DNA of 64,000 nt from contig CP137323.1 of assembly GCA_033182465.1 (NCBI GenBank), positions 744,001 to 808,000 on the forward strand, given 5' to 3'. The DNA is from Sanghuangporus weigelae. Taxonomy: Eukaryota > Basidiomycota > Agaricomycetes > Hymenochaetales > Hymenochaetaceae. The notes under the pieces were generated by a model. The model ran no database searches. It was not told the origin of the DNA and saw only the letters and a program-made list of their open reading frames with translations. This document shows, one piece after another, positions 1 through 64,000 of the stretch (position 1 is its first letter; each line of letters starts with the position of its first letter). The position numbers were made by a program, and so were the translations under genes.

Positions 1-3000
1 CTCGTTTCGCGCGGGGTTTCGGACCGTTCCATCCTCCCCGTCTCTTGAAAGCTCTGCCACGCGTTCCTCCCCCTGCTCTTGGCGACGCAGGCACACCGCC
101 TGCTGCGCCAGGAGCGGATGAAGAGTTAGAAGAGGTTATGTTAATGGGAGGCGGCACGGAGGCTTTCCGTTTTCCCTTCCGGTCTTCGTTGAACCACATA
201 CGGAAAGTCGTCAGGAGATTGCTGCGATTCCGTAACGGGCCACCGATCAACTTTGTATGATGATGGTGCCCGCCGACGCCAAAGTCGTTCGTGTTGCCTG
301 AGGAGTTGGTCGGTGTCGGCGGGGCGGCCGTGAAGGTGGATGATCGCGAGACCGGGATCCACGGAGAGGCACTAGGAAGGCTTGTTGGGATCGTCCGCTC
401 GCGCTCCGGTGTGACTGGTGGAGCAAGTGGAAGCATGGGATGGTTGTCCTTCTGATCCTTTACAGGACGGATCGGAGGAGACTTGGTGAGTCGCGCTGGT
501 CCGTTGTGCCCATTCCCGTGATGACTGTTTCGGGAGTCTAGAGACGAGGACGTCCGATCGTCTTTCTCTTTCTCCTTCTCTCTTTCCTTCTCCTTGTCCT
601 CCTTCTCTTTAACAGCCTCAGCAGACCGCTTTCGTACCAGCCCAGCAGCTTCCAGCGCCGTCATCGTCGCTCGTTGGACGATGCTCACGCTCCCTGAGCG
701 GGGTTTGCCGCTGCTATTGCTATTCCGACCCTTAGAGTCCTTGTCTTTGTCTTTTGCGTTGGGAGTGGATGGACTGGATTTGGGAGAATCCATTGACGTG
801 GGCGTCGGTGAGAGGTAGGATCGAGGGGACTTGGAGCGCGGAGGTGTGACGGGTGGGGAAGTCGATTTCTTTCTCTGCTGCTGGCGGTGAGAGGAATCTC
901 CTTGAGTCGCTGCTGTTGTTGGAGTGGGGGGTATGAACGTTAGTTCAGGCGCAGAATGGGATTGATCGATTTTGCTCTTTGAAACTGTTCCTGATGCTGT
1001 TTTGTCAATCCCGTCTGAAGATTCTTCTGGTATGCTTGACCCCGGTGCCAGGCCCGGAGAAGGCTGGTCCAGTTTCAGAGTAGCGTTATTCTCCAACTCA
1101 GTCTCGACCTCCGTTTCGACTTCCGCGCTCGCTTCAGCCTCCTTAGCCTTCGCAGCCTTCTCAAAAGCAGCCTCTAGAGCCTTCTTCTCCGCTTTTCGCT
1201 TGAGCATCCACCAAATTGCGCCAGAGGCATCGCACGCATCGCTCAGCACGCTATGCACCATTTGCCCGATGTCGAACCCCAATGCGCTGAGGTTGTTGAG
1301 GAGAGAGCGTTCGAGCGGAGTGCTGAAGAGGAGAGGGGCGGGCGTGCGGAGGAGCGTGGCAAAGTCTTGGGGCGCGAAGTATGTGTTTTGGTGATTGCCA
1401 GTGTCTGAGGTGGGAGAGGATGGTTGGGAGAGGATAGAAGAGACTGAGCGACGCTTTGTACGTGCGGGTGTGCGGGTTGGGTATGCTGTTGGTGGTGCCG
1501 ATGCTGGGGACTGGCCTCCGTAGGATGGACTCGGAAGGGGCTTTTGAGAGGGAGAGGGATCTCGGGAATGTGGGTACGAAGCGTCTTGGGAACGAGAGGT
1601 CTCGGGCTGCTTCCCAGACATTGGATATTCCTCGTCTACGAGAGTTGGTGATATCTTCTTGCCATTGCGTTCTCTTTCATCTGGGCCCTTTGCAGATGTG
1701 GATTTCTTCCGTCTCGATGCAGGTTCTGCCGCATCCTTCTCGAGGTGCTTTCTACCCTTTTCCTTTTGTTGTTTTACAGTCGCTTCGCTTGCGTTACTGT
1801 CGAAACTCATATCGTCCACTCCTGCCATAATGACAGATTCATCTGGAGATTCATCCCGAGTAGATGTGGATAAAGTAGAGTGCTGGTTGAGAGGCGACGA
1901 TTGATGGGAAGGAGCCGAGTGGAAGCTTGCTTCAGAAATGGAAGGGGAAGGGAGATGATGTGCCGAGTTTGATGGTTCAGTAGAGGAAGCTTGTGGGACG
2001 GACGTAGACGAGGAAATGGGATAAGTCGCGCTCGTGGCAGAAATAGCTTCAGTTTCAGTTTCGGCAGTGGTAGGAGGAGGACGGGAAAACCACGGATGAG
2101 CCAATATCTGTGAGATCGTGAGACGCTCTGAGGGGCCATGTTGCAGGATGCGAGTGAGTAGGTCTCGTGCATCTACGCAGTGTAATGACATCAATTAGAG
2201 TTACACGATTGAGAAGCATGTTACAATTGCCTACCTGCGGACAACCAATCTGGGTTCTCAAACTCGCCGATGATGATCTTCTCGCGCATGATGGATTCGT
2301 CGTCGTCATCGAAGGGCAGGGTGCCTGTGAGGAGGCAGTATAGTATGATGCCCATAGACCAGATGTCCACCTCTGTAAGTCTCGTCGTCAGTAACACGAG
2401 AATAACACGACGAGAAAGTGAAGTGGAGTGACGTCACGGACTCACCCGGACCGAGGTACTTTTTGCCCAGCAGCATTTCTGGTGCAGCGTAACTGGACAT
2501 AATATTTAGTAAATAATTTGTAAATGTGAATGCAAGAGCAGTGTACATACCCGGTAGTGCCACAGTACGTATCGAGCAAAGCGCCGCGTTCAAACTCTCG
2601 GGTGAAACCAAAATCACCGAGTTTGACTCTGCATCGTTCATCCAGCAACACATTCTCCAACTTCAAATCACGATGCACAACACCCTTCTCGTGTATATAC
2701 GCAACCGCAAGACATAGCTGTCCGAAGATGGTTTTACTCTCATCTTCTGATAAACGACCCTTTTCGGCTAGGTAGTCGAACAGCTCGCCACCGGAGCAGA
2801 GTTCTGTGACGAGCCAGATAGTGGATTCTGTTGCGATGACTTCGTATAGTTTACAGACGTGAGGGTGATGCAGGCGCCGGTGGTGGTGTATTTCACGTGT
2901 GAGGGCGGCGGACATGGCTTTCGGGATCTGTTTTATTGCTACACGGGTCGAGGTGAGTCTGTGCGTGCCCAGGCGGACTGTGCCATATGTCCCTAAAAAT

Positions 3001-3202
3001 GCATAATATAAATAAGATATTCGGACTGAAGTTGAACGCAACGCAACGCACCTTCGCCGATGACTCTGCCCAGGGTATAATTGCCTACGACCTTTATTTT
3101 TGTGGAAGAGAGCTCCTTGCCGAGCTCGTTGTAGGCATTTGCGAGCTGAGCCTTGTGGTTCTGGGAGAGCGAGGCCGAGTATTTGTGACCCTGCATCGAC
3201 AT
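1..3202 (-). CDS. Kin4-like CAMKL serine/threonine protein kinase (3' end beyond left edge)
   Basis: Complement of 1-2172, 2235-2372, 2446-2492, 2551-2992 and 3052-3202; the last exon stays open to base 1, so the C-terminus is missing. The start is the ATG at 3202 (a second in-frame ATG lies at 3196). The kinase domain is near the N-terminus: glycine loop GEGTYGTV (split by intron 1), catalytic lysine in VAIK, catalytic loop HRDLKLENVLLD, DFGFTREF, CGTTGYAAPE and DIWSMGIILYCLLTG, then a long low-complexity Ser/Pro tail. The tail contains a conserved-looking helical patch (FDIGQMVHSVLSDACDASGA) and Lys/Glu runs. This is the layout of fungal Kin4/CAMKL kinases, which act in spindle-position and polarity control; that role is inferred from the family. 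All introns are GT-AG and 58-73 bp. It is divergent from the ASE1-like gene, 234 bp apart. Identification as a CAMKL kinase is secure; the Kin4 assignment is less so. Confidence 0.88.
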
Positions 3203-3436
3203 TATCACAAGACAAGAAAGTAAAGGAAAGAACGGAACAGGCGCAGTGGCCTACGCTAAGCTAACAGCTATAGTTAAGAGGCAGTCGAGGCGAGGAGTGA
3301 TTAGCCGACAGCGTGCCAGCGATTATGTAAGTATCGCGTCTGCCAAATATGGCAACTGCTGTTGTTCGTATTCCGCTCGACGCGTCTCGCCACCGCTTCA
3401 CCGTAAACCACGACGACGAGCTCGGCGAACACGACG
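3203..3436. promoter_or_regulatory. Bidirectional promoter with an MCB-like ACGCGT site
   Basis: This 234-bp spacer separates the divergent kinase and Ase1-like start codons. It contains the palindrome ACGCGT at 3380-3385, 52 bp before the Ase1 ATG. ACGCGT is the MluI cell-cycle box bound by MBF in ascomycete yeasts. Periodic transcription of a spindle-midzone gene would fit, but use of this site here is inference. Confidence 0.4.
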
Positions 3437-6188
3437 ATGAGCGACTCCTCGCCGTCGCGCTCGGTAAATGAGCCACCTTTGACAATATCATCTCTTCTCG
3501 ATTTATTGCACAACCACCTTCAAACACAAACTCAACTCCTCCCGACCCTCCATGCTCAACTCGGTCTGCCGCAATCGGCGCTGACGGATGAGCTCAACTC
3601 GTTGCACCAGCGACTCGCTTCGTGTGTTGAAGAACAGATCGATCTGCGGAGACAGGAGGTGGACAAGTGGATGATGAAATGCGACTCGGTTGAACGGGAG
3701 TGTATCAGATATACCAAAGCGCTGGGTGGACATACCAAAGCTGTTTCTGCGAGTGTTGGGGAGTTGAGGAAACAGCAGGTCTTGCCCGTTAGACACGAGA
3801 TGTTGAACCAATATCTCGAGAAACTCGATCATGTGAGTTGATGGCTTACTTCTATCGATCAGCGATTGGACTGAAACGATGTCGGCTGCAGTTGTACAAA
3901 GCCAAAGTCGAACAGTTGACGAACTTGACGAATCGGGTACTGTCATTAACCAATATCTTGGGTCCTGAATTCTTCTCGTTGGACTTGACTGAGCCTCCGC
4001 CTGCGTATGGCGAAAGTATCTCAGACACGAAACAGCCTCTTCGCGAGGTCACGCCCGACAGGTTTTCTAAGATGGAGAAGGAATTGGCTCGTGGTAAAAG
4101 CGAGATTGTAGGTTCATATTTCCATGTGTCTATTCCTCTGAACTGATTAATTTTCGTTTTCTTAGAATCGACGACTTCAACAGTTGTCAGCCACCTTCTT
4201 GCAGATGGACTGGCTTTATCAAGAATTAGATATCCCACCTCCGTCATGCGACGACGACGACGATTTATTCTCCGCTCCTTCTACTTCTCTTCAGCCACCT
4301 ACTTCGCGTGTCCCGTCTCTGTCCCTCAAATCAAGCGATCCTTTCCTGTCTTCCGTTTCGTCCGTCTCATCCGTTGCACCTCCTACACCCTGTCCGCGCG
4401 GAAAAGGCAGCGCCAGAGGTAGTACGCCCTTGGTCCCAGAATCCGAACCGGCACCGAACTATAGTAGAATATACGCCAACTTCCTCTCTCGAGTGGAGGA
4501 AGCTGAGAATGAAGGCAAATCCGTCGAATCCAACCCTCTCCTCGGACTTGAAGGTGTCCAACCAACACTTGAGCTTCTACACTGGGCTGAACACTCCAAA
4601 TCCCACCTTGAGGAAATAAAAATGCGACGGGAAACACATATTCAAGCTATGTACGATCAACTCGAGGCGCTGTGGAAGCGGATGGGCGTGGAAGATGAGG
4701 ATATTGACGCGTTCGTTGATAACCACAGAGGGAGTACAGAGGGAGTGGTGAGAGCGTATGAGGAGGAGCTGGAGAGGATGCTTGAGTTGAAGAGGGAGAG
4801 TATGAGTGTGTTTGTGGGGAATGCCCGTGTAGAGATTGAGGCGCTGTGGGATGAGCTTATGTATGGGGAAGAGGAGAGGGCGGAATTTGCTCCATTCACG
4901 GATGGTGAGTGAATCCCATTTTTCTCAATCCTGACAAATTTGTTCTTATTCGTTTGTTGTAGACGAGCATTCCGAAGATCTTCTAACGACACATGAAGAA
5001 GAAATTTCGCGTCTGAAAGAAGAAAAGCGCCGAAAGGCTCCCTTACTTGCTAGTATCAGAAAGTACTTTGAGATATGTGAGGGAGAGAAGGAGCTTGCTG
5101 CTGCCGCAGCGGACCAGAGTCGGTTACTTGGAAGAGGACCGAGGGGCGACCCTGGAAGACTGTTGAGAGAGGAGAAGATGAGGAAGAGAGTTATGCGTGA
5201 GAAACCCAGGGTATGTATGTTTTCTTGTCTTTGAAGCGGGATATGGGGGCTAATAGTTTTATCGAATTGATAGCTTGAACAGGAACTGTTGCTCTCCATC
5301 CCAGCTTGGGAAGAATCGGAGGGTAGACCGTTCTTGGTGAACGGAGCTCGGATGCTTGAGGTCCTCGAATCTCTCGGCGCGACCACTAGGAATTCTAATT
5401 CAAACCAGCGTCCGGGGAGTAGAGCTGGATCTGTTCCTCCACGTGCGACGACGCCGCAGACGGGGATGAAGAGGACTGTTTCTAGAAGTGGGGCGGCCAG
5501 CAGCGATAGCGAGAGTAACCCAGCGAAGAGGGCCAGGATCGTGTCGAATACAAGCGGGATGACAAGGGCGAGACCTGTCACTGCTAGCGTGAGTTCTTCC
5601 GCGAAGAAGGAGAAAGAAGCGGGTGCGCTGGGCAGAGCGCCGTTTGGGAGCAGTCGGGCTGCTAATACCAACGCTGCTGGACTGGGGACTGGGAGTGTAC
5701 AGAAGAAAACGAGGACACCCTCCGCCTCCACTTCCACTGCAAATTCTTCTGCTACTCGAACGGGAAGCACGATGCAGCTACGAAGTGGGCGCACAGCTGG
5801 TATAGGACTCGGGTACCCTTCGTCTTCGCGGTCTGCTACGACGGGGAATAGTGCTAGGCGTCCCGTAGCTGCTTCTACGTCCTCGATTCCTGCGAGTAAA
5901 GCGTTCTCGCTCATGAGTGTTACTTCGGCTGCTTCTCGTTCCGTACGCGGTGTAGCTGCGAGCAAGTCGAAAGTCTCCCCGGGGAAGAAAGGACGTACGC
6001 CCGGTGGTCGGACGCCAGGTAAGGCTGGTACCGCACTTGCCGTTGCGCGGTCTGTACGAAATAGGAGGGAGAGTTTCAGGCCGAGACCGAGTACCGCGTT
6101 TGGGGAAGGAGCTGGCTTGGGGAAGGCGAGTCGGTTTGGAGGCGCGTTTGTGTTTAGTTTGAAAGAGGAGGACGAGGACGGGTGTTGA
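3437..6188 (+). CDS. ASE1: Anaphase spindle midzone protein Ase1/PRC1/MAP65
   Basis: Exons 3437-3832, 3892-4107, 4166-4904, 4963-5210 and 5274-6188 give 837 residues; all four introns are GT-AG, 58-63 bp. The N-terminal half is heptad-rich coiled coil (dimerisation rod). The middle has the family's hallmark segments: an ATFLQMDWLYQELDIP-like block, the WAEHSKSHLEEIKMRRETHI region and the RKYFEICEGEKEL microtubule-binding spectrin-like block followed by GRGPRGDPGRLLREEKMRKR. The C-terminal ~290 residues are basic, Ser/Pro-rich and disordered, as in other Ase1 proteins where this tail aids microtubule binding and is phosphorylated. The family crosslinks antiparallel microtubules at the spindle midzone and recruits kinesin. 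Length is close to yeast Ase1. Divergent from the kinase and convergent with POL2. Confidence 0.93.
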
Positions 6189-6981
6189 GTTTTGAGCTTT
6201 GAGTCTCTCTGGGTGTCTGTCCCTCCTTTTTTCCCCTCGTGTTTCTTCATTCCTTCCCCCATCCCCTTTTGAGTTTCTGGTACAATTTCTTTCCTTTCCT
6301 TCTCTGTTCCATTTCGCCCCGAATGCGTCTGTCTTACCTATATTTAAGACTTCGGAGACGCATTTTTTGTAGTTTACCATTATTTTCTTACGATTTGGAT
6401 CGTGTTTATATTTTTATTATTCGCAAGTCGTGCGCGTGTACATTATCTTCTTTTCACCTCGACCTTTTCACAATTGTCTGGTTTTGCTACCTTCCTTTGA
6501 GTCATGAATCAAACAAACCACCATCCATCCAATCAACTCGTACACTACTTTATGATATGATTATGATACGAGACCTCAATGTGGGTCTTTATTCCTTCCG
6601 TTTCCTTGTATTCTCGTCCTTTTTTCCCCGCCTTGTCTTACATAGTGTATGATGGAGACCGTAGAAAGAAAGAGGAGAAGATATAAATGAAAGATCAAGG
6701 AAACGCTTGCCGGATGCTGTACATGTGTGTATATAAACATCGTGTTATAGTAACGCCAGCGTGCGTGTCAGGAGCTTTGAAAGGTCACTTCGATGCTGTG
6801 TACTGTATAGTACGTCTAGGAAGCTCGCTTGTTTGATATTATGTGTTCATGTATTATGTGCAGGTCGATATTGTTGGTACAGATGCTACGTAAGTGTACT
6901 ATGGTATAACAACGAAGATAGCGACAAGATATGCAAGGTCAAGGCTGAGGTTGCGGAATGGATTCCGTGAGGTGATTGGGA
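6189..6981. other. Convergent intergenic region, no gene seen
   Basis: These 793 bp lie between the stop codons of the Ase1-like gene (plus) and POL2 (minus) and must hold both 3' UTRs. They are T-rich just after the Ase1 stop. Short open frames here lack family features or splice support, and no RNA gene or repeat is apparent. Confidence 0.6.
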
Positions 6982-9900
6982 TCACCAGTTCGCGTACATC
7001 AACTGCGCACATTCCTGAAGTGATGAAAGAAAGTAAGTCTACGATCGAATGATGAACAGGACACAATGGATAGTCTTACCCTAAGTCTAGCCAAGTTATG
7101 CGTAATCGCAACATTGATAATGGTCCTTAACTTCCTCCTTACATCCGCTTTACTCGTCGTAAGCGCGTAACTCCCGGAACATTCACAATGTCTCGAGACG
7201 TTATCGCTTTGGATTTGCTTGCAGCGCGAACAGCAGAGGTCTTGTTGAGTGAAGTTGCGCTCGATACGGTGAAGCATTTGGATCAGGGAGAATTCGATGG
7301 CGGTTTTGTCGTATTCACCGTCACATTCAAGACAATACCAGTGGACTTGTTCGAGAGAGGACGAAGAAGATAGGAGCTCGTCGTCACGACAGAAGTCGAA
7401 ATCGCGTATATGATCGCAGTATCGGCAGGTCACCATGGATAACTTGAGCGGATCGCAGGGGTTGCGGAAGATTGCTTCGTCGCTGAATTCTCGTACGCCG
7501 ACGAGTTCGAGTAAGTTCCTCTTGAGGAGCCCAAGCTCGATTTGATAGTCCTGCGCAAGACCAAAGACAGCACCTGCGAATTTGATGAACTCTAATATGG
7601 GATCGGTCATGTGTAGGTAGGAACCAGGAAGGACTGGGAAAGTAAAGTCTGAGGATTCGCCTTCTTCGATGATGGATCTTTTGTGCTCTTCCTGGATTGT
7701 GGATACGACGTGGAGCATCCTCCGGGTTAGTTTTTGCGTAATAAATGCCTTTGACTCGTCAATCTCTTTCAGCTTTCCTCCGTCTCTCTGCGTCGTATCT
7801 GGTCCGAGATTCTGCACCATTCGAAGGGGTGTTCGAGTGTTCTGTTCAACGTCGCGCCTGATTTGAGCCATGTGCGTTATGAAATAACGGACCACGTTTC
7901 GGAAGTGGGTCTGCACTGCGGGTGGAAGGAATTTATTGATGTTCCAGTGTGAGGAGATCGTTATTTGCTTCGGTGGTTCAATCGCAAGAGGGTCCTCGCA
8001 AACGACGGCCCCAAGGTTTGCGGGGTTCATGTAAAGCAAGAAGTCGTAGAATCTATCTGTACGCAAATAAATATGCTTGAACAGCTCATTGGAAGTCACG
8101 GCGGTATTGATGTACGTAGCGTAAGCGTGGGCTGTACCTGGTGGCTTGGACGTGACAAGAATAATCCGAGAGAAATCGGCGTACACGACGTTTGAACCAA
8201 GACGCTTAAATTCGGCTAGCATCTGAATAAACGTCTTGCGCATAAGGCCGTGAACGAAGCGCTGGATGCTTGGTTCGTACATCATAGCGGAACTCGAGCT
8301 CACCCAACGCCAGAAATGATCAAGAGTGATCGAGGCTGGTCCACTAGGATCCTTCGCTTTATCAAGAAGCCAGGACCTGACCATCTGCTTTACAGTCGAG
8401 AATATCTGGGGCGACAAATTCGAATCGCCTATAGTAACATTCGGCTGGGCCTCTCCGCTGGAGTAATCGTCCAGAGTATGCGATGTCGAGTCAAACGCAG
8501 TCGTTCCTCCGCTCCCTTCTAGTTCGTTCACCAGCGCTGACTGAAGTACAGCATCTATAGCAAGGTTGCCGACTTGTACGGACAGACAAACATTGGAGTA
8601 AAGTCCGGAAACGAGGAATTCTGGATTGACTAACTCTTCAGCGGGAGGCATGTCGTTCTCGAAACCACCGAGATCAGGCTTCTCTCCTGCTGACCACCAT
8701 ATCACCAAATCCTGAGCTGACAGGCGGCGAGCAAGCTCTATGTCGCAGAAAAAGAGTGGCTGGTCATCTCTAATATGCCCAATGGGAACATTGTAATAAG
8801 CAGCCTGTATAATTGTCCGACGAAGCCAAGGAGCTAGGGAGAAATAGCGAACGAACATCTTTTTCGCGATCGCACTTTGCCAAGGGAAGACGTCCAGCGC
8901 ATGGCTCGCTCTTGTTGAAGACATCCGCAGTACTGGGAACTTGCTGAGTTTTGGAATCTTACTGAAGTACGAAAAGTCCCTCGCAGACGATAAAATGACC
9001 GTAAAAGACTTCTTCTCCAAGAGACCCAACTCTCGAGATATGGCCTTCAAAGCAGTTGCCTCGTTGCTATGGTAGTCCGTTGTCGAGCGAAGCTCATCGG
9101 GGTAAGTGTATGTCGAGAACTTTTCAAGGTCTGCTCGTTTCTTCGCCAACATGTCTTCATAGACCGTATCAAAGCGAGGGATCGGCTGCCGCCGAGTTGC
9201 AGGGTCTACAACATGCATTTTCACTGTCCCATTCGGAAGGAACAGCGCAAACACGTTGACTGGCGTCGAGGGAATGAAGGCATGATACAGGAAGAGACAC
9301 TTCAAGGGCTTCCCGTTATCAAGGTAAGGCTTCCGCATCGGCGAAGGACTAGACATGTCCAGTTGCCAAAGATCAACACCATCGTCCCGAGCTCTATTAA
9401 GAGTCAAGCCCTTCACATCGGTAGTGCATGATGTGCCGAGTTTCATGAGTGCACGGACAACCAAGGGTACCTACACATGCCTATAAGTACTGATATAAGT
9501 TTGATGAATGATTCTCACCTGAAGTTCGTAAGCTCCGTCGACATTCGTGTTGTTGATTTCATTCGTGAAATAACTTTCGCCTTGCAAGAAAGTCTCTTCT
9601 GACATTGAATACTTGTACAAGAACGAGCATGGTCGATTACGCGGGAGAGTTCGGATTACTTGTTCCCGCGAATAGTGCTCCTCGAATTCGTCCTCTTTCG
9701 GAGGAGTCTTGAAGTTCAGGTAAAACTCCCGAGGAATTCGCAGTGTCACCGAAACTAATTCAGAGTTGACGCATAACCACATATTGAAACGCCCCCGACC
9801 GATTGGAAGAATCTGCACAATATCCCAGTGTCGACTGGTTGGATTCTTAACACCTCGAAACATTGCCGGAACAGCCAGCCCACTCGCGTCCTCATTTTCG

Positions 9901-12900
9901 CGCGTTTGGAGATGATGTCGCCAGCGCTTCTTCATCACCTTCAACCATTTCGGGTAGCTTTCGTGCGGGTTAGGGGGCTTTACATCTTCTTCGACCGCAA
10001 CATCCTTCTCTACAGTCTTACGCGGGGCTCTTTTCGTAACGATGATTCGGCTGTGTCCCTGGCGTTCAGAATCCTCAATGCCAAGGTCTTCGAGATCGGG
10101 TAGAGTCTGCGTTTGTAAGGCCGAATCGTCGGAAACGGCCGGCTTCTTGAAGAAGTCGGTCATCTTATGCTGCTTGAACTTGTCACCCAGAGCAGCAACA
10201 CGTCGATACAGCCAGTCTGGGTGCCGAATACGAGGGACTGGATTGGGCACCTTCTGCATAGCGGCCGGGATAGTGATGAGTTTCTGGATGACCGAACCTA
10301 AGCGCTCGATGTAATAGTCCCAGTCCAATATAGCCCTCAGATCGAAGTTAACCAGGCTGTTATCCTTCAACCATTTACGAAGATAGGTTCTCTTGACGCT
10401 CTCTTCGGTGGAGAAAATGGCAACGGGCACCGCTCGATCGGTCACAGGTGCTCCTATGGGTTTTGCGGATATTATGAACTTGCATGCTAGTCCCTTGTCT
10501 TTGACCATCTGATCACCCAAAAACTCTGCGAGACGTCTCGCAGTGCTGATCGAAGTCGACTTTTGGCCGGCATACTCAGCGAGAGTCCTCGACATGCTTC
10601 GATTCTCCGCGATAAGGTCAACGAGTTCTTCGTCGCTGAGACTCTCGGCTTTGCTGAACAGGACATCAAGCCACCGATCTGCAATCTCAGAAACAGCAGC
10701 ATAGCATTCCTGTAAAGTGGCTCCCAACAGGAATTTCTCAAAGATTTGAGATTGGAATATTTTGATGAGCTGTAGCTCTCCTCGTCGTTTCACCTCAAAT
10801 CCTTTCAGTTCTGCGAGGGATCCGTCATCATTGAATACGGCATAGCGCTTCTTCAGTAATTTATCTTCCTCCTTGGACGAGGGAAGAATCATAGCCTTGT
10901 AGGGTCCGTCCAATTCAAAGAAGATTGAGTTTTCGCTGTGGACTTTGTACTGTCCAGTCTCGTGGTCGAGATCGTGATACTGGTGGTTCGTGAACTTTGC
11001 GTGAACGAGATGATTGAGCATCGTGCAAGGATACGAAAACCCAACACTCTTCCCGTTCGTCAGCTTGAACTTGAAATTCTCCGGAAAGACTCCCGGAAGC
11101 ATGCACCAAATACCATCCGTATCCAGCTCCAGCGGACGCCCAATCTGCTCGACGAGCTGGCGAGCCATTTGAATGATCGTTGCACCAGTCAGACATGTTA
11201 TGCCAGCCATTTCCATGGAGTGCCAACGTGCGCCTTTACGCATAACGTATCCGTAGAAAGAGTTCAGAATGCACTTGTGAGCCAACTGCAGGGAATCGTA
11301 AATGACTATCATCTTCTTCGCCTCGTCTACCTCTGCGATGGACCCTCCAGACCCCAGAAGACCATCGAGACTCTTCTTCCACGTTTTATGTAGACCCTTG
11401 TACTCGTATCGTCGGTCACGGAAACGTCGAACGGTATCAACATAAAACGGGTTTTCCCGCTGACAGATGATTGTCTCGCGCTCTACAATGCGAGTTTCCT
11501 TCGTCTTCTTGTACACTTTACGGGAGTAGTCACCGAGTCGTTTGTGCAACAGCGCGGCTTGCTCGGCTGGTGACAAATCTGCAAATCGTCGTTGTGGTCC
11601 ATCAGGCCTCTTTGGAGGAAACGACTCTTGGTTAAGAGCATGTCTGACCATGTTGTATTCATCGCGTTGTGCTGGGAAATATTCTCCACGCCATGCCCAA
11701 GTCATACGACGATCGCAAGCCTTTCCGGGTCGATTGAAGTCGCAAACAGCACAAACGGACTCGTCAACGACGGAGTCAGGTTGGAGACGATTTGACAACA
11801 TGATATTTGGATACATTGCAGCGACGTCCAGATGATAGATGAGCGGTTTATCAAAGCGCAGGGGATTATCGCGAAGGACCTCGAGAGCAGCCTGTATCTG
11901 GCCTTTAACCTGTTCGTAATTTACAACTTCGTCCATTGAACACTTAGATTCATCAATGATGCAGAAAATCAGCGCCGCGTCGAGCTCATCAATGAGCTGC
12001 TCAAGAATTGGTCAGAAGTCGTTTCGTCAGTTCTACGGCTGAACGACACACCTTCTGAGCTGCTTCTGGGACAATTTTGAAATGAGTCGCAATATCACTC
12101 CTGAACACACCAGCTTCAAGAGCTTCCACATGCCCGCCAACGTAAGTCTCGGAGGAAAGCAGATGCCCTTCAAACATATTCCCGTGTGGATCTTCATGCC
12201 TATTGGGCATGATGATATGGGCTCGGTATGCTTCAACCTAGACAGGATTGGTTCAACAATGCTCGTGAACGCAAACTATATGACACTTGCCATGAGAAGT
12301 GTTTCGCATAGCGTCCCGGTTCCTTTCCTCAGGACTTCGTCTGGACACAATGGGATAATGTTGCAAAGCGAGAAAATGAAAGGATGTACATATTTCATGT
12401 ACAAGTAGTACGTCGCCACCGCATCGGACACTGAATATTGCGCAAGTGTTTGAGGTTGTTCAAGCGCATATCTGGAAAGAAAACTCAGACAATGTAGAAA
12501 ATCTAATAAATGACAGACTCACGGCGTCATTAGCTCTGGATCCAACTCAATGGGATCATAACCCAGCTTTACAGTCGTAACAGCTTTCAAACCTTGACTT
12601 CCCTGGGGAAGGTACGAGTCTCGCTTCACCCACCTAAAGCAGTCCATATGCACGCAAGATCGACTCTTGAATTCATCCTCCGAGTCCTTCGCGAATCCGA
12701 TCTCAAGGAACATGTCGATACCATGAGCCTTGGCCCGAGCGCACAGGAATGGAAAATCGAAGAAGTCACCGTTGAATGTGGCCATTACAGTTGGCTTGAC
12801 TTCCTGACAGTGTCGGAAGAAGCGCATTATGGTCGCAGCTTCGTCCTCTTCGTTGAAGACAGTGAAGGGCCCTTCGATTCCTTCCTTCGGAGTGTATTCG

Positions 12901-14078
12901 AAGTCATCGACGTCCTCACTAACTATTTCGCGATTTATGATGAGAAACCCTTGTCCATCAATCATGTACGAAATCATCATGACTTGATCTACCGCGCTAT
13001 CAGGAAATTTCAATGGGGCTTTCGTCGTTTCAATATCATAAGCAAGGACGACGGGATCAGCTCGTTTCACGCGGTCCATGACTGTAAACTGAGGTTGACC
13101 CGCTGTGAAAGAGACAGTGTACCATAACCCGACGCGAAGCTCGTTATCAATGGCGACACGAAGGTAATACGGCACGTCAAATTCTCGAGCATCTATGATA
13201 GCGTCGCGAGGATCCATGTCCTTAGCGTTTTTTGAGAGTCCGTTCAGCGCGTCTGCTTCGGCGGCCCATGATGTCTCCACCTCCACTCTCCCGCTTGACT
13301 CCGACATGTTGACGACTTCAGCATATGCGTCAACTGCGTTCAGCTTTGCGCCATTCTCCATGGCCAAGGGCACAATCTCCCGACGTACAGCAAGTAAATC
13401 GGAGACATTCCGAAAACACAATTGAAGATATAAACGGCGATGACCCATGAGATGATTCGGAAGCTTGAGATCCTCTTTTCGCTCCCTGACTATACGACAG
13501 ATGAGGCCTTCATATTTCTTGTTAAGCCATTCCTCCACAACTGTCTCTGTTCCGCTCTAGAAGCTGTATGTTAGCAGCCATACTGACAGGGCCATAGCTC
13601 TCGCTTACCTTGCAAGAAATGCAGAAATAGGGTTCGTACTGGAATGTAGTTTTGAACATGCTTCCGTCATTTTCAATAAAGTAGAAGTCCACGGCTGCTC
13701 TTCCGGATGGATGGTCAGGATCCCGAACAAGAGTCTATAAGGAATCGTGTGAGCATCTGAGAGCATGCGGCAACCGACCTCACTGACGGGATGCATGTTG
13801 ATTAGCCACCCTTCTCTTCTTGGTCCTTCCTGAACCCTAGCAAATCCCAGCTTCTCATCGACTTCATCATTGATTCTAGTCTGCTCAAATCTCTCGGCTA
13901 ACTGGGTACCCTCCTCGTCTTTCGTGGGGATCGCGACGACCGCGTTCGCGTTCGAGCCGCCACGACCTCTGCCCCGGCCACCTCTTGCGAAATACGCTCC
14001 TCGTCCATAGCCTCGAAAAGAGCCACGCGCTCTCCGTGACGCGGACAGTCCAAAATTGCCGCCTCCACGTCGCGACAT
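6982..14078 (-). CDS. POL2: DNA polymerase epsilon catalytic subunit
   Basis: Complement of 6982-7014, 7080-9470, 9519-11996, 12052-12237, 12291-12471, 12523-13556, 13609-13734 and 13788-14078, giving 2,239 residues, the normal Pol2 length. It is the leading-strand replicative polymerase. After an RGG-rich N-terminus come exonuclease motifs I (AYDIETTK), II ([10 protein letters not shown]) and III (YSVSDAV), polymerase motifs A ([16 protein letters not shown]), B ([18 protein letters not shown]) and C (ELDTDGIW), the four cysteines of the epsilon-specific Fe-S site ([14 protein letters not shown] and IICQRENPF), a PCNA-binding motif QHKMTDFF, and C-terminal zinc sites (CRYCDHI...WYCLEC and CCSRCKQI...CEC). 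Proofreading and polymerase acidic residues are all present. The intron between 12291 and 12237 is GC-AG (ATG|gcaagt). Six other introns are GT-AG. Divergent from elongin C, 133 bp apart. Confidence 0.97.
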
Positions 14079-14211
14079 AATGCCAGTGGTAGCCAATGGT
14101 TGTTGTAAACGTTGAGCACTAGTGATGCGGTCACAGTCCGACACGCTCCGTCACGCAGACGCAGAAATAAGCCGCGCAAGTCACATTGTGACATTCGTCT
14201 TGACCATCATC
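14079..14211. promoter_or_regulatory. Compact bidirectional promoter of POL2 and elongin C
   Basis: Only 133 bp separate the two divergent start codons. The segment has several ACGC half-sites but no complete ACGCGT box and no clear TATA box. The arrangement makes shared regulatory sequence likely, but no specific factor can be named. Confidence 0.4.
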
Positions 14212-14737
14212 ATGAGTAAGGACAATGTAGAACAAGTGAGTTCGACAGACTATTTGATTGATGCTATCTTTCTGAGAGGAAACTCAGGATATAAAGAATG
14301 ACTGGGTGAAAATTATCAGCTGTGACGGTTTTTCCTTTGTTGTCTGTCGTGAAGTTGCCTTCGGCAGTGGTCATTTGAAAGGAATGCTCGACAGCTCAGG
14401 TCAGTCATCTGTCTCTCTTACGAAATATTCACCATAGCAAACGGTCTAGACGGAGGAGGGTTTGAGGAGGCACTGTCCGGTATCTGCCACGTCAGCGAAA
14501 GGTCGCTTTCCTTCCTTCTCATATCCTTTCATGGTGTGATTGACGCGAGGAAATCTTGTCTTCAGAGGAATCATAGTGGAGAAGCTGCTTGAATATCTTA
14601 TGTACAAGAGATTATACGATAACTCTCAAAATCCGAAGGATGTTCCCGACTTCCAAGAGAGGATAATTCCCGAAATTGCACTTGAACTGTGGGTGGCTGA
14701 TTTCCATAAGGAGTACCGGCGCCTAATGTCTTCCTAG
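14212..14737 (+). CDS. ELC1: Elongin C (Skp1-like BTB/POZ fold protein)
   Basis: Four exons: 14212-14235, 14288-14399, 14438-14501 and 14566-14737, all GT-AG, giving 123 residues; the frame is continuous across all three junctions. Family blocks are WVKIISCDGFSFVVCREVA, GHLKGMLDS, a Gly-rich loop then FEEALSGICHVSERGIIVEK, LEYLMYKRLY and IIPEIALELWVADFH. The SERGIIVEK..EYLMYK and PEIALEL segments are diagnostic of elongin C, as opposed to Skp1. Elongin C joins elongin A or BC-box proteins in cullin-based ubiquitin ligases and in the response to stalled RNA polymerase II. The first exon is only 24 nt. It is slightly longer than yeast Elc1 because of the Gly-rich insertion and a short basic tail. 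Confidence 0.93.
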
Positions 14738-15117
14738 GCTTGTGGCAGCTGACTATTACGATGCTTAGACTTTATGCATACGAATTTTATCGCCTCGGTC
14801 TTTGAATATCCGTTAGCCCTGTCCTGTGATTCAATCAAGGGTACTTGAACTCCGATCCTGCTGATACACCGCCCCAGTGCTATGCATCGCTGTCGTGTAA
14901 ATGCACAGCCTTATCGATAGTCTCGACATCAGGCATGCATGTCTTCGTGTTATGTTCTCAGAACCCCAGGACGTTCTAATGTATGGATAGTAACTACGAT
15001 CCGATGAAGCGGGCCTGTGTTTGCCAGGTCCTCGCTTCTCTTCTTTCGGACGGAGTATCTTCTCCCTGTATTTTAATCGAGACGCTCTCCGTCTGCTCAG
15101 TTCTCTCTGTCTAACTT
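14738..15117. other. Intergenic region, promoter of the TKL-like kinase
   Basis: These 380 bp between the elongin C stop and the next start codon contain a pyrimidine-rich tract just before 15,118, as is usual upstream of fungal start codons. No coding sequence, repeat or RNA gene is apparent. Confidence 0.5.
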
Positions 15118-17201
15118 ATGTCTACCTCAGCATCTCATGTCCTTGTGCCTCTCTCATACGATGACAAGGAAATCGTGCGTCTCTCGCTGCTCGACAAGGG
15201 TTGGAAGATCTACGCAGTTGCGTCAGTTTCTCTGTCTTTCAGTTACAAGTGCCAAAGCGCACCGAGTACGAATTTGCTCGGAGCATTAGTACTCTTCAGG
15301 ACAAATATCAGACAACTCGTTCTTCAGCTTCTCGATATTTCTACCTCGCCATGTATTATAAAATGGAATCACGTCCTAACCAATGGTGCCACAATCCTTG
15401 AAGCGGGACAGGATGGTGATAAAAGGACATACGCTGTCAGCGATGCTGTGAGTCCATTGATAACGCATCATCACTAAGTGATGTAGTGCCAATTAAATCG
15501 GCATCGTAAGGAGCATCGTATCAAATGCGTGTTTGCAGATGACGAGGAGGCATCAAAGTTTATCAGCAAATTCCTGAGAACTGTTGACCGGATCCAAAAG
15601 AATACGTCCGCACAGCAAGTAGCGGTAAATCTATCCACGCTGAACCTGGAAGATTCCGAAGATCAGACCATTCGGGGAATCAATACAGGTCGTTTGCAGG
15701 GTTCGGGTAACAGGAGCCGACATTCGAGCAACGCGATTCGCCTGGGTGCAGGAAGGAAACGTTACGACGAAACGGGCGAAAGGCAAAATATCTCCGTAAA
15801 GATCCCGCAGGCTTCAGCGGATATCGTACATCGTCGTGCATCAGCGGAAGTAGGAAAGAACACTCCAGACGGCAAAGACGTAGCCTCAGACGCAGCGCTC
15901 ATCATGAAGAGTGAATTCCTGGCACAAGAAGGTACAAGGAACGAAATTGCAAGTATTTTTTAACTCAACCCATGGCTTGCAGGGCACGATTCGAATAATA
16001 AATGGGTCTGCACAGTCAACGGAAGGACGTACGAAATTCCCGACTTGACTACTAAATTATCTCAATTGCCGTTGAGTGATATCATATCTTCGGAAACGAA
16101 GCTCAAGGGCGGGTTTGGTATCGTTCGGCGCACTCGATTGAAAGATGGCACGGATGTCGCGATAAAGACTCTATTCAGAGACTCCGATGCTCATGTCGTT
16201 CATAGGGTAATCAACGCCTCTGGTTTATCAGGCGATTGCATGATAAGCCCGGGTATGAAGGAAAGAAAGGCACGTGGCTTTTCAATATTACACTTAGCTT
16301 CCTGAGCTGAGCTGATGAGGCGTATACACAGAGGTTCAGGAATGAAGCTGCTATGCAAAGCGCGCTTAAACATACTAATATCTTGCCGCTGCTGGGAATT
16401 GCGGAATCAGAACAGAGTGGACTGGGTGCGAGCCTGGTGCTATCTTGGATGAAGAACTCGGATTGTCTGAGGTATCTACAGAACCCAAAGAATGCTGAAG
16501 TGCGGCGATTACCACTGGTACGTTTGGTCCGCCTATCTCTAAACAAGTCCACCTAAATCAGAGTATCTCTGGATAGATACTTGGTACAATACGTGGAATT
16601 GCCTACCTCCATTCTCAGGGAATCGTCCATGGTGACATAAAGGCTGTTAGTGACAGCTATCAACCGATCTGTGACGACGAAATTTTGATCAGTAGTTTTG
16701 TTAGAGGAACATCTTAATTTCAGACAATGGACAGCCCCTGCTATCTGACTTCGGCTTGACGTCTTTCGCAAATATCGAGGATCGAGATCTCTCCACTTCC
16801 CTTGCCACAGCAGGGAACCCGAGATGGATGTCTCCTGAACTCCTTAAGGCGGAAAATCCAGGTAAGGCAGTGACCAAACATTCAGACATATGGGCATTTT
16901 CTATGACAATCATCGAGGTAGGTAAGCAGTTGATATCAAACTGAAGTACTGATCTGAGTCCGAGCTTTTGCTCTAGTTGTTGACTGGCAAACACCCTTTT
17001 CATGAAGAAGACGCGTACTTCATTGTCTCGAACTACGTGCGCGAGCGATTTCCAGAAAGACCTCAATGCAGTGAGTGTTTAGACGGACTCTGGGAGTTAG
17101 TTCGCAAATGCTGGGCTCTGGAACCATCATCACGTCCGGAGGCTGAAGCAGCTCGTGTCACCATCGAAGTCATCTCTTGGACCTCCGGCTCTAGTTCATA
17201 G
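15118..17201 (+). CDS. TKL-like protein kinase with HGD catalytic loop
   Basis: Proposed exons 15118-15447, 15487-15931, 15983-16206, 16332-16517, 16577-16645, 16705-16917 and 16977-17201 give 563 residues. The N-terminal ~250 residues are unrecognised; a stretch around KEHRIKCVFADDEEASKFI could be a small PH-like fold. The C-terminal kinase domain has GGFGIVRR (glycine loop), VAIKTLF, ALKHTNILPLLGI, GIVHGDIKARNILIS (HGD in place of HRD), SDFGLTSF, GNPRWMSPELL, DIWAFSMTIIELLTGKHPF and KCWALEPSSRP. HGD with SPE is the pattern of the large TKL/FunK-type kinase expansions of mushroom-forming fungi, mostly without known function. Catalytic Lys and both Asp residues are present. Exon 1 is uncertain, since an alternative frame is also open between 15,201 and 15,401. 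It is the last intact host gene before the repeat compartment. Confidence 0.8.
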
Positions 17202-17296
17202 TTGCGCACTATTCCATTGTACCAGGTTCCGTGACCCGACAGCCATCAAATTCAGTCCACACTTACAGCCGTTTGCAAAAGTAATGAGAAAAGCCT

Positions 17297-18485
17297 AAAT
17301 CACGTGATTTGTTGACACATGTCGTGCCCTTGAACAACAAAAATGAATTGAGTGCTCTATTTCTCAGTCAATACTGCATGTAAAAATATGATATGGTTAT
17401 GTAAAAAAAGTGCTCGAAAATGCGCTTCCAACGGTGTAAGAATGTATGAGAAATATAGTGTGTACATGACAGAACAAAACAGACAACCTTGTCAACCCAT
17501 CCCTCACAACCATCCCTCAGGCCATTGAAAAATCACCACTCATGAAATACTCCATGTAAAAATATAATTCAGGTGGCATAATTCATGCAAGTGCAGAAGG
17601 TATCTGTGTACAAGTTCTTGTGGCATATTGATAGGCCCTTCAATGGTAGAGTAAGGCAACAGCCATTCATGCCCACTTGCAGAACCCCTCTCCTCAGCCT
17701 CCTCGCAGGGCACTAGCACTCATTGTTTCGATTACCAACAGGTCAGTACTTGCCCTTCACTGCCTATCTCATCCAGTCGAAGCTCTGAAGAGAAAATGCA
17801 GCAGCCTTTGGAGCCAGGTCCGTCAACATCTTCATATTCTTCTTTGCATCTCGAGCCAAAGCGGTCAAAGCAGGCTAAGGAGCCTCAACGACAGATCAGT
17901 TAGCTACAATTTGTTGTTATCGCTCAGTACACAGCTCGCACGTACAGATCATATTAAGTACAAGAAGCAATTCACGACTGAAGGCAAACTCTCGATCAAA
18001 CGAGAGCAGGTGGAACTCGAATCATCGCTACTAAAAGAATATGGTCTGAAACTGCATATGATGGCCAAAATACATGGGAATACAGAGGTAGAATGACATA
18101 TAGAAGAACAGAATACTTATTCAGATAGGGAGGGAACAAGAAGAGCATGACACAGCAATTCCTGCTGTACATGTGCTACAAGGCAAGGCAAATGGAGCCA
18201 CTGTGTGGTGACCTACCGCAGCATGCTCTTGGTATACTCAAACAGCCGCAAAAGGGATCAATGTGCCCGTGTAAGAAGTAAGAAGACCGAGTCGAAATAA
18301 ATAAACACGAAATGAGATCCTTTCGAGTAACGACTGCCAAACTAGACAAAGGAGAGGTGAAGAGGGCATAATTCCATCCGTGGAGGGCAAGCAATTGTCC
18401 GGTCCGTAGTACTTTCGGCCTCCCACAGTGGGAGTGAGGCAAGGCTGGATGGTCCCTTGCCCAGCTCACATCGCCTTCCCCTTCC
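17297..18485 (+). repeat. Left arm (~1.19 kb) of long inverted repeat
   Basis: This arm is the reverse complement of about 23786-24974 with very few differences by eye. It contains a 139-codon open frame at 17677-18096 and a 97-codon frame on the other strand at 18176-18469, both present mirror-image in the other arm. Neither has a recognisable domain, and I do not call them genes. Confidence 0.85.
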
Positions 18486-18796
18486 CTTTTGCCTTTGCCT
18501 TTGCTTTTGCCTTCGAGTCCATCGCCTTCACCTTCGAGTCCATCACCATCGCCTTCGAGTCCGTCGTCTTCGGCTCCTGATACGTATGAGCAGGGTTAGC
18601 TGACTCCATCCATTGTAACAGAATAAGGTAGTCCGGATTTGTCGCATCTATTCTGGAATGTAGCTGTGCTTCGATGAAAATATCAATTTCCTTCTCCGTC
18701 GACACGTCGTCCTTGGCAAAGTAATCACTCTCCATAAGAACACAATGTGCCTCTTCAAGTTCCTTGCCATGTGCAATCTCTTTTTCATCTTGCCGC
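18486..18796 (-). pseudogene. Duplicated 3' end of the coiled-coil gene at 21,861-23,804
   Basis: Read on the minus strand, this segment encodes EKEIDIFIEAQ...NPDYLILLQWMESANPAH followed by a low-complexity Lys/Ala/Met/Asp tail from a short GCCTTTGC-type repeat. The end of the plus-strand gene near 23,640-23,800 encodes the related EKEIDNFIEAQ...NPDYFILLQWMESVNPAQ. The pair shows that the long inverted repeat extends, more diverged, into coding sequence. It is cut by LTR-A at 18797. Confidence 0.6.
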
Positions 18797-20239
18797 TGTA
18801 GCGCACACCACTATTCTGGGCGTCAGCGGTCAAGTATTGTACATACTTCACCAGTGTCCAACACACTGGTGTATCAGCTGCCCGAGTGACTCCAACAGTC
18901 ACAAAGGGTGTATATGACTCGATTCGATCCTTCCGAGCGCTCTGCCATACCTAAGGACGTGCCCGAGACTTCGTACATATCTTGGCTCACCCCATTTCAC
19001 CTTTCATTGCACATATGTCACATTCCGAGACCCCGAAGACACGCTAATACTGCACGATAGGCGCCACACCATATTTTGTTGTCCATACTTTGTCACACTA
19101 TCACTTGCCGATCTCCGCCTCAGTCATCTGAGTGGATATCGGCACTCCAAAGCCTGGACCCAGACTCCTGAAGGGACCCTAGGCCTTCTCATCAGCGTTT
19201 CACACCACCAGGGACTGTTCTGACCTGTTTTGAGGTACCCAACGGTCGCGTACCTTCATCCTAGACGTTCCACGAGGTGCGCTCCATTGTTTGGACTTTG
19301 CTGAAGTGGCCTCCGAGGTTCAGACTTCCGATCGGAGTTCGCCGATTGGTACATCCATTCAATCTCTCCGTCCGGTTTGTTCACCGACTTGGTTGTGCGG
19401 TTCGGAGGACCCTTCCTGGACAGTTTTCATGTTGTTTCACAGTTTCTTGCAGTCCGTCTGACCCTTATCGCGTCAGTTTCACACTCCTTGCTATGATTTC
19501 ATCCTGTTTCACAGTTTCCTGTAGTCCACTAGACTTCTGTCTTGTCGGTTTCACGCTCCTTGTTGTGGTTTTATTATGTTTCACCTCACGTCTTGTCACA
19601 ATCCTACCCCAGTCCCAGATCAGTTGTTTTGTACATGTTTTGGACCCCCATAGTCTATAAAACCCGCCCAGATGTCGTAGTTTTCAGATAGCGAATACCA
19701 GAGATCTGTTCAGCGCACACATCTTCTGTTCCGAAGCCTCTCAGACTGTCCCGACCAACTCTGTCAGTCATAGAAAGCCGTAGTACCTGCCTTGGGTGTC
19801 TCGTCTTCCTTGCCTAGACTAGTCCGGACGTCACGGGGGTGACTCGGATACTCTCAGCTTGTCTTCTTTCTTTGTCAACTCATCTCCGAGGTGATCAAGT
19901 CGCCGAAGTATTCACTCGGTTCACCGCAGCACGTCCGGATTGGTCTCTCTAGACGACCATTGAGTATCACATCTTGCCTACGTGTATTCGCTCCCCCTTT
20001 TCCCCCCTTTTTAGATAGTTCACACTGACCATACCGGCTGGAGGTATTCCGACTGTCCACGGTTCCCACAGAGTAGGCCGGAGTCTTGGTCTGTCTCAGG
20101 GGAGTCTTCCAGATCACCCTTCTTTATTTGGCTTCCCCGATTCGTTCTCGCTCGCTCCCTATAGGATCAAATGCCCTAGCCTGCTAGGATCGCACCTACA
20201 GACCTAGTCCAATCGTCCACCCACCCTATTGATCATACA
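18797..20239 (+). mobile_element. Solo LTR, family A
   Basis: A 1,443-bp LTR beginning TGTAGCGCACACC and ending GATCATACA. Flanks are CCGC (18793-18796) and TCGC (20240-20243), a 4-bp target duplication with one C/T difference. A TATAAAA at 19656-19662 probably marks the promoter. It carries a 72-bp tandem duplication near 19433-19576 (both copies start TGTTTCACAGTTTC). Other copies: 33548-34990, a split copy within 48257-54362, and 54571-56013. Confidence 0.85.
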
Positions 20240-20520
20240 TCGCGTTCATGATTATGCGGTGGAGGATGTTGCTTGTGTCAAGAGGGATGGAAAGTTGTCT
20301 ACCTATTGAAATGGCGCAGCCACATTGCTTTCTCCTTTAGTTGTTTGATGTTTAATGTGCACGACGTACTCCCTTTCTGTTTGCTGTGCACAGTTTCTTT
20401 CCTCCTGTCTTTCGCTCGCTGTATTTAATTCATTTCGGGCTTCAACAGCTCTTTCTACACATGAAATATATAAAACTGCTTCAACTGCATTTGTTCCTTG
20501 GGATCCACGCCAGGACCAAA

Positions 20521-21728
20521 TCAGAGATAGCCGGATTGATGATAGAAACTTCGACAATCCGCTGCAGAGGTGCCAAAAGTTTGAAGATATAGGTATTCAT
20601 ACACAAGAACCTCATCCCCCTCTGGCGGCGGACTGCGATGTAAATTATGTTTAAGCAGCGAGAAAGCTAGCTCGATCGGGTTGAAGTTGGGAGAATATGC
20701 TGGCAAATATTCAAGCCTCATTCCTCTATGAAAGTGGTGAACAAATTTTCAGTAACATATTTGAAAAAAGTTATCACCTTCCTTCGACAAGCTCGAGAAG
20801 TTTGGGAGCTTTGTGGATGGCACAATTGTCCATAACAACGACAGACATCGGTGCCGGAAACGGCTTCATTTTGGCCAAAGGTCCTCAATGAAAACCATAA
20901 AAAGCTCCGTATTGAATGATCCTTCAACAATCATGCATTCCACAATTCCGCTCATAGATATAGCAGGGAGGATGGAATACCTGGAAGCATGAAAGCGACA
21001 TGATATGCAGATAGCTCTGAAAGTATACCGTTTTCCCCTCATGAATACCTGCTTTCGGCATGCGCGAACTCCCTCTAATGCCCATGCTCTACCATGCAAA
21101 TATGTCCTTCAATCACATGCACTTTCATCAACAAAAACCAACTGCTCTGGAGAATAATTTGCTCCGATGCGAAGCCAATACTCTGCTCGATGGGACTCAT
21201 TGCGTTCTTGTGCATGCTTTGTGATCTATGTTAAATTGTTGATTTTTTATCAGCCCTTTTGAATAAGCTACAATTACCTCCTTCATTCGAAAGCCTGCCC
21301 GGTTAAGAGTTCTTCAAATGGTAGCATCAGACACTCTCACACCGCATCTTTCTTCGAGCGATTGTCTGAGTTCATCAAGATAGATATCATTGTGACACGT
21401 CACTGTTTTCAAAAGAAACTTGTTCCTTGTTAGTTACATCTCCGAGATCACGATTCTTCAGTCGTACCTGGGTATCAGCAAAGTCTAATGCCCTTGGACG
21501 CCCTGATTTCGAATGGGGTGCAAGACACTCTTCACCAGTTTGCTTCCAAGCATTCAAGACCCGATACACTGAAGCCCAAGGAACTGCGGTGAGATAAACA
21601 ATGCCTTTTACATCTAGTCCACAGTTCGTGGACATGTGCATGATAACGCGACGCAGGTCATCTGAGATAGGAACCCCATGCGTCATGCTGGCAGTGGCAG
21701 TAGGCAAAATAAATATAAACAAAGACAA
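20521..21728 (-). pseudogene. Tc1/IS630-type DDE transposase, inactivated
   Basis: On the minus strand an N-terminal helix-turn-helix part (SDDLRRVIMHMSTNCGL..., SVYRVLNAWKQTG, GRPRAL) is followed by the catalytic part: first Asp in LVFVDESA, second in VVVMDNCAIHKAP, and Glu in YSPNFNPIE. Three introns seem to be retained: one after GFRMKE, one after GKR and one after LLELVEGR. The frame is broken by a TGA where the family has Arg, just after VDESACD (CGA to TGA), and by a one-base loss after FIEDL. The D-D-E spacing and the SPxxNPIE signature place it in the IS630/Tc1/mariner superfamily. It could have served the surrounding TA-flanked element or be an independent insertion. Confidence 0.8.
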
Positions 21729-21860
21729 AGAAAGAACTCGCGACAGTGTTGCAGCTTAGTAAGTATAAGGCATCGCCCTATATCTCTCTTCCCCCGCTCC
21801 ACCTCCTAACACTCACACTCACACACCTCTCTTTGCCACACAGTTTGGACTGTTCAGTCA

Positions 21861-23804
21861 GAATGTCCTACACTTACACTATGTCTCAGAGCCCCCCGCC
21901 ACCGTGATACGCGGGCGCGGCATCCGCCCTGCTACCAGGATACGCGGGCGCGACATCCGCCTGCCAACATTTGTTTCCCGCCTCTCAACCCACCCAACCC
22001 GTGGTGCATCGAAGGGGGAAGGTGCGTTCCATGTCTTGTTTTGCCCTGCCCCCCTAAAATCAGGTGCTATAGACCCCATTAAGGGTATGGCTGTTCAGCA
22101 TATGAGGATTAAAAGGAAACTGGAAGAGGCTGAGGGTTATCCTCCTAATCAAATAATGGTTCTCACAGATGTGCTATGTGATGTTGTTCATCGGCTTTCT
22201 CAGCATGTAACTCATCTTGATAAGTATTGTGATGGCGTAGCAAGTGCTGTGGACGATCAACGTGCGAAGTTGAAAGACCATTCCGCGACGGTGAAAAAGG
22301 ATATCTCCGAGTTTGCGATGGCACTCTCCGAGACTGTGGAGCATGTGAGGATGCTCGAGGCTTCTTCTTTAGGGGTAAATGACTCGTTCACAATTAGACA
22401 CACCTTTCCTACCTTACCTAATAGTCTCTCTTTCTTTTCAGAATGATGCAGCCATGAAGTTGTTAGATGTTTGACATGGGTATATGATGGCGCGATCTGA
22501 CGTGGCGCGTGGTTTCACGCTCGTCCTTCCGAAGTTCCTCAATGTGACAGGTTTCCTGAGCGAATTGGAATGGGCGATGCCAGTCAATCTATGGCACATG
22601 TTTTTATTAAAGCTGACGGAACATTAACGCCTCCACTTCGACGTTCAATCGAGGCCAAACGGGATGTACCTCTTTCGTCCTCGTCACTCTGTTTTCCACT
22701 ATCTTCTGGAAAAGGAGCGTTATTCACCGAATGGTCCGTATTTTGCTACTCTTCTGAACATCGCAATTGTCGGAGATTTTCGATCGGAAGCCAATCACCA
22801 ATGTAACGAAATTGGATGTTTCGGTACGGAAACTATCGAGGAATTCTTTGGTCGCGTCTTGAAGTTCTTCGCCCCGCTCATAATATGGGAATATAGCGTG
22901 GTTAAGAAGGAAACAGAACAAACGGGCGTGGAAATTGAATCTCTGAATGCTGCACTTGCTGAGCAACACAATCTTATTAGAGTACTTTCTCGTGGTGGTA
23001 CAGTGGAAGAAGCGGTATATGCTAGTCAGCAACGCTCTCAGGCGGGCCATATCAGCAGCACATCTGGAGGGACTCCTGCACCACTGAAGTGCTAAGAGAG
23101 AGGAGGTATGGACCCTTCACTTAAGGCAGGTAGCATTTCATAGCAATTCTGAATCTGAAACACTCTATTTGGACAATCAGATATCGTTGTTGGCATTTCG
23201 AACGTCGAATCTTCCGGGATCAAGGTTGACAGCAGTCCTCAAATTGAATGTCCCCCGATCAATTCGGCGTTGATAAACCACCTAGAGGGAAACGTGGGAG
23301 TCTTTGAGAAGGAAATCAAGAAGGCTCTCGAGAAGCAGCGGAGCTGCACTCATCGGCTTAATGTTCTTCAGCGGTGCCTGCGAGTGCTCAGTGACAAGAA
23401 GTTACTGAATCTAGCAATATCTGGATCCTCACGTGTATACGATCTTATAAAAGCGGGTGCGCTTGAGGTCAAGCTACCCTTCAAGCAGCTGGAAGCCACG
23501 TGGACCATGATCAAGAAGGCTCGTACAGGAGACGTCGACTTGCAGGAAGTTTTCGATTCCAGTAAAGCAATCAGGAGACCAAGAAAGTCGAAACTCTTAA
23601 AACAAACGAAGATGAAGTTGATGGAGCCTCGTCCAACATGGAGAAGGAAATCGATAATTTCATCGAAGCGCAGACACATTACGGAATGAATACGACAAAT
23701 CCGGACTACTTTATTCTGTTACAATGGATGGAGTCAGTTAACCCTGCTCAGACAGATCAGGAGCCGAAGACGACGAACTCAAGGGTGAAGGGGAAGGCGA
23801 TGTG
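21861..23804 (+). pseudogene. Broken coiled-coil gene of unknown function
   Basis: A start MSYTYTMSQSPPPP is followed at once by TGA and then an open Ala/Gly-rich frame. Further exon-like stretches encode a heptad-rich segment (MRIKRKLEEAEGYPPNQIMV, VAHRLSQ-like and VKKDISEFAMALSETVEHV stretches), a middle part with MYLFRPRHSVFHYLLEKE and GTETIEEFFGRVLKFFAP, and a C-terminal part with SALINHLEGNVGVFEKEIKK and FILLQWMESVNPAQ. GT-AG introns look preserved near 22,375-22,440 and 23,100-23,180, but several stops and frame changes interrupt the gene. I do not recognise the family. The C-terminus is duplicated in inverted orientation at 18,486-18,796. Confidence 0.5.
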
Positions 23805-24974
23805 AGCTGGGCAAGGGACCATCCAGCCTTGCCTCACTCCCACTGTGGGAGGCCGAAAGTACTACGGACCGGACAATTGCTTGCCCTCCACGGACGGAAT
23901 TATGCCCTCTTCACCTCTCCTTTGTCTAGTTTGGCAGTCGTTACTCGAAAGGATCTCATTTCGTGTTTATTTATTTCGACTCGGTCTTCTTACTTCTTAC
24001 ACGGGCACATTGATCCCTTTTGCGGCTGTTTGAGTATACCAAGAGCATGCTGCGGTAGGTCACCACACAGTGGCTCCATTTGCCTTGCCTTGTAGCACAT
24101 GTACAGCAGGAATTGCTGTGTCATGCTCTTCTTGTTCCCTCCCTATCTGAATAAGTATTCTGTTCTTCTATATGTCATTCTACCTCTGTATTCCCATGTA
24201 TTTTGGCCATCATATGCAGTTTCAGACCATATTCTTTTAGTAGCGATGATTCGAGTTCCACCTGCTCTCGTTTGATCGAGAGTTTGCCTTCAGTCGTGAA
24301 TTGCTTCTTGTACTTAATATGATCTGTACGTGCGAGCTGTGTACTGAGCGATAACAACAAATTGTAGCTAACTGATCTGTCGTTGAGGCTCCTTAGCCTG
24401 CTTTGACCGCTTTGGCTCGAGATGCAAAGAAGAATATGAAGATGTTGACGGACCTGGCTCCAAAGGCTGCTGCATTTTCTCTTCAGAGCTTCGACTGGAT
24501 GAGATAGGCAGTGAAGGGCAAGTACTGACCTGTTGGTAATCGAAACAATGAGTGCTAGTGCCCTGCGAGGAGGCTGAGGAGAGGGGTTCTGCAAGTGGGC
24601 ATGAATGGCTGTTGCCTTACTCTACCATTGAAGGGCCTATCAATATGCCACAAGAACTTGTACACAGATACCTTCTGCACTTGCATGAATTATGCCACCT
24701 GAATTATATTTTTACATGGAGTATTTCATGAGTGGTGATTTTTCAATGGCCTGAGGGATGGTTGTGAGGGATGGGTTGACAAGGTTGTCTGTTTTGTTCT
24801 GTCATGTACACACTATATTTCTCATACATTCTTACACCGTTGGAAGCGCATTTTCGAGCACTTTTTTTACATAACCATATCATATTTTTACATGCAGTAT
24901 TGACTGAGAAATAGAGCACTCAATTCATTTTTGTTGTTCAAGGGCACGACATGTGTCAACAAATCACGTGATTT
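23786..24974 (-). repeat. Right arm (~1.19 kb) of long inverted repeat
   Basis: Mirror image of 17297-18485. The similarity starts at GGGGAAGGCGATGTGAGC near the end of the broken coiled-coil gene and runs to the palindrome AAATCACGTGATTT. The near identity of the arms suggests recent formation or gene conversion. Confidence 0.85.
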
Positions 24975-24975
24975 A

Positions 24976-26059
24976 CAGCTAGTTGCAAAATTGTTGGTAA
25001 TCACGTGATTTCACCACTTTTCTCACCATGAGAGCCTCAAAACACAGATAAAATCATATCTCACCCAAATCTTAACGGTTTCACATCATCTAAGTTGCTA
25101 AATTCATCTCTTCGAAAGTACTTTCATTTGGAAACAAAAATCGAGAAAATTGAGCAAAACTAGATGCTAAAGTGGCAAAAATATTGTTTTTTGCCTCTTC
25201 TTTGCATGTGCATTTTTGTCTATGATCCCTGCTGGTCCAGCACCTCCCCAAAGCTATCCAGAATGATAATATGATTATAAAATGAATTTACAGACTGAGT
25301 TTGAGTTGAATTGTGTACCAGAATGTGCTGCTTTGAGGCATGCCTGAATCACTCAAAACTCATTATTTCCTCCTAGCCTCCCAGGCTCCAGGAAAAATTC
25401 TTACATGCCAGATTCATGCATGTAAATTCATTTTATATATAATAGACTAGGTTTGTGTACTAGCTAAGGCCTCAGCATCCACTGGTGAGCTGGGCTGAAC
25501 AAGTGATTCTGGTTGTATGCATCATTTTAGACAGCATCTTCCCAGCTCACCAGTGGATGCTGAGGACCTAGCTAGCACATAAACCTAGTCTATTATATCT
25601 AAAATGAATTTACATGCATGAATCTGGCCTGTAAGAATTTTTCCTGGAGCCTGGGAGGCTAGGAGGAAATAATGAGTTTTGAGTAATTCAGGCATGCCTC
25701 AAAGCAGCACATTCTGGTACACAATTCAACTCAAACTCAGTCTGTAAATTCATTTTATAATCATATTATCATTCTGGATAGCTTTGGGGAGGTGCTGGAC
25801 CAGCAGGGATCACAGAAAAAAATGCACATGCAAGAAAAAGGCAAAAAACAATATTTTTGCCATTTTGGGGTCCTTTTTTGCTCTATTTTCTCGATCGTTT
25901 TTCCTAAACGAAAGCTCTTTCAAAAAGATAAATTTAGCAACTTAGATGATGTGAAAACGTATAGATTTGGGTGAGATATGATTTTATCTGTATTTTGAGG
26001 CTCTCATGGCGAGAAAAGTGGTGAAATCACGTGATTGCCAACAATTTTGCAACTAGCTG
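24976..26059. mobile_element. Fold-back (long-TIR) MITE-like element, copy 1
   Basis: A 1,084-bp near-perfect palindrome: two ~510-bp arms around a ~60-bp asymmetric centre. Ends are CAGCTAGTTGCAAAATTG and its complement, flanked by TA on both sides (24974-24975 and 26060-26061), the Tc1/mariner-type target duplication. TCACGTGA occurs near both tips. It lacks coding capacity: the small open frames in the arms mirror each other. It sits exactly at the right end of the large inverted-repeat element. A second copy lies at 60576-61663. Confidence 0.85.
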
Positions 26060-26061
26060 TA

Positions 26062-26410
26062 ACACGGATCCCGTGTAGATGATATATAAAGCTTGTGTAG
26101 TCATGGGTTATGTGACCTACTCAAAATCTACACGGACATGTAATATATTTCTTAATACGCAGTTAATCATAAACACTTAAGCTTTCAATTGGTATCAAAA
26201 CTAATTATAAGCACAGCTATAGAGTGGTTATCATACTCCGACTGATATCATAATGCATAATTTTGTCAAAAAAATCAATGCATTATTCCATGACATTTTT
26301 GCATAATTTCCTGCCTCCCAACACGGGAGACACCCTAAAGTGATGCATAATGAAATATATGCATTATGAACCGATGCATTATGAGAATTACGACTGTACA
26401 CTGCTCCCTA
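26062..26410. other. AT-rich spacer with short inverted and direct repeats
   Basis: No gene is visible. The segment has a short inverted repeat CCGTGTAGAT / ATCTACACGG around 26,070-26,135 and, from about 26,250 to 26,385, repeated TGCATAAT / ATTATGCA motifs. It must also contain the 3' UTR of the minus-strand gene that stops at 26,411. Confidence 0.4.
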
Positions 26411-28379
26411 TTATTTGCCATCCGCACTTCCGTTAGGCTTATCCCTCGCTTCCCTCCTTCTGGTTTTCTTCCTGCCCTTTTTCCCCTCTGTTTCTCCCCC
26501 CCTTACTGATGTATCCTTTTCTGGCTGCGACTGTGGCTCTAGCTTCATCTTCTTGCGGGGCATCTCCGTCGTCCCTACTGGCTTGCGACCTCGTTTAGCC
26601 ACTGATGAAGTAAGCGTCAATGATTCCGTTCGTCTTGGTGCACTTGGTCCTGGTTCATCCAACACGGACACAGGCTTTGGAGCAAGATATATCACATCGT
26701 CTCCTTCGCTCTTCCTCGTCTGCCCACTTCGAGGGTGCTCTGGAGCCTTGCCCTTCTCAGCAGGGCTAGGCATCCCAAGAGATAGACCGCCTGGAGAAGA
26801 GCCGCCTGGAGGGAGGTGACTATCTGCAAGCATAAGGCATGCAACAATCTTGACTGGTGGTGCCCACTCCGTGTGCTGACCTCCCCAAAAGCCGGGATTG
26901 TCCATGAAATCAACGGCCTCCATTACCTTCTCATCAGGTATAAAGTGTCTGTGAGCGCAATGAATCAGAAAGTCGTATAAGTCCGTCCTATCGCAAAGTA
27001 CCTCAAGCACGCGTTCGTTCGAAATCAACTTGATTGCATTCGACAGACGGCGTACTACTTCTTCGCATTCTACGTACGACTCGATGTTGTTTTTGATTTT
27101 CTGCAACTGATAGTTTGGTGACGCTGAATTGTTACCGAGCACTGCAAGACTGTCTTCATAGTCCGCAATAGTCTTCTTTGCCCGTGCAATTGAGCGCGAG
27201 TTGCACTGAAGCGGGTCCTTGACGGCAGCAAACAGCTCTAAGGCACGGTGGTCTTTGATCTCGTGAGCTTTGCGCAACTCGCCTACGGTTGTGGGTAGCA
27301 GCTCCTTCATTTGGATGCGATCTGACTTGTTCTGCCGGTATTTGTTGCTGCCTGCCTTGCTACCACCTGAAAGTGCACTGGCAGGTGGAGGCAGCATTGC
27401 GCTCGATTGAGATTCCGTCTCTTCCAACAAGGAGCCAGGTGGGACGTTGCTGGCGGACAGTATACGTTCATGATCCGAGCAGAATTTTGCCAGTTTTCCG
27501 CAGAACGTGCCCCAAATGTTCGTGCTCGTCCATATAACGTTCTTCTTATTGAGGTTAATCATACCGACGAAATATCTTGTCGAACCACCTGTGGAATTCT
27601 CGTCAAGATGACTAGAACGGCCAGATTGAGTCTTCCTCTCCTCGTCAATTCTCCACCTTTCATAATCAATGAATGCTTTTGCAATCTCGACTCGACCCCA
27701 CTCCAAAACTTTGCGGATTGTGAGCGCATAGTATGACTTGTTATCCTAAAGAATATCGAAGGTAAGCACAACGTGTAGTATTCCGAAGTCCTACACGTAC
27801 ACCGAGTATTGCATTCGTGTTCAGATTCGTCAACGTCTTCAGTTGCTCGTTCTCTTCTCCTATCTTTGTAACATCGTCCTGAATCCTCGCTGTCTGTCTC
27901 TGCACACCCGTCACCTGCACGGCCGTCTGTGTCTGTGCTTCGTGAAGATCGCCCACGCTATCCGAAACGTTCCTCAATTGGTCTTGCATCTCATGAAGTG
28001 ATTTGTCGTGTACGGAGACTTTCGCCACGGTGCTCTGCATAGTCGATTGGACATTCGACATGATGTTCGATACTTCCATCATTAGTCGATCTACAAAGCC
28101 CACATCCAGCTTTTTCTTGCGGCTCAATTCATTACGAAGAGACTCCAAAGGTTGGAATGCGAATGCTGAATGGGTGGACCGTTAATTATGTAATACTGTG
28201 GTGACACAAAGTAGAACATACCTTGAGAGGCAGGAGAACGCCTTGTACGTCCTTCTTCCCCCGTCTCACTTGGGCCTACAAAATGCTGTAACCACCAAAA
28301 GTGGGTGAACGACACATAACGACAACTTACCAGCCATATTTTGACTACTTCCTTTAGGTAGCTCAATGATGGTCGCCAT
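26411..28379 (-). CDS. Intact coiled-coil protein of unknown function
   Basis: Complement of 26411-27745, 27801-28165, 28222-28275 and 28331-28379, giving 600 residues; all three introns are GT-AG and the frame is continuous. The start ATG gives MATIIELPKGSSQNMAG. Residues ~35-150 are a heptad coiled coil (FVDRLMMEVSNIMSNVQSTM..., VQRQTARIQDDVTKIGEENE). The centre (RKVLEWGRVEIAKAFIDYER to FWGGQHTEWAPPVKIVACLM) is probably globular, and the last ~130 residues are disordered and very basic (KRGRKPVG, KKGRKKTRRREARDK), suggesting nuclear location or nucleic-acid binding. I recognise no family. It is the only gene in the repeat compartment with a complete, spliced, undamaged reading frame. It could be host-derived or the protein of an unrecognised element. 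Confidence 0.65.
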
Positions 28380-28833
28380 ATCTGAAAATAAAGAACTTGC
28401 TGCACAAAGGTGACCAGCCGAACGAGTTGCTGAGTCAACGACCAGAGCCAGAGAGACAGTAGATAAGGTAGAGGAAGATAAGGTAGAGGAAGTATAAAGT
28501 CGACCAGCTGTCACGTGTGACTGATGTCCCGGAGAAACCCTGATCTAACCTAATTAGGAAGGACCCTAGCGGCCCTCGGTGGACGGAAAATCCATTCTTA
28601 TCGGCAGGTTATTCCAACCCACGTTATTGCGTATAATATGTGTGTATTATGTCATGGCCAAATTTGGAAATCAGATTGCCACTCCGTCAACTGCCCTTGG
28701 TCCTGATCCTTATCTGTCACATCCCTCCTTGACTGGAATCTCGGAAAAGCGCAACAATGGTGAGTGATTATTGTTCATATATGATTTATATACACTTCTG
28801 AATGTGTACGAAGCGTAGTATGTCACTTGTCTA
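28380..28833. other. Upstream region of the coiled-coil gene
   Basis: This contains the likely promoter of the minus-strand gene. A short tandem repeat of GATAAGGTAGAGGAA lies around 28,455-28,495, followed by GTATAAAGTCGAC. A similar GGTAGAAGAAGTATAAACTCGAC occurs near 30,018-30,045 on the far side of the pogo remnant. Nothing coding is seen. Confidence 0.4.
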
Positions 28834-30030
28834 AGAGAAATAACCACGAATGTCTGTCTGTGCAAGACTTGTCTGAATCTCCCATCGAAGACTGCGTCGA
28901 AGCTTTGGTAGAACCATGCGTGCCTCCTCTGCCTCAGTTCCCATCCGTGTCTGCAGAAGAGTACAGAGCTGTGTGAGTACATGGCATGCCTCGTGAAGGC
29001 TTATTATCGGTTCTGGCTCTGGTTCAGGCAGCTCGAGTTCAGGTATGTGCTCTCCGTTTGCCTCTCTCCGGTTTAACTCCACCTGCTCTAGGATTTCGCC
29101 ATCCGCCCATTCTGCCTCTGTGATCTTCTTGCTCTCCACCTCCAGGAAATCCTTGACCCGTACAACGTGCTTCAGCGGAACAATCTCCTTCACAAACTCC
29201 TTCAGTGTGCTCTCGAGCTGTGAAACAGCGGCCTGGACTTCATCAACTTGGTCTGCCGGTGTCTCCATGGAATTGATTGCATATGGATCAAGAATGCCTG
29301 CATGCTTCCAACAGTTCGTAACAATTTTGGCAATCACTGCATGCCATGCTTGCATGATGAGACACATTGCTTCGAGTCAATGTAATAGATGTTTTCACTT
29401 CCGTCGTCGTAACGTTCGAGTGCTCCAAGAAGGAATAAGCGGCCATGATTTGCTTTGAATGTCCGGATAATACCTGCGTCCATCGGTTGGATGTGTGATG
29501 TCATATTTGGCTCAAGATGCATGATTTCAACATTGGTGAGTGTCTTCGGGTCGAAAATATGTGATGGTGCATTGTCAATCAGGAGACAGATATGCCGATT
29601 CGCGCCTCGCATCTCTGCGTCAAGGTCTTCAATGAATCTACATGGTATCTTCTGTCAGATAATAACTGCGAAAATAAACAATCTTACTTACATTTTGAAA
29701 ATTGAGCCCGTCATCCATGCCTTTTTGTTTCAAAAATAGTAGAACCCGAGTTTCGACCCATCCTGCTTTTGAAAACACCGGGGCCTACGTGCATGACCGA
29801 TAAAGAGAGGCTTTCGAATGTCTGTCCCATCAGCATTTGTCATGAACCCAAGAGAAATCCTTGTTTTGTCCCCCTTTCTGCCAGAGAGCTGCTGAGTTGC
29901 AAGACTTCGATCTGGTGGCATCCGGTAATACAAACCAGTTTCATCAAAATTATAGATGTCACATAGTTTGAAATTCCGTAGTACACTCTGAAGCCGTTTC
30001 CGAGCTGCTGCAACATCACTAAGGTAGAAG
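28834..30030 (-). pseudogene. Pogo-type (DDE_1) transposase remnant
   Basis: Minus-strand fragments in order: YNFDETGLYYRMPPDRSLA with SGRKGDKTRISLGFMTNADG; HICLLIDNAPSHIFDPKTL; LEPNMTSHIQPMDAGIIRTF; then a C-terminal acidic part ending GYFS and a stop at 28834. The three acidic residues (FDETG, LIDNAPSH, QPMDAG) form the pogo/CENP-B-like triad. The HTH DNA-binding half is missing at the 5' end (about 30,030). The frame is broken near 29,360 between the IYYIDS and EAMCLIMQAW segments. Possible introns remain in the catalytic part. Confidence 0.8.
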
Positions 30031-30435
30031 AAGTATAAACTCGACTAGGTGTGACGCGCGTCGCACGTCCCTGACTTTCCACATCTGGCAACATAACTCA
30101 TTCCATTTATTTTGCCTCACACGTCACACAACATCACATATGGCCTCCATAGATATCTTCTGACAGAAATTATCAGCAGATGTATGTTTTTAATTTTCGA
30201 AAATATTATAAATGGATCACGCAATTATGGAAATAAGTCATCTTGTCCCAAATAACTTAGAATTCATTTTCCAGCATTCTGGAGAAGTTTCAAAAATTTG
30301 ACCAATTTTTTTTGCTGCTGCCAAGACTATATTATATAATATAATATGTTACATAATTACTCAAATACAGAGTATTGATCGCCGTGACTAATCTGCATAA
30401 CAAGCTTATACCTGACTCTTAGTGCCAATACAGCC

Positions 30436-33400
30436 ATGGGACGACGTTCAAATAGAGTCAAAGCAAGAGTTGACAACTTGAAGAAGGGTAGAGAGCCTGT
30501 GAGTGTCTCCGAAATACCAGATGTTGTTTGTCTGACAAGTTATTAGGCTGCTGAGGTCATTATTGTCTCAGACAATGAGGACAGTGAAGCCAAGTCCTCA
30601 AGTCCAGACGAGATTTCGATTGCAAGTGCTGCAATGACAGACAGTGACAATGATGAGAACATGGAGAAAGAAGAACTTATAATTTCTGCAGAGGAGGTGG
30701 AGGGCTTCTTTGACAGACTTCGAAGGGGCATGATAGACTGGCAAGCTCGTTTGAGAGCTCGAGCAAGGCCTGCCAAGTACAGTACCATCCCCTCAAAGCA
30801 AGCAGCACGTACCAAACGGTTTCATAAAGCAAAAATTTCCAAAGAGACAGCAAAATTACGAAGCGAAGGGTTTCTGGATATACGGAATTTTTTATGCAGG
30901 CTCCAAAAAAGTGCGCACTTTTTTTTCTTTAATTGCAAGTTCAGATGCTGATGGTTGTGACAGCAAATCCAAGCAAACTGAACTTGTCGATATTGTTGAC
31001 AGCAATTCCAAGCCGGGAACCTTTCCGGGCGAGCAGGCGATAAGGTATTTGAGCGCATCGGACATTAGACACGAACAAATCTGCACAACGAGCGAATCAC
31101 GCACCTCTGAGCCCTCACCTCCCTCACCAGTCGAATTCACGGAAGAGCAAGTCGCGGCTCTGCGTGCCCAGACTCGTGCCTTCCAGCTGATCCAGCGAGG
31201 TGCACCGATTCCAGAGCATATACAAGCAGCATTGCTTCCCGGCAACAATGCCATTGCCAACCTTGAAAAGTCGCTTCAGGCCCCGGCTCAGCCTGATTTC
31301 GTCGTTTCTGATGTGGGAAAGCAGGCTGCAAATTCTGCTGCTGATGAGAAGGACGACTGCCATGAAATTGCGGAGAACATCATTTTTGACCAGACAGCTC
31401 CGATGAGCACCGGGGCCCTCAACGTCGCCGCGGGCGAGAAGGACAACTGTCATGGAATCGTGGAGAACGTCACGTCCGCTCAGATGGCTCCATTGGGCAC
31501 CGGGGCCCTCAACGTCGCCGCGGGTGAGAAGGACGACTGTCGTGGAATTGCGGAGAAAATCTCGGGCGGTCAGATGGCTTCAATGAACCTCGGCGTCACT
31601 GCAGGCGAGAAGAACGACTGTCATGGAATTGCGGAGAACATCATGTTGGGCCAGATACGACCAGCGAGCTCTCATACATGCGATGTCGCACTTGATATGG
31701 ACATGCTCGAGGACATACGCAGCACCGTAGGAAGAAGTCAGTTGCGCGAGACTTCCGAAGAAGTGGCTGAAGTCATCGGAGGGGTTAGATGCAAAGATGA
31801 TGGCTTCGCGTCTCGTCAGGTGGAGAGTGAAATAGGAGAAGCACGCATCTCATCGTCTGGACGTGTCAGTGTTCAACAAGCCAACGAAATGCATACCTTC
31901 TGGAACCAGAATCCATCTGACATCCCTCCTCCACAATTCACATTTGCAAGCAGTCCTATTGCAGTAGAACATGCCGTATACCCTGGTTGTGCTCCTCCAC
32001 CCTTGGCTGAGTCCCACGAGATGTTCCATCATGTCAACCGACTCTGTGCAGATAGAGAACATGAACGAACGAAGGATGCATCAGGATGCATACCGCGAGA
32101 AACTGAAGATAAAGAGTCCAAATTCTGACCTCCAGCGAAAACGGACCCAGAGCTAGGGGAAGCAATCTGGCGGCTGCATATCGAGGTCAAAAACAATTGA
32201 CCTTTTTTTCCGCTCGAGAATCAGCTGTATGCTGGTTTTTCTTCGTTTGTACGTGGCAGAAGAGGAACTTGGTTGGATTGAGGCTTCGGTGGTAGCTGCA
32301 AGCGTGGCGGCAGGACGAGGGGAATATTTGGCACGTCTACTCCGTACATGTCACGGTGTCATCTGGAGGACCACACCTACCTTCCAGTGAATCTTTACGG
32401 ATCCTGGAAATGGTCAATCATTGCTGATGAAGATTTTTGAGGTGAAATACAGGCTCACCTTCAAAGCCTTGGGAAAGAGTTCCTGACTGCACAGGATGTG
32501 TGCGACTACTTGAATTTACCGGAAGTCATGACTCGATTGAACCGTAAAAAAGAAATCAGCCTTCGTACCGCAGCAAAATGGATGAATGTGATGGGTTACC
32601 GATATGGGAAAACTCCCACTGGGATGTACATTGATGGCCATGAGAGGGAAGATGTAGTCAAGTATAGGCAGGAGCATTTTCTGCCATTATGGGAGGAGTA
32701 TGAGAAGGAAATGGTTTTCGACAGCCTACAAGATGGATCGTGCAAATGATCAAAGGAAAACAAAATGGGTTCACAGCAGTGAGCAGCCCAAGCCTCGCCT
32801 TAAAGGGGGAGGGAACTTCAATTATGGTTTCCGACTTCTGCACACCAGAAGCTGGATGGTTAAGGTCCGCTGATGGGTATATACATTTTATTTCCGTGTG
32901 AGAATAAAAACTGAAGTTCATTTTTTATAGCTCTCGAGAAGCCCGAGTGTATTTCCGAGCTGGGAAGAACCGAGAGGGATATTTTGGCAGTGAAGACAAT
33001 GAGAAGCAGGTTCAAAATGCAATTGGCATTTTTGAAGACCGATTTCCAGGCAGTACAGCTCTCTTTGCCTTCGATAATGCAACCATTCACTCCAAAAGGG
33101 CAACAAATGCCCTTTCTGCACGTCACATGCCAAAGAACCCAGGCCCATGGAAGAACAAGAAGGCTCCTCCATCACCGGGAATGCGGCCTGGAGTTCTTCC
33201 TGATGGATCACCTCAGCTACTCTACTTTCCCACCGATCACCCATCTTATCCAGGACAATTTAAGGGAATGGCACAAATCTTAGAAGAACGAGGAATATCA
33301 GCAAAACATCTCCCTGCAGAGTGCAAAGGCTTTAAATGTCAAGATACTAGTCTTTCTGCCTCCTGCTGCTGCCACCGAGTTCTGTTTAACCAGCCAGATT

Positions 33401-33492
33401 TTCGGAATCAAAAGTCATCTCTTGAAGAACTCATAGAGTCACGTGGTCGCAAGGCATTATTCACAACAGACAAAATTGCATATCATCGCTAA
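30436..33492 (+). pseudogene. Second DDE-type transposase-like gene, interrupted and 3'-truncated
   Basis: A first exon 30436-30498 (MGRRSNRVKARVDNLKKGRE), an intron to 30546 and a second exon with acidic VIIVSDNEDSEAK and the EEVEGFFDRLRRGMIDWQAR block form the N-terminal part. The catalytic-side part resumes near 32,440 with ISLRTAAKWMNVMGYRYG, GMYIDGHEREDVVKYRQEHF and, from 32,935, TALFAFDNATIHSKRATNAL, GVLPDGSPQLLYFPTDHP and RVLFNQPDFRNQKSSLEEL. This combination belongs to a DDE-superfamily gene family very common in agaricomycete genomes. The usual terminal Glu block is absent because the sequence stops at 33,492, close to the gypsy-A insertion at 33,548. Several frame breaks lie in 32,130-32,940. 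Family placement is from memory of the motif layout, not from a search. Confidence 0.6.
30911..32128 (+). CDS. ORF with QLQ-like motif and four tandem repeats
   Basis: A 405-codon uninterrupted frame lying between the N-terminal and catalytic parts of the DDE-type remnant. Residues ~75-110 (FTEEQVAALRAQTRAFQLIQ then RGAPIPEHIQAALL) match the pattern of the QLQ motif found at the N-terminus of SNF2/Brahma chromatin remodellers. It is followed by four imperfect repeats around AGEKDDCHGIAENI, starting at about 31,343, 31,433, 31,523 and 31,604 (periods 90, 90 and 81 bp), all multiples of three. No ATPase domain follows. The first ATG is arbitrary, so the true 5' end may be spliced. It may be a captured host-gene fragment or a genuine internal region of the transposon gene. 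Confidence 0.45.
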   Translation: MRTFFSLIASSDADGCDSKSKQTELVDIVDSNSKPGTFPGEQAIRYLSASDIRHEQICTTSESRTSEPSPPSPVEFTEEQVAALRAQTRAFQLIQRGAPIPEHIQAALLPGNNAIANLEKSLQAPAQPDFVVSDVGKQAANSAADEKDDCHEIAENIIFDQTAPMSTGALNVAAGEKDNCHGIVENVTSAQMAPLGTGALNVAAGEKDDCRGIAEKISGGQMASMNLGVTAGEKNDCHGIAENIMLGQIRPASSHTCDVALDMDMLEDIRSTVGRSQLRETSEEVAEVIGGVRCKDDGFASRQVESEIGEARISSSGRVSVQQANEMHTFWNQNPSDIPPPQFTFASSPIAVEHAVYPGCAPPPLAESHEMFHHVNRLCADREHERTKDASGCIPRETEDKESKF

Positions 33493-33547
33493 AGATATTT
33501 CATAAGATATGTAATTAGATATTCAAAATATTATAAACCATATCCGC

Positions 33548-34990
33548 TGTATGATCGATAGGGTGGGTGGACGATCGGACTAGGTCTGTAGGTGCGATCC
33601 TAGCAGGCTAGGGCGTTCGATCCTATAGGGAGCGAGCGAGAATGAATCGGGGAAACCAAACAAAGAATGGTGATCCGGAAGACTCCCCTGAGACTGACCG
33701 AGACTCCGGCCTACTCTGTGGGAACCGTGGGCAGTCGGAACACCTCCGGCCGGTATGGTCGGTGTGATCTATCTAAAGAGGGGGGGAAAAGGGGGAGCGA
33801 ATACACGTAGGCAAGATGTGATACTCAATGGTCGTCTAGGGAGACCGACCCGGACGTGCTGCGGTGAACCGAGTGAATACTTCGGTGACTTGATCACCTC
33901 GGAGATGAGTCGACGGAGAAAGAAGACAAGCTGAGAGTAACCGAGTCACCCCCGGGACGTCCGGACTAGTCTAGACAAGGAAGACGAGACACCCAAGGTG
34001 GGTACTACGACTTTCTATGGCTGACAGAGTCGGTCGGGACGGTCGGAGAGGCTTCGGAACAGAAGATGTGTGCGCTGAACAGATCTCTGGTATTCGCTAT
34101 CTGAAAACTACGACATCTGGGTGGGTTTTATAGACTATGGCAGTCCAAAACATGTACAAAACGACTGATCTGGGACTGGGGTAGGATTGTGGCAAGACGT
34201 GAGGTGAAACGTAATAAAACCACAACAAGGAGCGTGAAACCGACAAGACAGAAGTCTAGTGGACTACAGGAAACTGTGAAACAGGATGAAATCATAGCAA
34301 GGAGTGTGAAACTGACGCGGTAAGGGTCAGACGGACTGCAAGGAACTGTGAAACAACATGAAAACTGTCCAGGAAGGGCCCTCCGAACCGCGCAACCAAG
34401 TCGGTGAACAAACCGGACGGAGAGATCTAACAGATGTACCAATTGGCGAACCCCGATCGGAAGTCCGAACCTCGGAGGCCACTTCGGCGAAGTCCAAACA
34501 ATGGAGCGCACCTCATGGAACGTCTAGGATGAAGGTACGCGACCGTTAGGTACCTCAAAACAGGTCGGAACGGTCCCTGGCAGTGTGAAACGCTGATGAA
34601 AAGGCCTAGAGTCCCTTCAGGAGTCTGGGTCCAGGCTTCGGAGTGCCGATATCCGCTCAGGTGCTGAGGCGGAGGTTGGCGAGTGGTAGTGTGACAAAGT
34701 ATGGACAACGAAATATGGCGTGGTGCGTATCGCGCAGTATTAGCGGGTCTTTGGGGTCTCGGAATGTGACATATGTGCAATGGAAAGTGAGATGGGGTGA
34801 GCCAAGATATGTACGAAGTCTCGGGCACGTCCTTAGGTATGGCAGAGCGCTCGGAAGGATCGAATTGAGTTGTATACACCCTTTGTGACTGTTGGAGTCA
34901 CTCGGGCAGCTGATATACCAGTGTGTTGAACACTGGTGAAATATGTACAATACTCGACCGCTGACACCCAGAATAGCAGTGTGCGCTACA
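33548..34990 (-). mobile_element. 3' LTR of gypsy-A
   Basis: 1,443 bp, same length as the solo LTR-A at 18797-20239 and in reverse orientation. It runs from TGTAGCGCAC at 34990 (minus strand) to GATCATACA at 33548. Just upstream on the minus strand is GGGAGA (34991-34996), a weak polypurine tract. Confidence 0.85.
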
Positions 34991-35265
34991 TCTCCCGGCA
35001 GGGGTATTTTTGAGTTGGTTGCGGTCAGTCAAGGTTGTCTGCAGCCGGGTGTGCCGGGGGGTCGTCGAGGGCCTGGATAATCGTCGGGAGGTGTAAACTT
35101 TCGTAGGTCCGGGGTCGGAGACCGAGGTTTCAGGTCGAGATGGGGGATTGTGAGAATAGGAGAAGGGGATGGAGTGAAAGTGTGTGGGGTGAAGGAATAG
35201 GACATAGGAGGGGTGAAAATTGGAAGGCATAGATCGAAAATATTGGAATGGGGAGTATAAGATTT

Positions 35266-36120
35266 TTAAAAGAACATATAATTTTTGCTGTGGGACAGAA
35301 TAGAGCATAGAGGGACATATCGGGTGATTACAAATGTGCATATATCATCACACAAGAAATAAAATCTATAGTAGGGGGAAGGAGGCATAACAATTTTTGC
35401 ATAAAACATACTAGAAGGAAGGTGATTGAGTATGGCGGCGAGCATGAGGATTTGCGGGATGGTGGTGGAGGTGGTGGCCTGTACTAAAATTTCAAACCAT
35501 CGGAGGAGGGTGAAGGCGACGTTGTCTGGAAGGCGCAAGAGGATGGCGGAGAAAGGAGTGAGAAGGTGAAAGACCGGGAGAGGACCGAGGCGGTCGGCTA
35601 AGAGGGAGCCAATGAGGTCGCAAAATTGACGCCAACGCATGGTTTGGATGGGTGCGTGGGCTGCGAGGCACTCTTGGATGTCCGGAGCAGCCCACATAAT
35701 GAGGAGAGTGGTAAATACGGGGACCGGTGGGACAGGGTTTGTGAGCCGAGCTGCGATGGAGACAAAGGTATGGATCGGCGCAGGTTCGGAGGCCGTCCAC
35801 GCATTGAGTGGCGGCAAGAGAAGGGGTGGTAAGGTCGCCGGCACCAAGTATGAGTGCGGGAGGGGCTCGATGAGGCTGCCGAACGGTGTGAGAATGGTCA
35901 GAGCGTGGGCCGGGTTCAGGAGCTCGAGCGTGTGGGAGACATCTGACGGGTGCTCGGGCGCTTGCTGAGCAAGTGGGTTTGGATTTTCAGGCACCGGTGT
36001 GTTAGGTTCGGGACCGGGGAGCATGTCGAGGATTAAATCGACAAGGTCTGGCAAAGAAGGTCGCGAGGTTGTAGCATCCATGACGAGCACAGTGTTGAGA
36101 GAAGGGTGAGCCGAGCGCAT
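35266..36120 (-). CDS. Accessory ORF between pol and 3' LTR of gypsy-A
   Basis: An undamaged 284-codon frame (ATG at 36120; a second ATG at 36081 begins MDATTSRPSLPDL). It lies downstream of the pol C-terminus and ends 275 bp before the 3' LTR. It is Pro/Leu/Ala-rich with a conserved-looking core: LLIMWAAPDIQECLAAHAP then MRWRQFCDLIGSLLAD. The ORF at 56636-57583, next to the 3' LTR of a different family, has the matching core LLYIWSTPDVQQLLSQD then DWKSFCDLLADAF. No known domain is recognised; it is not an envelope-like protein (no signal peptide, no clear membrane anchor). Shared position and sequence suggest a real third gene of these elements. The last ~40 codons may be non-native. Confidence 0.6.
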   Translation of the reverse strand: MRSAHPSLNTVLVMDATTSRPSLPDLVDLILDMLPGPEPNTPVPENPNPLAQQAPEHPSDVSHTLELLNPAHALTILTPFGSLIEPLPHSYLVPATLPPLLLPPLNAWTASEPAPIHTFVSIAARLTNPVPPVPVFTTLLIMWAAPDIQECLAAHAPIQTMRWRQFCDLIGSLLADRLGPLPVFHLLTPFSAILLRLPDNVAFTLLRWFEILVQATTSTTIPQILMLAAILNHLPSSMFYAKIVMPPSPYYRFYFLCDDICTFVITRYVPLCSILSHSKNYMFF

Positions 36121-36529
36121 TCATTGGGGGTTTCGGTGTTGCAGGGGTCACAGGTGCTATAGTTGTGACGATGTGTAGGGGGACGCGCATGCAGGTCCCG
36201 AAATATCTCTGGTGCTGCATAGTTAAGGTCCGGGTGTGATGATTAAGTGCTGCACAGCCGATTGCATAGTGCCGAGTGGCGAGCGCAGCTATAGGTGATT
36301 AAAATTAGTTAGTTGGTGTGTGATTTATGATAGTAAAGGATAACATAAGCGGAGGGCGGAGAGGCGTTGAGTGGTGAAGATTAGTGAGTGTAGTAGTGTA
36401 ATCGGAGGCCGAGAAGTAAAGAGGGAAGGCAAAGGATGAACAGGACGTGATTACTAAGAGTGTAGGATATATGCGTGGTTAATGGTTTGTGGATAGAAAA
36501 GTGGAAAGGACCGCAGCAGGGGTTCCGTG

Positions 36530-37124
36530 TTATTCGTCGGAGATGTTGATGTCTGAGTTAGAACCGTTTGAGTTTTGATCGGAAAGGCTATCAGGATCGT
36601 CGTCGGAGGCTGTGAAGTGAAAGGACCGGGATGGGCCAGGATCATCTATTGTGTCCGGATCTTCGACTTTGTTGGTGGCTGCATCGGAGACTTGTTCTTG
36701 TTTAGAAAGTTTGTCGAGTTCGGCTCTGGATGTAGAGACAAATTCTTCAACGCTCGGGATGATGGTTGACCGGGCGTGGTAGGGGATTACTCTGAAGGCG
36801 GTGTAGCGTAGGGCCGAAATTGCACTGGAAGGTTCTGCCAGGATATATGCACCACCGGTAGTGTGTTGAACGACGACCATTGGTCCCAGGTATTTCGGTT
36901 TTGCCTTTCGGTTAAGTTCGAGTTCGATTTGGGAGTTGCGGACTAGTACGAGTGTGCCGGGAGCAAAGTTGTAGTCTCTGATTGTATGCTGATATCGCTT
37001 TTCAAATTCTTGAATGGACTTAAATCGAGCCTGTAGAACTTGCTCGTGAACTTTTTTGAGGTCTCCGGGTTGTCTTTGTAGGGCCCAGGTGCGGATTGCA
37101 ATAAGTTCGTCGTGAGAGACGCGG
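36530..37124 (-). pseudogene. C-terminal end of gypsy-A Pol polyprotein
   Basis: On the minus strand after the LTR-B junction comes VSHDELIAIRTWALQRQ, LKKVHEQVLQARFKSIQEFE, YNFAPGTLVLVRNSQIELEL, KPKYLGPMVVVQHTTGG and ILAEPSSAISALRYTAFRVI, then an acidic Ser/Asp-rich tail ending at a stop at 36530-36532. This is the post-integrase tail typical of basidiomycete gypsy elements; no chromodomain is recognisable. It is continuous with the integrase fragment that now ends at 44609 on the plus strand. Confidence 0.85.
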
Positions 37125-38942
37125 TGTAGGTCGGCGGTGTTGTATCTGAAGGTGCTACAGATGTCTGTCCTGCTAAGGGTGCTGAATGTATGAAGGAACC
37201 TCCAAAAATGGGATGCCGACGCTATCAGACTCTCAAAGACCTACTACCCGGCAGGTGCCAGGAACCGTCGGAGACGTAATGGATGGGTCTAAGGATGCCG
37301 CTGGATAAAGGGAATAGGATAACAGGGCTGCCGCTCAAAAGGGGGGATCACAAGAGGCTGCCGACGTGGTATAAACTCGGCCACAGGAAGGTATGAAGCG
37401 TATAAGATGAATATAAAGGATAAAATGGAGTGAGTGGCTGGAGAAGGCGCCGCTGGGTTGTCTGATAGGATGCCTGGGTCGTCGGATGGCCGCCGACGTC
37501 GAATAGAGGGGTGCCGGACTGAGGGGGAGGCCGCAGGAATCCGCCGAAGTAGTGTAAACGCGATAGATGAGAGGAAAAGACCGTATAAGATCAATATATG
37601 GGATAAACTGGAGTAAAAGGCTGGAAAGGACGCCAAAGGGGAGTCTGATAAGAAGCCTGGGTCGCCGAAGGGTCGCTGACGTCAAATAGAGGGGCGCCGG
37701 ACAGGTATAAAGTGTGGGGAGGAGGCTCAGGGTTAAATCCCGAGCCCTACTCACTCACTGAATGTCAGAGCGGCAGAGGCGTATTGGAGGCAGCGAAGGC
37801 AAGTAGAATGTGGAGTCAAACAAGAGGAGGTGTCAAGGATAGTATATAGTCAAGGGGGAGGCTCAGTACATGAGGGGAGACTCAGAGTGAGGGATATCTC
37901 GAACTCTGGCGCTCGGTCTGGTACATGCTCTTGGAATCCTTGCTAGGCTTGGAATCCTGTCGTCTACTAGTGAATACATGCTCTATATATACTCTACTGC
38001 TGTCGCCGACACGTCCTACTGTCTGACAACACCTCCTGAGTCATCTGGGTTGCCAAGGGCCGCTGCCGGAGCACCCAGGTGAAATCTGAGAGCGGCAACG
38101 TGAGGGGGGCATCCAATCGCATGAAATATCGAGTATCTGCAATAACACGGGCGCCGGCGGAGTTGGGCTTGGCGGCGCGAGTCGGTGGCTTGGCACGCCG
38201 ATGTACTACATGCCTACCTTCCATACATGGTCTAATGGGGGCCGCCGCATCGGGGGGAAGTTGGGAAACATCGGAACCGATGATCGGAGGCTGATATCGC
38301 ATATATGAGACAAAGGGTGCATCAGCTGATGTCCCTGAGGTGTCCGATGCATCGGCGGCACTCAATACAGAGTGTGGGCAATCCATAGTGACTAATATGA
38401 GTGGCCGGAGCGGCAGTGCTGCGGGGGACTGCCGGACTGGTGGCAGATACGTCGTAATGAGGCATGTAAGCACATATGACAATATATAGCTCCCTAGACA
38501 ATGGGGGACTGCTTGGTAAGCTGTAGGAGGCGTCGGCGAGGGTACCTGAGGATATCTAAGTGTCCGCTGCATCGATCGGCGCCATGGGGGGCCGACTCGG
38601 AGGTGTCCAGAGTCGCCGCACGGCTGTACGTATGGTAAATCGTAAGATCAGCGGCATGTAGTCACTGAGGGATGTGTCCTATAGTGCCTGGTGCTGGGTA
38701 GGAGCTGTCGGCGGACCTGTCTGAGTGTCGGAGAGTCATCGGCGGATCGATCTGGGCCATAGGAGGGCGCCGCAGTACAGTACGTGTGCTGGAATCAATG
38801 GATACGTGCTCAAATGATGTCCCGAGTGCAATAGGAGTGTGCCCTCACACTCTCAGGTGTCAGCAGTGCTGGGATATGGTATCTGCAGTAAGAGGGAGCC
38901 ATAGTATGAGTGTACTGGCACAGGAGGGGCCAGTGCGCTACA
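37125..38942 (-). mobile_element. Solo LTR, family B, copy 1
   Basis: 1,818 bp, TGTAGCGCACTGG...GACCTACA when read on the minus strand. Its outer flanks are GCGG (37121-37124) and ACGC (38943-38946), which do not match each other but match the flanks of copy 2. It contains two ~180-bp tandem units (each starting near CCGGC(A/G)CCCCTCTATT) and a TATATATA box. Almost identical to 44610-46427 in opposite orientation. Confidence 0.88.
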
Positions 38943-41729
38943 ACGCTCTCCCTACCGCTACCCTTGCATACGCGGACGCATCCAATACAAGCCCATCCAG
39001 ATCCAACTCTCCCGCCAACTCACCGGATGAGACGGAAGCAGCCTTCGCAATAACCAGATCCGGAGCGCAACAGCAAAAGCCAAGGCCAACAAACCCCCCC
39101 CCCCCCAGCTGAGACCTGTCGTCGAAATCCCCCTGGTCCCACAAGCTCGGAATCAGGAATCGACAAGCGATGACTCCGACAAAGAGAACCGCCCACCAAC
39201 ACGCGCCGCGAAAGAAAAAAATATAGAGGAACCCATTGTCGAAGAAACCGAGCAAGCTCTTGCACGAAACAGCTCATCAATGACCGACACCCAACAACGA
39301 ACGAGGACCCCTCCTGTAGCTTCAGGGTCAAAGACGGTAAGGTTCGCTATAAGCAACCGGGAACCCGACGATCAATGACCGAAGCAAGCACAGACCACCA
39401 TTCCTCAGACGTGTCCAGCATCGGCAGCAGCCCCGGCACCAAATGGCGGCAATGTCCTAGTCGAGAAGGCGGTCCAGCGACCCCAGTACAAACAGATCGT
39501 TCCGGCAGCGGACCCTGAAGCAGTCAAAAACGTCTTCGCAAAGATCATGGACGCCGAAGTCACCATAATGGTCAAGCAGTTGATGGCAGCATCACCCGAG
39601 CTGCGCAAAAAGAATAGAGACTTCATAACCGGCAAACGCGAACCAACCGACGACAACGGACAAGAAATCGGAACAATAATGTACTCCGCGACCAAGGACT
39701 CGGCAAATCCGGGAGGAGCAAATATCGAAACAATCGCACCAGCCAATGTCCGGCTCCGAATGATTGCAGTCTGGATCAATGGCTCGATCCCAGCCCGAGG
39801 ACTGCTAGACACTGGCGCCTCATTCATAGCCCTGTCCCGAAATGTATGGAGGAAGATTGGTAGTCCAACGCTCACCAACCAAGCCATCACAGCAGAAACC
39901 GCCGACGGAAACGTTTCCTGATCGCTCAGCCTCATCCCAAGGCTTCGGCTCTCAATGGACGGTTTTACAGTACTCGTCCAAGCGCAAGTCATGCACCCAG
40001 CACCATTTGACTTGCTCTTAGGAAGACCATTCTTCACGCATACAAAGGCGCACTTAGTTGAGGAAGACGACGAAGACCAAACAGTTTATCTTACTGACCC
40101 AGACCGAGGTACAATTGTCACCATACCAACGCAGGAAAGATTTCCACCAAAACCATCGACCTTCATACTAGAAGGGCGAGACGGATCAATCGCCTCCGAA
40201 GTCCAGAAGCCGACGATCCAGATAAACTTCGATTGCCGATCAATCGAAGTCGAGACAACAAACATGCCGAGCATTGGCCCGAAAAAGAAAATGTCTCTCC
40301 GACGCCCATTCTTCGCCAGTTACTATACGACAAAGGGAAAATCTGTGCGACCGGCACCCAATCTTTAAGTACAAAAAGGTCGCAGATAGGATAAAGCCAA
40401 TCCCGACGACGCTACCAGAGGACTTCTGGATCATCCGCAACAAACACCCGGACCCACTGAAAGGCATGCCTATTCTCCCTACAATCCCTCCGCCCTTCGA
40501 TCCCGGCATCAGGTTCACTCAGGAATGGAAAGACGCACTTGATATTGATCCCATTGGCTTCCTTACCACCGACGAGAAAGACCTCGGATACTGGCTGATC
40601 CGCGCTCAGGAAAAAGCATTTGCCTGGGACGAATCCGAAAAAGGGTCCCTCGATTACGACTACTTCGCCCCGGTCCTTATTCTAACTGTGGAGCACGTGC
40701 CATGGGCACTAAAGAACATACCCATTCCTCCCAGAATTTTCAAGGAAGTCGTCGGCATCATCAAAGAAAAGATTACATCTGGCATTTATGAACCCTCGAA
40801 CTCGTCGTATCGCTCCCGATGGTTTTGTGTCCTCAAGAAAGACAAGAAATCACTCCAGCTCATCCACGACCTCCAGCCACTAAATGGCGTCTCAACCCGC
40901 GACCCATCAGTCCCATATCCGACAGAACACATTGCCGAGTCTTTTGGCGCCCAGTCATGTTATACTACTCTCGATCTATTTGTCGCGTTCGACCAATGGA
41001 AACTAGATGTTCGGTCCCGGACCTTACCACATTCCAGACACCTCTCAGAGTGTTTTGGTTAACTTCAATCCCTATGGGGTATATGAACTCTCAACAGATC
41101 ATGCACGCCGACATAACATTCATGCTGAAAGACGAAATTCCCAACGTCACATTCCCATATGTTGACGATGTTCCAGTCAAAGGACCGCTTACGTGGTATG
41201 AGCTGCCCGAGGGTTCCTATGAAACAATCCCCGAGAACCCAAACATCCACCGGTTCATATGGGAACACTTCAATGACGTAAACCGCATCCTGCAACGACT
41301 CAAATCTTACGGAGCAACGGCATCCGGAAAGAAAGTGGTCCTCAGCGCTCCCGAAGCAGTCGTCCTCGGACATACCTGTAACTACTCCGGAAGAATACCC
41401 GACACCGAACGAGTCAGGCTCCTACGTGACTGGCCATATTTAGAAGATGTTCATCAGACCTGAGCATTCCTCGGAACAGCCGGTGTACTCCGCCACTTTA
41501 TTGCAGACTTCGCCCGCATTGCAGCCCCACTCACAAGACTTCTCCGAAAAGACGTCCCATTCGACTTCAATGAAGAAGCACAAGCAGCCATGGAAAACTT
41601 GAAAGAAGCCATAGCAAACTCCGGCGCCATTCGGCCCATCGACTACGAATCCGACCGACCAGTCTACTTATGTGTCAACTCATCGAAGATTGGATATGGA
41701 GCAGTTATCCTACAAGAAGACGAGAACGG
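38943..41729 (+). pseudogene. Gypsy-A gag end, protease and reverse transcriptase (inverted segment)
   Basis: This continues gag (NALPTATLAYADASNTSPS) into a degenerate linker with a run of about 14 C around 39,093-39,106 that shifts the frame. The protease has VWINGSIPARGLLDTGASFI with the DTGA active site. Reverse transcriptase includes WALKNIPIPPRIFKEVVGII, YRSRWFCVLKKDKKSLQLIH and PYVDDVPVKGP (YVDD-type site). RNase H begins FNEEAQAAMENLKEAIANSG. Damage: TGA at 39919-39921 and 41461-41463, frame changes near 40,360 and 41,010-41,060. LTR-C interrupts RNase H at 41730. The segment is on the plus strand because of an inversion between the flanking LTR-B copies. Confidence 0.88.
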
Positions 41730-43218
41730 TGAAGAGTAAGACTAAAGCTTGGGAGCGTACGAAGTCGTTACGACCAGTTCCGCGGTATTCCGACTGGTTT
41801 CGCCCGGTTCTGACTGGTTTCGCTGGAGCGAGGGGACTTAGCAAGAACGCCATAGTCTAAATGGCACGTGCACCGTTCCGTGATCGGCCATCATATAAGA
41901 CACGGCGGAAGAATCACGCGACGATCCTACACGCGTCAATCACAAGTCTCCGGATCCCGGATCCGTACTCCTGACAAAGAGATTTGACCCTGCAGCGTCA
42001 TCCACAGTCCCTCTCCCATTCAAAACGTCGCAGATTTGCCCTGTAAGGCTAGCCGAGGTCTTTCCAAGTCTTTTCCCCAAGTTCCGACTCGTTCCGCTCA
42101 AAGACACCCGGTTCCGAAGGCTTCGCTTATGATCTCACCTTTCTATATGCGTCCCGTTTATTTCTTTATGCTCTCGTTCCGACCATGCTTAGTATTGTTT
42201 CTTTCTGTTTTATGTGTCCCTTAACCATTCATATGCGCCCCTCTCCATGGTGGATAAGTGATATGCGTTCCCCTTTTTCTTATGGCTTATGTTTTCTGAC
42301 AGATGGGAGGCTCAGTTTGGACGCTTAGTATAAATTTAGCACGACTCTCGTAGTGGAGGGGGGGGGGGAGTTCTCACACCGTCTCTAGTCCCCCAGCTTC
42401 GAGTTCTTCTTGTTCGTAGAAAACTCTCTCGTCTCTAAAGCATAATATACGATATTTCGTGTTCTGTACAGTCGATCGGTGACCTCTCTTCGCAGCAGAG
42501 CCATTCGTACGTTCGTATAGTTCGCCTGGTACGTATAAAGGACCCATCCTGTCTCTGTCATCCGGATCGAAACTTCATTGCGTGTTCCGATCGGTTTCGC
42601 TGGTTTCGCTCGTAACCCAGTTACTTAGCGTGCCGCGTGCTTTCGGTCTCGTAACACCTTCCCCTCTCCACTGTCGTCGGAAAAGGACACCATATTATCC
42701 CTTTCCATTACCGTAAAGTCCCTCTGTCTCTTGTATCACGTTAAGGTCGCTCAGTTACCGTCCCCGTCCTTCATATCGCGTTTCGAATCGTTACGCCGCG
42801 TTCCGACACTTTAGACTCCGAGTGAGATCGGCTGCCGTCGCTTCCCAGTGAGTTAGCACGGTCGATTAGTCACGTTCGAGTTGGTGGTTCGACTAGCGTA
42901 GCCTTAGTTAGATTAGTTCTCGTGCCTTGTGTAAGTCGGCTTTAGTCCAGAGCTCGCAGTTGAGCCGGAGAGTCGATTTAGCCTTTGCACCGCCACCATC
43001 AATCTCGGGAGAAGCCCATCCTCGGAATCCTTCCTCGAGCGCTTCCCACACGTTCCTCAGCCCTCATACAACCCTTCTCTCGTATATTCCATTATCCCTT
43101 CATTTCCACTTGCCTTTGGTCTAGGTGTATCTCTCTGCTAACTACTCAAAGGTATTCTAGGGCAGCCCCTCGAACTTTATATTCCCTGTCCGGTATCAGA
43201 ACGCACACAGGAGTTTCA
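41730..43218 (+). mobile_element. Solo LTR, family C, copy 1
   Basis: 1,489 bp beginning TGAAGAGTAAGACTAAAGC and ending CACAGGAGTTTCA, with a perfect ACGG target duplication (41726-41729 and 43219-43222). Removing it restores the RNase H frame across DENG|LRYPC. A TATAAAT lies near 42,330, followed by a G-rich run. Confidence 0.9.
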
Positions 43219-44609
43219 ACGGCCTCCGTTACCCCTGCCAGTTCATGTCCGGAACCTGGAACAACCGGGAACGAAACTACTCGCAACCCAAAATAGAACT
43301 TTTTGGCCTGTTCCGAGCACTATACGAAGCACGCATATACCTAATCGGACTCAACAACCTGTTCATAGAAGTCGACACAAAGTACATTAAAGGCATGATC
43401 AACAATCCGGACCTTCAGCCGAATGCAACAATAAACCGGTGGATAGCTGGTATACTCTTATTCTCATTTACCCTCATCCACGTCCCGGCATCCAAGCACA
43501 CTGCCCCCGACGGCCTCAGCCGATGAAACCCACAGCCTGACGATCCCCCGAGAGACGAAGGATACGAAGATTGGATCGACCAACAATATGCATTCTGCCT
43601 AGCCCAGGTAGATACTAGCGACGATGAATCTACCACCGCCTCAAGTAACCCCAACTCGGACATCGAAGCCGAACCGACATAATTCATTCCCTGCTCAGAA
43701 AAAGCAACCGAGGCTGACCAGTTCCTCCGCACAATCTTGGGCTTCCTACAAGAACCAAAACGTCCACTGGCCTAGGACGAGCAGCAATTCCGTCAATTCG
43801 TCTCCCGGGCCACCCGATTTTTCAACATAGACGGACAACTCATGCATAAAACTCCCAACGGTCCACCACAGCTTGTACTTCCCCCAGAAAGACGGTATGC
43901 CGTACTATAAACCACTCACGACGAGCTCGGACATAAAGGATTCTTTACTGTCCGAGCCCGCGTACTCGACCGATTCTGGTGGCCAATGCTAAACAGCGAC
44001 ATCCACTGGTATATCAAATCCTGTCACGAATGCCAAGTACGACAATTTGCAAAAATTAAGATCCCGCCAACACTACCTACCCCGGCTCCACTCTTCGGAC
44101 GCATACACGTTGATGTAATGCTCCTGCCACGATCCGGACCATACCGTTACATTGTACAAGCCCGAGACTCGTTATCAGCATACCCGGAATTCCGGCTCCT
44201 CACAAACGACAACTCCCAGGCCATTGCAAAGTTCATTTTCCAGGACATCATCTGCCGATGGGGCTCTGTCCACGAAATCATTACTGACAACGGCGCATCC
44301 TTTGCAAAGGATCTTCCCCCACTACTCGCTAAGTACAACGTCCACCATATCCAAATTTCTCCATACAACTCCCGTGCAAATAGGATTGTTGAATGACGGC
44401 ACCTCGACCTCCGAGAAGTACTCATGAAACTCTCCAGCAATCAACCCGAGAAATGGTCCAATCACGCATACCACGCAATTTGGGCCGAACACATCTCCAT
44501 CCAACGCTCTACAGGATACAGCCCATATTACATCGTACATGGAGTAGAGCCGACACTCCCTTTCGATCTTGCCGAACAAACATATATCTCCCCGGCCTTC
44601 ACCTCCCGC
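43219..44609 (+). pseudogene. Gypsy-A RNase H end and integrase (inverted segment)
   Basis: RNase H continues with LFGLFRALYEARIYLIGLNN, FIEVDTKYIKGMINN and VPASKHTAPDGLSR. The integrase has the HHCC zinc finger (HDELGH...CHECQ) and catalytic residues in IHVDVMLLP, EIITDNGASF and PYNSRANRIVE. Stop codons interrupt it: TGA 43524-43526, TAA 43680-43682, TAG 43773-43775, TAA 43908-43910 and TGA 44394-44396 (in the RIVER-type motif, where CGA is expected). The reading frame leads directly into the tail at 37120 on the minus strand once the LTR-B copy is removed. Confidence 0.9.
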
Positions 44610-46427
44610 TGTAGCGCACTGGCCCCTCCTGTGCCAGTACACTCATACTATGGCTCCCTCTTACTGCAGATACCATATCCCAGCACTGCCGACACCTGAG
44701 AGTGTGAGGGCACACTCCTATTGCACTCGGGACATCATTTGAGCACGTATCCATTGATTCCAGCACACGTACTGTACTGCGGCGCCCTCCTATGGCCCAG
44801 ATCGATCCGCCGATGGCTCTCCGACACTCAGACAGGTCCGCCGACAGCTCCTACCCAGCACCAGGCACTATAGGACACATCCCTCAGTGACTACATGCCG
44901 CCAATCTTATGATTTACCATATGTACAGCCGTGCGGCGACTCTGGATGCCTCCGAGTCGGCCCCCCTTGGCACTGATCAATGCGGCGGACACTCAGACAT
45001 CCTCAGGTACCCTCGCCGACGCCTCCTACAGCTTACCAAGCAGTCCCCCATTGTCTAGGGAGCTATATATTGTCATATGTGCTTACATGCCTCATTACGA
45101 TGTATCTGCCACCAGTCCGGCAGTCCCCCACAGCACTGCCGCTCCGGCCACTCATATTAGTCACTAGGGATCGCCCACACTCTGTATTGAGTGCCGCCGA
45201 TGCATCGGACACCTCAGGGACATCAGCTGATGCACCCTTTGTCTCATATACGCGATATCAGCCTCCGATCATTGGTTCCGATGTTTCCCAACTTCCCCCC
45301 GATGCGGCGGCCCCCATTAGACCATGTATGGAAGGTAGGCATGTAGTACATCGGCGTGCCAAGCCACCGACTCGCGCCGCCAAGCCCAACTCCGCCGGCG
45401 CCCGTGTTATTGCAGATACTCGATATTTCATGCGATTGGATGCCCCCCTCACGTTGCCGCTCTCAGATTTCACCTGGGTGCTCCGGCAGCGGCCCTTGGC
45501 AACCCAGATGACTCAGGAGGTGTTGTCAGACAGTAGGACGTGTCGGCGACAGCAGTAGAGTATATATAGAGCATGTATTCACTAGTAGACGACAGGATTC
45601 CAAGCCTAGCAAGGATTCCAAGAGCATGTACCAGACCGAGCGCCAGAGTTCGAGATATCCCTCACTCTGAGTCTCCCCTCATGTACTGAGCCTCCCCCTT
45701 GACTATATACTATCCTTGACACCTCCTCTTGTTTGACTCCACATTCTACTTGCCTTCGCTGCCTCCAATACGCCTCTGCCGCTCTGACATTCAGTGAGTG
45801 AGTAGGGCTCGGGATTTAACCCTGAGCCTCCTCCCCACACTTTATACCTGTCCGGCGCCCCTCTATTTGACGTCAGCGACCCTTCGGCGACCCAGGCTTC
45901 TTATCAGACTCCCCTTTGGCGTCCTTTCCAGCCTTTTACTCCAGTTTATCCCATATATTGATCTTATACGGTCTTTTCCTCTCATCTATCGCGTTTACAC
46001 TACTTCGGCGGATTCCTGCGGCCTCCCCCTCAGTCCGGCACCCCTCTATTCGACGTCGGCGGCCATCCGACGACCCAGGCATCCTATCAGACAACCCAGC
46101 GGCGCCTTCTCCAGCCACTCACTCCATTTTATCCTTTATATTCATCTTATACGCTTCATACCTTCCTGTGGCCGAGTTTATACCACGTCGGCAGCCTCTT
46201 GTGATCCCCCCTTTTGAGCGGCAGCCCTGTTATCCTATTCCCTTTATCCAGCGGCATCCTTAGACCCATCCATTACGTCTCCGATGGTTCCTGGCACCTG
46301 CCGGGTAGTAGGTCTTTGAGAGTCTGATAGCGTCGGCATCCCATTTTTGGAGGTTCTTTCATACATTCAGCACCCTTAGCAGGACGGACATCTGTAGCAC
46401 CTTCAGATACAACACCGCTGACCTACA
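44610..46427 (+). mobile_element. Solo LTR, family B, copy 2
   Basis: 1,818 bp, TGTAGCGCACTGG to GACCTACA. Its flanks are CCGC (44606-44609) and GCGT (46428-46431): mismatched with each other but complementary to those of copy 1. Tandem ~180-bp units start near 45,855 and 46,035; TATATATA is at about 45,561. Confidence 0.88.
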
Positions 46428-47675
46428 GCGTTCTCCGGGTTGTCATAGTATGGATCGTACGGTGGAAATACGGCTTCATAGACATTAGCCGATTGATGAG
46501 GGGGAATGTCTCGGGTGAGGTTCAAAGGTAAAGTTATGCCGGGTGGTAGCTGATCAGGGTTGGCCTTGTAGTATCGGTTTGCTCTTTCAATTAATGTCAA
46601 CCCTGGCGGGTCCCTTGGGAACCTGTCACCATTTGCCAAAACAACGAAACCTCGTTCGTCGGTCGTGAAGACGTGTTTATTGATTAGTTTATCGTGTTCG
46701 GGGCAGTTCCGGAACCTGTGTCCGTTTGCTCCGCACATTGTGCACTCAAATACAGGCGGTTTCTGTGCTGGGGGCCGTGCTGTTTCTCGCCGTGTCCGAT
46801 CTTCACGTAGTTCTCGGATTTCCTGGATGAGGAGTGACAGGACGTCTTCCTGTTTCGGAGTGGGCCGGGGTGGATCGGGGTATGAGTTCTCTTCGGGCCG
46901 ATGGTACCTTGAGTTGTATGGGTCATAAGACGCCCTGTATGTCGTTGGGGCTTGGTAAAAATCGCGTTCGACATGCGAAAGGCTTGGTGACGTGTGGACG
47001 TGTTCGTATGGTGGTTCATATGGTGTATATGCGCCTCCGGAAATGATTCGTTTGATTTCTCGGATGACAACTGTGAGATCCCAGGGAACTCCGGGTGGCT
47101 GCGTATAATCTACAAATCGCAGCGCGTGTTCGAGTCTATCGTTGAGTGCCATAGGGATTCCATCTCGGAAGTATCGCTTCTGATCTAGTTTTGAAATGTA
47201 TTCGCTCGAAACTAAGTAGCCGGAGATTCGGAGAAAGTCCCTGTAGTAGTTTCCTAAGGTGGCCGACGTCCAGTATCGGTCACCGGCGTAGTCTTTAGTG
47301 AGTTTTATTAAATCGGTGATCGTATATCTCCTGAACGCCGTTGGGTAGTATGTGTATACTTCTCGTCGGAACACGTCAAATTCTCTTCTCCGAGCGGTCT
47401 TTAGTTGCTGCCATAGGAGTTCGTCGTCGGAAGGGGCGTAGAATCGGGCCCACGTGATCATCTGTCTGTCATTAAGTCTGGCGTTTACTCCGTAGTGTTT
47501 GATGTCATCGAAAAATCTGACAACTGAAGCGGGTTTGTTAACTGGGCTGAAAGTCGGGGCCCGGCGGTCTCCTCGAGAGGGCATAACAGCTCCCGGGGCC
47601 TTTGGGTTGTCGCCCTGAAGTGGTACGTTGTCCGGGTCCGTAAGGTCTGGCAAATTCAGGCTCCATGTGTCGTGT
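46428..47675 (-). pseudogene. Gypsy-A Gag, main part
   Basis: An open minus-strand frame of roughly 415 codons from TWSLNLPDLTDPDN near 47,675 to YDNPENA at the LTR-B junction. It includes a capsid-like helical region (FFDDIKHYGVNARLNDRQMI, IKLTKDYAGDRYWTSATLG) and one CCHC zinc knuckle, CTMCGANGHRFRNC. The open frame runs on artificially into LTR-C sequence up to 47,746. The true N-terminal part is at 50,673-51,108 on the plus strand. Gag coats the element's RNA in virus-like particles. Confidence 0.85.
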
Positions 47676-48256
47676 CTTTGGTCTCGCAACACCTTCCCCT
47701 CTCCGTTGCCGTTGGAAAAGGACACCATATCATCCCTTTCCATCACTATATAGTCCCTCCGTCCCTCATATCATGTTTCGACCCACCTAGTAATCCTCCC
47801 TTGCTCATTGTATCACGTTTCGAATTGTTATGCCACGTTCCGACACTTTAGACTACAAGTGAAATCGGCGGCCGTTGCTTCCCAGTGTGTTAGCCCGGTC
47901 GATTAGTCACGTTCGGGTTGGTGGTTCGACTAGTGTAGCTTAAGTTAGATTAGTTCTTGCACCTTGTGTTTGTTGGCTTTAGTCCAGAGCTCGCAGTTGA
48001 GCTGGAGAGTCGATTTAGCCTTCGCACCGCCACCATCAATCTTGGGAGAAGTCCATCCTCGGGACCCTTCCTCGAGCGCTTCCCACGCATTCCTCAGCCC
48101 TCATATAACCTTTCCCTCATATATTCTCTTATCCCTTCATTTCCGCTTGCCTTTGGTCAAAGGTGTAACTCTCTGCTGACCACTCAAAGGTATTCTAGGG
48201 CAGCCCCTCGAACTTTATATCCACTGTCTGGTATCAGAACACCTACAGGAGTTTCA
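47676..48256 (+). mobile_element. LTR-C copy 2, 3' half
   Basis: Matches about 42,640-43,218 of LTR-C copy 1 (GTCTCGCAACACCTTCC to GGAGTTTCA). It is followed by CCGA (48257-48260), which pairs with TCGG at 52026-52029 next to the 5' half. The left boundary is an inversion breakpoint inside gag. Confidence 0.85.
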
Positions 48257-49154
48257 CCGATTGGTACATCTGTTTGATCACTCTGTCCAGTTTGTTCGCC
48301 GACTTAGGTGCACGGTTCGGAGGACCCTTCCTGGACAGTTTTCATGTTGTTTCACAGTTCCTTGCAGTCCGTCTGACCCTTATCGCGTCAGTTTCACACT
48401 CCTTGCTATGATTTCATCCTGTTTCACAGTTTCCTGTAGTCCACTAGACTTCTGTCTCGTCGGTTTCACGCTCCTTGTTGTGGTTTTATTATGTTTCACC
48501 TCACGTCTTGTCACGATCCTCCCCCAGTCCCAGATCAGCCGTTTTGTACATGTTTTGGACCCCCATAGTCTATAAAACCCGCCCAGATGTCATAGTTTTC
48601 AGATAGCAAATACCAGAGATCTGTTCAGCGCACGCATCTTCTGTTCCAAAGCCTCTCAGACCGTCCCGACCAACTCTGTCATTCATAGAAAGTCGTAGTA
48701 CCCACCTTGGGTGTCCCGTCTTCCTTGTCTAGACTAGTCCGGACCTCCCAGGAGTGACTCGGATACTCTCAGCTTGTCTTCTTTCTCTGTCGACTCATCT
48801 CCGAGGTGATCAAGTCACCGAAGTATTCACTCAGTTCACCGCAGCACGTCCGATTTGGTCTCCCTAGACGACCATTGAGTGTCACATCTTGCCTACGTGT
48901 ATTCGCTCCCCCTTTTCTTCCCTTTTTAGATAGTTCACACTGACCGTTCCGGCCGGAGGTATTCCGACTATCCACAGTTCCCACAGAGTAGGCCGGAGTC
49001 TCGGTCTATCTCAGGGGAGTCTTCCGGATCACCCTTCTTTGTTTGGTTTCCCCAATTCGTTCTCACTCGCTCCCTATAGGATCGAACGCCCTAGCCTGCT
49101 AGGATCGCACCTACAGACCTAGTCCAATTGACCACCCACCCTATCGATCATACA
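48257..49154 (+). mobile_element. 5' LTR-A of gypsy-A, 3' portion
   Basis: 898 bp matching the last part of LTR-A from CCGATTGGTACATC to CGATCATACA. It is followed directly by a primer-binding site, identifying it as the end of the element's 5' LTR. The rest of this LTR lies at 52026-52256 and 54044-54362 in opposite orientation. Confidence 0.85.
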
Positions 49155-49156
49155 TC

Positions 49157-49174
49157 TGGAGCCCACCGCGAGGG
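49157..49174 (+). promoter_or_regulatory. Primer-binding site of gypsy-A
   Basis: TGGAGCCCACCGCGAGGG starts 2 bp after the LTR end. A TGG start complements the CCA tail of a tRNA, as required for reverse-transcription priming. The tRNA is not identified. Confidence 0.65.
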
Positions 49175-49333
49175 TTTCTCAAGTTAATATTGTATCCATA
49201 CTTCATCCTGACGCAGACTCCCGACCATTACTCCATTAACGATACGACGGTCTAAGCAGATCGCCGACCGGTACAGCCCTGGACCAGCTCATCCATATGC
49301 TCACGCACTTTCCAGCCGCACGCAGTCTACCGA
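49175..49333 (+). other. Untranslated leader of gypsy-A
   Basis: The leader between PBS and gag, with no open frame of note. It is cut by LTR-D at CCGA (49330-49333) and resumes at 50673. Confidence 0.6.
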
Positions 49334-50672
49334 TGTAGTGCGCCGCACTTGCCTGTACCGGTACGTCGGTACAGGCCCCTCAGTACTCTGTACAGTATAC
49401 CATCGTGCGCCGACCGCTACACCTCCGCCGCTCCTTAAGACCCTCCAAACCGCCGCTCTTTGATTCGCGGCTCAACCAATACGTCCGCCGCCTCCCGTCC
49501 TTCGAAGACTTCCCAAACCGAGTACGCTTGGCCAGCCGCACTTTCTGATACGCGGGCGCCTGGAATGTTGCAGCGGATGTATCGGCTACGGCGGCGGAAG
49601 GATATCGAACCGTATAGCCGATGGAATATTTGTCGGCTCCTGTTGATTGGCTTATCCGACGTCGGGTAGTGGTTTTACAAGGTCCCAGGTACCACGTTTC
49701 ATGTTCATATTATGCTGCTTCGTGCGCCGAGTCCGATTGTCGGACGCGGCGGCCACTCGCGTATTCCCCTTTTAGTATTATTGCCTCCCCTGACGTTTCA
49801 TATTCGTGTGGTGCGACCACTTAGCGATCCGAGCGCGCCCGATGATGATGCGCCGCGCCAATCACCGCCAGCCCGATCAGCGCGCGCCCGTGTCTTGGCA
49901 GCTTCGCGGCGCGCCCCGATCTTCGGGTCCGCACCGATTGCGCGCCTGTGACGCGCCGTCACTGTCGCCGCCTCTGTGACGCTCTTCCCCAGCATTCCCC
50001 AGTATATATAGACCTCATGTATGTAGTGTTCAGCAGCAGTAGTTCAGAATAGATCTCAGTGCACTCCTCTCGTCTCTATTAGCCCTTTTGCTCTCTATCG
50101 CCTCCGCCGAAGATCGTGTGCCGACACAAGACGCCGCCCCCGTTTAAGGGAATAACAGGGGCACGTGCTCACTCGCCACTGCGCAAGTGATCGGCAGAGC
50201 TATCCCCCGTCCTGGGAATCGGCAGCGCCATCGCCCTCTTGATACTCGGCGACACCGTCGCTCTCCTGGTAATCGGCGACACCGTCGCTCTCCTGGTAAT
50301 CAGCGGTACCGTCGCTCTACTAGTAATCGCCGCCGCTCGCAGGACTCGACAGCGCCGTCGCTCTATTGCTTATTCGCGACGCCGACATCTTGACTCGTCG
50401 GCGGCTTTGTCTCGTACATTATCGGCGGCGTCCCCTTTATACGCGGATCATACCATAGCCCTTACGATTGAGCTCTCCCCACGACTGAGCGCGCATCCCG
50501 ATCGGCAGCAGTGCTTCCGGGTCAAATTGTCCCCCACGGCACCAAGCTGTCCAGGAGGTCTAGCCACGAGTTGGATCCCTTCTTACCTCTCCGATCTTTG
50601 ACACCGCCGACGCCTCTCTGTGGTCGAACGCCGTCGCCTTCGCCGCTGCTTAAGAGGGTCTGATAGTCTACA
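49334..50672 (+). mobile_element. Solo LTR, family D, copy 1
   Basis: 1,339 bp, TGTAGTGCGCCGCACTTG to GATAGTCTACA, with perfect CCGA duplications (49330-49333 and 50673-50676). A TATATATA box lies just after 50,000. A 27-bp unit (GGCGACACCGTCGCTCTCCT...) is repeated near 50,247-50,330. Shorter than the copy at 57707-59406. Confidence 0.9.
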
Positions 50673-51108
50673 CCGACACTGGTGTAGATTCCATCCCTGG
50701 GGGATTTGCCGAATCTCCTTCAAAGCGAAGGTTCATCATCCCTCCTGACAACTCCATCATTATTGAAAACCCCACCGAAGAAGACCTCTGACCATTGCCG
50801 GAGAGCCCGCGCCCTCTCCCGAGACTACCATCCAAATTGTTCACTCCCACATTTGATACATCCACCACGTTAGCATCAGATATAATCGACTCACAGAGAG
50901 AATCATCATTACCGTCAGTACCGTCGTACGAACAACATCAGCCAGAAGAAACGATCTTTGAACCCTACCACTTTGAACAACCCGAGATGACCTCCGGAGA
51001 TGGATACACGTGCTATCCCCATGACCGAGACCCACCCAGACGTGACCGTTCTCAATCCCCACCACCGATAAACCAACACCAAGACAGGAACCTATATCCA
51101 GACACAGG
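50673..51108 (+). pseudogene. Gypsy-A Gag, N-terminal part (inverted segment)
   Basis: The plus-strand frame encodes IPGGFAESPSKRRFIIPPDN and ENPTEEDL, a TGA (probably Trp TGG originally), then PLPESPRPLPRLPSKLF to RNLYPDTGH, where it meets LTR-C. PDTGH joins in frame to TWSLNL of the main Gag segment at 47,675 if the inversion is undone. A clear initiating ATG is not seen. Confidence 0.75.
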
Positions 51109-52025
51109 GCACGCTAAGTAACGGGGTTACGAGCGAAACCAGTGAAACTGATTGGAACATGCAAGGGGTTTCAGTATGGGTGATTGGTTTGAGAGGAGTC
51201 CTTTACACGAACACGGTGAACTATACAAACGTACGAACGGCTCTACTGTAAAGAGAGATCACCAATCGACTGTACAGAACACAAAATATTGTATATTAGA
51301 CTTTAGAGACAAGAGAGTCCACTATGAACAAGTAGAACTCGAAGCTCGGGGACTTGAGACGATTTAAGAACTGCTCAGCTCCAACTAAGCTCCCCCCCTC
51401 ACTATGAGAGTCGTGCTATATTTATACTAAACGTCCAATGCTGAGCCTCCCATCGGTCAGAGAACATAAGTCATAAGAAAAAGAGGAACGCATATCACTA
51501 TCTACAAAGGAGAGGGGCGCATATGAATGGTTAAAGGACACATAAAGCAGAAAGAAACAATACTAAGCATGATCGGAACAAGAGCATATTGAAATAAAAG
51601 GGACGCATATAGAAAGGTGAGGGCATAAGCGAAACCTTCGGAACCGGGTGTCTTTGAGCGGAACAAGTCGGAAGCTGGGGAAAGGACTTGGAAAGGCCTC
51701 GGCTAGCTTAACAAGTCAAATCTGCGACATTTTGAATGGGAGATGGACTGTGGACGACGCTGCAGGGTCAAATCTCTTTGTCAGGAGTACAGATCCGAGA
51801 TCCGTAGACTTGTGATTGACCTGTGTAGGATTGTCACGTGATTCTTCCGCCATGTCTGATATGATGGCCGATCACGGAACGGTGCATGTGCCATTTAGAC
51901 TATGGCGTTCTTGCTAAGTCCACTCGTTCCAGCGAAATCATTCGAAACCGGGCGAAACCAGTCGGAACACCGCGGAACTGGTTGTAATGACTTCGTACGC
52001 TCCCCAGCTTTAGTCTTACTCTTCA
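51109..52025 (-). mobile_element. LTR-C copy 2, 5' half
   Basis: On the minus strand it begins TGAAGAGTAAGACTAAAGC at 52025 and matches LTR-C copy 1 up to GTTACTTAGCGTG. Together with 47676-48256 it makes one full-length LTR-C (about 1,499 bp against 1,489). The adjoining TCGG (52026-52029) is the complement of the CCGA at 48257-48260. Confidence 0.85.
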
Positions 52026-52256
52026 TCGGTGAACTCCGATCGGAAGTCCGAACCTCGGAGGCCACTTTGGCAAGGTCCGAACAACAGAGCGCACCTCGTG
52101 GAACATCTAGGATGAAGGTACGCGACCGTTGGGTACCTCAAAACAGGTCGGAACGATCCCTGGCAGTGTGAAATGCTGATGAAAAGGCCTAGGGTCCCTT
52201 CAGGAGTCTGGGCCCAGGCTTCGGAGTGCCAATATCTGCTTGGGTGACTGAGGCGG
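52026..52256 (-). mobile_element. 5' LTR-A of gypsy-A, middle portion
   Basis: 231 bp of LTR-A on the minus strand, bounded by the LTR-C insertion at 52025 and the LTR-B insertion at 52257. Across LTR-B the sequence continues at 54044 exactly as in the intact copy near 55,690. Confidence 0.85.
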
Positions 52257-54039
52257 TGTAGCGCACTGGCTCCTCCTGTGCCAGTACACTCATACTATGG
52301 CTCCCTCTTACTGCAGATACCATATCCCAGCACTGCCGACACCTGAGAGTGTGAGGGCACACTCCTATTGCACTCGGGACATCATTTGAGCACGTATCCA
52401 TTGATTCCAGCACACGTACTGTACTGCGGCGCCCTCCTATGACCCAAATCGATCCGCCGATGGCTCCCCAACACTCAGACAGGTCTGCCGACAGCTCCTA
52501 CCCAGCACCAGGCACTATAGGACACATCCCTCAGTGACTACGTGCCGCCGATCTTATGATTTACCATACGTACAGCCGTGCGGCGACTCTGGATGCCTCC
52601 GAGTCGGCCCCCCTTGGCGCCGATCAATGCGGCGGACACTCAGACATCCTCAGGTACCCTCGCCGACGCCTCCTACAGCTTACCAAGCAGTCCCCCATTG
52701 TCTAGGGAGCTATATATTGTCATATGTGCTTACATGCCTCATTACGATGTATCTGCCACCAGTCCGGCAGTCCCCCACAGCACTGCCGCTCCGGCCACTC
52801 ATATTAGTCACTAGGGATCGCCCACACTCTGTATTGAGTGCCGCCGATGCATCGGACACCTCAGGGACATCAGCTGATGCACCCTTTGTCTCATATACGC
52901 GATATCAGCCTCCGATCATCGGTTCCGATGTTTCCCAACTTCCCCCCGATGCGGCGGCCCCCATTAGACCATGTATGGAAGGTAGGCATGTAGTACATCG
53001 GCGTGCCAAGCCACCGACTCGCGCCGCCAAGCCCAACTCCGCCGGCGCCCGTGTTATTGCAGATACTCAATATTTCATGTGATTGGATGCCCCCCTCACG
53101 TTGCCGCTCTCAGATTTCACCTGGGCGCTCCGGTAGCGGCCCTTGGCGACCCAGATGACTCAGGAGATGTTGTCAGACAGTAGGATGTGTCGGCGACAGC
53201 AGTAGAGTATATATAGAGCTTATACTAGCTTGTAGACAAAAGGGTTCGAAGCCTAGCAAGGATTCCAAGCCTAGCAAGGATTCCAAGAGCATGTACCAGA
53301 CCGAGCACCAGAGTTTGAGATATCCCTCACTCTGAGTCTCCCCTCATGTACTGAGCCTCCCCCTTGACTATATACTATCCTTGACATCTCCTCTTGTTTG
53401 ACTCCACATTCTACTTGCCTTCGCCGCCTCCGGTACGCCTCTGCCGCTCTGACGTTCAGTGATCCGGCGCCCCTCTATTCGACGTCGGCGACCCTTCGGC
53501 GACCCAGGCTTCTCATCAGACTCCCCTTCGGCATCCTTTCCAGCCTTTCACTCCAGTTTATCCCATATATTGATCTTATACGGTCTTTTCCTTTCATCTA
53601 TCGCGTTTACGCTACTGCGGCGGATTCCTGCGGCCTCCCCCTCAATCCGGCACCCCTCTATTCGACGTCGGCGGCCACCTGGCGACCCAGCCTTCCTATC
53701 ATACACCCCTGCAGCGCCCTTTCCAGCCTTTCACTCCAGCTTAGTCCATATATTCATCTTATACGGTCCTTTCTCTCCATCTATTGTGTTTACGCTACGT
53801 CGGCACCCCCCTGTGATCCCCCCTCTCAAGCGGCGGTCCTGTTATCCTATTCCCTTTATCCAGCGGCATCCCTAGACCCATCCATTACGTCTCCGACGGT
53901 TCCTGGCACCTGCCGGGTAGTAGGTCTTTGAGAGTCTGATAGCGTCGGCATCCCATTTTTGGAGGTTCCTTCATACATTCAGCACCCTTAGTAGGACGGA
54001 CATCTGTAGCACCTTCAGATACGACACCGCCGATCGACA
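52257..54039 (+). mobile_element. Solo LTR, family B, copy 3
   Basis: 1,783 bp, TGTAGCGCACTGG to CCGATCGACA, with perfect GCGG duplications (52253-52256 and 54040-54043). It is inserted in the 5' LTR-A and slightly diverged from copies 1 and 2. Confidence 0.9.
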
Positions 54040-54043
54040 GCGG

Positions 54044-54362
54044 AGGTTGGCGAGTGGTAGTGTGACGAAGTATGGACAATGAAATATGGTGTGGCGCCTA
54101 TGGTGCAGTATTAGTGGGTCTTCGGGGTCTCGGAATGTGACATATGTGCAATGGAAGGTGAAATGGGGTGAGCCAAGATATGTACAAAGTCTCGGGCACA
54201 TCCTAAGGTATGGCGGAACGCTCAGAAGGATCGAATCGAGTCGTATATACCCTTTGTGACTGTTGGAGTCGCTCGGGCAGCTGATACACCAGTGTGTTGG
54301 AACACTGGTGAAGTATGTACAATACTCGACCACTGACGCCCAGAATAGCGGTGTGCGCTACA
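54044..54362 (-). mobile_element. 5' LTR-A of gypsy-A, outer portion
   Basis: 319 bp on the minus strand starting TGTAGCGCAC at 54362, the outer edge of gypsy-A. The flank is CCGT (54363-54366), one base different from CCGC at the other end of the element. Confidence 0.8.
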
Positions 54363-54570
54363 CCGTCCTTGAGGCATTGAGCGCACCAATTATAGAAATA
54401 CACGAGAGACCCCGCATATGGTTGCTAGGTTGTCACTGAGGCATCCTCAGCCGAAAACCCACTTGCCAACCCACAACCAGTCATCGAGACAGACATCCCT
54501 GGTCCGTCCATATCGTATACCGTGTCCAACTTGGTATCCACACTCATCCGAACAGATTTTGAGTGGGCAG
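54363..54570. other. 208-bp spacer between two LTR-A copies
   Basis: Sits between gypsy-A and another LTR-A in the same orientation. No PBS, polypurine tract or convincing coding sequence is seen. It may be old target sequence shared by both insertions. Confidence 0.4.
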
Positions 54571-56013
54571 TGTATGGTCGATATTGTGGGTGGACCATCA
54601 GACTAGGTCTGTAGGTGCGATCCTAGCAGGCTAGGGTGTTCGATCCTATAGGGAGCGAGCGAGAACAAATCAGGGAAACCAAACAAGGAAGGGTGATCCA
54701 GAAGACTCCCCTGAGATAGACCGAGACTCTGGCCTACTCTGTGGGAACTGTGGTTAGTCGGAATGGCTCCGGCTGGAACGGTCAGTGTGAACTATCTAAA
54801 AAGGGAAGAAAAGGGGGAGCGAATACACGTAGGCAAGATGTGACACTCAATGGTCGTCTAGGGAGACCAAATCGGACGTGCTGCGGTAAACTGAGTGAAT
54901 ACTTCGGTGACTTGATCACCTCGGAGATGAGTCGACAGAGAAAGAAGACAAGCTGAGAGTATCCGAGTCACTCCCGGGAGGTCCAGACTAGTCTAGACAA
55001 GGAAGGTGAGATACCCAAAGTGGGTACTTCGACTTTCTATGAATGACAGAGTCGGTCAGGACGGGCTGAGAGGCTTCGGAACAGAAGATGTGAGCACTGA
55101 ACAGATCTCTGGTATTCACTATCTGAAAACTACGACATCTGGGCGGGGTTTATAGACTATGGGGGTCCAAAACATGTACAAAACAACTGATCTGGGACTG
55201 GGGGAGGATCGTGACAAGACATGAGGTGAAACGTAATGAAACCACAACAAGGAGTGTGAAACCGACAAGACAGAAGTCTAGTGGACTACAGGAAACTGTG
55301 AAACAAGATGAAATCATAGCAAGGAGTGTGAAACTGACGCGATAAGGGTCAGACAGACTGCAAGAAACTGTGAAACAACATGAAAACTGTCCAGGAAGGG
55401 TCCTCCTAACCGCGCACTCAAGTCGGTGAACAAACTGGACGGAGTGACCAAACGGATGTACCAAACGGCGAACTCCAATCAGAAGTCCGAACCTCGGAGA
55501 CCACTTCGGCAAGGTCCGAACAACGGAGCGTGCCTTGTGGAACATCTAGGATGTAGGTACGCGACCGTTGGGTGCCTCAAAACAGGTTGGAACGATCCCT
55601 GGCAGTGTGAAACGCTGATGAAAAGCGCTAGAGTCCCTTCAGGAGTCTGGGTCCAGACCTCGGAGTGCCGGTATCTGTTCGGATGACTGAGGCGGAGGTT
55701 GGCGAGTGGTAGTGTGACGAAGTATGGACAATGAAATATGGTGTGGCGCCTATGGTGCAGTATTAGCGGGTCTTCGGGGTCTCGGAATGTGACATATGTG
55801 CAAAGGAAGGTGAAATGGGGTGAGCCAAGATATGTACAAAGTCTCGAGCGTGTCCTAAGGTATGGCGGAGCGCCCGGAAGAATCGAATCAAGTTGTATAT
55901 ACCCTTTGTGACTGTTGGAGTCGCTCGGGAAGCTGATACACCAGTGTGTTGGACACTGGTGAATTATGTACAATACTCGACCACTGATGCCCAGAATAGC
56001 GGTGTGCGCTACA
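54571..56013 (-). mobile_element. LTR, family A, additional copy
   Basis: 1,443 bp on the minus strand from TGTAGCGCAC at 56013 to CCATACA at 54571. The flanks are GCAG (54567-54570) and CCGC (56014-56017), which do not match, so one side has probably been rearranged or lost. It truncates the internal region of the family D element on its right. Confidence 0.8.
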
Positions 56014-56635
56014 CCGCCACATCACAGCCACACCCTCCGACCCCTGCCAAGCTCTTCCGAAAACAGAACTGACGCCGATCAATTCGCCGATCCGCGGCAC
56101 TCTCTGCCTACCATACTCCGACTATATGCACACCGATTACCGTCCCCAGACCAGTATGCCGACATATATGCCACCATAAGCACATGCCAAATGTCCTTGA
56201 CTGGCTCTTGGACCCCCAGATCCTCTGAACAATTGTAATATTATCTCATTATACCCTCCGACCCGCCGGCCACTGTATCCCTATCTGGTACCAGATCAAG
56301 ATCACGATATGACGACACCCCCCTATGATTAACCATTTAGACTTTCTCCCCGGCGCCTATTCTAATCGAAGTCCCCTCCCGCCGACGAATCGCCTACTTG
56401 AAACACCTTCGCCTAGGCCTCCTTCCATCGGAACATCAGCCCCTTCCTCGCCTGTCCCAGCCCTTACACACCAAACACCAACAATATATACTTGCGGAAT
56501 TTTTTTTTCTTTTCTTCAACCAGCCGCTCTACCAGCCCTGACTGCAATCGCCATGCACATATAAAAGCGCCATGACTCCTACTGTATACTAGCCGATTTA
56601 CCCAACCAGTCCCAGCCCTCCGGCACTCCACCAAA
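56014..56635. other. Internal remnant of the family D element upstream of its accessory ORF
   Basis: About 620 bp with no recognisable gag or pol sequence. It includes a short T run near 56,500. Most likely it is the spacer between pol and the accessory ORF; the rest of the element is missing to the left. Confidence 0.4.
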
Positions 56636-57583
56636 ATGGCTCAACCCAACCTCACCCTCGCTGAAGCCTTTCCCGCCACTCCGGCACTACCACTCCTACA
56701 AGTCCCCCACCCAGTCCACTTCTCTGGGAATGCACTCCCACTAGCAAACTTCAACTTTGCCCAGCTGGTCACCGTCCCTGACCACCCCATGCACCTACAG
56801 CCCTGGCACCCAGACCATGTAGCCATACCACATGTCCTTATCGGCGCACTACGCAGCCTACAACACCCTTCTGCCGATATGGCGACACTTATATTTCTCC
56901 TCTACATCTGGTCCACACCAGATGTCCAGCAACTGCTCAGCCAAGATCTGTGCCTCACCGCAAACGACTGGAAATCCTTCTGCGACCTCCTCGCCGATGC
57001 CTTTCCGGCGGCGACGCGCATCCCCGCCAACCACACCTCTGGGATTCTTCAAATCGTACCCTATATGCTCAACAAGTTCCATCTGACACCTGCCGACAAG
57101 GCGAGGCTTGTCTGCCGCGTCCGCGAGTCTCTCCGCATCGGCGGTGTCCTCACAATTTCCCCAGTAACCCTCGACGCCCCCCTCCACGAAGGCGTCGACC
57201 CCCACGCGCCCCTCGCTATCCTCAGAGAAGGACCCATCGCCATCGAAAACGCCGTCATCTACTCCGACGCGGCATGGGAGCTCTCTCAGAACGCCATGCT
57301 CCAAGTCCTACGCCTATTCGAAGAGTGCGGCGACGACGACCTTCGCGACTGCGCCGCTAACATTATCACCACCTTACTCAAAGTACAACACTACTCTCTC
57401 TCAGCTATTCGAGCAGTCCAAGACGTCGAAGACAACCTTCTAGAACTCCGTCAAACCATTGAAAATCAAACCGCCGACCTCCCTATCCAGCCCGACACAG
57501 CCCCATTTACCGCCGCCGCTGCTCTGCGCGCCACCTACACGGAGCAACACCCGCCGATGATCGACCTCACCATCAACGAGTGA
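56636..57583 (+). CDS. Accessory ORF next to 3' LTR of the family D element
   Basis: An intact 315-codon frame, ATG in good context (CCAAAATGG), stop TGA at 57581-57583. It starts MAQPNLTLAEAFPATPALPL and has a helical core LLYIWSTPDVQQLLSQD, DWKSFCDLLADAF, then LVCRVRESLRIGG, VLRLFEECGDDDLRDCAANI and a C-terminal coiled stretch AVQDVEDNLLELRQTIEN. The core matches the ORF at 35266-36120 (W..PD[IV]Q..L then W..FCDL). It lies 123 bp before the 3' LTR, with a polypurine tract between. No known domain, signal peptide or membrane segment. Capsid-like or regulatory functions are possible but unsupported. Confidence 0.65.
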   Translation: MAQPNLTLAEAFPATPALPLLQVPHPVHFSGNALPLANFNFAQLVTVPDHPMHLQPWHPDHVAIPHVLIGALRSLQHPSADMATLIFLLYIWSTPDVQQLLSQDLCLTANDWKSFCDLLADAFPAATRIPANHTSGILQIVPYMLNKFHLTPADKARLVCRVRESLRIGGVLTISPVTLDAPLHEGVDPHAPLAILREGPIAIENAVIYSDAAWELSQNAMLQVLRLFEECGDDDLRDCAANIITTLLKVQHYSLSAIRAVQDVEDNLLELRQTIENQTADLPIQPDTAPFTAAAALRATYTEQHPPMIDLTINE

Positions 57584-57697
57584 ACTAGGCCAAGGCCACA
57601 GACATACCACCCAGTTACATCTTTAGCCCCACTCAATTCCGTTCTGAAACACCCCTACACTACCCAGCATTTTTTTTAATCATTTTTTTAGTTCGTT

Positions 57698-57706
57698 AGA
57701 AGGAGA
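57698..57706 (+). promoter_or_regulatory. Polypurine tract of the family D element
   Basis: AGAAGGAGA abuts the first base of the LTR, as expected for the plus-strand primer site of an LTR retrotransposon. This shows that 57707-59406 is a 3' LTR and not a solo LTR. Confidence 0.7.
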
Positions 57707-59406
57707 TGTAGTGCGCCGCACTTGCCTGTACCGGTACGTCGGTACAGGCCCCTCAGTACTCTGTACAGTATACCATCGTGCGGCGACCGCTACACCTCCA
57801 CCGCTCCTTATGACTTTCCGACTGCCGCTCCTTGATTCGCCGCTTGACCAATATGGCCGCCGACTCCCCTCATTCGAAAGCGGGTTTGGCCTCTCTCGAA
57901 TCAGACACCCTTAGGCAAGCCTCCAGATAGTCAAGAAAAATGAAGTTACTCCGGGCATCAGTTCAAGCAGACGGGCGACATCCGTCAGACTGCCGCTGCT
58001 CCGTGGTGCCGACGTATTGTCACGTCTTCAGTTGCCTCTTTTCGCGTGCCCGGCGTCACCGCTTCGTGTCTCTGGGCGGCCTCCCCAACCCGTCTTGGCA
58101 TCATAGACAAGGTACCCGGATCCTCCAGACTTTCCAAACCGAGTACACTTGGCCAGCCGCGTCTTCTGATATGCGAGCACTTGGGACGTTGCGGCGGATG
58201 TATCCACTACAGCAGCAGAAGTATATCGAACCGTACAGCCGATTGAATGTTCATCGGCTCCCGTCAATTGGTTTATCCGACATCGGCTGGAGGTTTTACA
58301 AGGTCCAAGGTACCATGTTTCATGTTCATACTATGCCGCTTCGCACGCCGAGTCCGCTGTCAGACGCGGCGACCACTAGTGTATTCCCCACTTTAGTATT
58401 ATTGGCTCCCCTGACGTTTCATATTCGTGTGGTGCGACCACTTAGTGATCCGAGCGCGCCCGATGATATGGTGTGCCGCGCCAATCGCCGCCAGCCCAAT
58501 CGGCGCACACCCGTGTCTTGGCAGCTTCGCGCCATGCCCCGATTGCACGCCTGTGACGTGCTGTTGCCATTGCCACCTCTGTTACGCTCATCACCAGTAT
58601 TCCCTAGTATATATAGACCTCATGTATGTAGTGTCTAGAGGAAGTCCAGAATAGATCCGAGTGCACTCTTCTCCTCTCTGTTAGTTGCTTCGCTCCCTAT
58701 CGCTTCTGCCGAGGACCGCGCACCGATGCAAGACTCCGCTCCTGTTTAGGTAATAATAGGGGCACGTGCTTCCCCGCCACTGTGCAAGTGATTGGCAGAG
58801 TTACCCCCAGTCCTGAGAGTCAGCAACGCCATCGCCCTCTTGACAATTGGCGACACCGTCACTCTCCTGGTAATCGGCGACACTATCGCTCTCCTGGTAA
58901 TCGCCGTTGCTCTACTACTTATCAACAACGCCGAGACCTTACAAGCAATTGCCGACCGAGTTCTCTTCATAGTGATCGGCGAGGACATCACTCTCCTGGT
59001 GATCACCGACGCCCACGCAATCCGATGACGCCATCACTCTACCACTTATCCACGACGCCGAGACCTTACACTCAACCGCTGACCAAGCTCTCTTCATGGT
59101 GATCGACGACGACATCAATCTCTTAGTGATCGTCGGCGCCTCTGTCCCATGCGCTATCAGCGGCACCCCTCTGTACACCGACCATGTTCTAGTCTTTACA
59201 ATTGAGCTCTCTGCCATGACTGAGCGTGCGTTCCGATCTGCGGCAGTGCTTCCAGGTCAAATCGTTTGCTGTGGCATCGAGCTGTCTAGGAGGCCTAGCC
59301 ACAAGTTGCACCCCTTCTTACCTCTCCGATCTTTGACATCGCCGACGCCTCCCTGTGGTCGAATGCCGCCGCCTTCGCCGCTGCTTAAGAGGATCTGATA
59401 GTCTAC
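57707..59406 (+). mobile_element. 3' LTR of the family D element
   Basis: 1,700 bp from TGTAGTGCGCCGCACTTG to GATAGTCTACA. It has a TATATATA box near 58,608 and degenerate 27-bp repeats (GGCGACACCGTCACTCTCCT...) at about 58,847-59,110. The left neighbour is internal sequence with a polypurine tract; the right flank, CCGT, lies inside an RPB1 fragment. The 5' part of the element is missing from the window. Confidence 0.85.
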
Positions 59407-59840
59407 ACCGTTTGGCTTCAGACATCAAACACTTCCACACTTCACAAAGGATGATTTCAGTCCAGAGGCATGGGGTTTCATTGAGAATTCCTACTTGCGT
59501 GGATTAACACCGCAAGAGTTCTTCTTTCACGCCATGGCGGGTCGCAAGGGATTAATTGACACAACTGTCAAGACAGCGGAGATTGGCTACATCCAACGGC
59601 GGCTTGTCAAGGCTCTAGAAGACCATGGTACATTATGATGGGACTGTTCGGAACTCGTTGGGTGATCTCATACAGTTCGTCTATGGCAAAGGTGGCATGG
59701 ATGAGACTTTCACTGAGAGACAGAGCATTAAAATGTTCGGTATCAGTGATCACAAATTCGAGCATCGCTACCGTGTCGATGTTACAGATCCGAAGGTGGC
59801 TTCCTTCCTATTGCCCGATCTCCCTCTGAGTGCCCGCTGA
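59407..59840 (+). pseudogene. RPB1 (RNA polymerase II largest subunit) fragment, trigger-loop region
   Basis: Starts exactly at the LTR-D end with [16 protein letters not shown], then [40 protein letters not shown] and RRLVKALED. After a 2-bp loss near 59,623 it continues [20 protein letters not shown] and FEHRYRVDVTDP to a stop at 59838-59840. These blocks are diagnostic of RPB1, covering the bridge helix/trigger loop region. Upstream RPB1 sequence was displaced by the LTR element, and downstream sequence is lost. It is a non-functional duplicate of a universally essential gene. Confidence 0.9.
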
Positions 59841-60573
59841 GCACCCTCTGATCGCCCACTGAGTGCACTCTGATCGCCCGCCCATCACCCGCTGAGCGCC
59901 CACTGAGAGTCAAACTTATTTTTTCTTTGTCAGAATAATAAAAAGTACTTTAAATTTCTTCCTATCAAAGACATAAAATTTCGGCAATAACTAAACATAA
60001 CCATTTTTGCTTTTCTAAGACTTCAAATTTCTTTATGTGTTCCTCATACAACATTATTTGAAATCTCTTTGTTTTTCTAATCTGAATCTAAATCCTTATT
60101 GTTATTTCAAGTTCTATCAAGGAACAAACATGAAATATTTCACATAATTAAATGCAGTATTTAATTTCAAATCTTGTTTGTCAGCTAATTACAAATTTCT
60201 TTTAGATTATAATAACTCTTTGCCCAGTGTGCGTGTGCTCATACTATAGTGTGATCTCTCTTTTCATTTTTCGTCTGTAGACTCACAGCATCATTTTTTT
60301 CATGCCAAAAAAATCACACATGGTCTTTATGTATGCATAGGCATCCCTAAATTTATAAAATATTTTTACAGATTTTATTGAGCAAAATATCAACTTTTCA
60401 TCTTTTGTCACATATTGTCACAGTTCCGTGAGGCGTGGTTGGATAAGCAAACCAGACTCATTTGTCACCTCATGTCACCATCCCAGAACTCATCTTTCAA
60501 TTTTAATTGTCAATGCACACAAATCTGCACAGAAAAAATTGCAGGAGTATATGATTGTATTACAAGTGTGAGA
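59841..60573. other. AT-rich non-coding sequence with a degenerate GC-rich repeat at its start
   Basis: From 59,825 to 59,905 the sequence cycles through CCCGCTGAGC / CCCTCTGATCG units, a degenerate minisatellite. From there to the fold-back element it is AT-rich with no gene or recognised repeat. Confidence 0.4.
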
Positions 60574-60575
60574 TA

Positions 60576-61663
60576 CAGCTAATTGCAAAATTGTTGGCAA
60601 TCACGTGATTTCACCACTTTTCTTGCCATGAGAGCCTCAAAACACAGATAAAATCACATCTCACCCAAATCTCAACGGTTTCACATCATCTAAGTTGCTA
60701 AATTCATCTTTTCGAAAGGGATTTTGTTTAAGAAAAACGATCGAGAAAATAAAGCGAAAAAGGACCCCAAAATGGCAAAAATATCGTTTTTTGCCTCTTA
60801 CATGCATGTGCATTTTTTTTCTGTGATCCCTGCTGGTCCAGCACCTCCCCAAAGCTATCCAGAATGATAATATGATTATAAAATGAATTTACAGACTGAG
60901 TTTGAGTTGAATTGTGTACCAGAATGTGCTGCTTTGAGGCATGCCTGAATCACTCAAAACTCATCATTTCCCCCTAGCCTCCCAGGCTGCAGGAAAAATT
61001 CTTACAGGCCAGATTTATGCATGTAAATTCATTTTAGATATAATAGACTAGGTCTATGTGCTAGCTAGGTCCTCAGCATCCACTGGTGAGCTGGGAAGAT
61101 GCTGTCTAAAATGATGCATACAATCAGAACCTCATGTTCAGCCCAGCTCACCAGTGGATGCTGAGGACCTAGCTAGCACATAAACCTAGTCTATTATATC
61201 TAAAATGAGCTTACATGCATGAATCTGGCCTGTAAGAATTTTTCCTGCAGCCTGGGAGGCTAGGGGGAAATGATGAGTTTTGAGTGATTCAGGTATGCCT
61301 CAAAGCAGCACATTCTGGTACACAATTCAACTCAAACTCAGTCTGTAAATTCATTTTATAATCATATTATCATTCTGGATAGCTTTGGGGAGGTGCTGGA
61401 CCAGCAGGGATCACAGAAAAAAAATGCACATGCATGTAAGAGGCAAAAAACGATATTTTTGCCATTTTGGGGTCCTTTTTCGCTTTATTTTCTCGATCGT
61501 TTTTCTTAAACAAAATCCCTTTCGAAAAGATGAATTTAGCAACTTAGATGATGTGAAACCGTTGAGATTTGGGTGAGATGTGATTTTATCTGTGTTTTGA
61601 GGCTCTCATGGCAAGAAAAGTGGTGAAATCACGTGATTGCCAACAATTTTGCAACTAGAGCTG
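60576..61663. mobile_element. Fold-back (long-TIR) MITE-like element, copy 2
   Basis: 1,088 bp, near-perfect palindrome, TA on both sides (60574-60575 and 61664-61665). The arms match copy 1 at 24976-26059 closely. The unique ~60-bp centre is in the opposite orientation to that of copy 1. A 63-codon frame occurs mirror-image in both arms and is not a gene. Confidence 0.88.
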
Positions 61664-61805
61664 TAAATCTCGGCCTCGTGGAGACTTAAAATTTAGCTAA
61701 GCTCAATGTGTCTGAAATCTTCCGTGAGATGCTAAATCTTGTGTTGGATATGAAATGTAAAATTTATTTGATGCATCTCGTAAACACCGAGATTTTGACA
61801 CACTC

Positions 61806-62067
61806 AGAGCGCGATCGACGCGCGACCAGAGCGCGATCGACGCGCGACCAGAGCGCGATCGACGCGCGACCAGAGCGCGATCGACGCGCGACCAGAGCGC
61901 GATCGACGCGCGACCAGAGCGCGATCGACGCGCGACCAGAGCGCGATCGACGCGCGACCAGAGCGCGATCGACGCGCGACCAGAGCGCGATCGACGCGCG
62001 ACCAGAGCGCGATCGACGCGCGACCAGAGCGCGATCGACGCGCGACCAGAGCGCGATCGACGCGCGA
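61806..62067. repeat. 22-bp minisatellite, about 12 copies
   Basis: The unit AGAGCGCGATCGACGCGCGACC is repeated without visible variation and stands out as very GC-rich and CpG-rich in AT-rich surroundings. Because 22 is not a multiple of three and the unit has no stop, both strands are open through the array. The unit contains CGATCG and is rich in CGCG. Confidence 0.95.
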
Positions 62068-62099
62068 TGAGTGATTTTCTTTGTTACTTCTCTCATCCT

Positions 62100-62892
62100 C
62101 AGTTTCCGACTTTTAACGTTGATCTCCTTACTTGTATGTGAATTACAGTCTGTTCTCCATATGCCTTTCAACGATCCATCCATACTGAATGCATCCGCAC
62201 GCTTATTGTACCGCTATACGGTCTCCGGTAGCTCGAATCACATATTGCACTCCAGGGTATTTTCTCGATCCATTCCGCACAAGCTCTTGTAGGTACGCGA
62301 TATTGTATGGAGTCACTGTCAATCAGTATTAAATAGCACGTCAATCAGGACGCTCTTCCTACTATCCTCTTTCTTGGTACGCAAGAGTCATAGGGATGCT
62401 CTTCAGCACGCCAACTTCGTCAAGTTCCAGGTTTAAGTTTCCGGTGACGACAATACGTGCCGAAAAATCGACGCATTCAGTTGTCCCATCAAGTTACCAT
62501 GTAGATGACCCTCCTTGCCCTTTACTGTAAACGAGCGTGAATAGCTTTGACGGATCGACCAGACTTTTGTTGAGCTTGAGGTATCCCAACAATGATTGAC
62601 ACAATGTCGTTGTTCACGTACGCGGAGACATGGAACTGGACATAACATGGTAAGCGGTCTCTTACCATATATCTGATTGCTTACCTTGGAGCAACTGCTC
62701 AAACTCAGATATAACATGGGCCCGAGCGCCTTCCTCTTCACATCCAATACATTCGCGGACACTTTTATGATGTCACCCAATTTGTACGTCAAATCGTCCT
62801 GACTGCGCAGGGCCCCACCATCGGTGGAAATGCTTGGACGCACTGGAGGAGGTGGAACAGGCAGAACCGTAAGAATCATTCAGTCTGGACAC
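62100..62892 (-). pseudogene. RPB1 fragment, N-terminal/active-site-proximal region
   Basis: On the minus strand, beginning at the LTR-C boundary: PD(stop)MILTVLPVPPPPVRPSI, LRSQDDLTYKLGDIIKVSAN, then after a frame slip CEEEGARAHVISEFEQLLQ, an intron with intact [73 protein letters not shown] and YNKRADAF, then QYGWIVERHM. These are consecutive RPB1 blocks. Trp is replaced by TGA before MILT, the splice donor of a second intron is altered, and there are several frame slips. Intron retention shows a DNA-level copy and not a retrocopy. Confidence 0.9.
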
Positions 62893-64000
62893 TGAAACTC
62901 CTGTGGGCGTTCTGATACCGGACAGGGAATATAAAGTTCGAGGGGCTGCCCTAGAATACCCTTGAGTAGTTAGCAGAGAGATACACCTAGACCAAAGGCA
63001 AGTGGAAATGAAGGGATAATGGAATATACGAGAGAAGGGTTGTATGAGGGCTGAGGAACGCGTGGGAAGCGCTCGAGGAAGGATTCCGAGGATGGGCTTC
63101 TCCCGAGATTGATGGTGGCGGTGCAAAGGCTAAATCGACTCTCCGGCTCAACTGCGAGCTCTGGACTAAAGCCGACTTACACAAGGCACAAAACTAATCT
63201 AACTAAGGCTACGCTAGTCGAACCACCAACTCGAACGTGACTAATCGACCGTGCTAACTCACTGGGAAGCGACGGCAGCCGATCTCACTCGGAGTCTAAA
63301 GTGTCGGAACGCGGCGTAACGATTCGAAACGCGATATGAAGGACAGGGACGGTAACTGAGCGACCCTAACGTGATACAAGAGATGGAGGGACTTTACGGT
63401 GATGGAAAGGGATAATATGGTGTCCTTTTCCGACGACTGTGGAGAGGGGAAGGTGTTACGAGACCGAAAGCACGCGGCACGCTAAGTAACTGGGTTACAA
63501 GCGAAACCAGCGAAACCGATCGGAACACGCAATGAAGTTTCGATCCGGATGACAGAGACAGGATGGGTCCTTTATACAGACCAGGCGAACTATACGAACG
63601 GCTCTGCTGCGAAGAGAGGTCACCGATCGACTGTACAGAACACGAAATATCGTATATTATGCTTTAGAGACGAGAGAGTTTTCTACGAACAAGAAGGACT
63701 CGAAGCTGGGGGACTAGAGACGGTCTGAGAACTCCCCCCCCCCACTACGAGATTCGTGCTAAATTTATACTAAGCGTCCAAACTGAGCCTCCCATCGGTC
63801 AGAAAACCTAAGCCATAAGAAAAAGGGGAACGCATATCACTTATCCACCATGGAGAGGGGCGCATATGAATGGTTAAGGGACACATAAAACAGAAAGAAA
63901 CAATACTAAGCATGGTCGGAACGAGAGCATAAAGAAATAAACGGGACACATATAGAAAGGTGAGATCATAAGTGAAGCCTTTGGAACCAGGTGTCTTTGA
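62893..64000 (-). mobile_element. LTR, family C, copy 3 (runs off right edge)
   Basis: On the minus strand the visible part ends ACAGGAGTTTCA-like at 62893 and matches LTR-C copy 1 through to the window edge (TATAAAT-type box near 63,760, G/C-run nearby). The left flank, read on the minus strand, is GTGT; the RPB1 reading frame would have Arg (CGT) here, so the target may have been GCGT before a C-to-T change. Confidence 0.85.

Follow-up and report, generated by a model that had tools for sequence, protein, structure and literature searches.

In a 64,000-nucleotide stretch of the Sanghuangporus weigelae genome (hereafter the window), we find a small open reading frame, ORF3, that is very probably a third gene of LTR retrotransposons, lying between pol and the 3' LTR in family A and directly before the 3' LTR in family D. 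The initial annotation had proposed such a gene between pol and the 3' LTR in two gypsy families; this held overall, the order being seen directly for family A in a copy elsewhere in the genome (C2), and membership in an element being indicated for family D by LTR flanks and a purine tract.

Two homologous frames and their copies

Both frames, of 284 and 315 codons, are present as first described. The features of the window that bear on them are:

35266..36120, minus strand: ORF3 of family A (P0001), 284 codons, truncated at the C-terminus in comparison with its C7 relative P0007
35028..35084, minus strand: remnant of the family A ORF3 C-terminus, 19 residues matching P0007 residues 283-301 at 84%, outside the 284-codon ORF
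56560..56567, plus strand: TATAAAAG, ~70 bp upstream of the ORF3-D start and kept in the C2 copy
56636..57583, plus strand: ORF3 of family D (P0002), 315 codons, intact, C-terminal PPMIDLT

A core common to the two proteins had been read from the letters alone, and is borne out by BLASTP and by a shuffle test. Residues 105-172 of P0001 and 54-121 of P0002 are identical at 18 of 68 positions (E 1e-7, as a single comparison), and none of 3000 partner shuffles reached the real score of 96 (best shuffle 71). The same was true of P0001 against P0007 (115, best shuffle 76; 0/3000) and of P0002 against P0007 (144, best shuffle 72; 0/3000). The conserved core reads W..P..Q.LL ... W..FC.L. Judged by these comparisons, the two window ORFs are homologous and belong to one fast-evolving protein family.

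Among the matches listed, a genome search gave five ORF3 loci in three lineages, those outside the window being:

C2:313768-314707: D-type copy, 89% to the window copy, with a 2-bp frameshift
C2:334318-335166: A-type copy, 96% to the window copy, with one TAA
C7:1765285-1766217: third lineage (P0007), an open 310-codon frame

The C7 frame connects the A-type and D-type genes, being 30-36% identical to D-type copies and 33-34% to A-type copies (alignable part). About 32 kb of the window (26178-58047) duplicates a segment of C2 in inverted and internally rearranged form; the A-type and D-type genes are therefore arranged alike relative to each other in both places, and C2 is no independent occurrence of the arrangement.

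The description of both extra frames as undamaged is right for D and wrong for A, where the C-terminal part is missing and the C2 copy contains a stop. P0001 and its C7 relative have the core in common; the C-terminal half that follows in the relative is absent from P0001, whose final ~47 residues have no match there. In the C2 copy, the ATG at 36120 that starts ORF3-A is lost and the TAA is internal. Because the family A gag frame (46403-47770) is likewise open, an open frame is not particular to ORF3 in this family. We conclude that the window's copy of family A is truncated and decaying. Its ORF3 carries GTATGT at codons 237-239, a candidate intron signal.

Position of ORF3 in families A and D

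In the window, family A is laid out as follows:

33548..34990, minus strand: family A 3' LTR, TGTAGCGC ... CATACA
34991..34996, minus strand: purine run GGGAGA, before the family A 3' LTR
36530..37124, minus strand: C-terminal part of the family A integrase, in a 236-aa frame (36530-37240) whose first ~40 codons come from LTR B
37125..38942, minus strand: solo LTR B, flanks GCGT/CCGC
38943..44609, plus strand: inverted family A block, with PR 39379-39921, RT region 40226-41463 and INT 43911-44396
44610..46427, plus strand: solo LTR B, flanks CCGC/GCGT
46403..47770, minus strand: family A gag frame, zinc knuckle at Pfam E 0.0013 (below cut-off), first ~33 codons being repeat E
48248..54362: putative broken pieces of the family A 5' LTR, at 54040-54362 (minus), 52025-52256 (minus) and 48248-49154 (plus)

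Family A is a real Ty3/gypsy (Metaviridae) LTR retrotransposon, with gag, PR, RT, INT, ORF3 and LTR in order in the C2 copy. There tblastn placed on one strand gag at 321939-323288, PR at 325535-326058, the RT region at 326369-327646, INT at 330362-330844, the INT C-terminus at 332923-333903 and ORF3 at 334318-335166; LTR A follows at 335445-336889, with GAGA on its 5' side and GCGG on its 3' side. Asp_protease_2, gag-asp_proteas and Integrase_H2C2 were above the Pfam cut-off and rve below it. The RT region had no Pfam match; it reads, by eye, YVDD, which we take to be the RT motif. Family A lacks the chromodomain at the integrase C-terminus by which a chromovirus is recognised, no Pfam family appearing at E <= 1 in the frame at 36530-37240.

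The window copy has been rearranged. The 4-bp flanks of the two LTR B copies are CCGC/CCGC and GCGT/GCGT in C2 and are exchanged between the copies in the window, so the PR-INT block was inverted by recombination between these oppositely oriented LTRs. We infer that the broken pieces belong to the family A 5' LTR, and that the one at 48248-49154 (plus) was displaced by a second inversion; they are 91-93% identical to the 3' LTR, and the insertion is therefore old. The outer flanks of the element, ACGG and GCGG, have one mismatch. Taken as a class, LTR A gives a less clear picture than LTR D: its start-end pairs, some of which are chance end matches, had identical flanks in 2 of 12 cases and one mismatch in 5 of 12. 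At the family A 3' junction, at least three of at least 40 matches reach into internal DNA.

Family D is represented in the window by an ORF3, its 3' LTR and a separate LTR:

49333..50671, plus strand: separate solo LTR D, with a CCGA/CCGA duplication and an empty site in C2
57700..57706, plus strand: purine run AAGGAGA, before LTR D
57707..59407, plus strand: family D 3' LTR, GAGA (internal) on the 5' side, CCGT as 3' flank

As first reported, the LTRs of A and D are different sequences (no A-D match is among those listed when the window is compared with itself), and each ORF lies upstream of a purine run, GGGAGA in A and AAGGAGA in D, that leads into an LTR starting TGTAG. In neither the window nor C2 is the 5' part of the family D element present; what remains of it is ORF3 with the purine tract and LTR. 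Identical 4-bp flanks were found in 21 of 24 LTR D start-end pairs. Of the three exceptions, L049 has CTGA/GCGG, another, in L066, is a second start that lies upstream of a shared end, and the third is the LTR next to P0002. This LTR has the purine tract AAGGAGA (GAGA) on its 5' side and CCGT, a CpG-containing normal target, on its 3' side, a pattern that recurs at the family A 3' LTR in C2 and is the one expected of a 3' LTR bordered on the left by internal element DNA. The purine tract and the target site thus appear to place P0002 inside an LTR D element, with no attached pol. The solo LTR D at 49333-50671 was considered as the 5' LTR of this element and rejected, having its own CCGA duplication and an empty C2 site. 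Of at least 41 matches to the family D 3' junction, at least two reach into internal DNA, and ORF3-bearing internal regions are rare among the LTRs listed.

Selection and distribution

Purifying selection, for which a dN/dS check had been suggested, was found for D; for A it was not significant. The D-type comparison is one pair of copies, window against C2, simulated in the window-to-C2 direction by scattering changes of the observed kinds, matched for CpG status, randomly over the window ORF. The pair has 85 differences, distributed 23/13/49 over the codon positions, with dS 0.237, dN 0.053 and dN/dS 0.22 over 313 codons; 39 nonsynonymous changes were seen and 57.9 expected, a number as low arising in 0/5000 simulations. 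With CpG sites removed, 22 were seen against 40.6 expected (again 0/5000). In the A-type pair 13 of 24 differences are nonsynonymous, with 15.9 expected (P 0.15). As a counterpoint, over its full length ORF3-D is not better conserved between window and C2 than its 5' flank (90.9% and 91.1% identity), and less so than the 3' spacer (94.3%) and the LTR part (95.6%). On the pattern of substitutions, the D version was maintained by purifying selection until one copy broke.

These results bear on whether the frames are merely chance open stretches, which we find barely credible. In first-order Markov shuffles of window positions 33545-59407 an ATG ORF of at least 284 codons did arise once in 200 and one of at least 315 codons never (0/200), frames of 193-225 aa occur in non-coding LTR B as well, and the selection result for family A was noted above; against this stand the three-way homology, the relatives in other species and the codon-position pattern in D. 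For ORF3-D these three observations rule out a chance open frame.

The relatives of P0002 in protein searches, all hypothetical proteins, are from S. weigelae (95%), S. sanghuang (61%), S. vaninii (61%) and S. baumii (74%, 189 aa), with 315-aa proteins in the first three species. Over predicted proteins only, these searches gave no relative outside Sanghuangporus. A profile search that scored 7993 candidates returned the same four Sanghuangporus proteins, and a protein search with P0007 gave nothing at E <= 10. P0003 is encoded exactly by neither D-type locus of this genome and presumably comes from another strain or assembly. The host, S. weigelae, is a medicinal wood-decay fungus.

A related integrase C-terminus core (34-48% identity) occurs, among the matches listed, at four places besides the window and C2. 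Behind it, no ORF3-like frame was present in C10, C7:1982157 or C1 (2.8-2.9 kb each), and the fourth place, on C3, is interrupted by LTR B. With P0001, P0002, P0004 and P0007 as queries, tblastn against the regions behind related integrases gave chance matches (best E 0.049); as a positive control, the same tblastn recovered the C7 ORF3 at 1e-8 to 1e-13. The places without ORF3 count as other families and not as proven losses. To speak of a conserved third gene of a fungal gypsy lineage, as the initial annotation did, is thus too broad, with five loci in three lineages listed in this genome, three of three uninterrupted regions lacking it and the relatives from protein searches confined to Sanghuangporus; the third gene itself is real. 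We conclude that ORF3 represents a genuine accessory gene family, small and fast-evolving, that belongs to two LTR families within a single fungal genus.

Could ORF3-D instead belong to the host, either from the outset or as an element gene since domesticated, and live alone beside an LTR? It is represented in the annotation by a single protein cluster in each of four species, has TATAAAAG and a good start context just upstream, stands unattached to pol and is under purifying selection. However, the LTR beside it has a purine tract on its 5' side in place of a target duplication, relatives occupy the corresponding position ahead of LTR A in two cases, and S. weigelae and its relatives have 90-95% ANI (PMC10803629), yet the proteins are 61% identical. 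We regard this reading as unlikely, and retain that of an element gene, for which TATAAAAG is a possible promoter of its own; by eye, no such sequence was seen before P0007 or P0001.

Protein features and comparison with known systems

The initial annotation's view that there is no obvious known domain was upheld, as Pfam and NCBIfam searches gave no family above cut-off. Sub-threshold matches were to TAF1C_C (0.12), AAA_6 (0.19), TacA1 (0.19), a chloride channel (1.4) and designed helical proteins (0.25). A shikimate kinase model (P0002 0.015, P0004 0.022, P0005 0.052) was rejected at 13-15 bits, against a cut-off of 186. PDB sequence searches returned chance-level matches only. AlphaFold models reached pLDDT 44.6 (5-sequence alignment) and 42.3 (7-sequence alignment); they are too poor to use and suggest helices only.

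The helical prediction would suit a second, diverged capsid protein of Gag-like type that helps or restricts particles, and the W..FC.L followed by an acidic/aromatic stretch presumably bears a faint resemblance to Gag cores; Pfam gave no gag match, however, and BLASTP against the family A gag was unconvincing (best E 0.068, P0001), which makes this reading quite improbable. Membrane helices usually have a hydropathy mean of ~1.6-2. The highest 19-residue means in seven ORF3 proteins are 1.07-1.64, with P0005 at the edge (1.64), and on hydropathy alone none has a clear transmembrane helix (P0005 borderline). NxS/T sites number 2-3 in P0002, P0003 and P0006, with none in P0001, P0004, P0005 and P0007. 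Both features argue against an envelope-like membrane protein, as in errantiviruses; the position of ORF3 between pol and the 3' LTR is the usual one of env (PMC5408684), and we still hold this highly improbable.

All five D-type proteins end in P[M/I]IDLT (PIIDLT in P0006, PMIDLT in P0003). With P0002, P0004 and P0005 aligned, columns 271-306 are identical at 3 of 36 positions and columns 307-312 (PMIDLT) at 6 of 6. P0007 and P0001 lack the motif, which would therefore be a feature of the D lineage. It contains the (I/V)DLT core of a SUMO-interacting motif in 5/5 D-type proteins, its first position being Met, not Val or Ile, in 4/5. In published work, (I/V)DLT is a SUMO-interacting-motif core that prefers SUMO2/3 (PMC4907222), VIDLT of PIAS1 is part of one of the tightest such motifs (PMC4907222, PMC3901395), and yeast Ty1 transcription is restrained via the SUMO-deconjugating enzyme Ulp1 at nuclear pores (PMC8585004). 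Taken together, the conservation of the motif, the literature on its core and the Ty1 case suggest a nuclear adaptor.

In the explanation that we favour, ORF3 would be an accessory protein that is soluble, mostly helical and without enzymatic activity, and that is translated from a separate message; its long helical C-terminal half may self-associate. In the D lineage, the C-terminal P[M/I]IDLT would dock it on SUMO-modified nuclear host proteins, and docking could help the element to evade restraint by the host or to reach its sites. We lean towards this explanation as a whole, comprising third gene, accessory protein and SUMO docking; the adaptor role, proposed from sequence, is tentative, and the SUMO step is doubtful. 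ORF3 may also be an orphan accessory gene that engages the host SUMO pathway through its C-terminal motif, like a viral SUMO antagonist or tether, and whose body passed from one element to another through template switching close to the 3' LTR, a combination that seems rather unlikely to us. Between window and C7, the final ~87 internal bases and first 41 of LTR A are 95% alike, LTR A ~89%, and the ORF3 cores 33-34% in protein; template switching near the 3' end would leave such a contrast.

It is in their accessory genes that retrotransposons adapt to host control. A small orphan family bearing a candidate docking motif would help in studying how gypsy elements are restrained in mushrooms and how the elements respond. 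The case also shows that genes of such elements are annotated as "hypothetical protein" in medicinal fungi. In the literature searched, with subscription journals mostly outside the search, the extra genes found in basidiomycete gypsy elements were dUTPases, and an ORF3 of the present kind was not found.

The env of errantiviruses and gypsy is a third gene between pol and the 3' LTR; the ORF3 proteins differ from it in having, by hydropathy, no membrane features. The dUTPase-carrying gypsy elements of basidiomycetes were reportedly described by Novikova and Blinov in 2008. Such elements resemble ours in having an extra gene in a basidiomycete gypsy element (PMC2774666); in contrast, their dUTPase lies between PR and RT (PMC5408684), whereas ORF3 follows INT and no Pfam dUTPase was found in P0001, P0002, P0004, P0005, P0006 or P0007. 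Bdelloid rotifer LTR retrotransposons share with ours a third ORF downstream of pol, of types that vary by family; these ORF3s mostly form transcription units of their own (PMC5408684), a coiled coil occurs in one type, and the types include GDSL esterase, DEDDy exonuclease and env, whereas the present family has no Pfam match. Orchid Ty3/gypsy elements, which reportedly carry an m6A demethylase domain (PMC9289625), are comparable as bearers of a recently acquired extra coding domain, but are plant-hosted and the domain is an enzyme. The predicted D-type motif shares the (I/V)DLT core with SUMO-interacting motifs of the PIAS1/RNF4 type (PMC4907222, PMC3901395) and differs from them in lying at the extreme C-terminus of a retrotransposon protein. 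Extra ORFs after integrase in other hosts (PMC5408684) and other extra genes in basidiomycete gypsy elements (PMC2774666) are already known; as far as the literature was searched, this ORF3 family and its possible SUMO docking may be new.

Target sites of LTR families A, B and D

Judged from their flanks, LTR families A, B and D look to undergo CpG-targeted integration with a 4-bp duplication of the form NCGN. Window copies exemplifying this pattern are:

49333-50671, LTR copy
37125-38942, LTR copy
44610-46427, LTR copy

CG occupied positions -3,-2 in 15 of 18 distinct 5' flanks of LTR A (mean 1.2 at other offsets), 28 of 34 of LTR D (mean 2.2) and 10 of 10 of LTR B (mean 0.55), and the 4-bp duplications of LTR D pairs were identical in 21 of 24 cases. 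Nine flanks across the three families lacked CG at these positions: eight carried TG or CA, the reading that would be expected of a decayed CpG, and the ninth was the purine tract adjoining P0002, the 315-codon frame directly before 3' LTR D.

Duplicate on contig C2

Window 26178-58047 is a large inverted segmental duplicate of C2 (~311000-344000), another contig of this genome, with identity mostly 97-98%; identity falls to 92% over 55532-58047, the stretch around P0002, as if this patch had a separate history from the rest of the duplicate. The protease-to-integrase block of family A pol, 38943-44609, is inverted between a pair of solo copies of LTR B, as demonstrated by the 4-bp flanks of these copies, which are exchanged relative to C2. 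Family A pol is also split in the window by repeat E, absent from that site on C2. Window positions of repeat E are:

41727-43221, repeat E, 1.5 kb
47671-48259 and 51108-52028, parts of repeat E

Repeat E also lies within LTR A and LTR D copies on C2 and a further contig, C7.

Other coding frames and inverted structures

54366-54570, minus strand, fragment of a cysteine-rich coding frame, interrupted by LTR A
30755-32128, QLQ-domain frame of 457 aa (domain E 8.6e-10)
17296-18491 and 23780-24975, 1.2-kb inverted repeat, copies 5.3 kb apart
24973-26062 and 60574-61666, large palindrome present twice, arms ~520 bp, spacer 46 bp

The cysteine-rich fragment has a ~90% match at C7:1762956-1763163, and the QLQ-domain frame contains four in-frame tandem repeats of ~90 bp each (31337-31687). 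Copies of the 1.2-kb inverted repeat are 100% complementary in the repeat scan and 99.9% by BLAST. Arm complementarity is 93% in the palindrome at 24973-26062 and 99% in that at 60574-61666, and a relative lies at C7:1771404-1771996.
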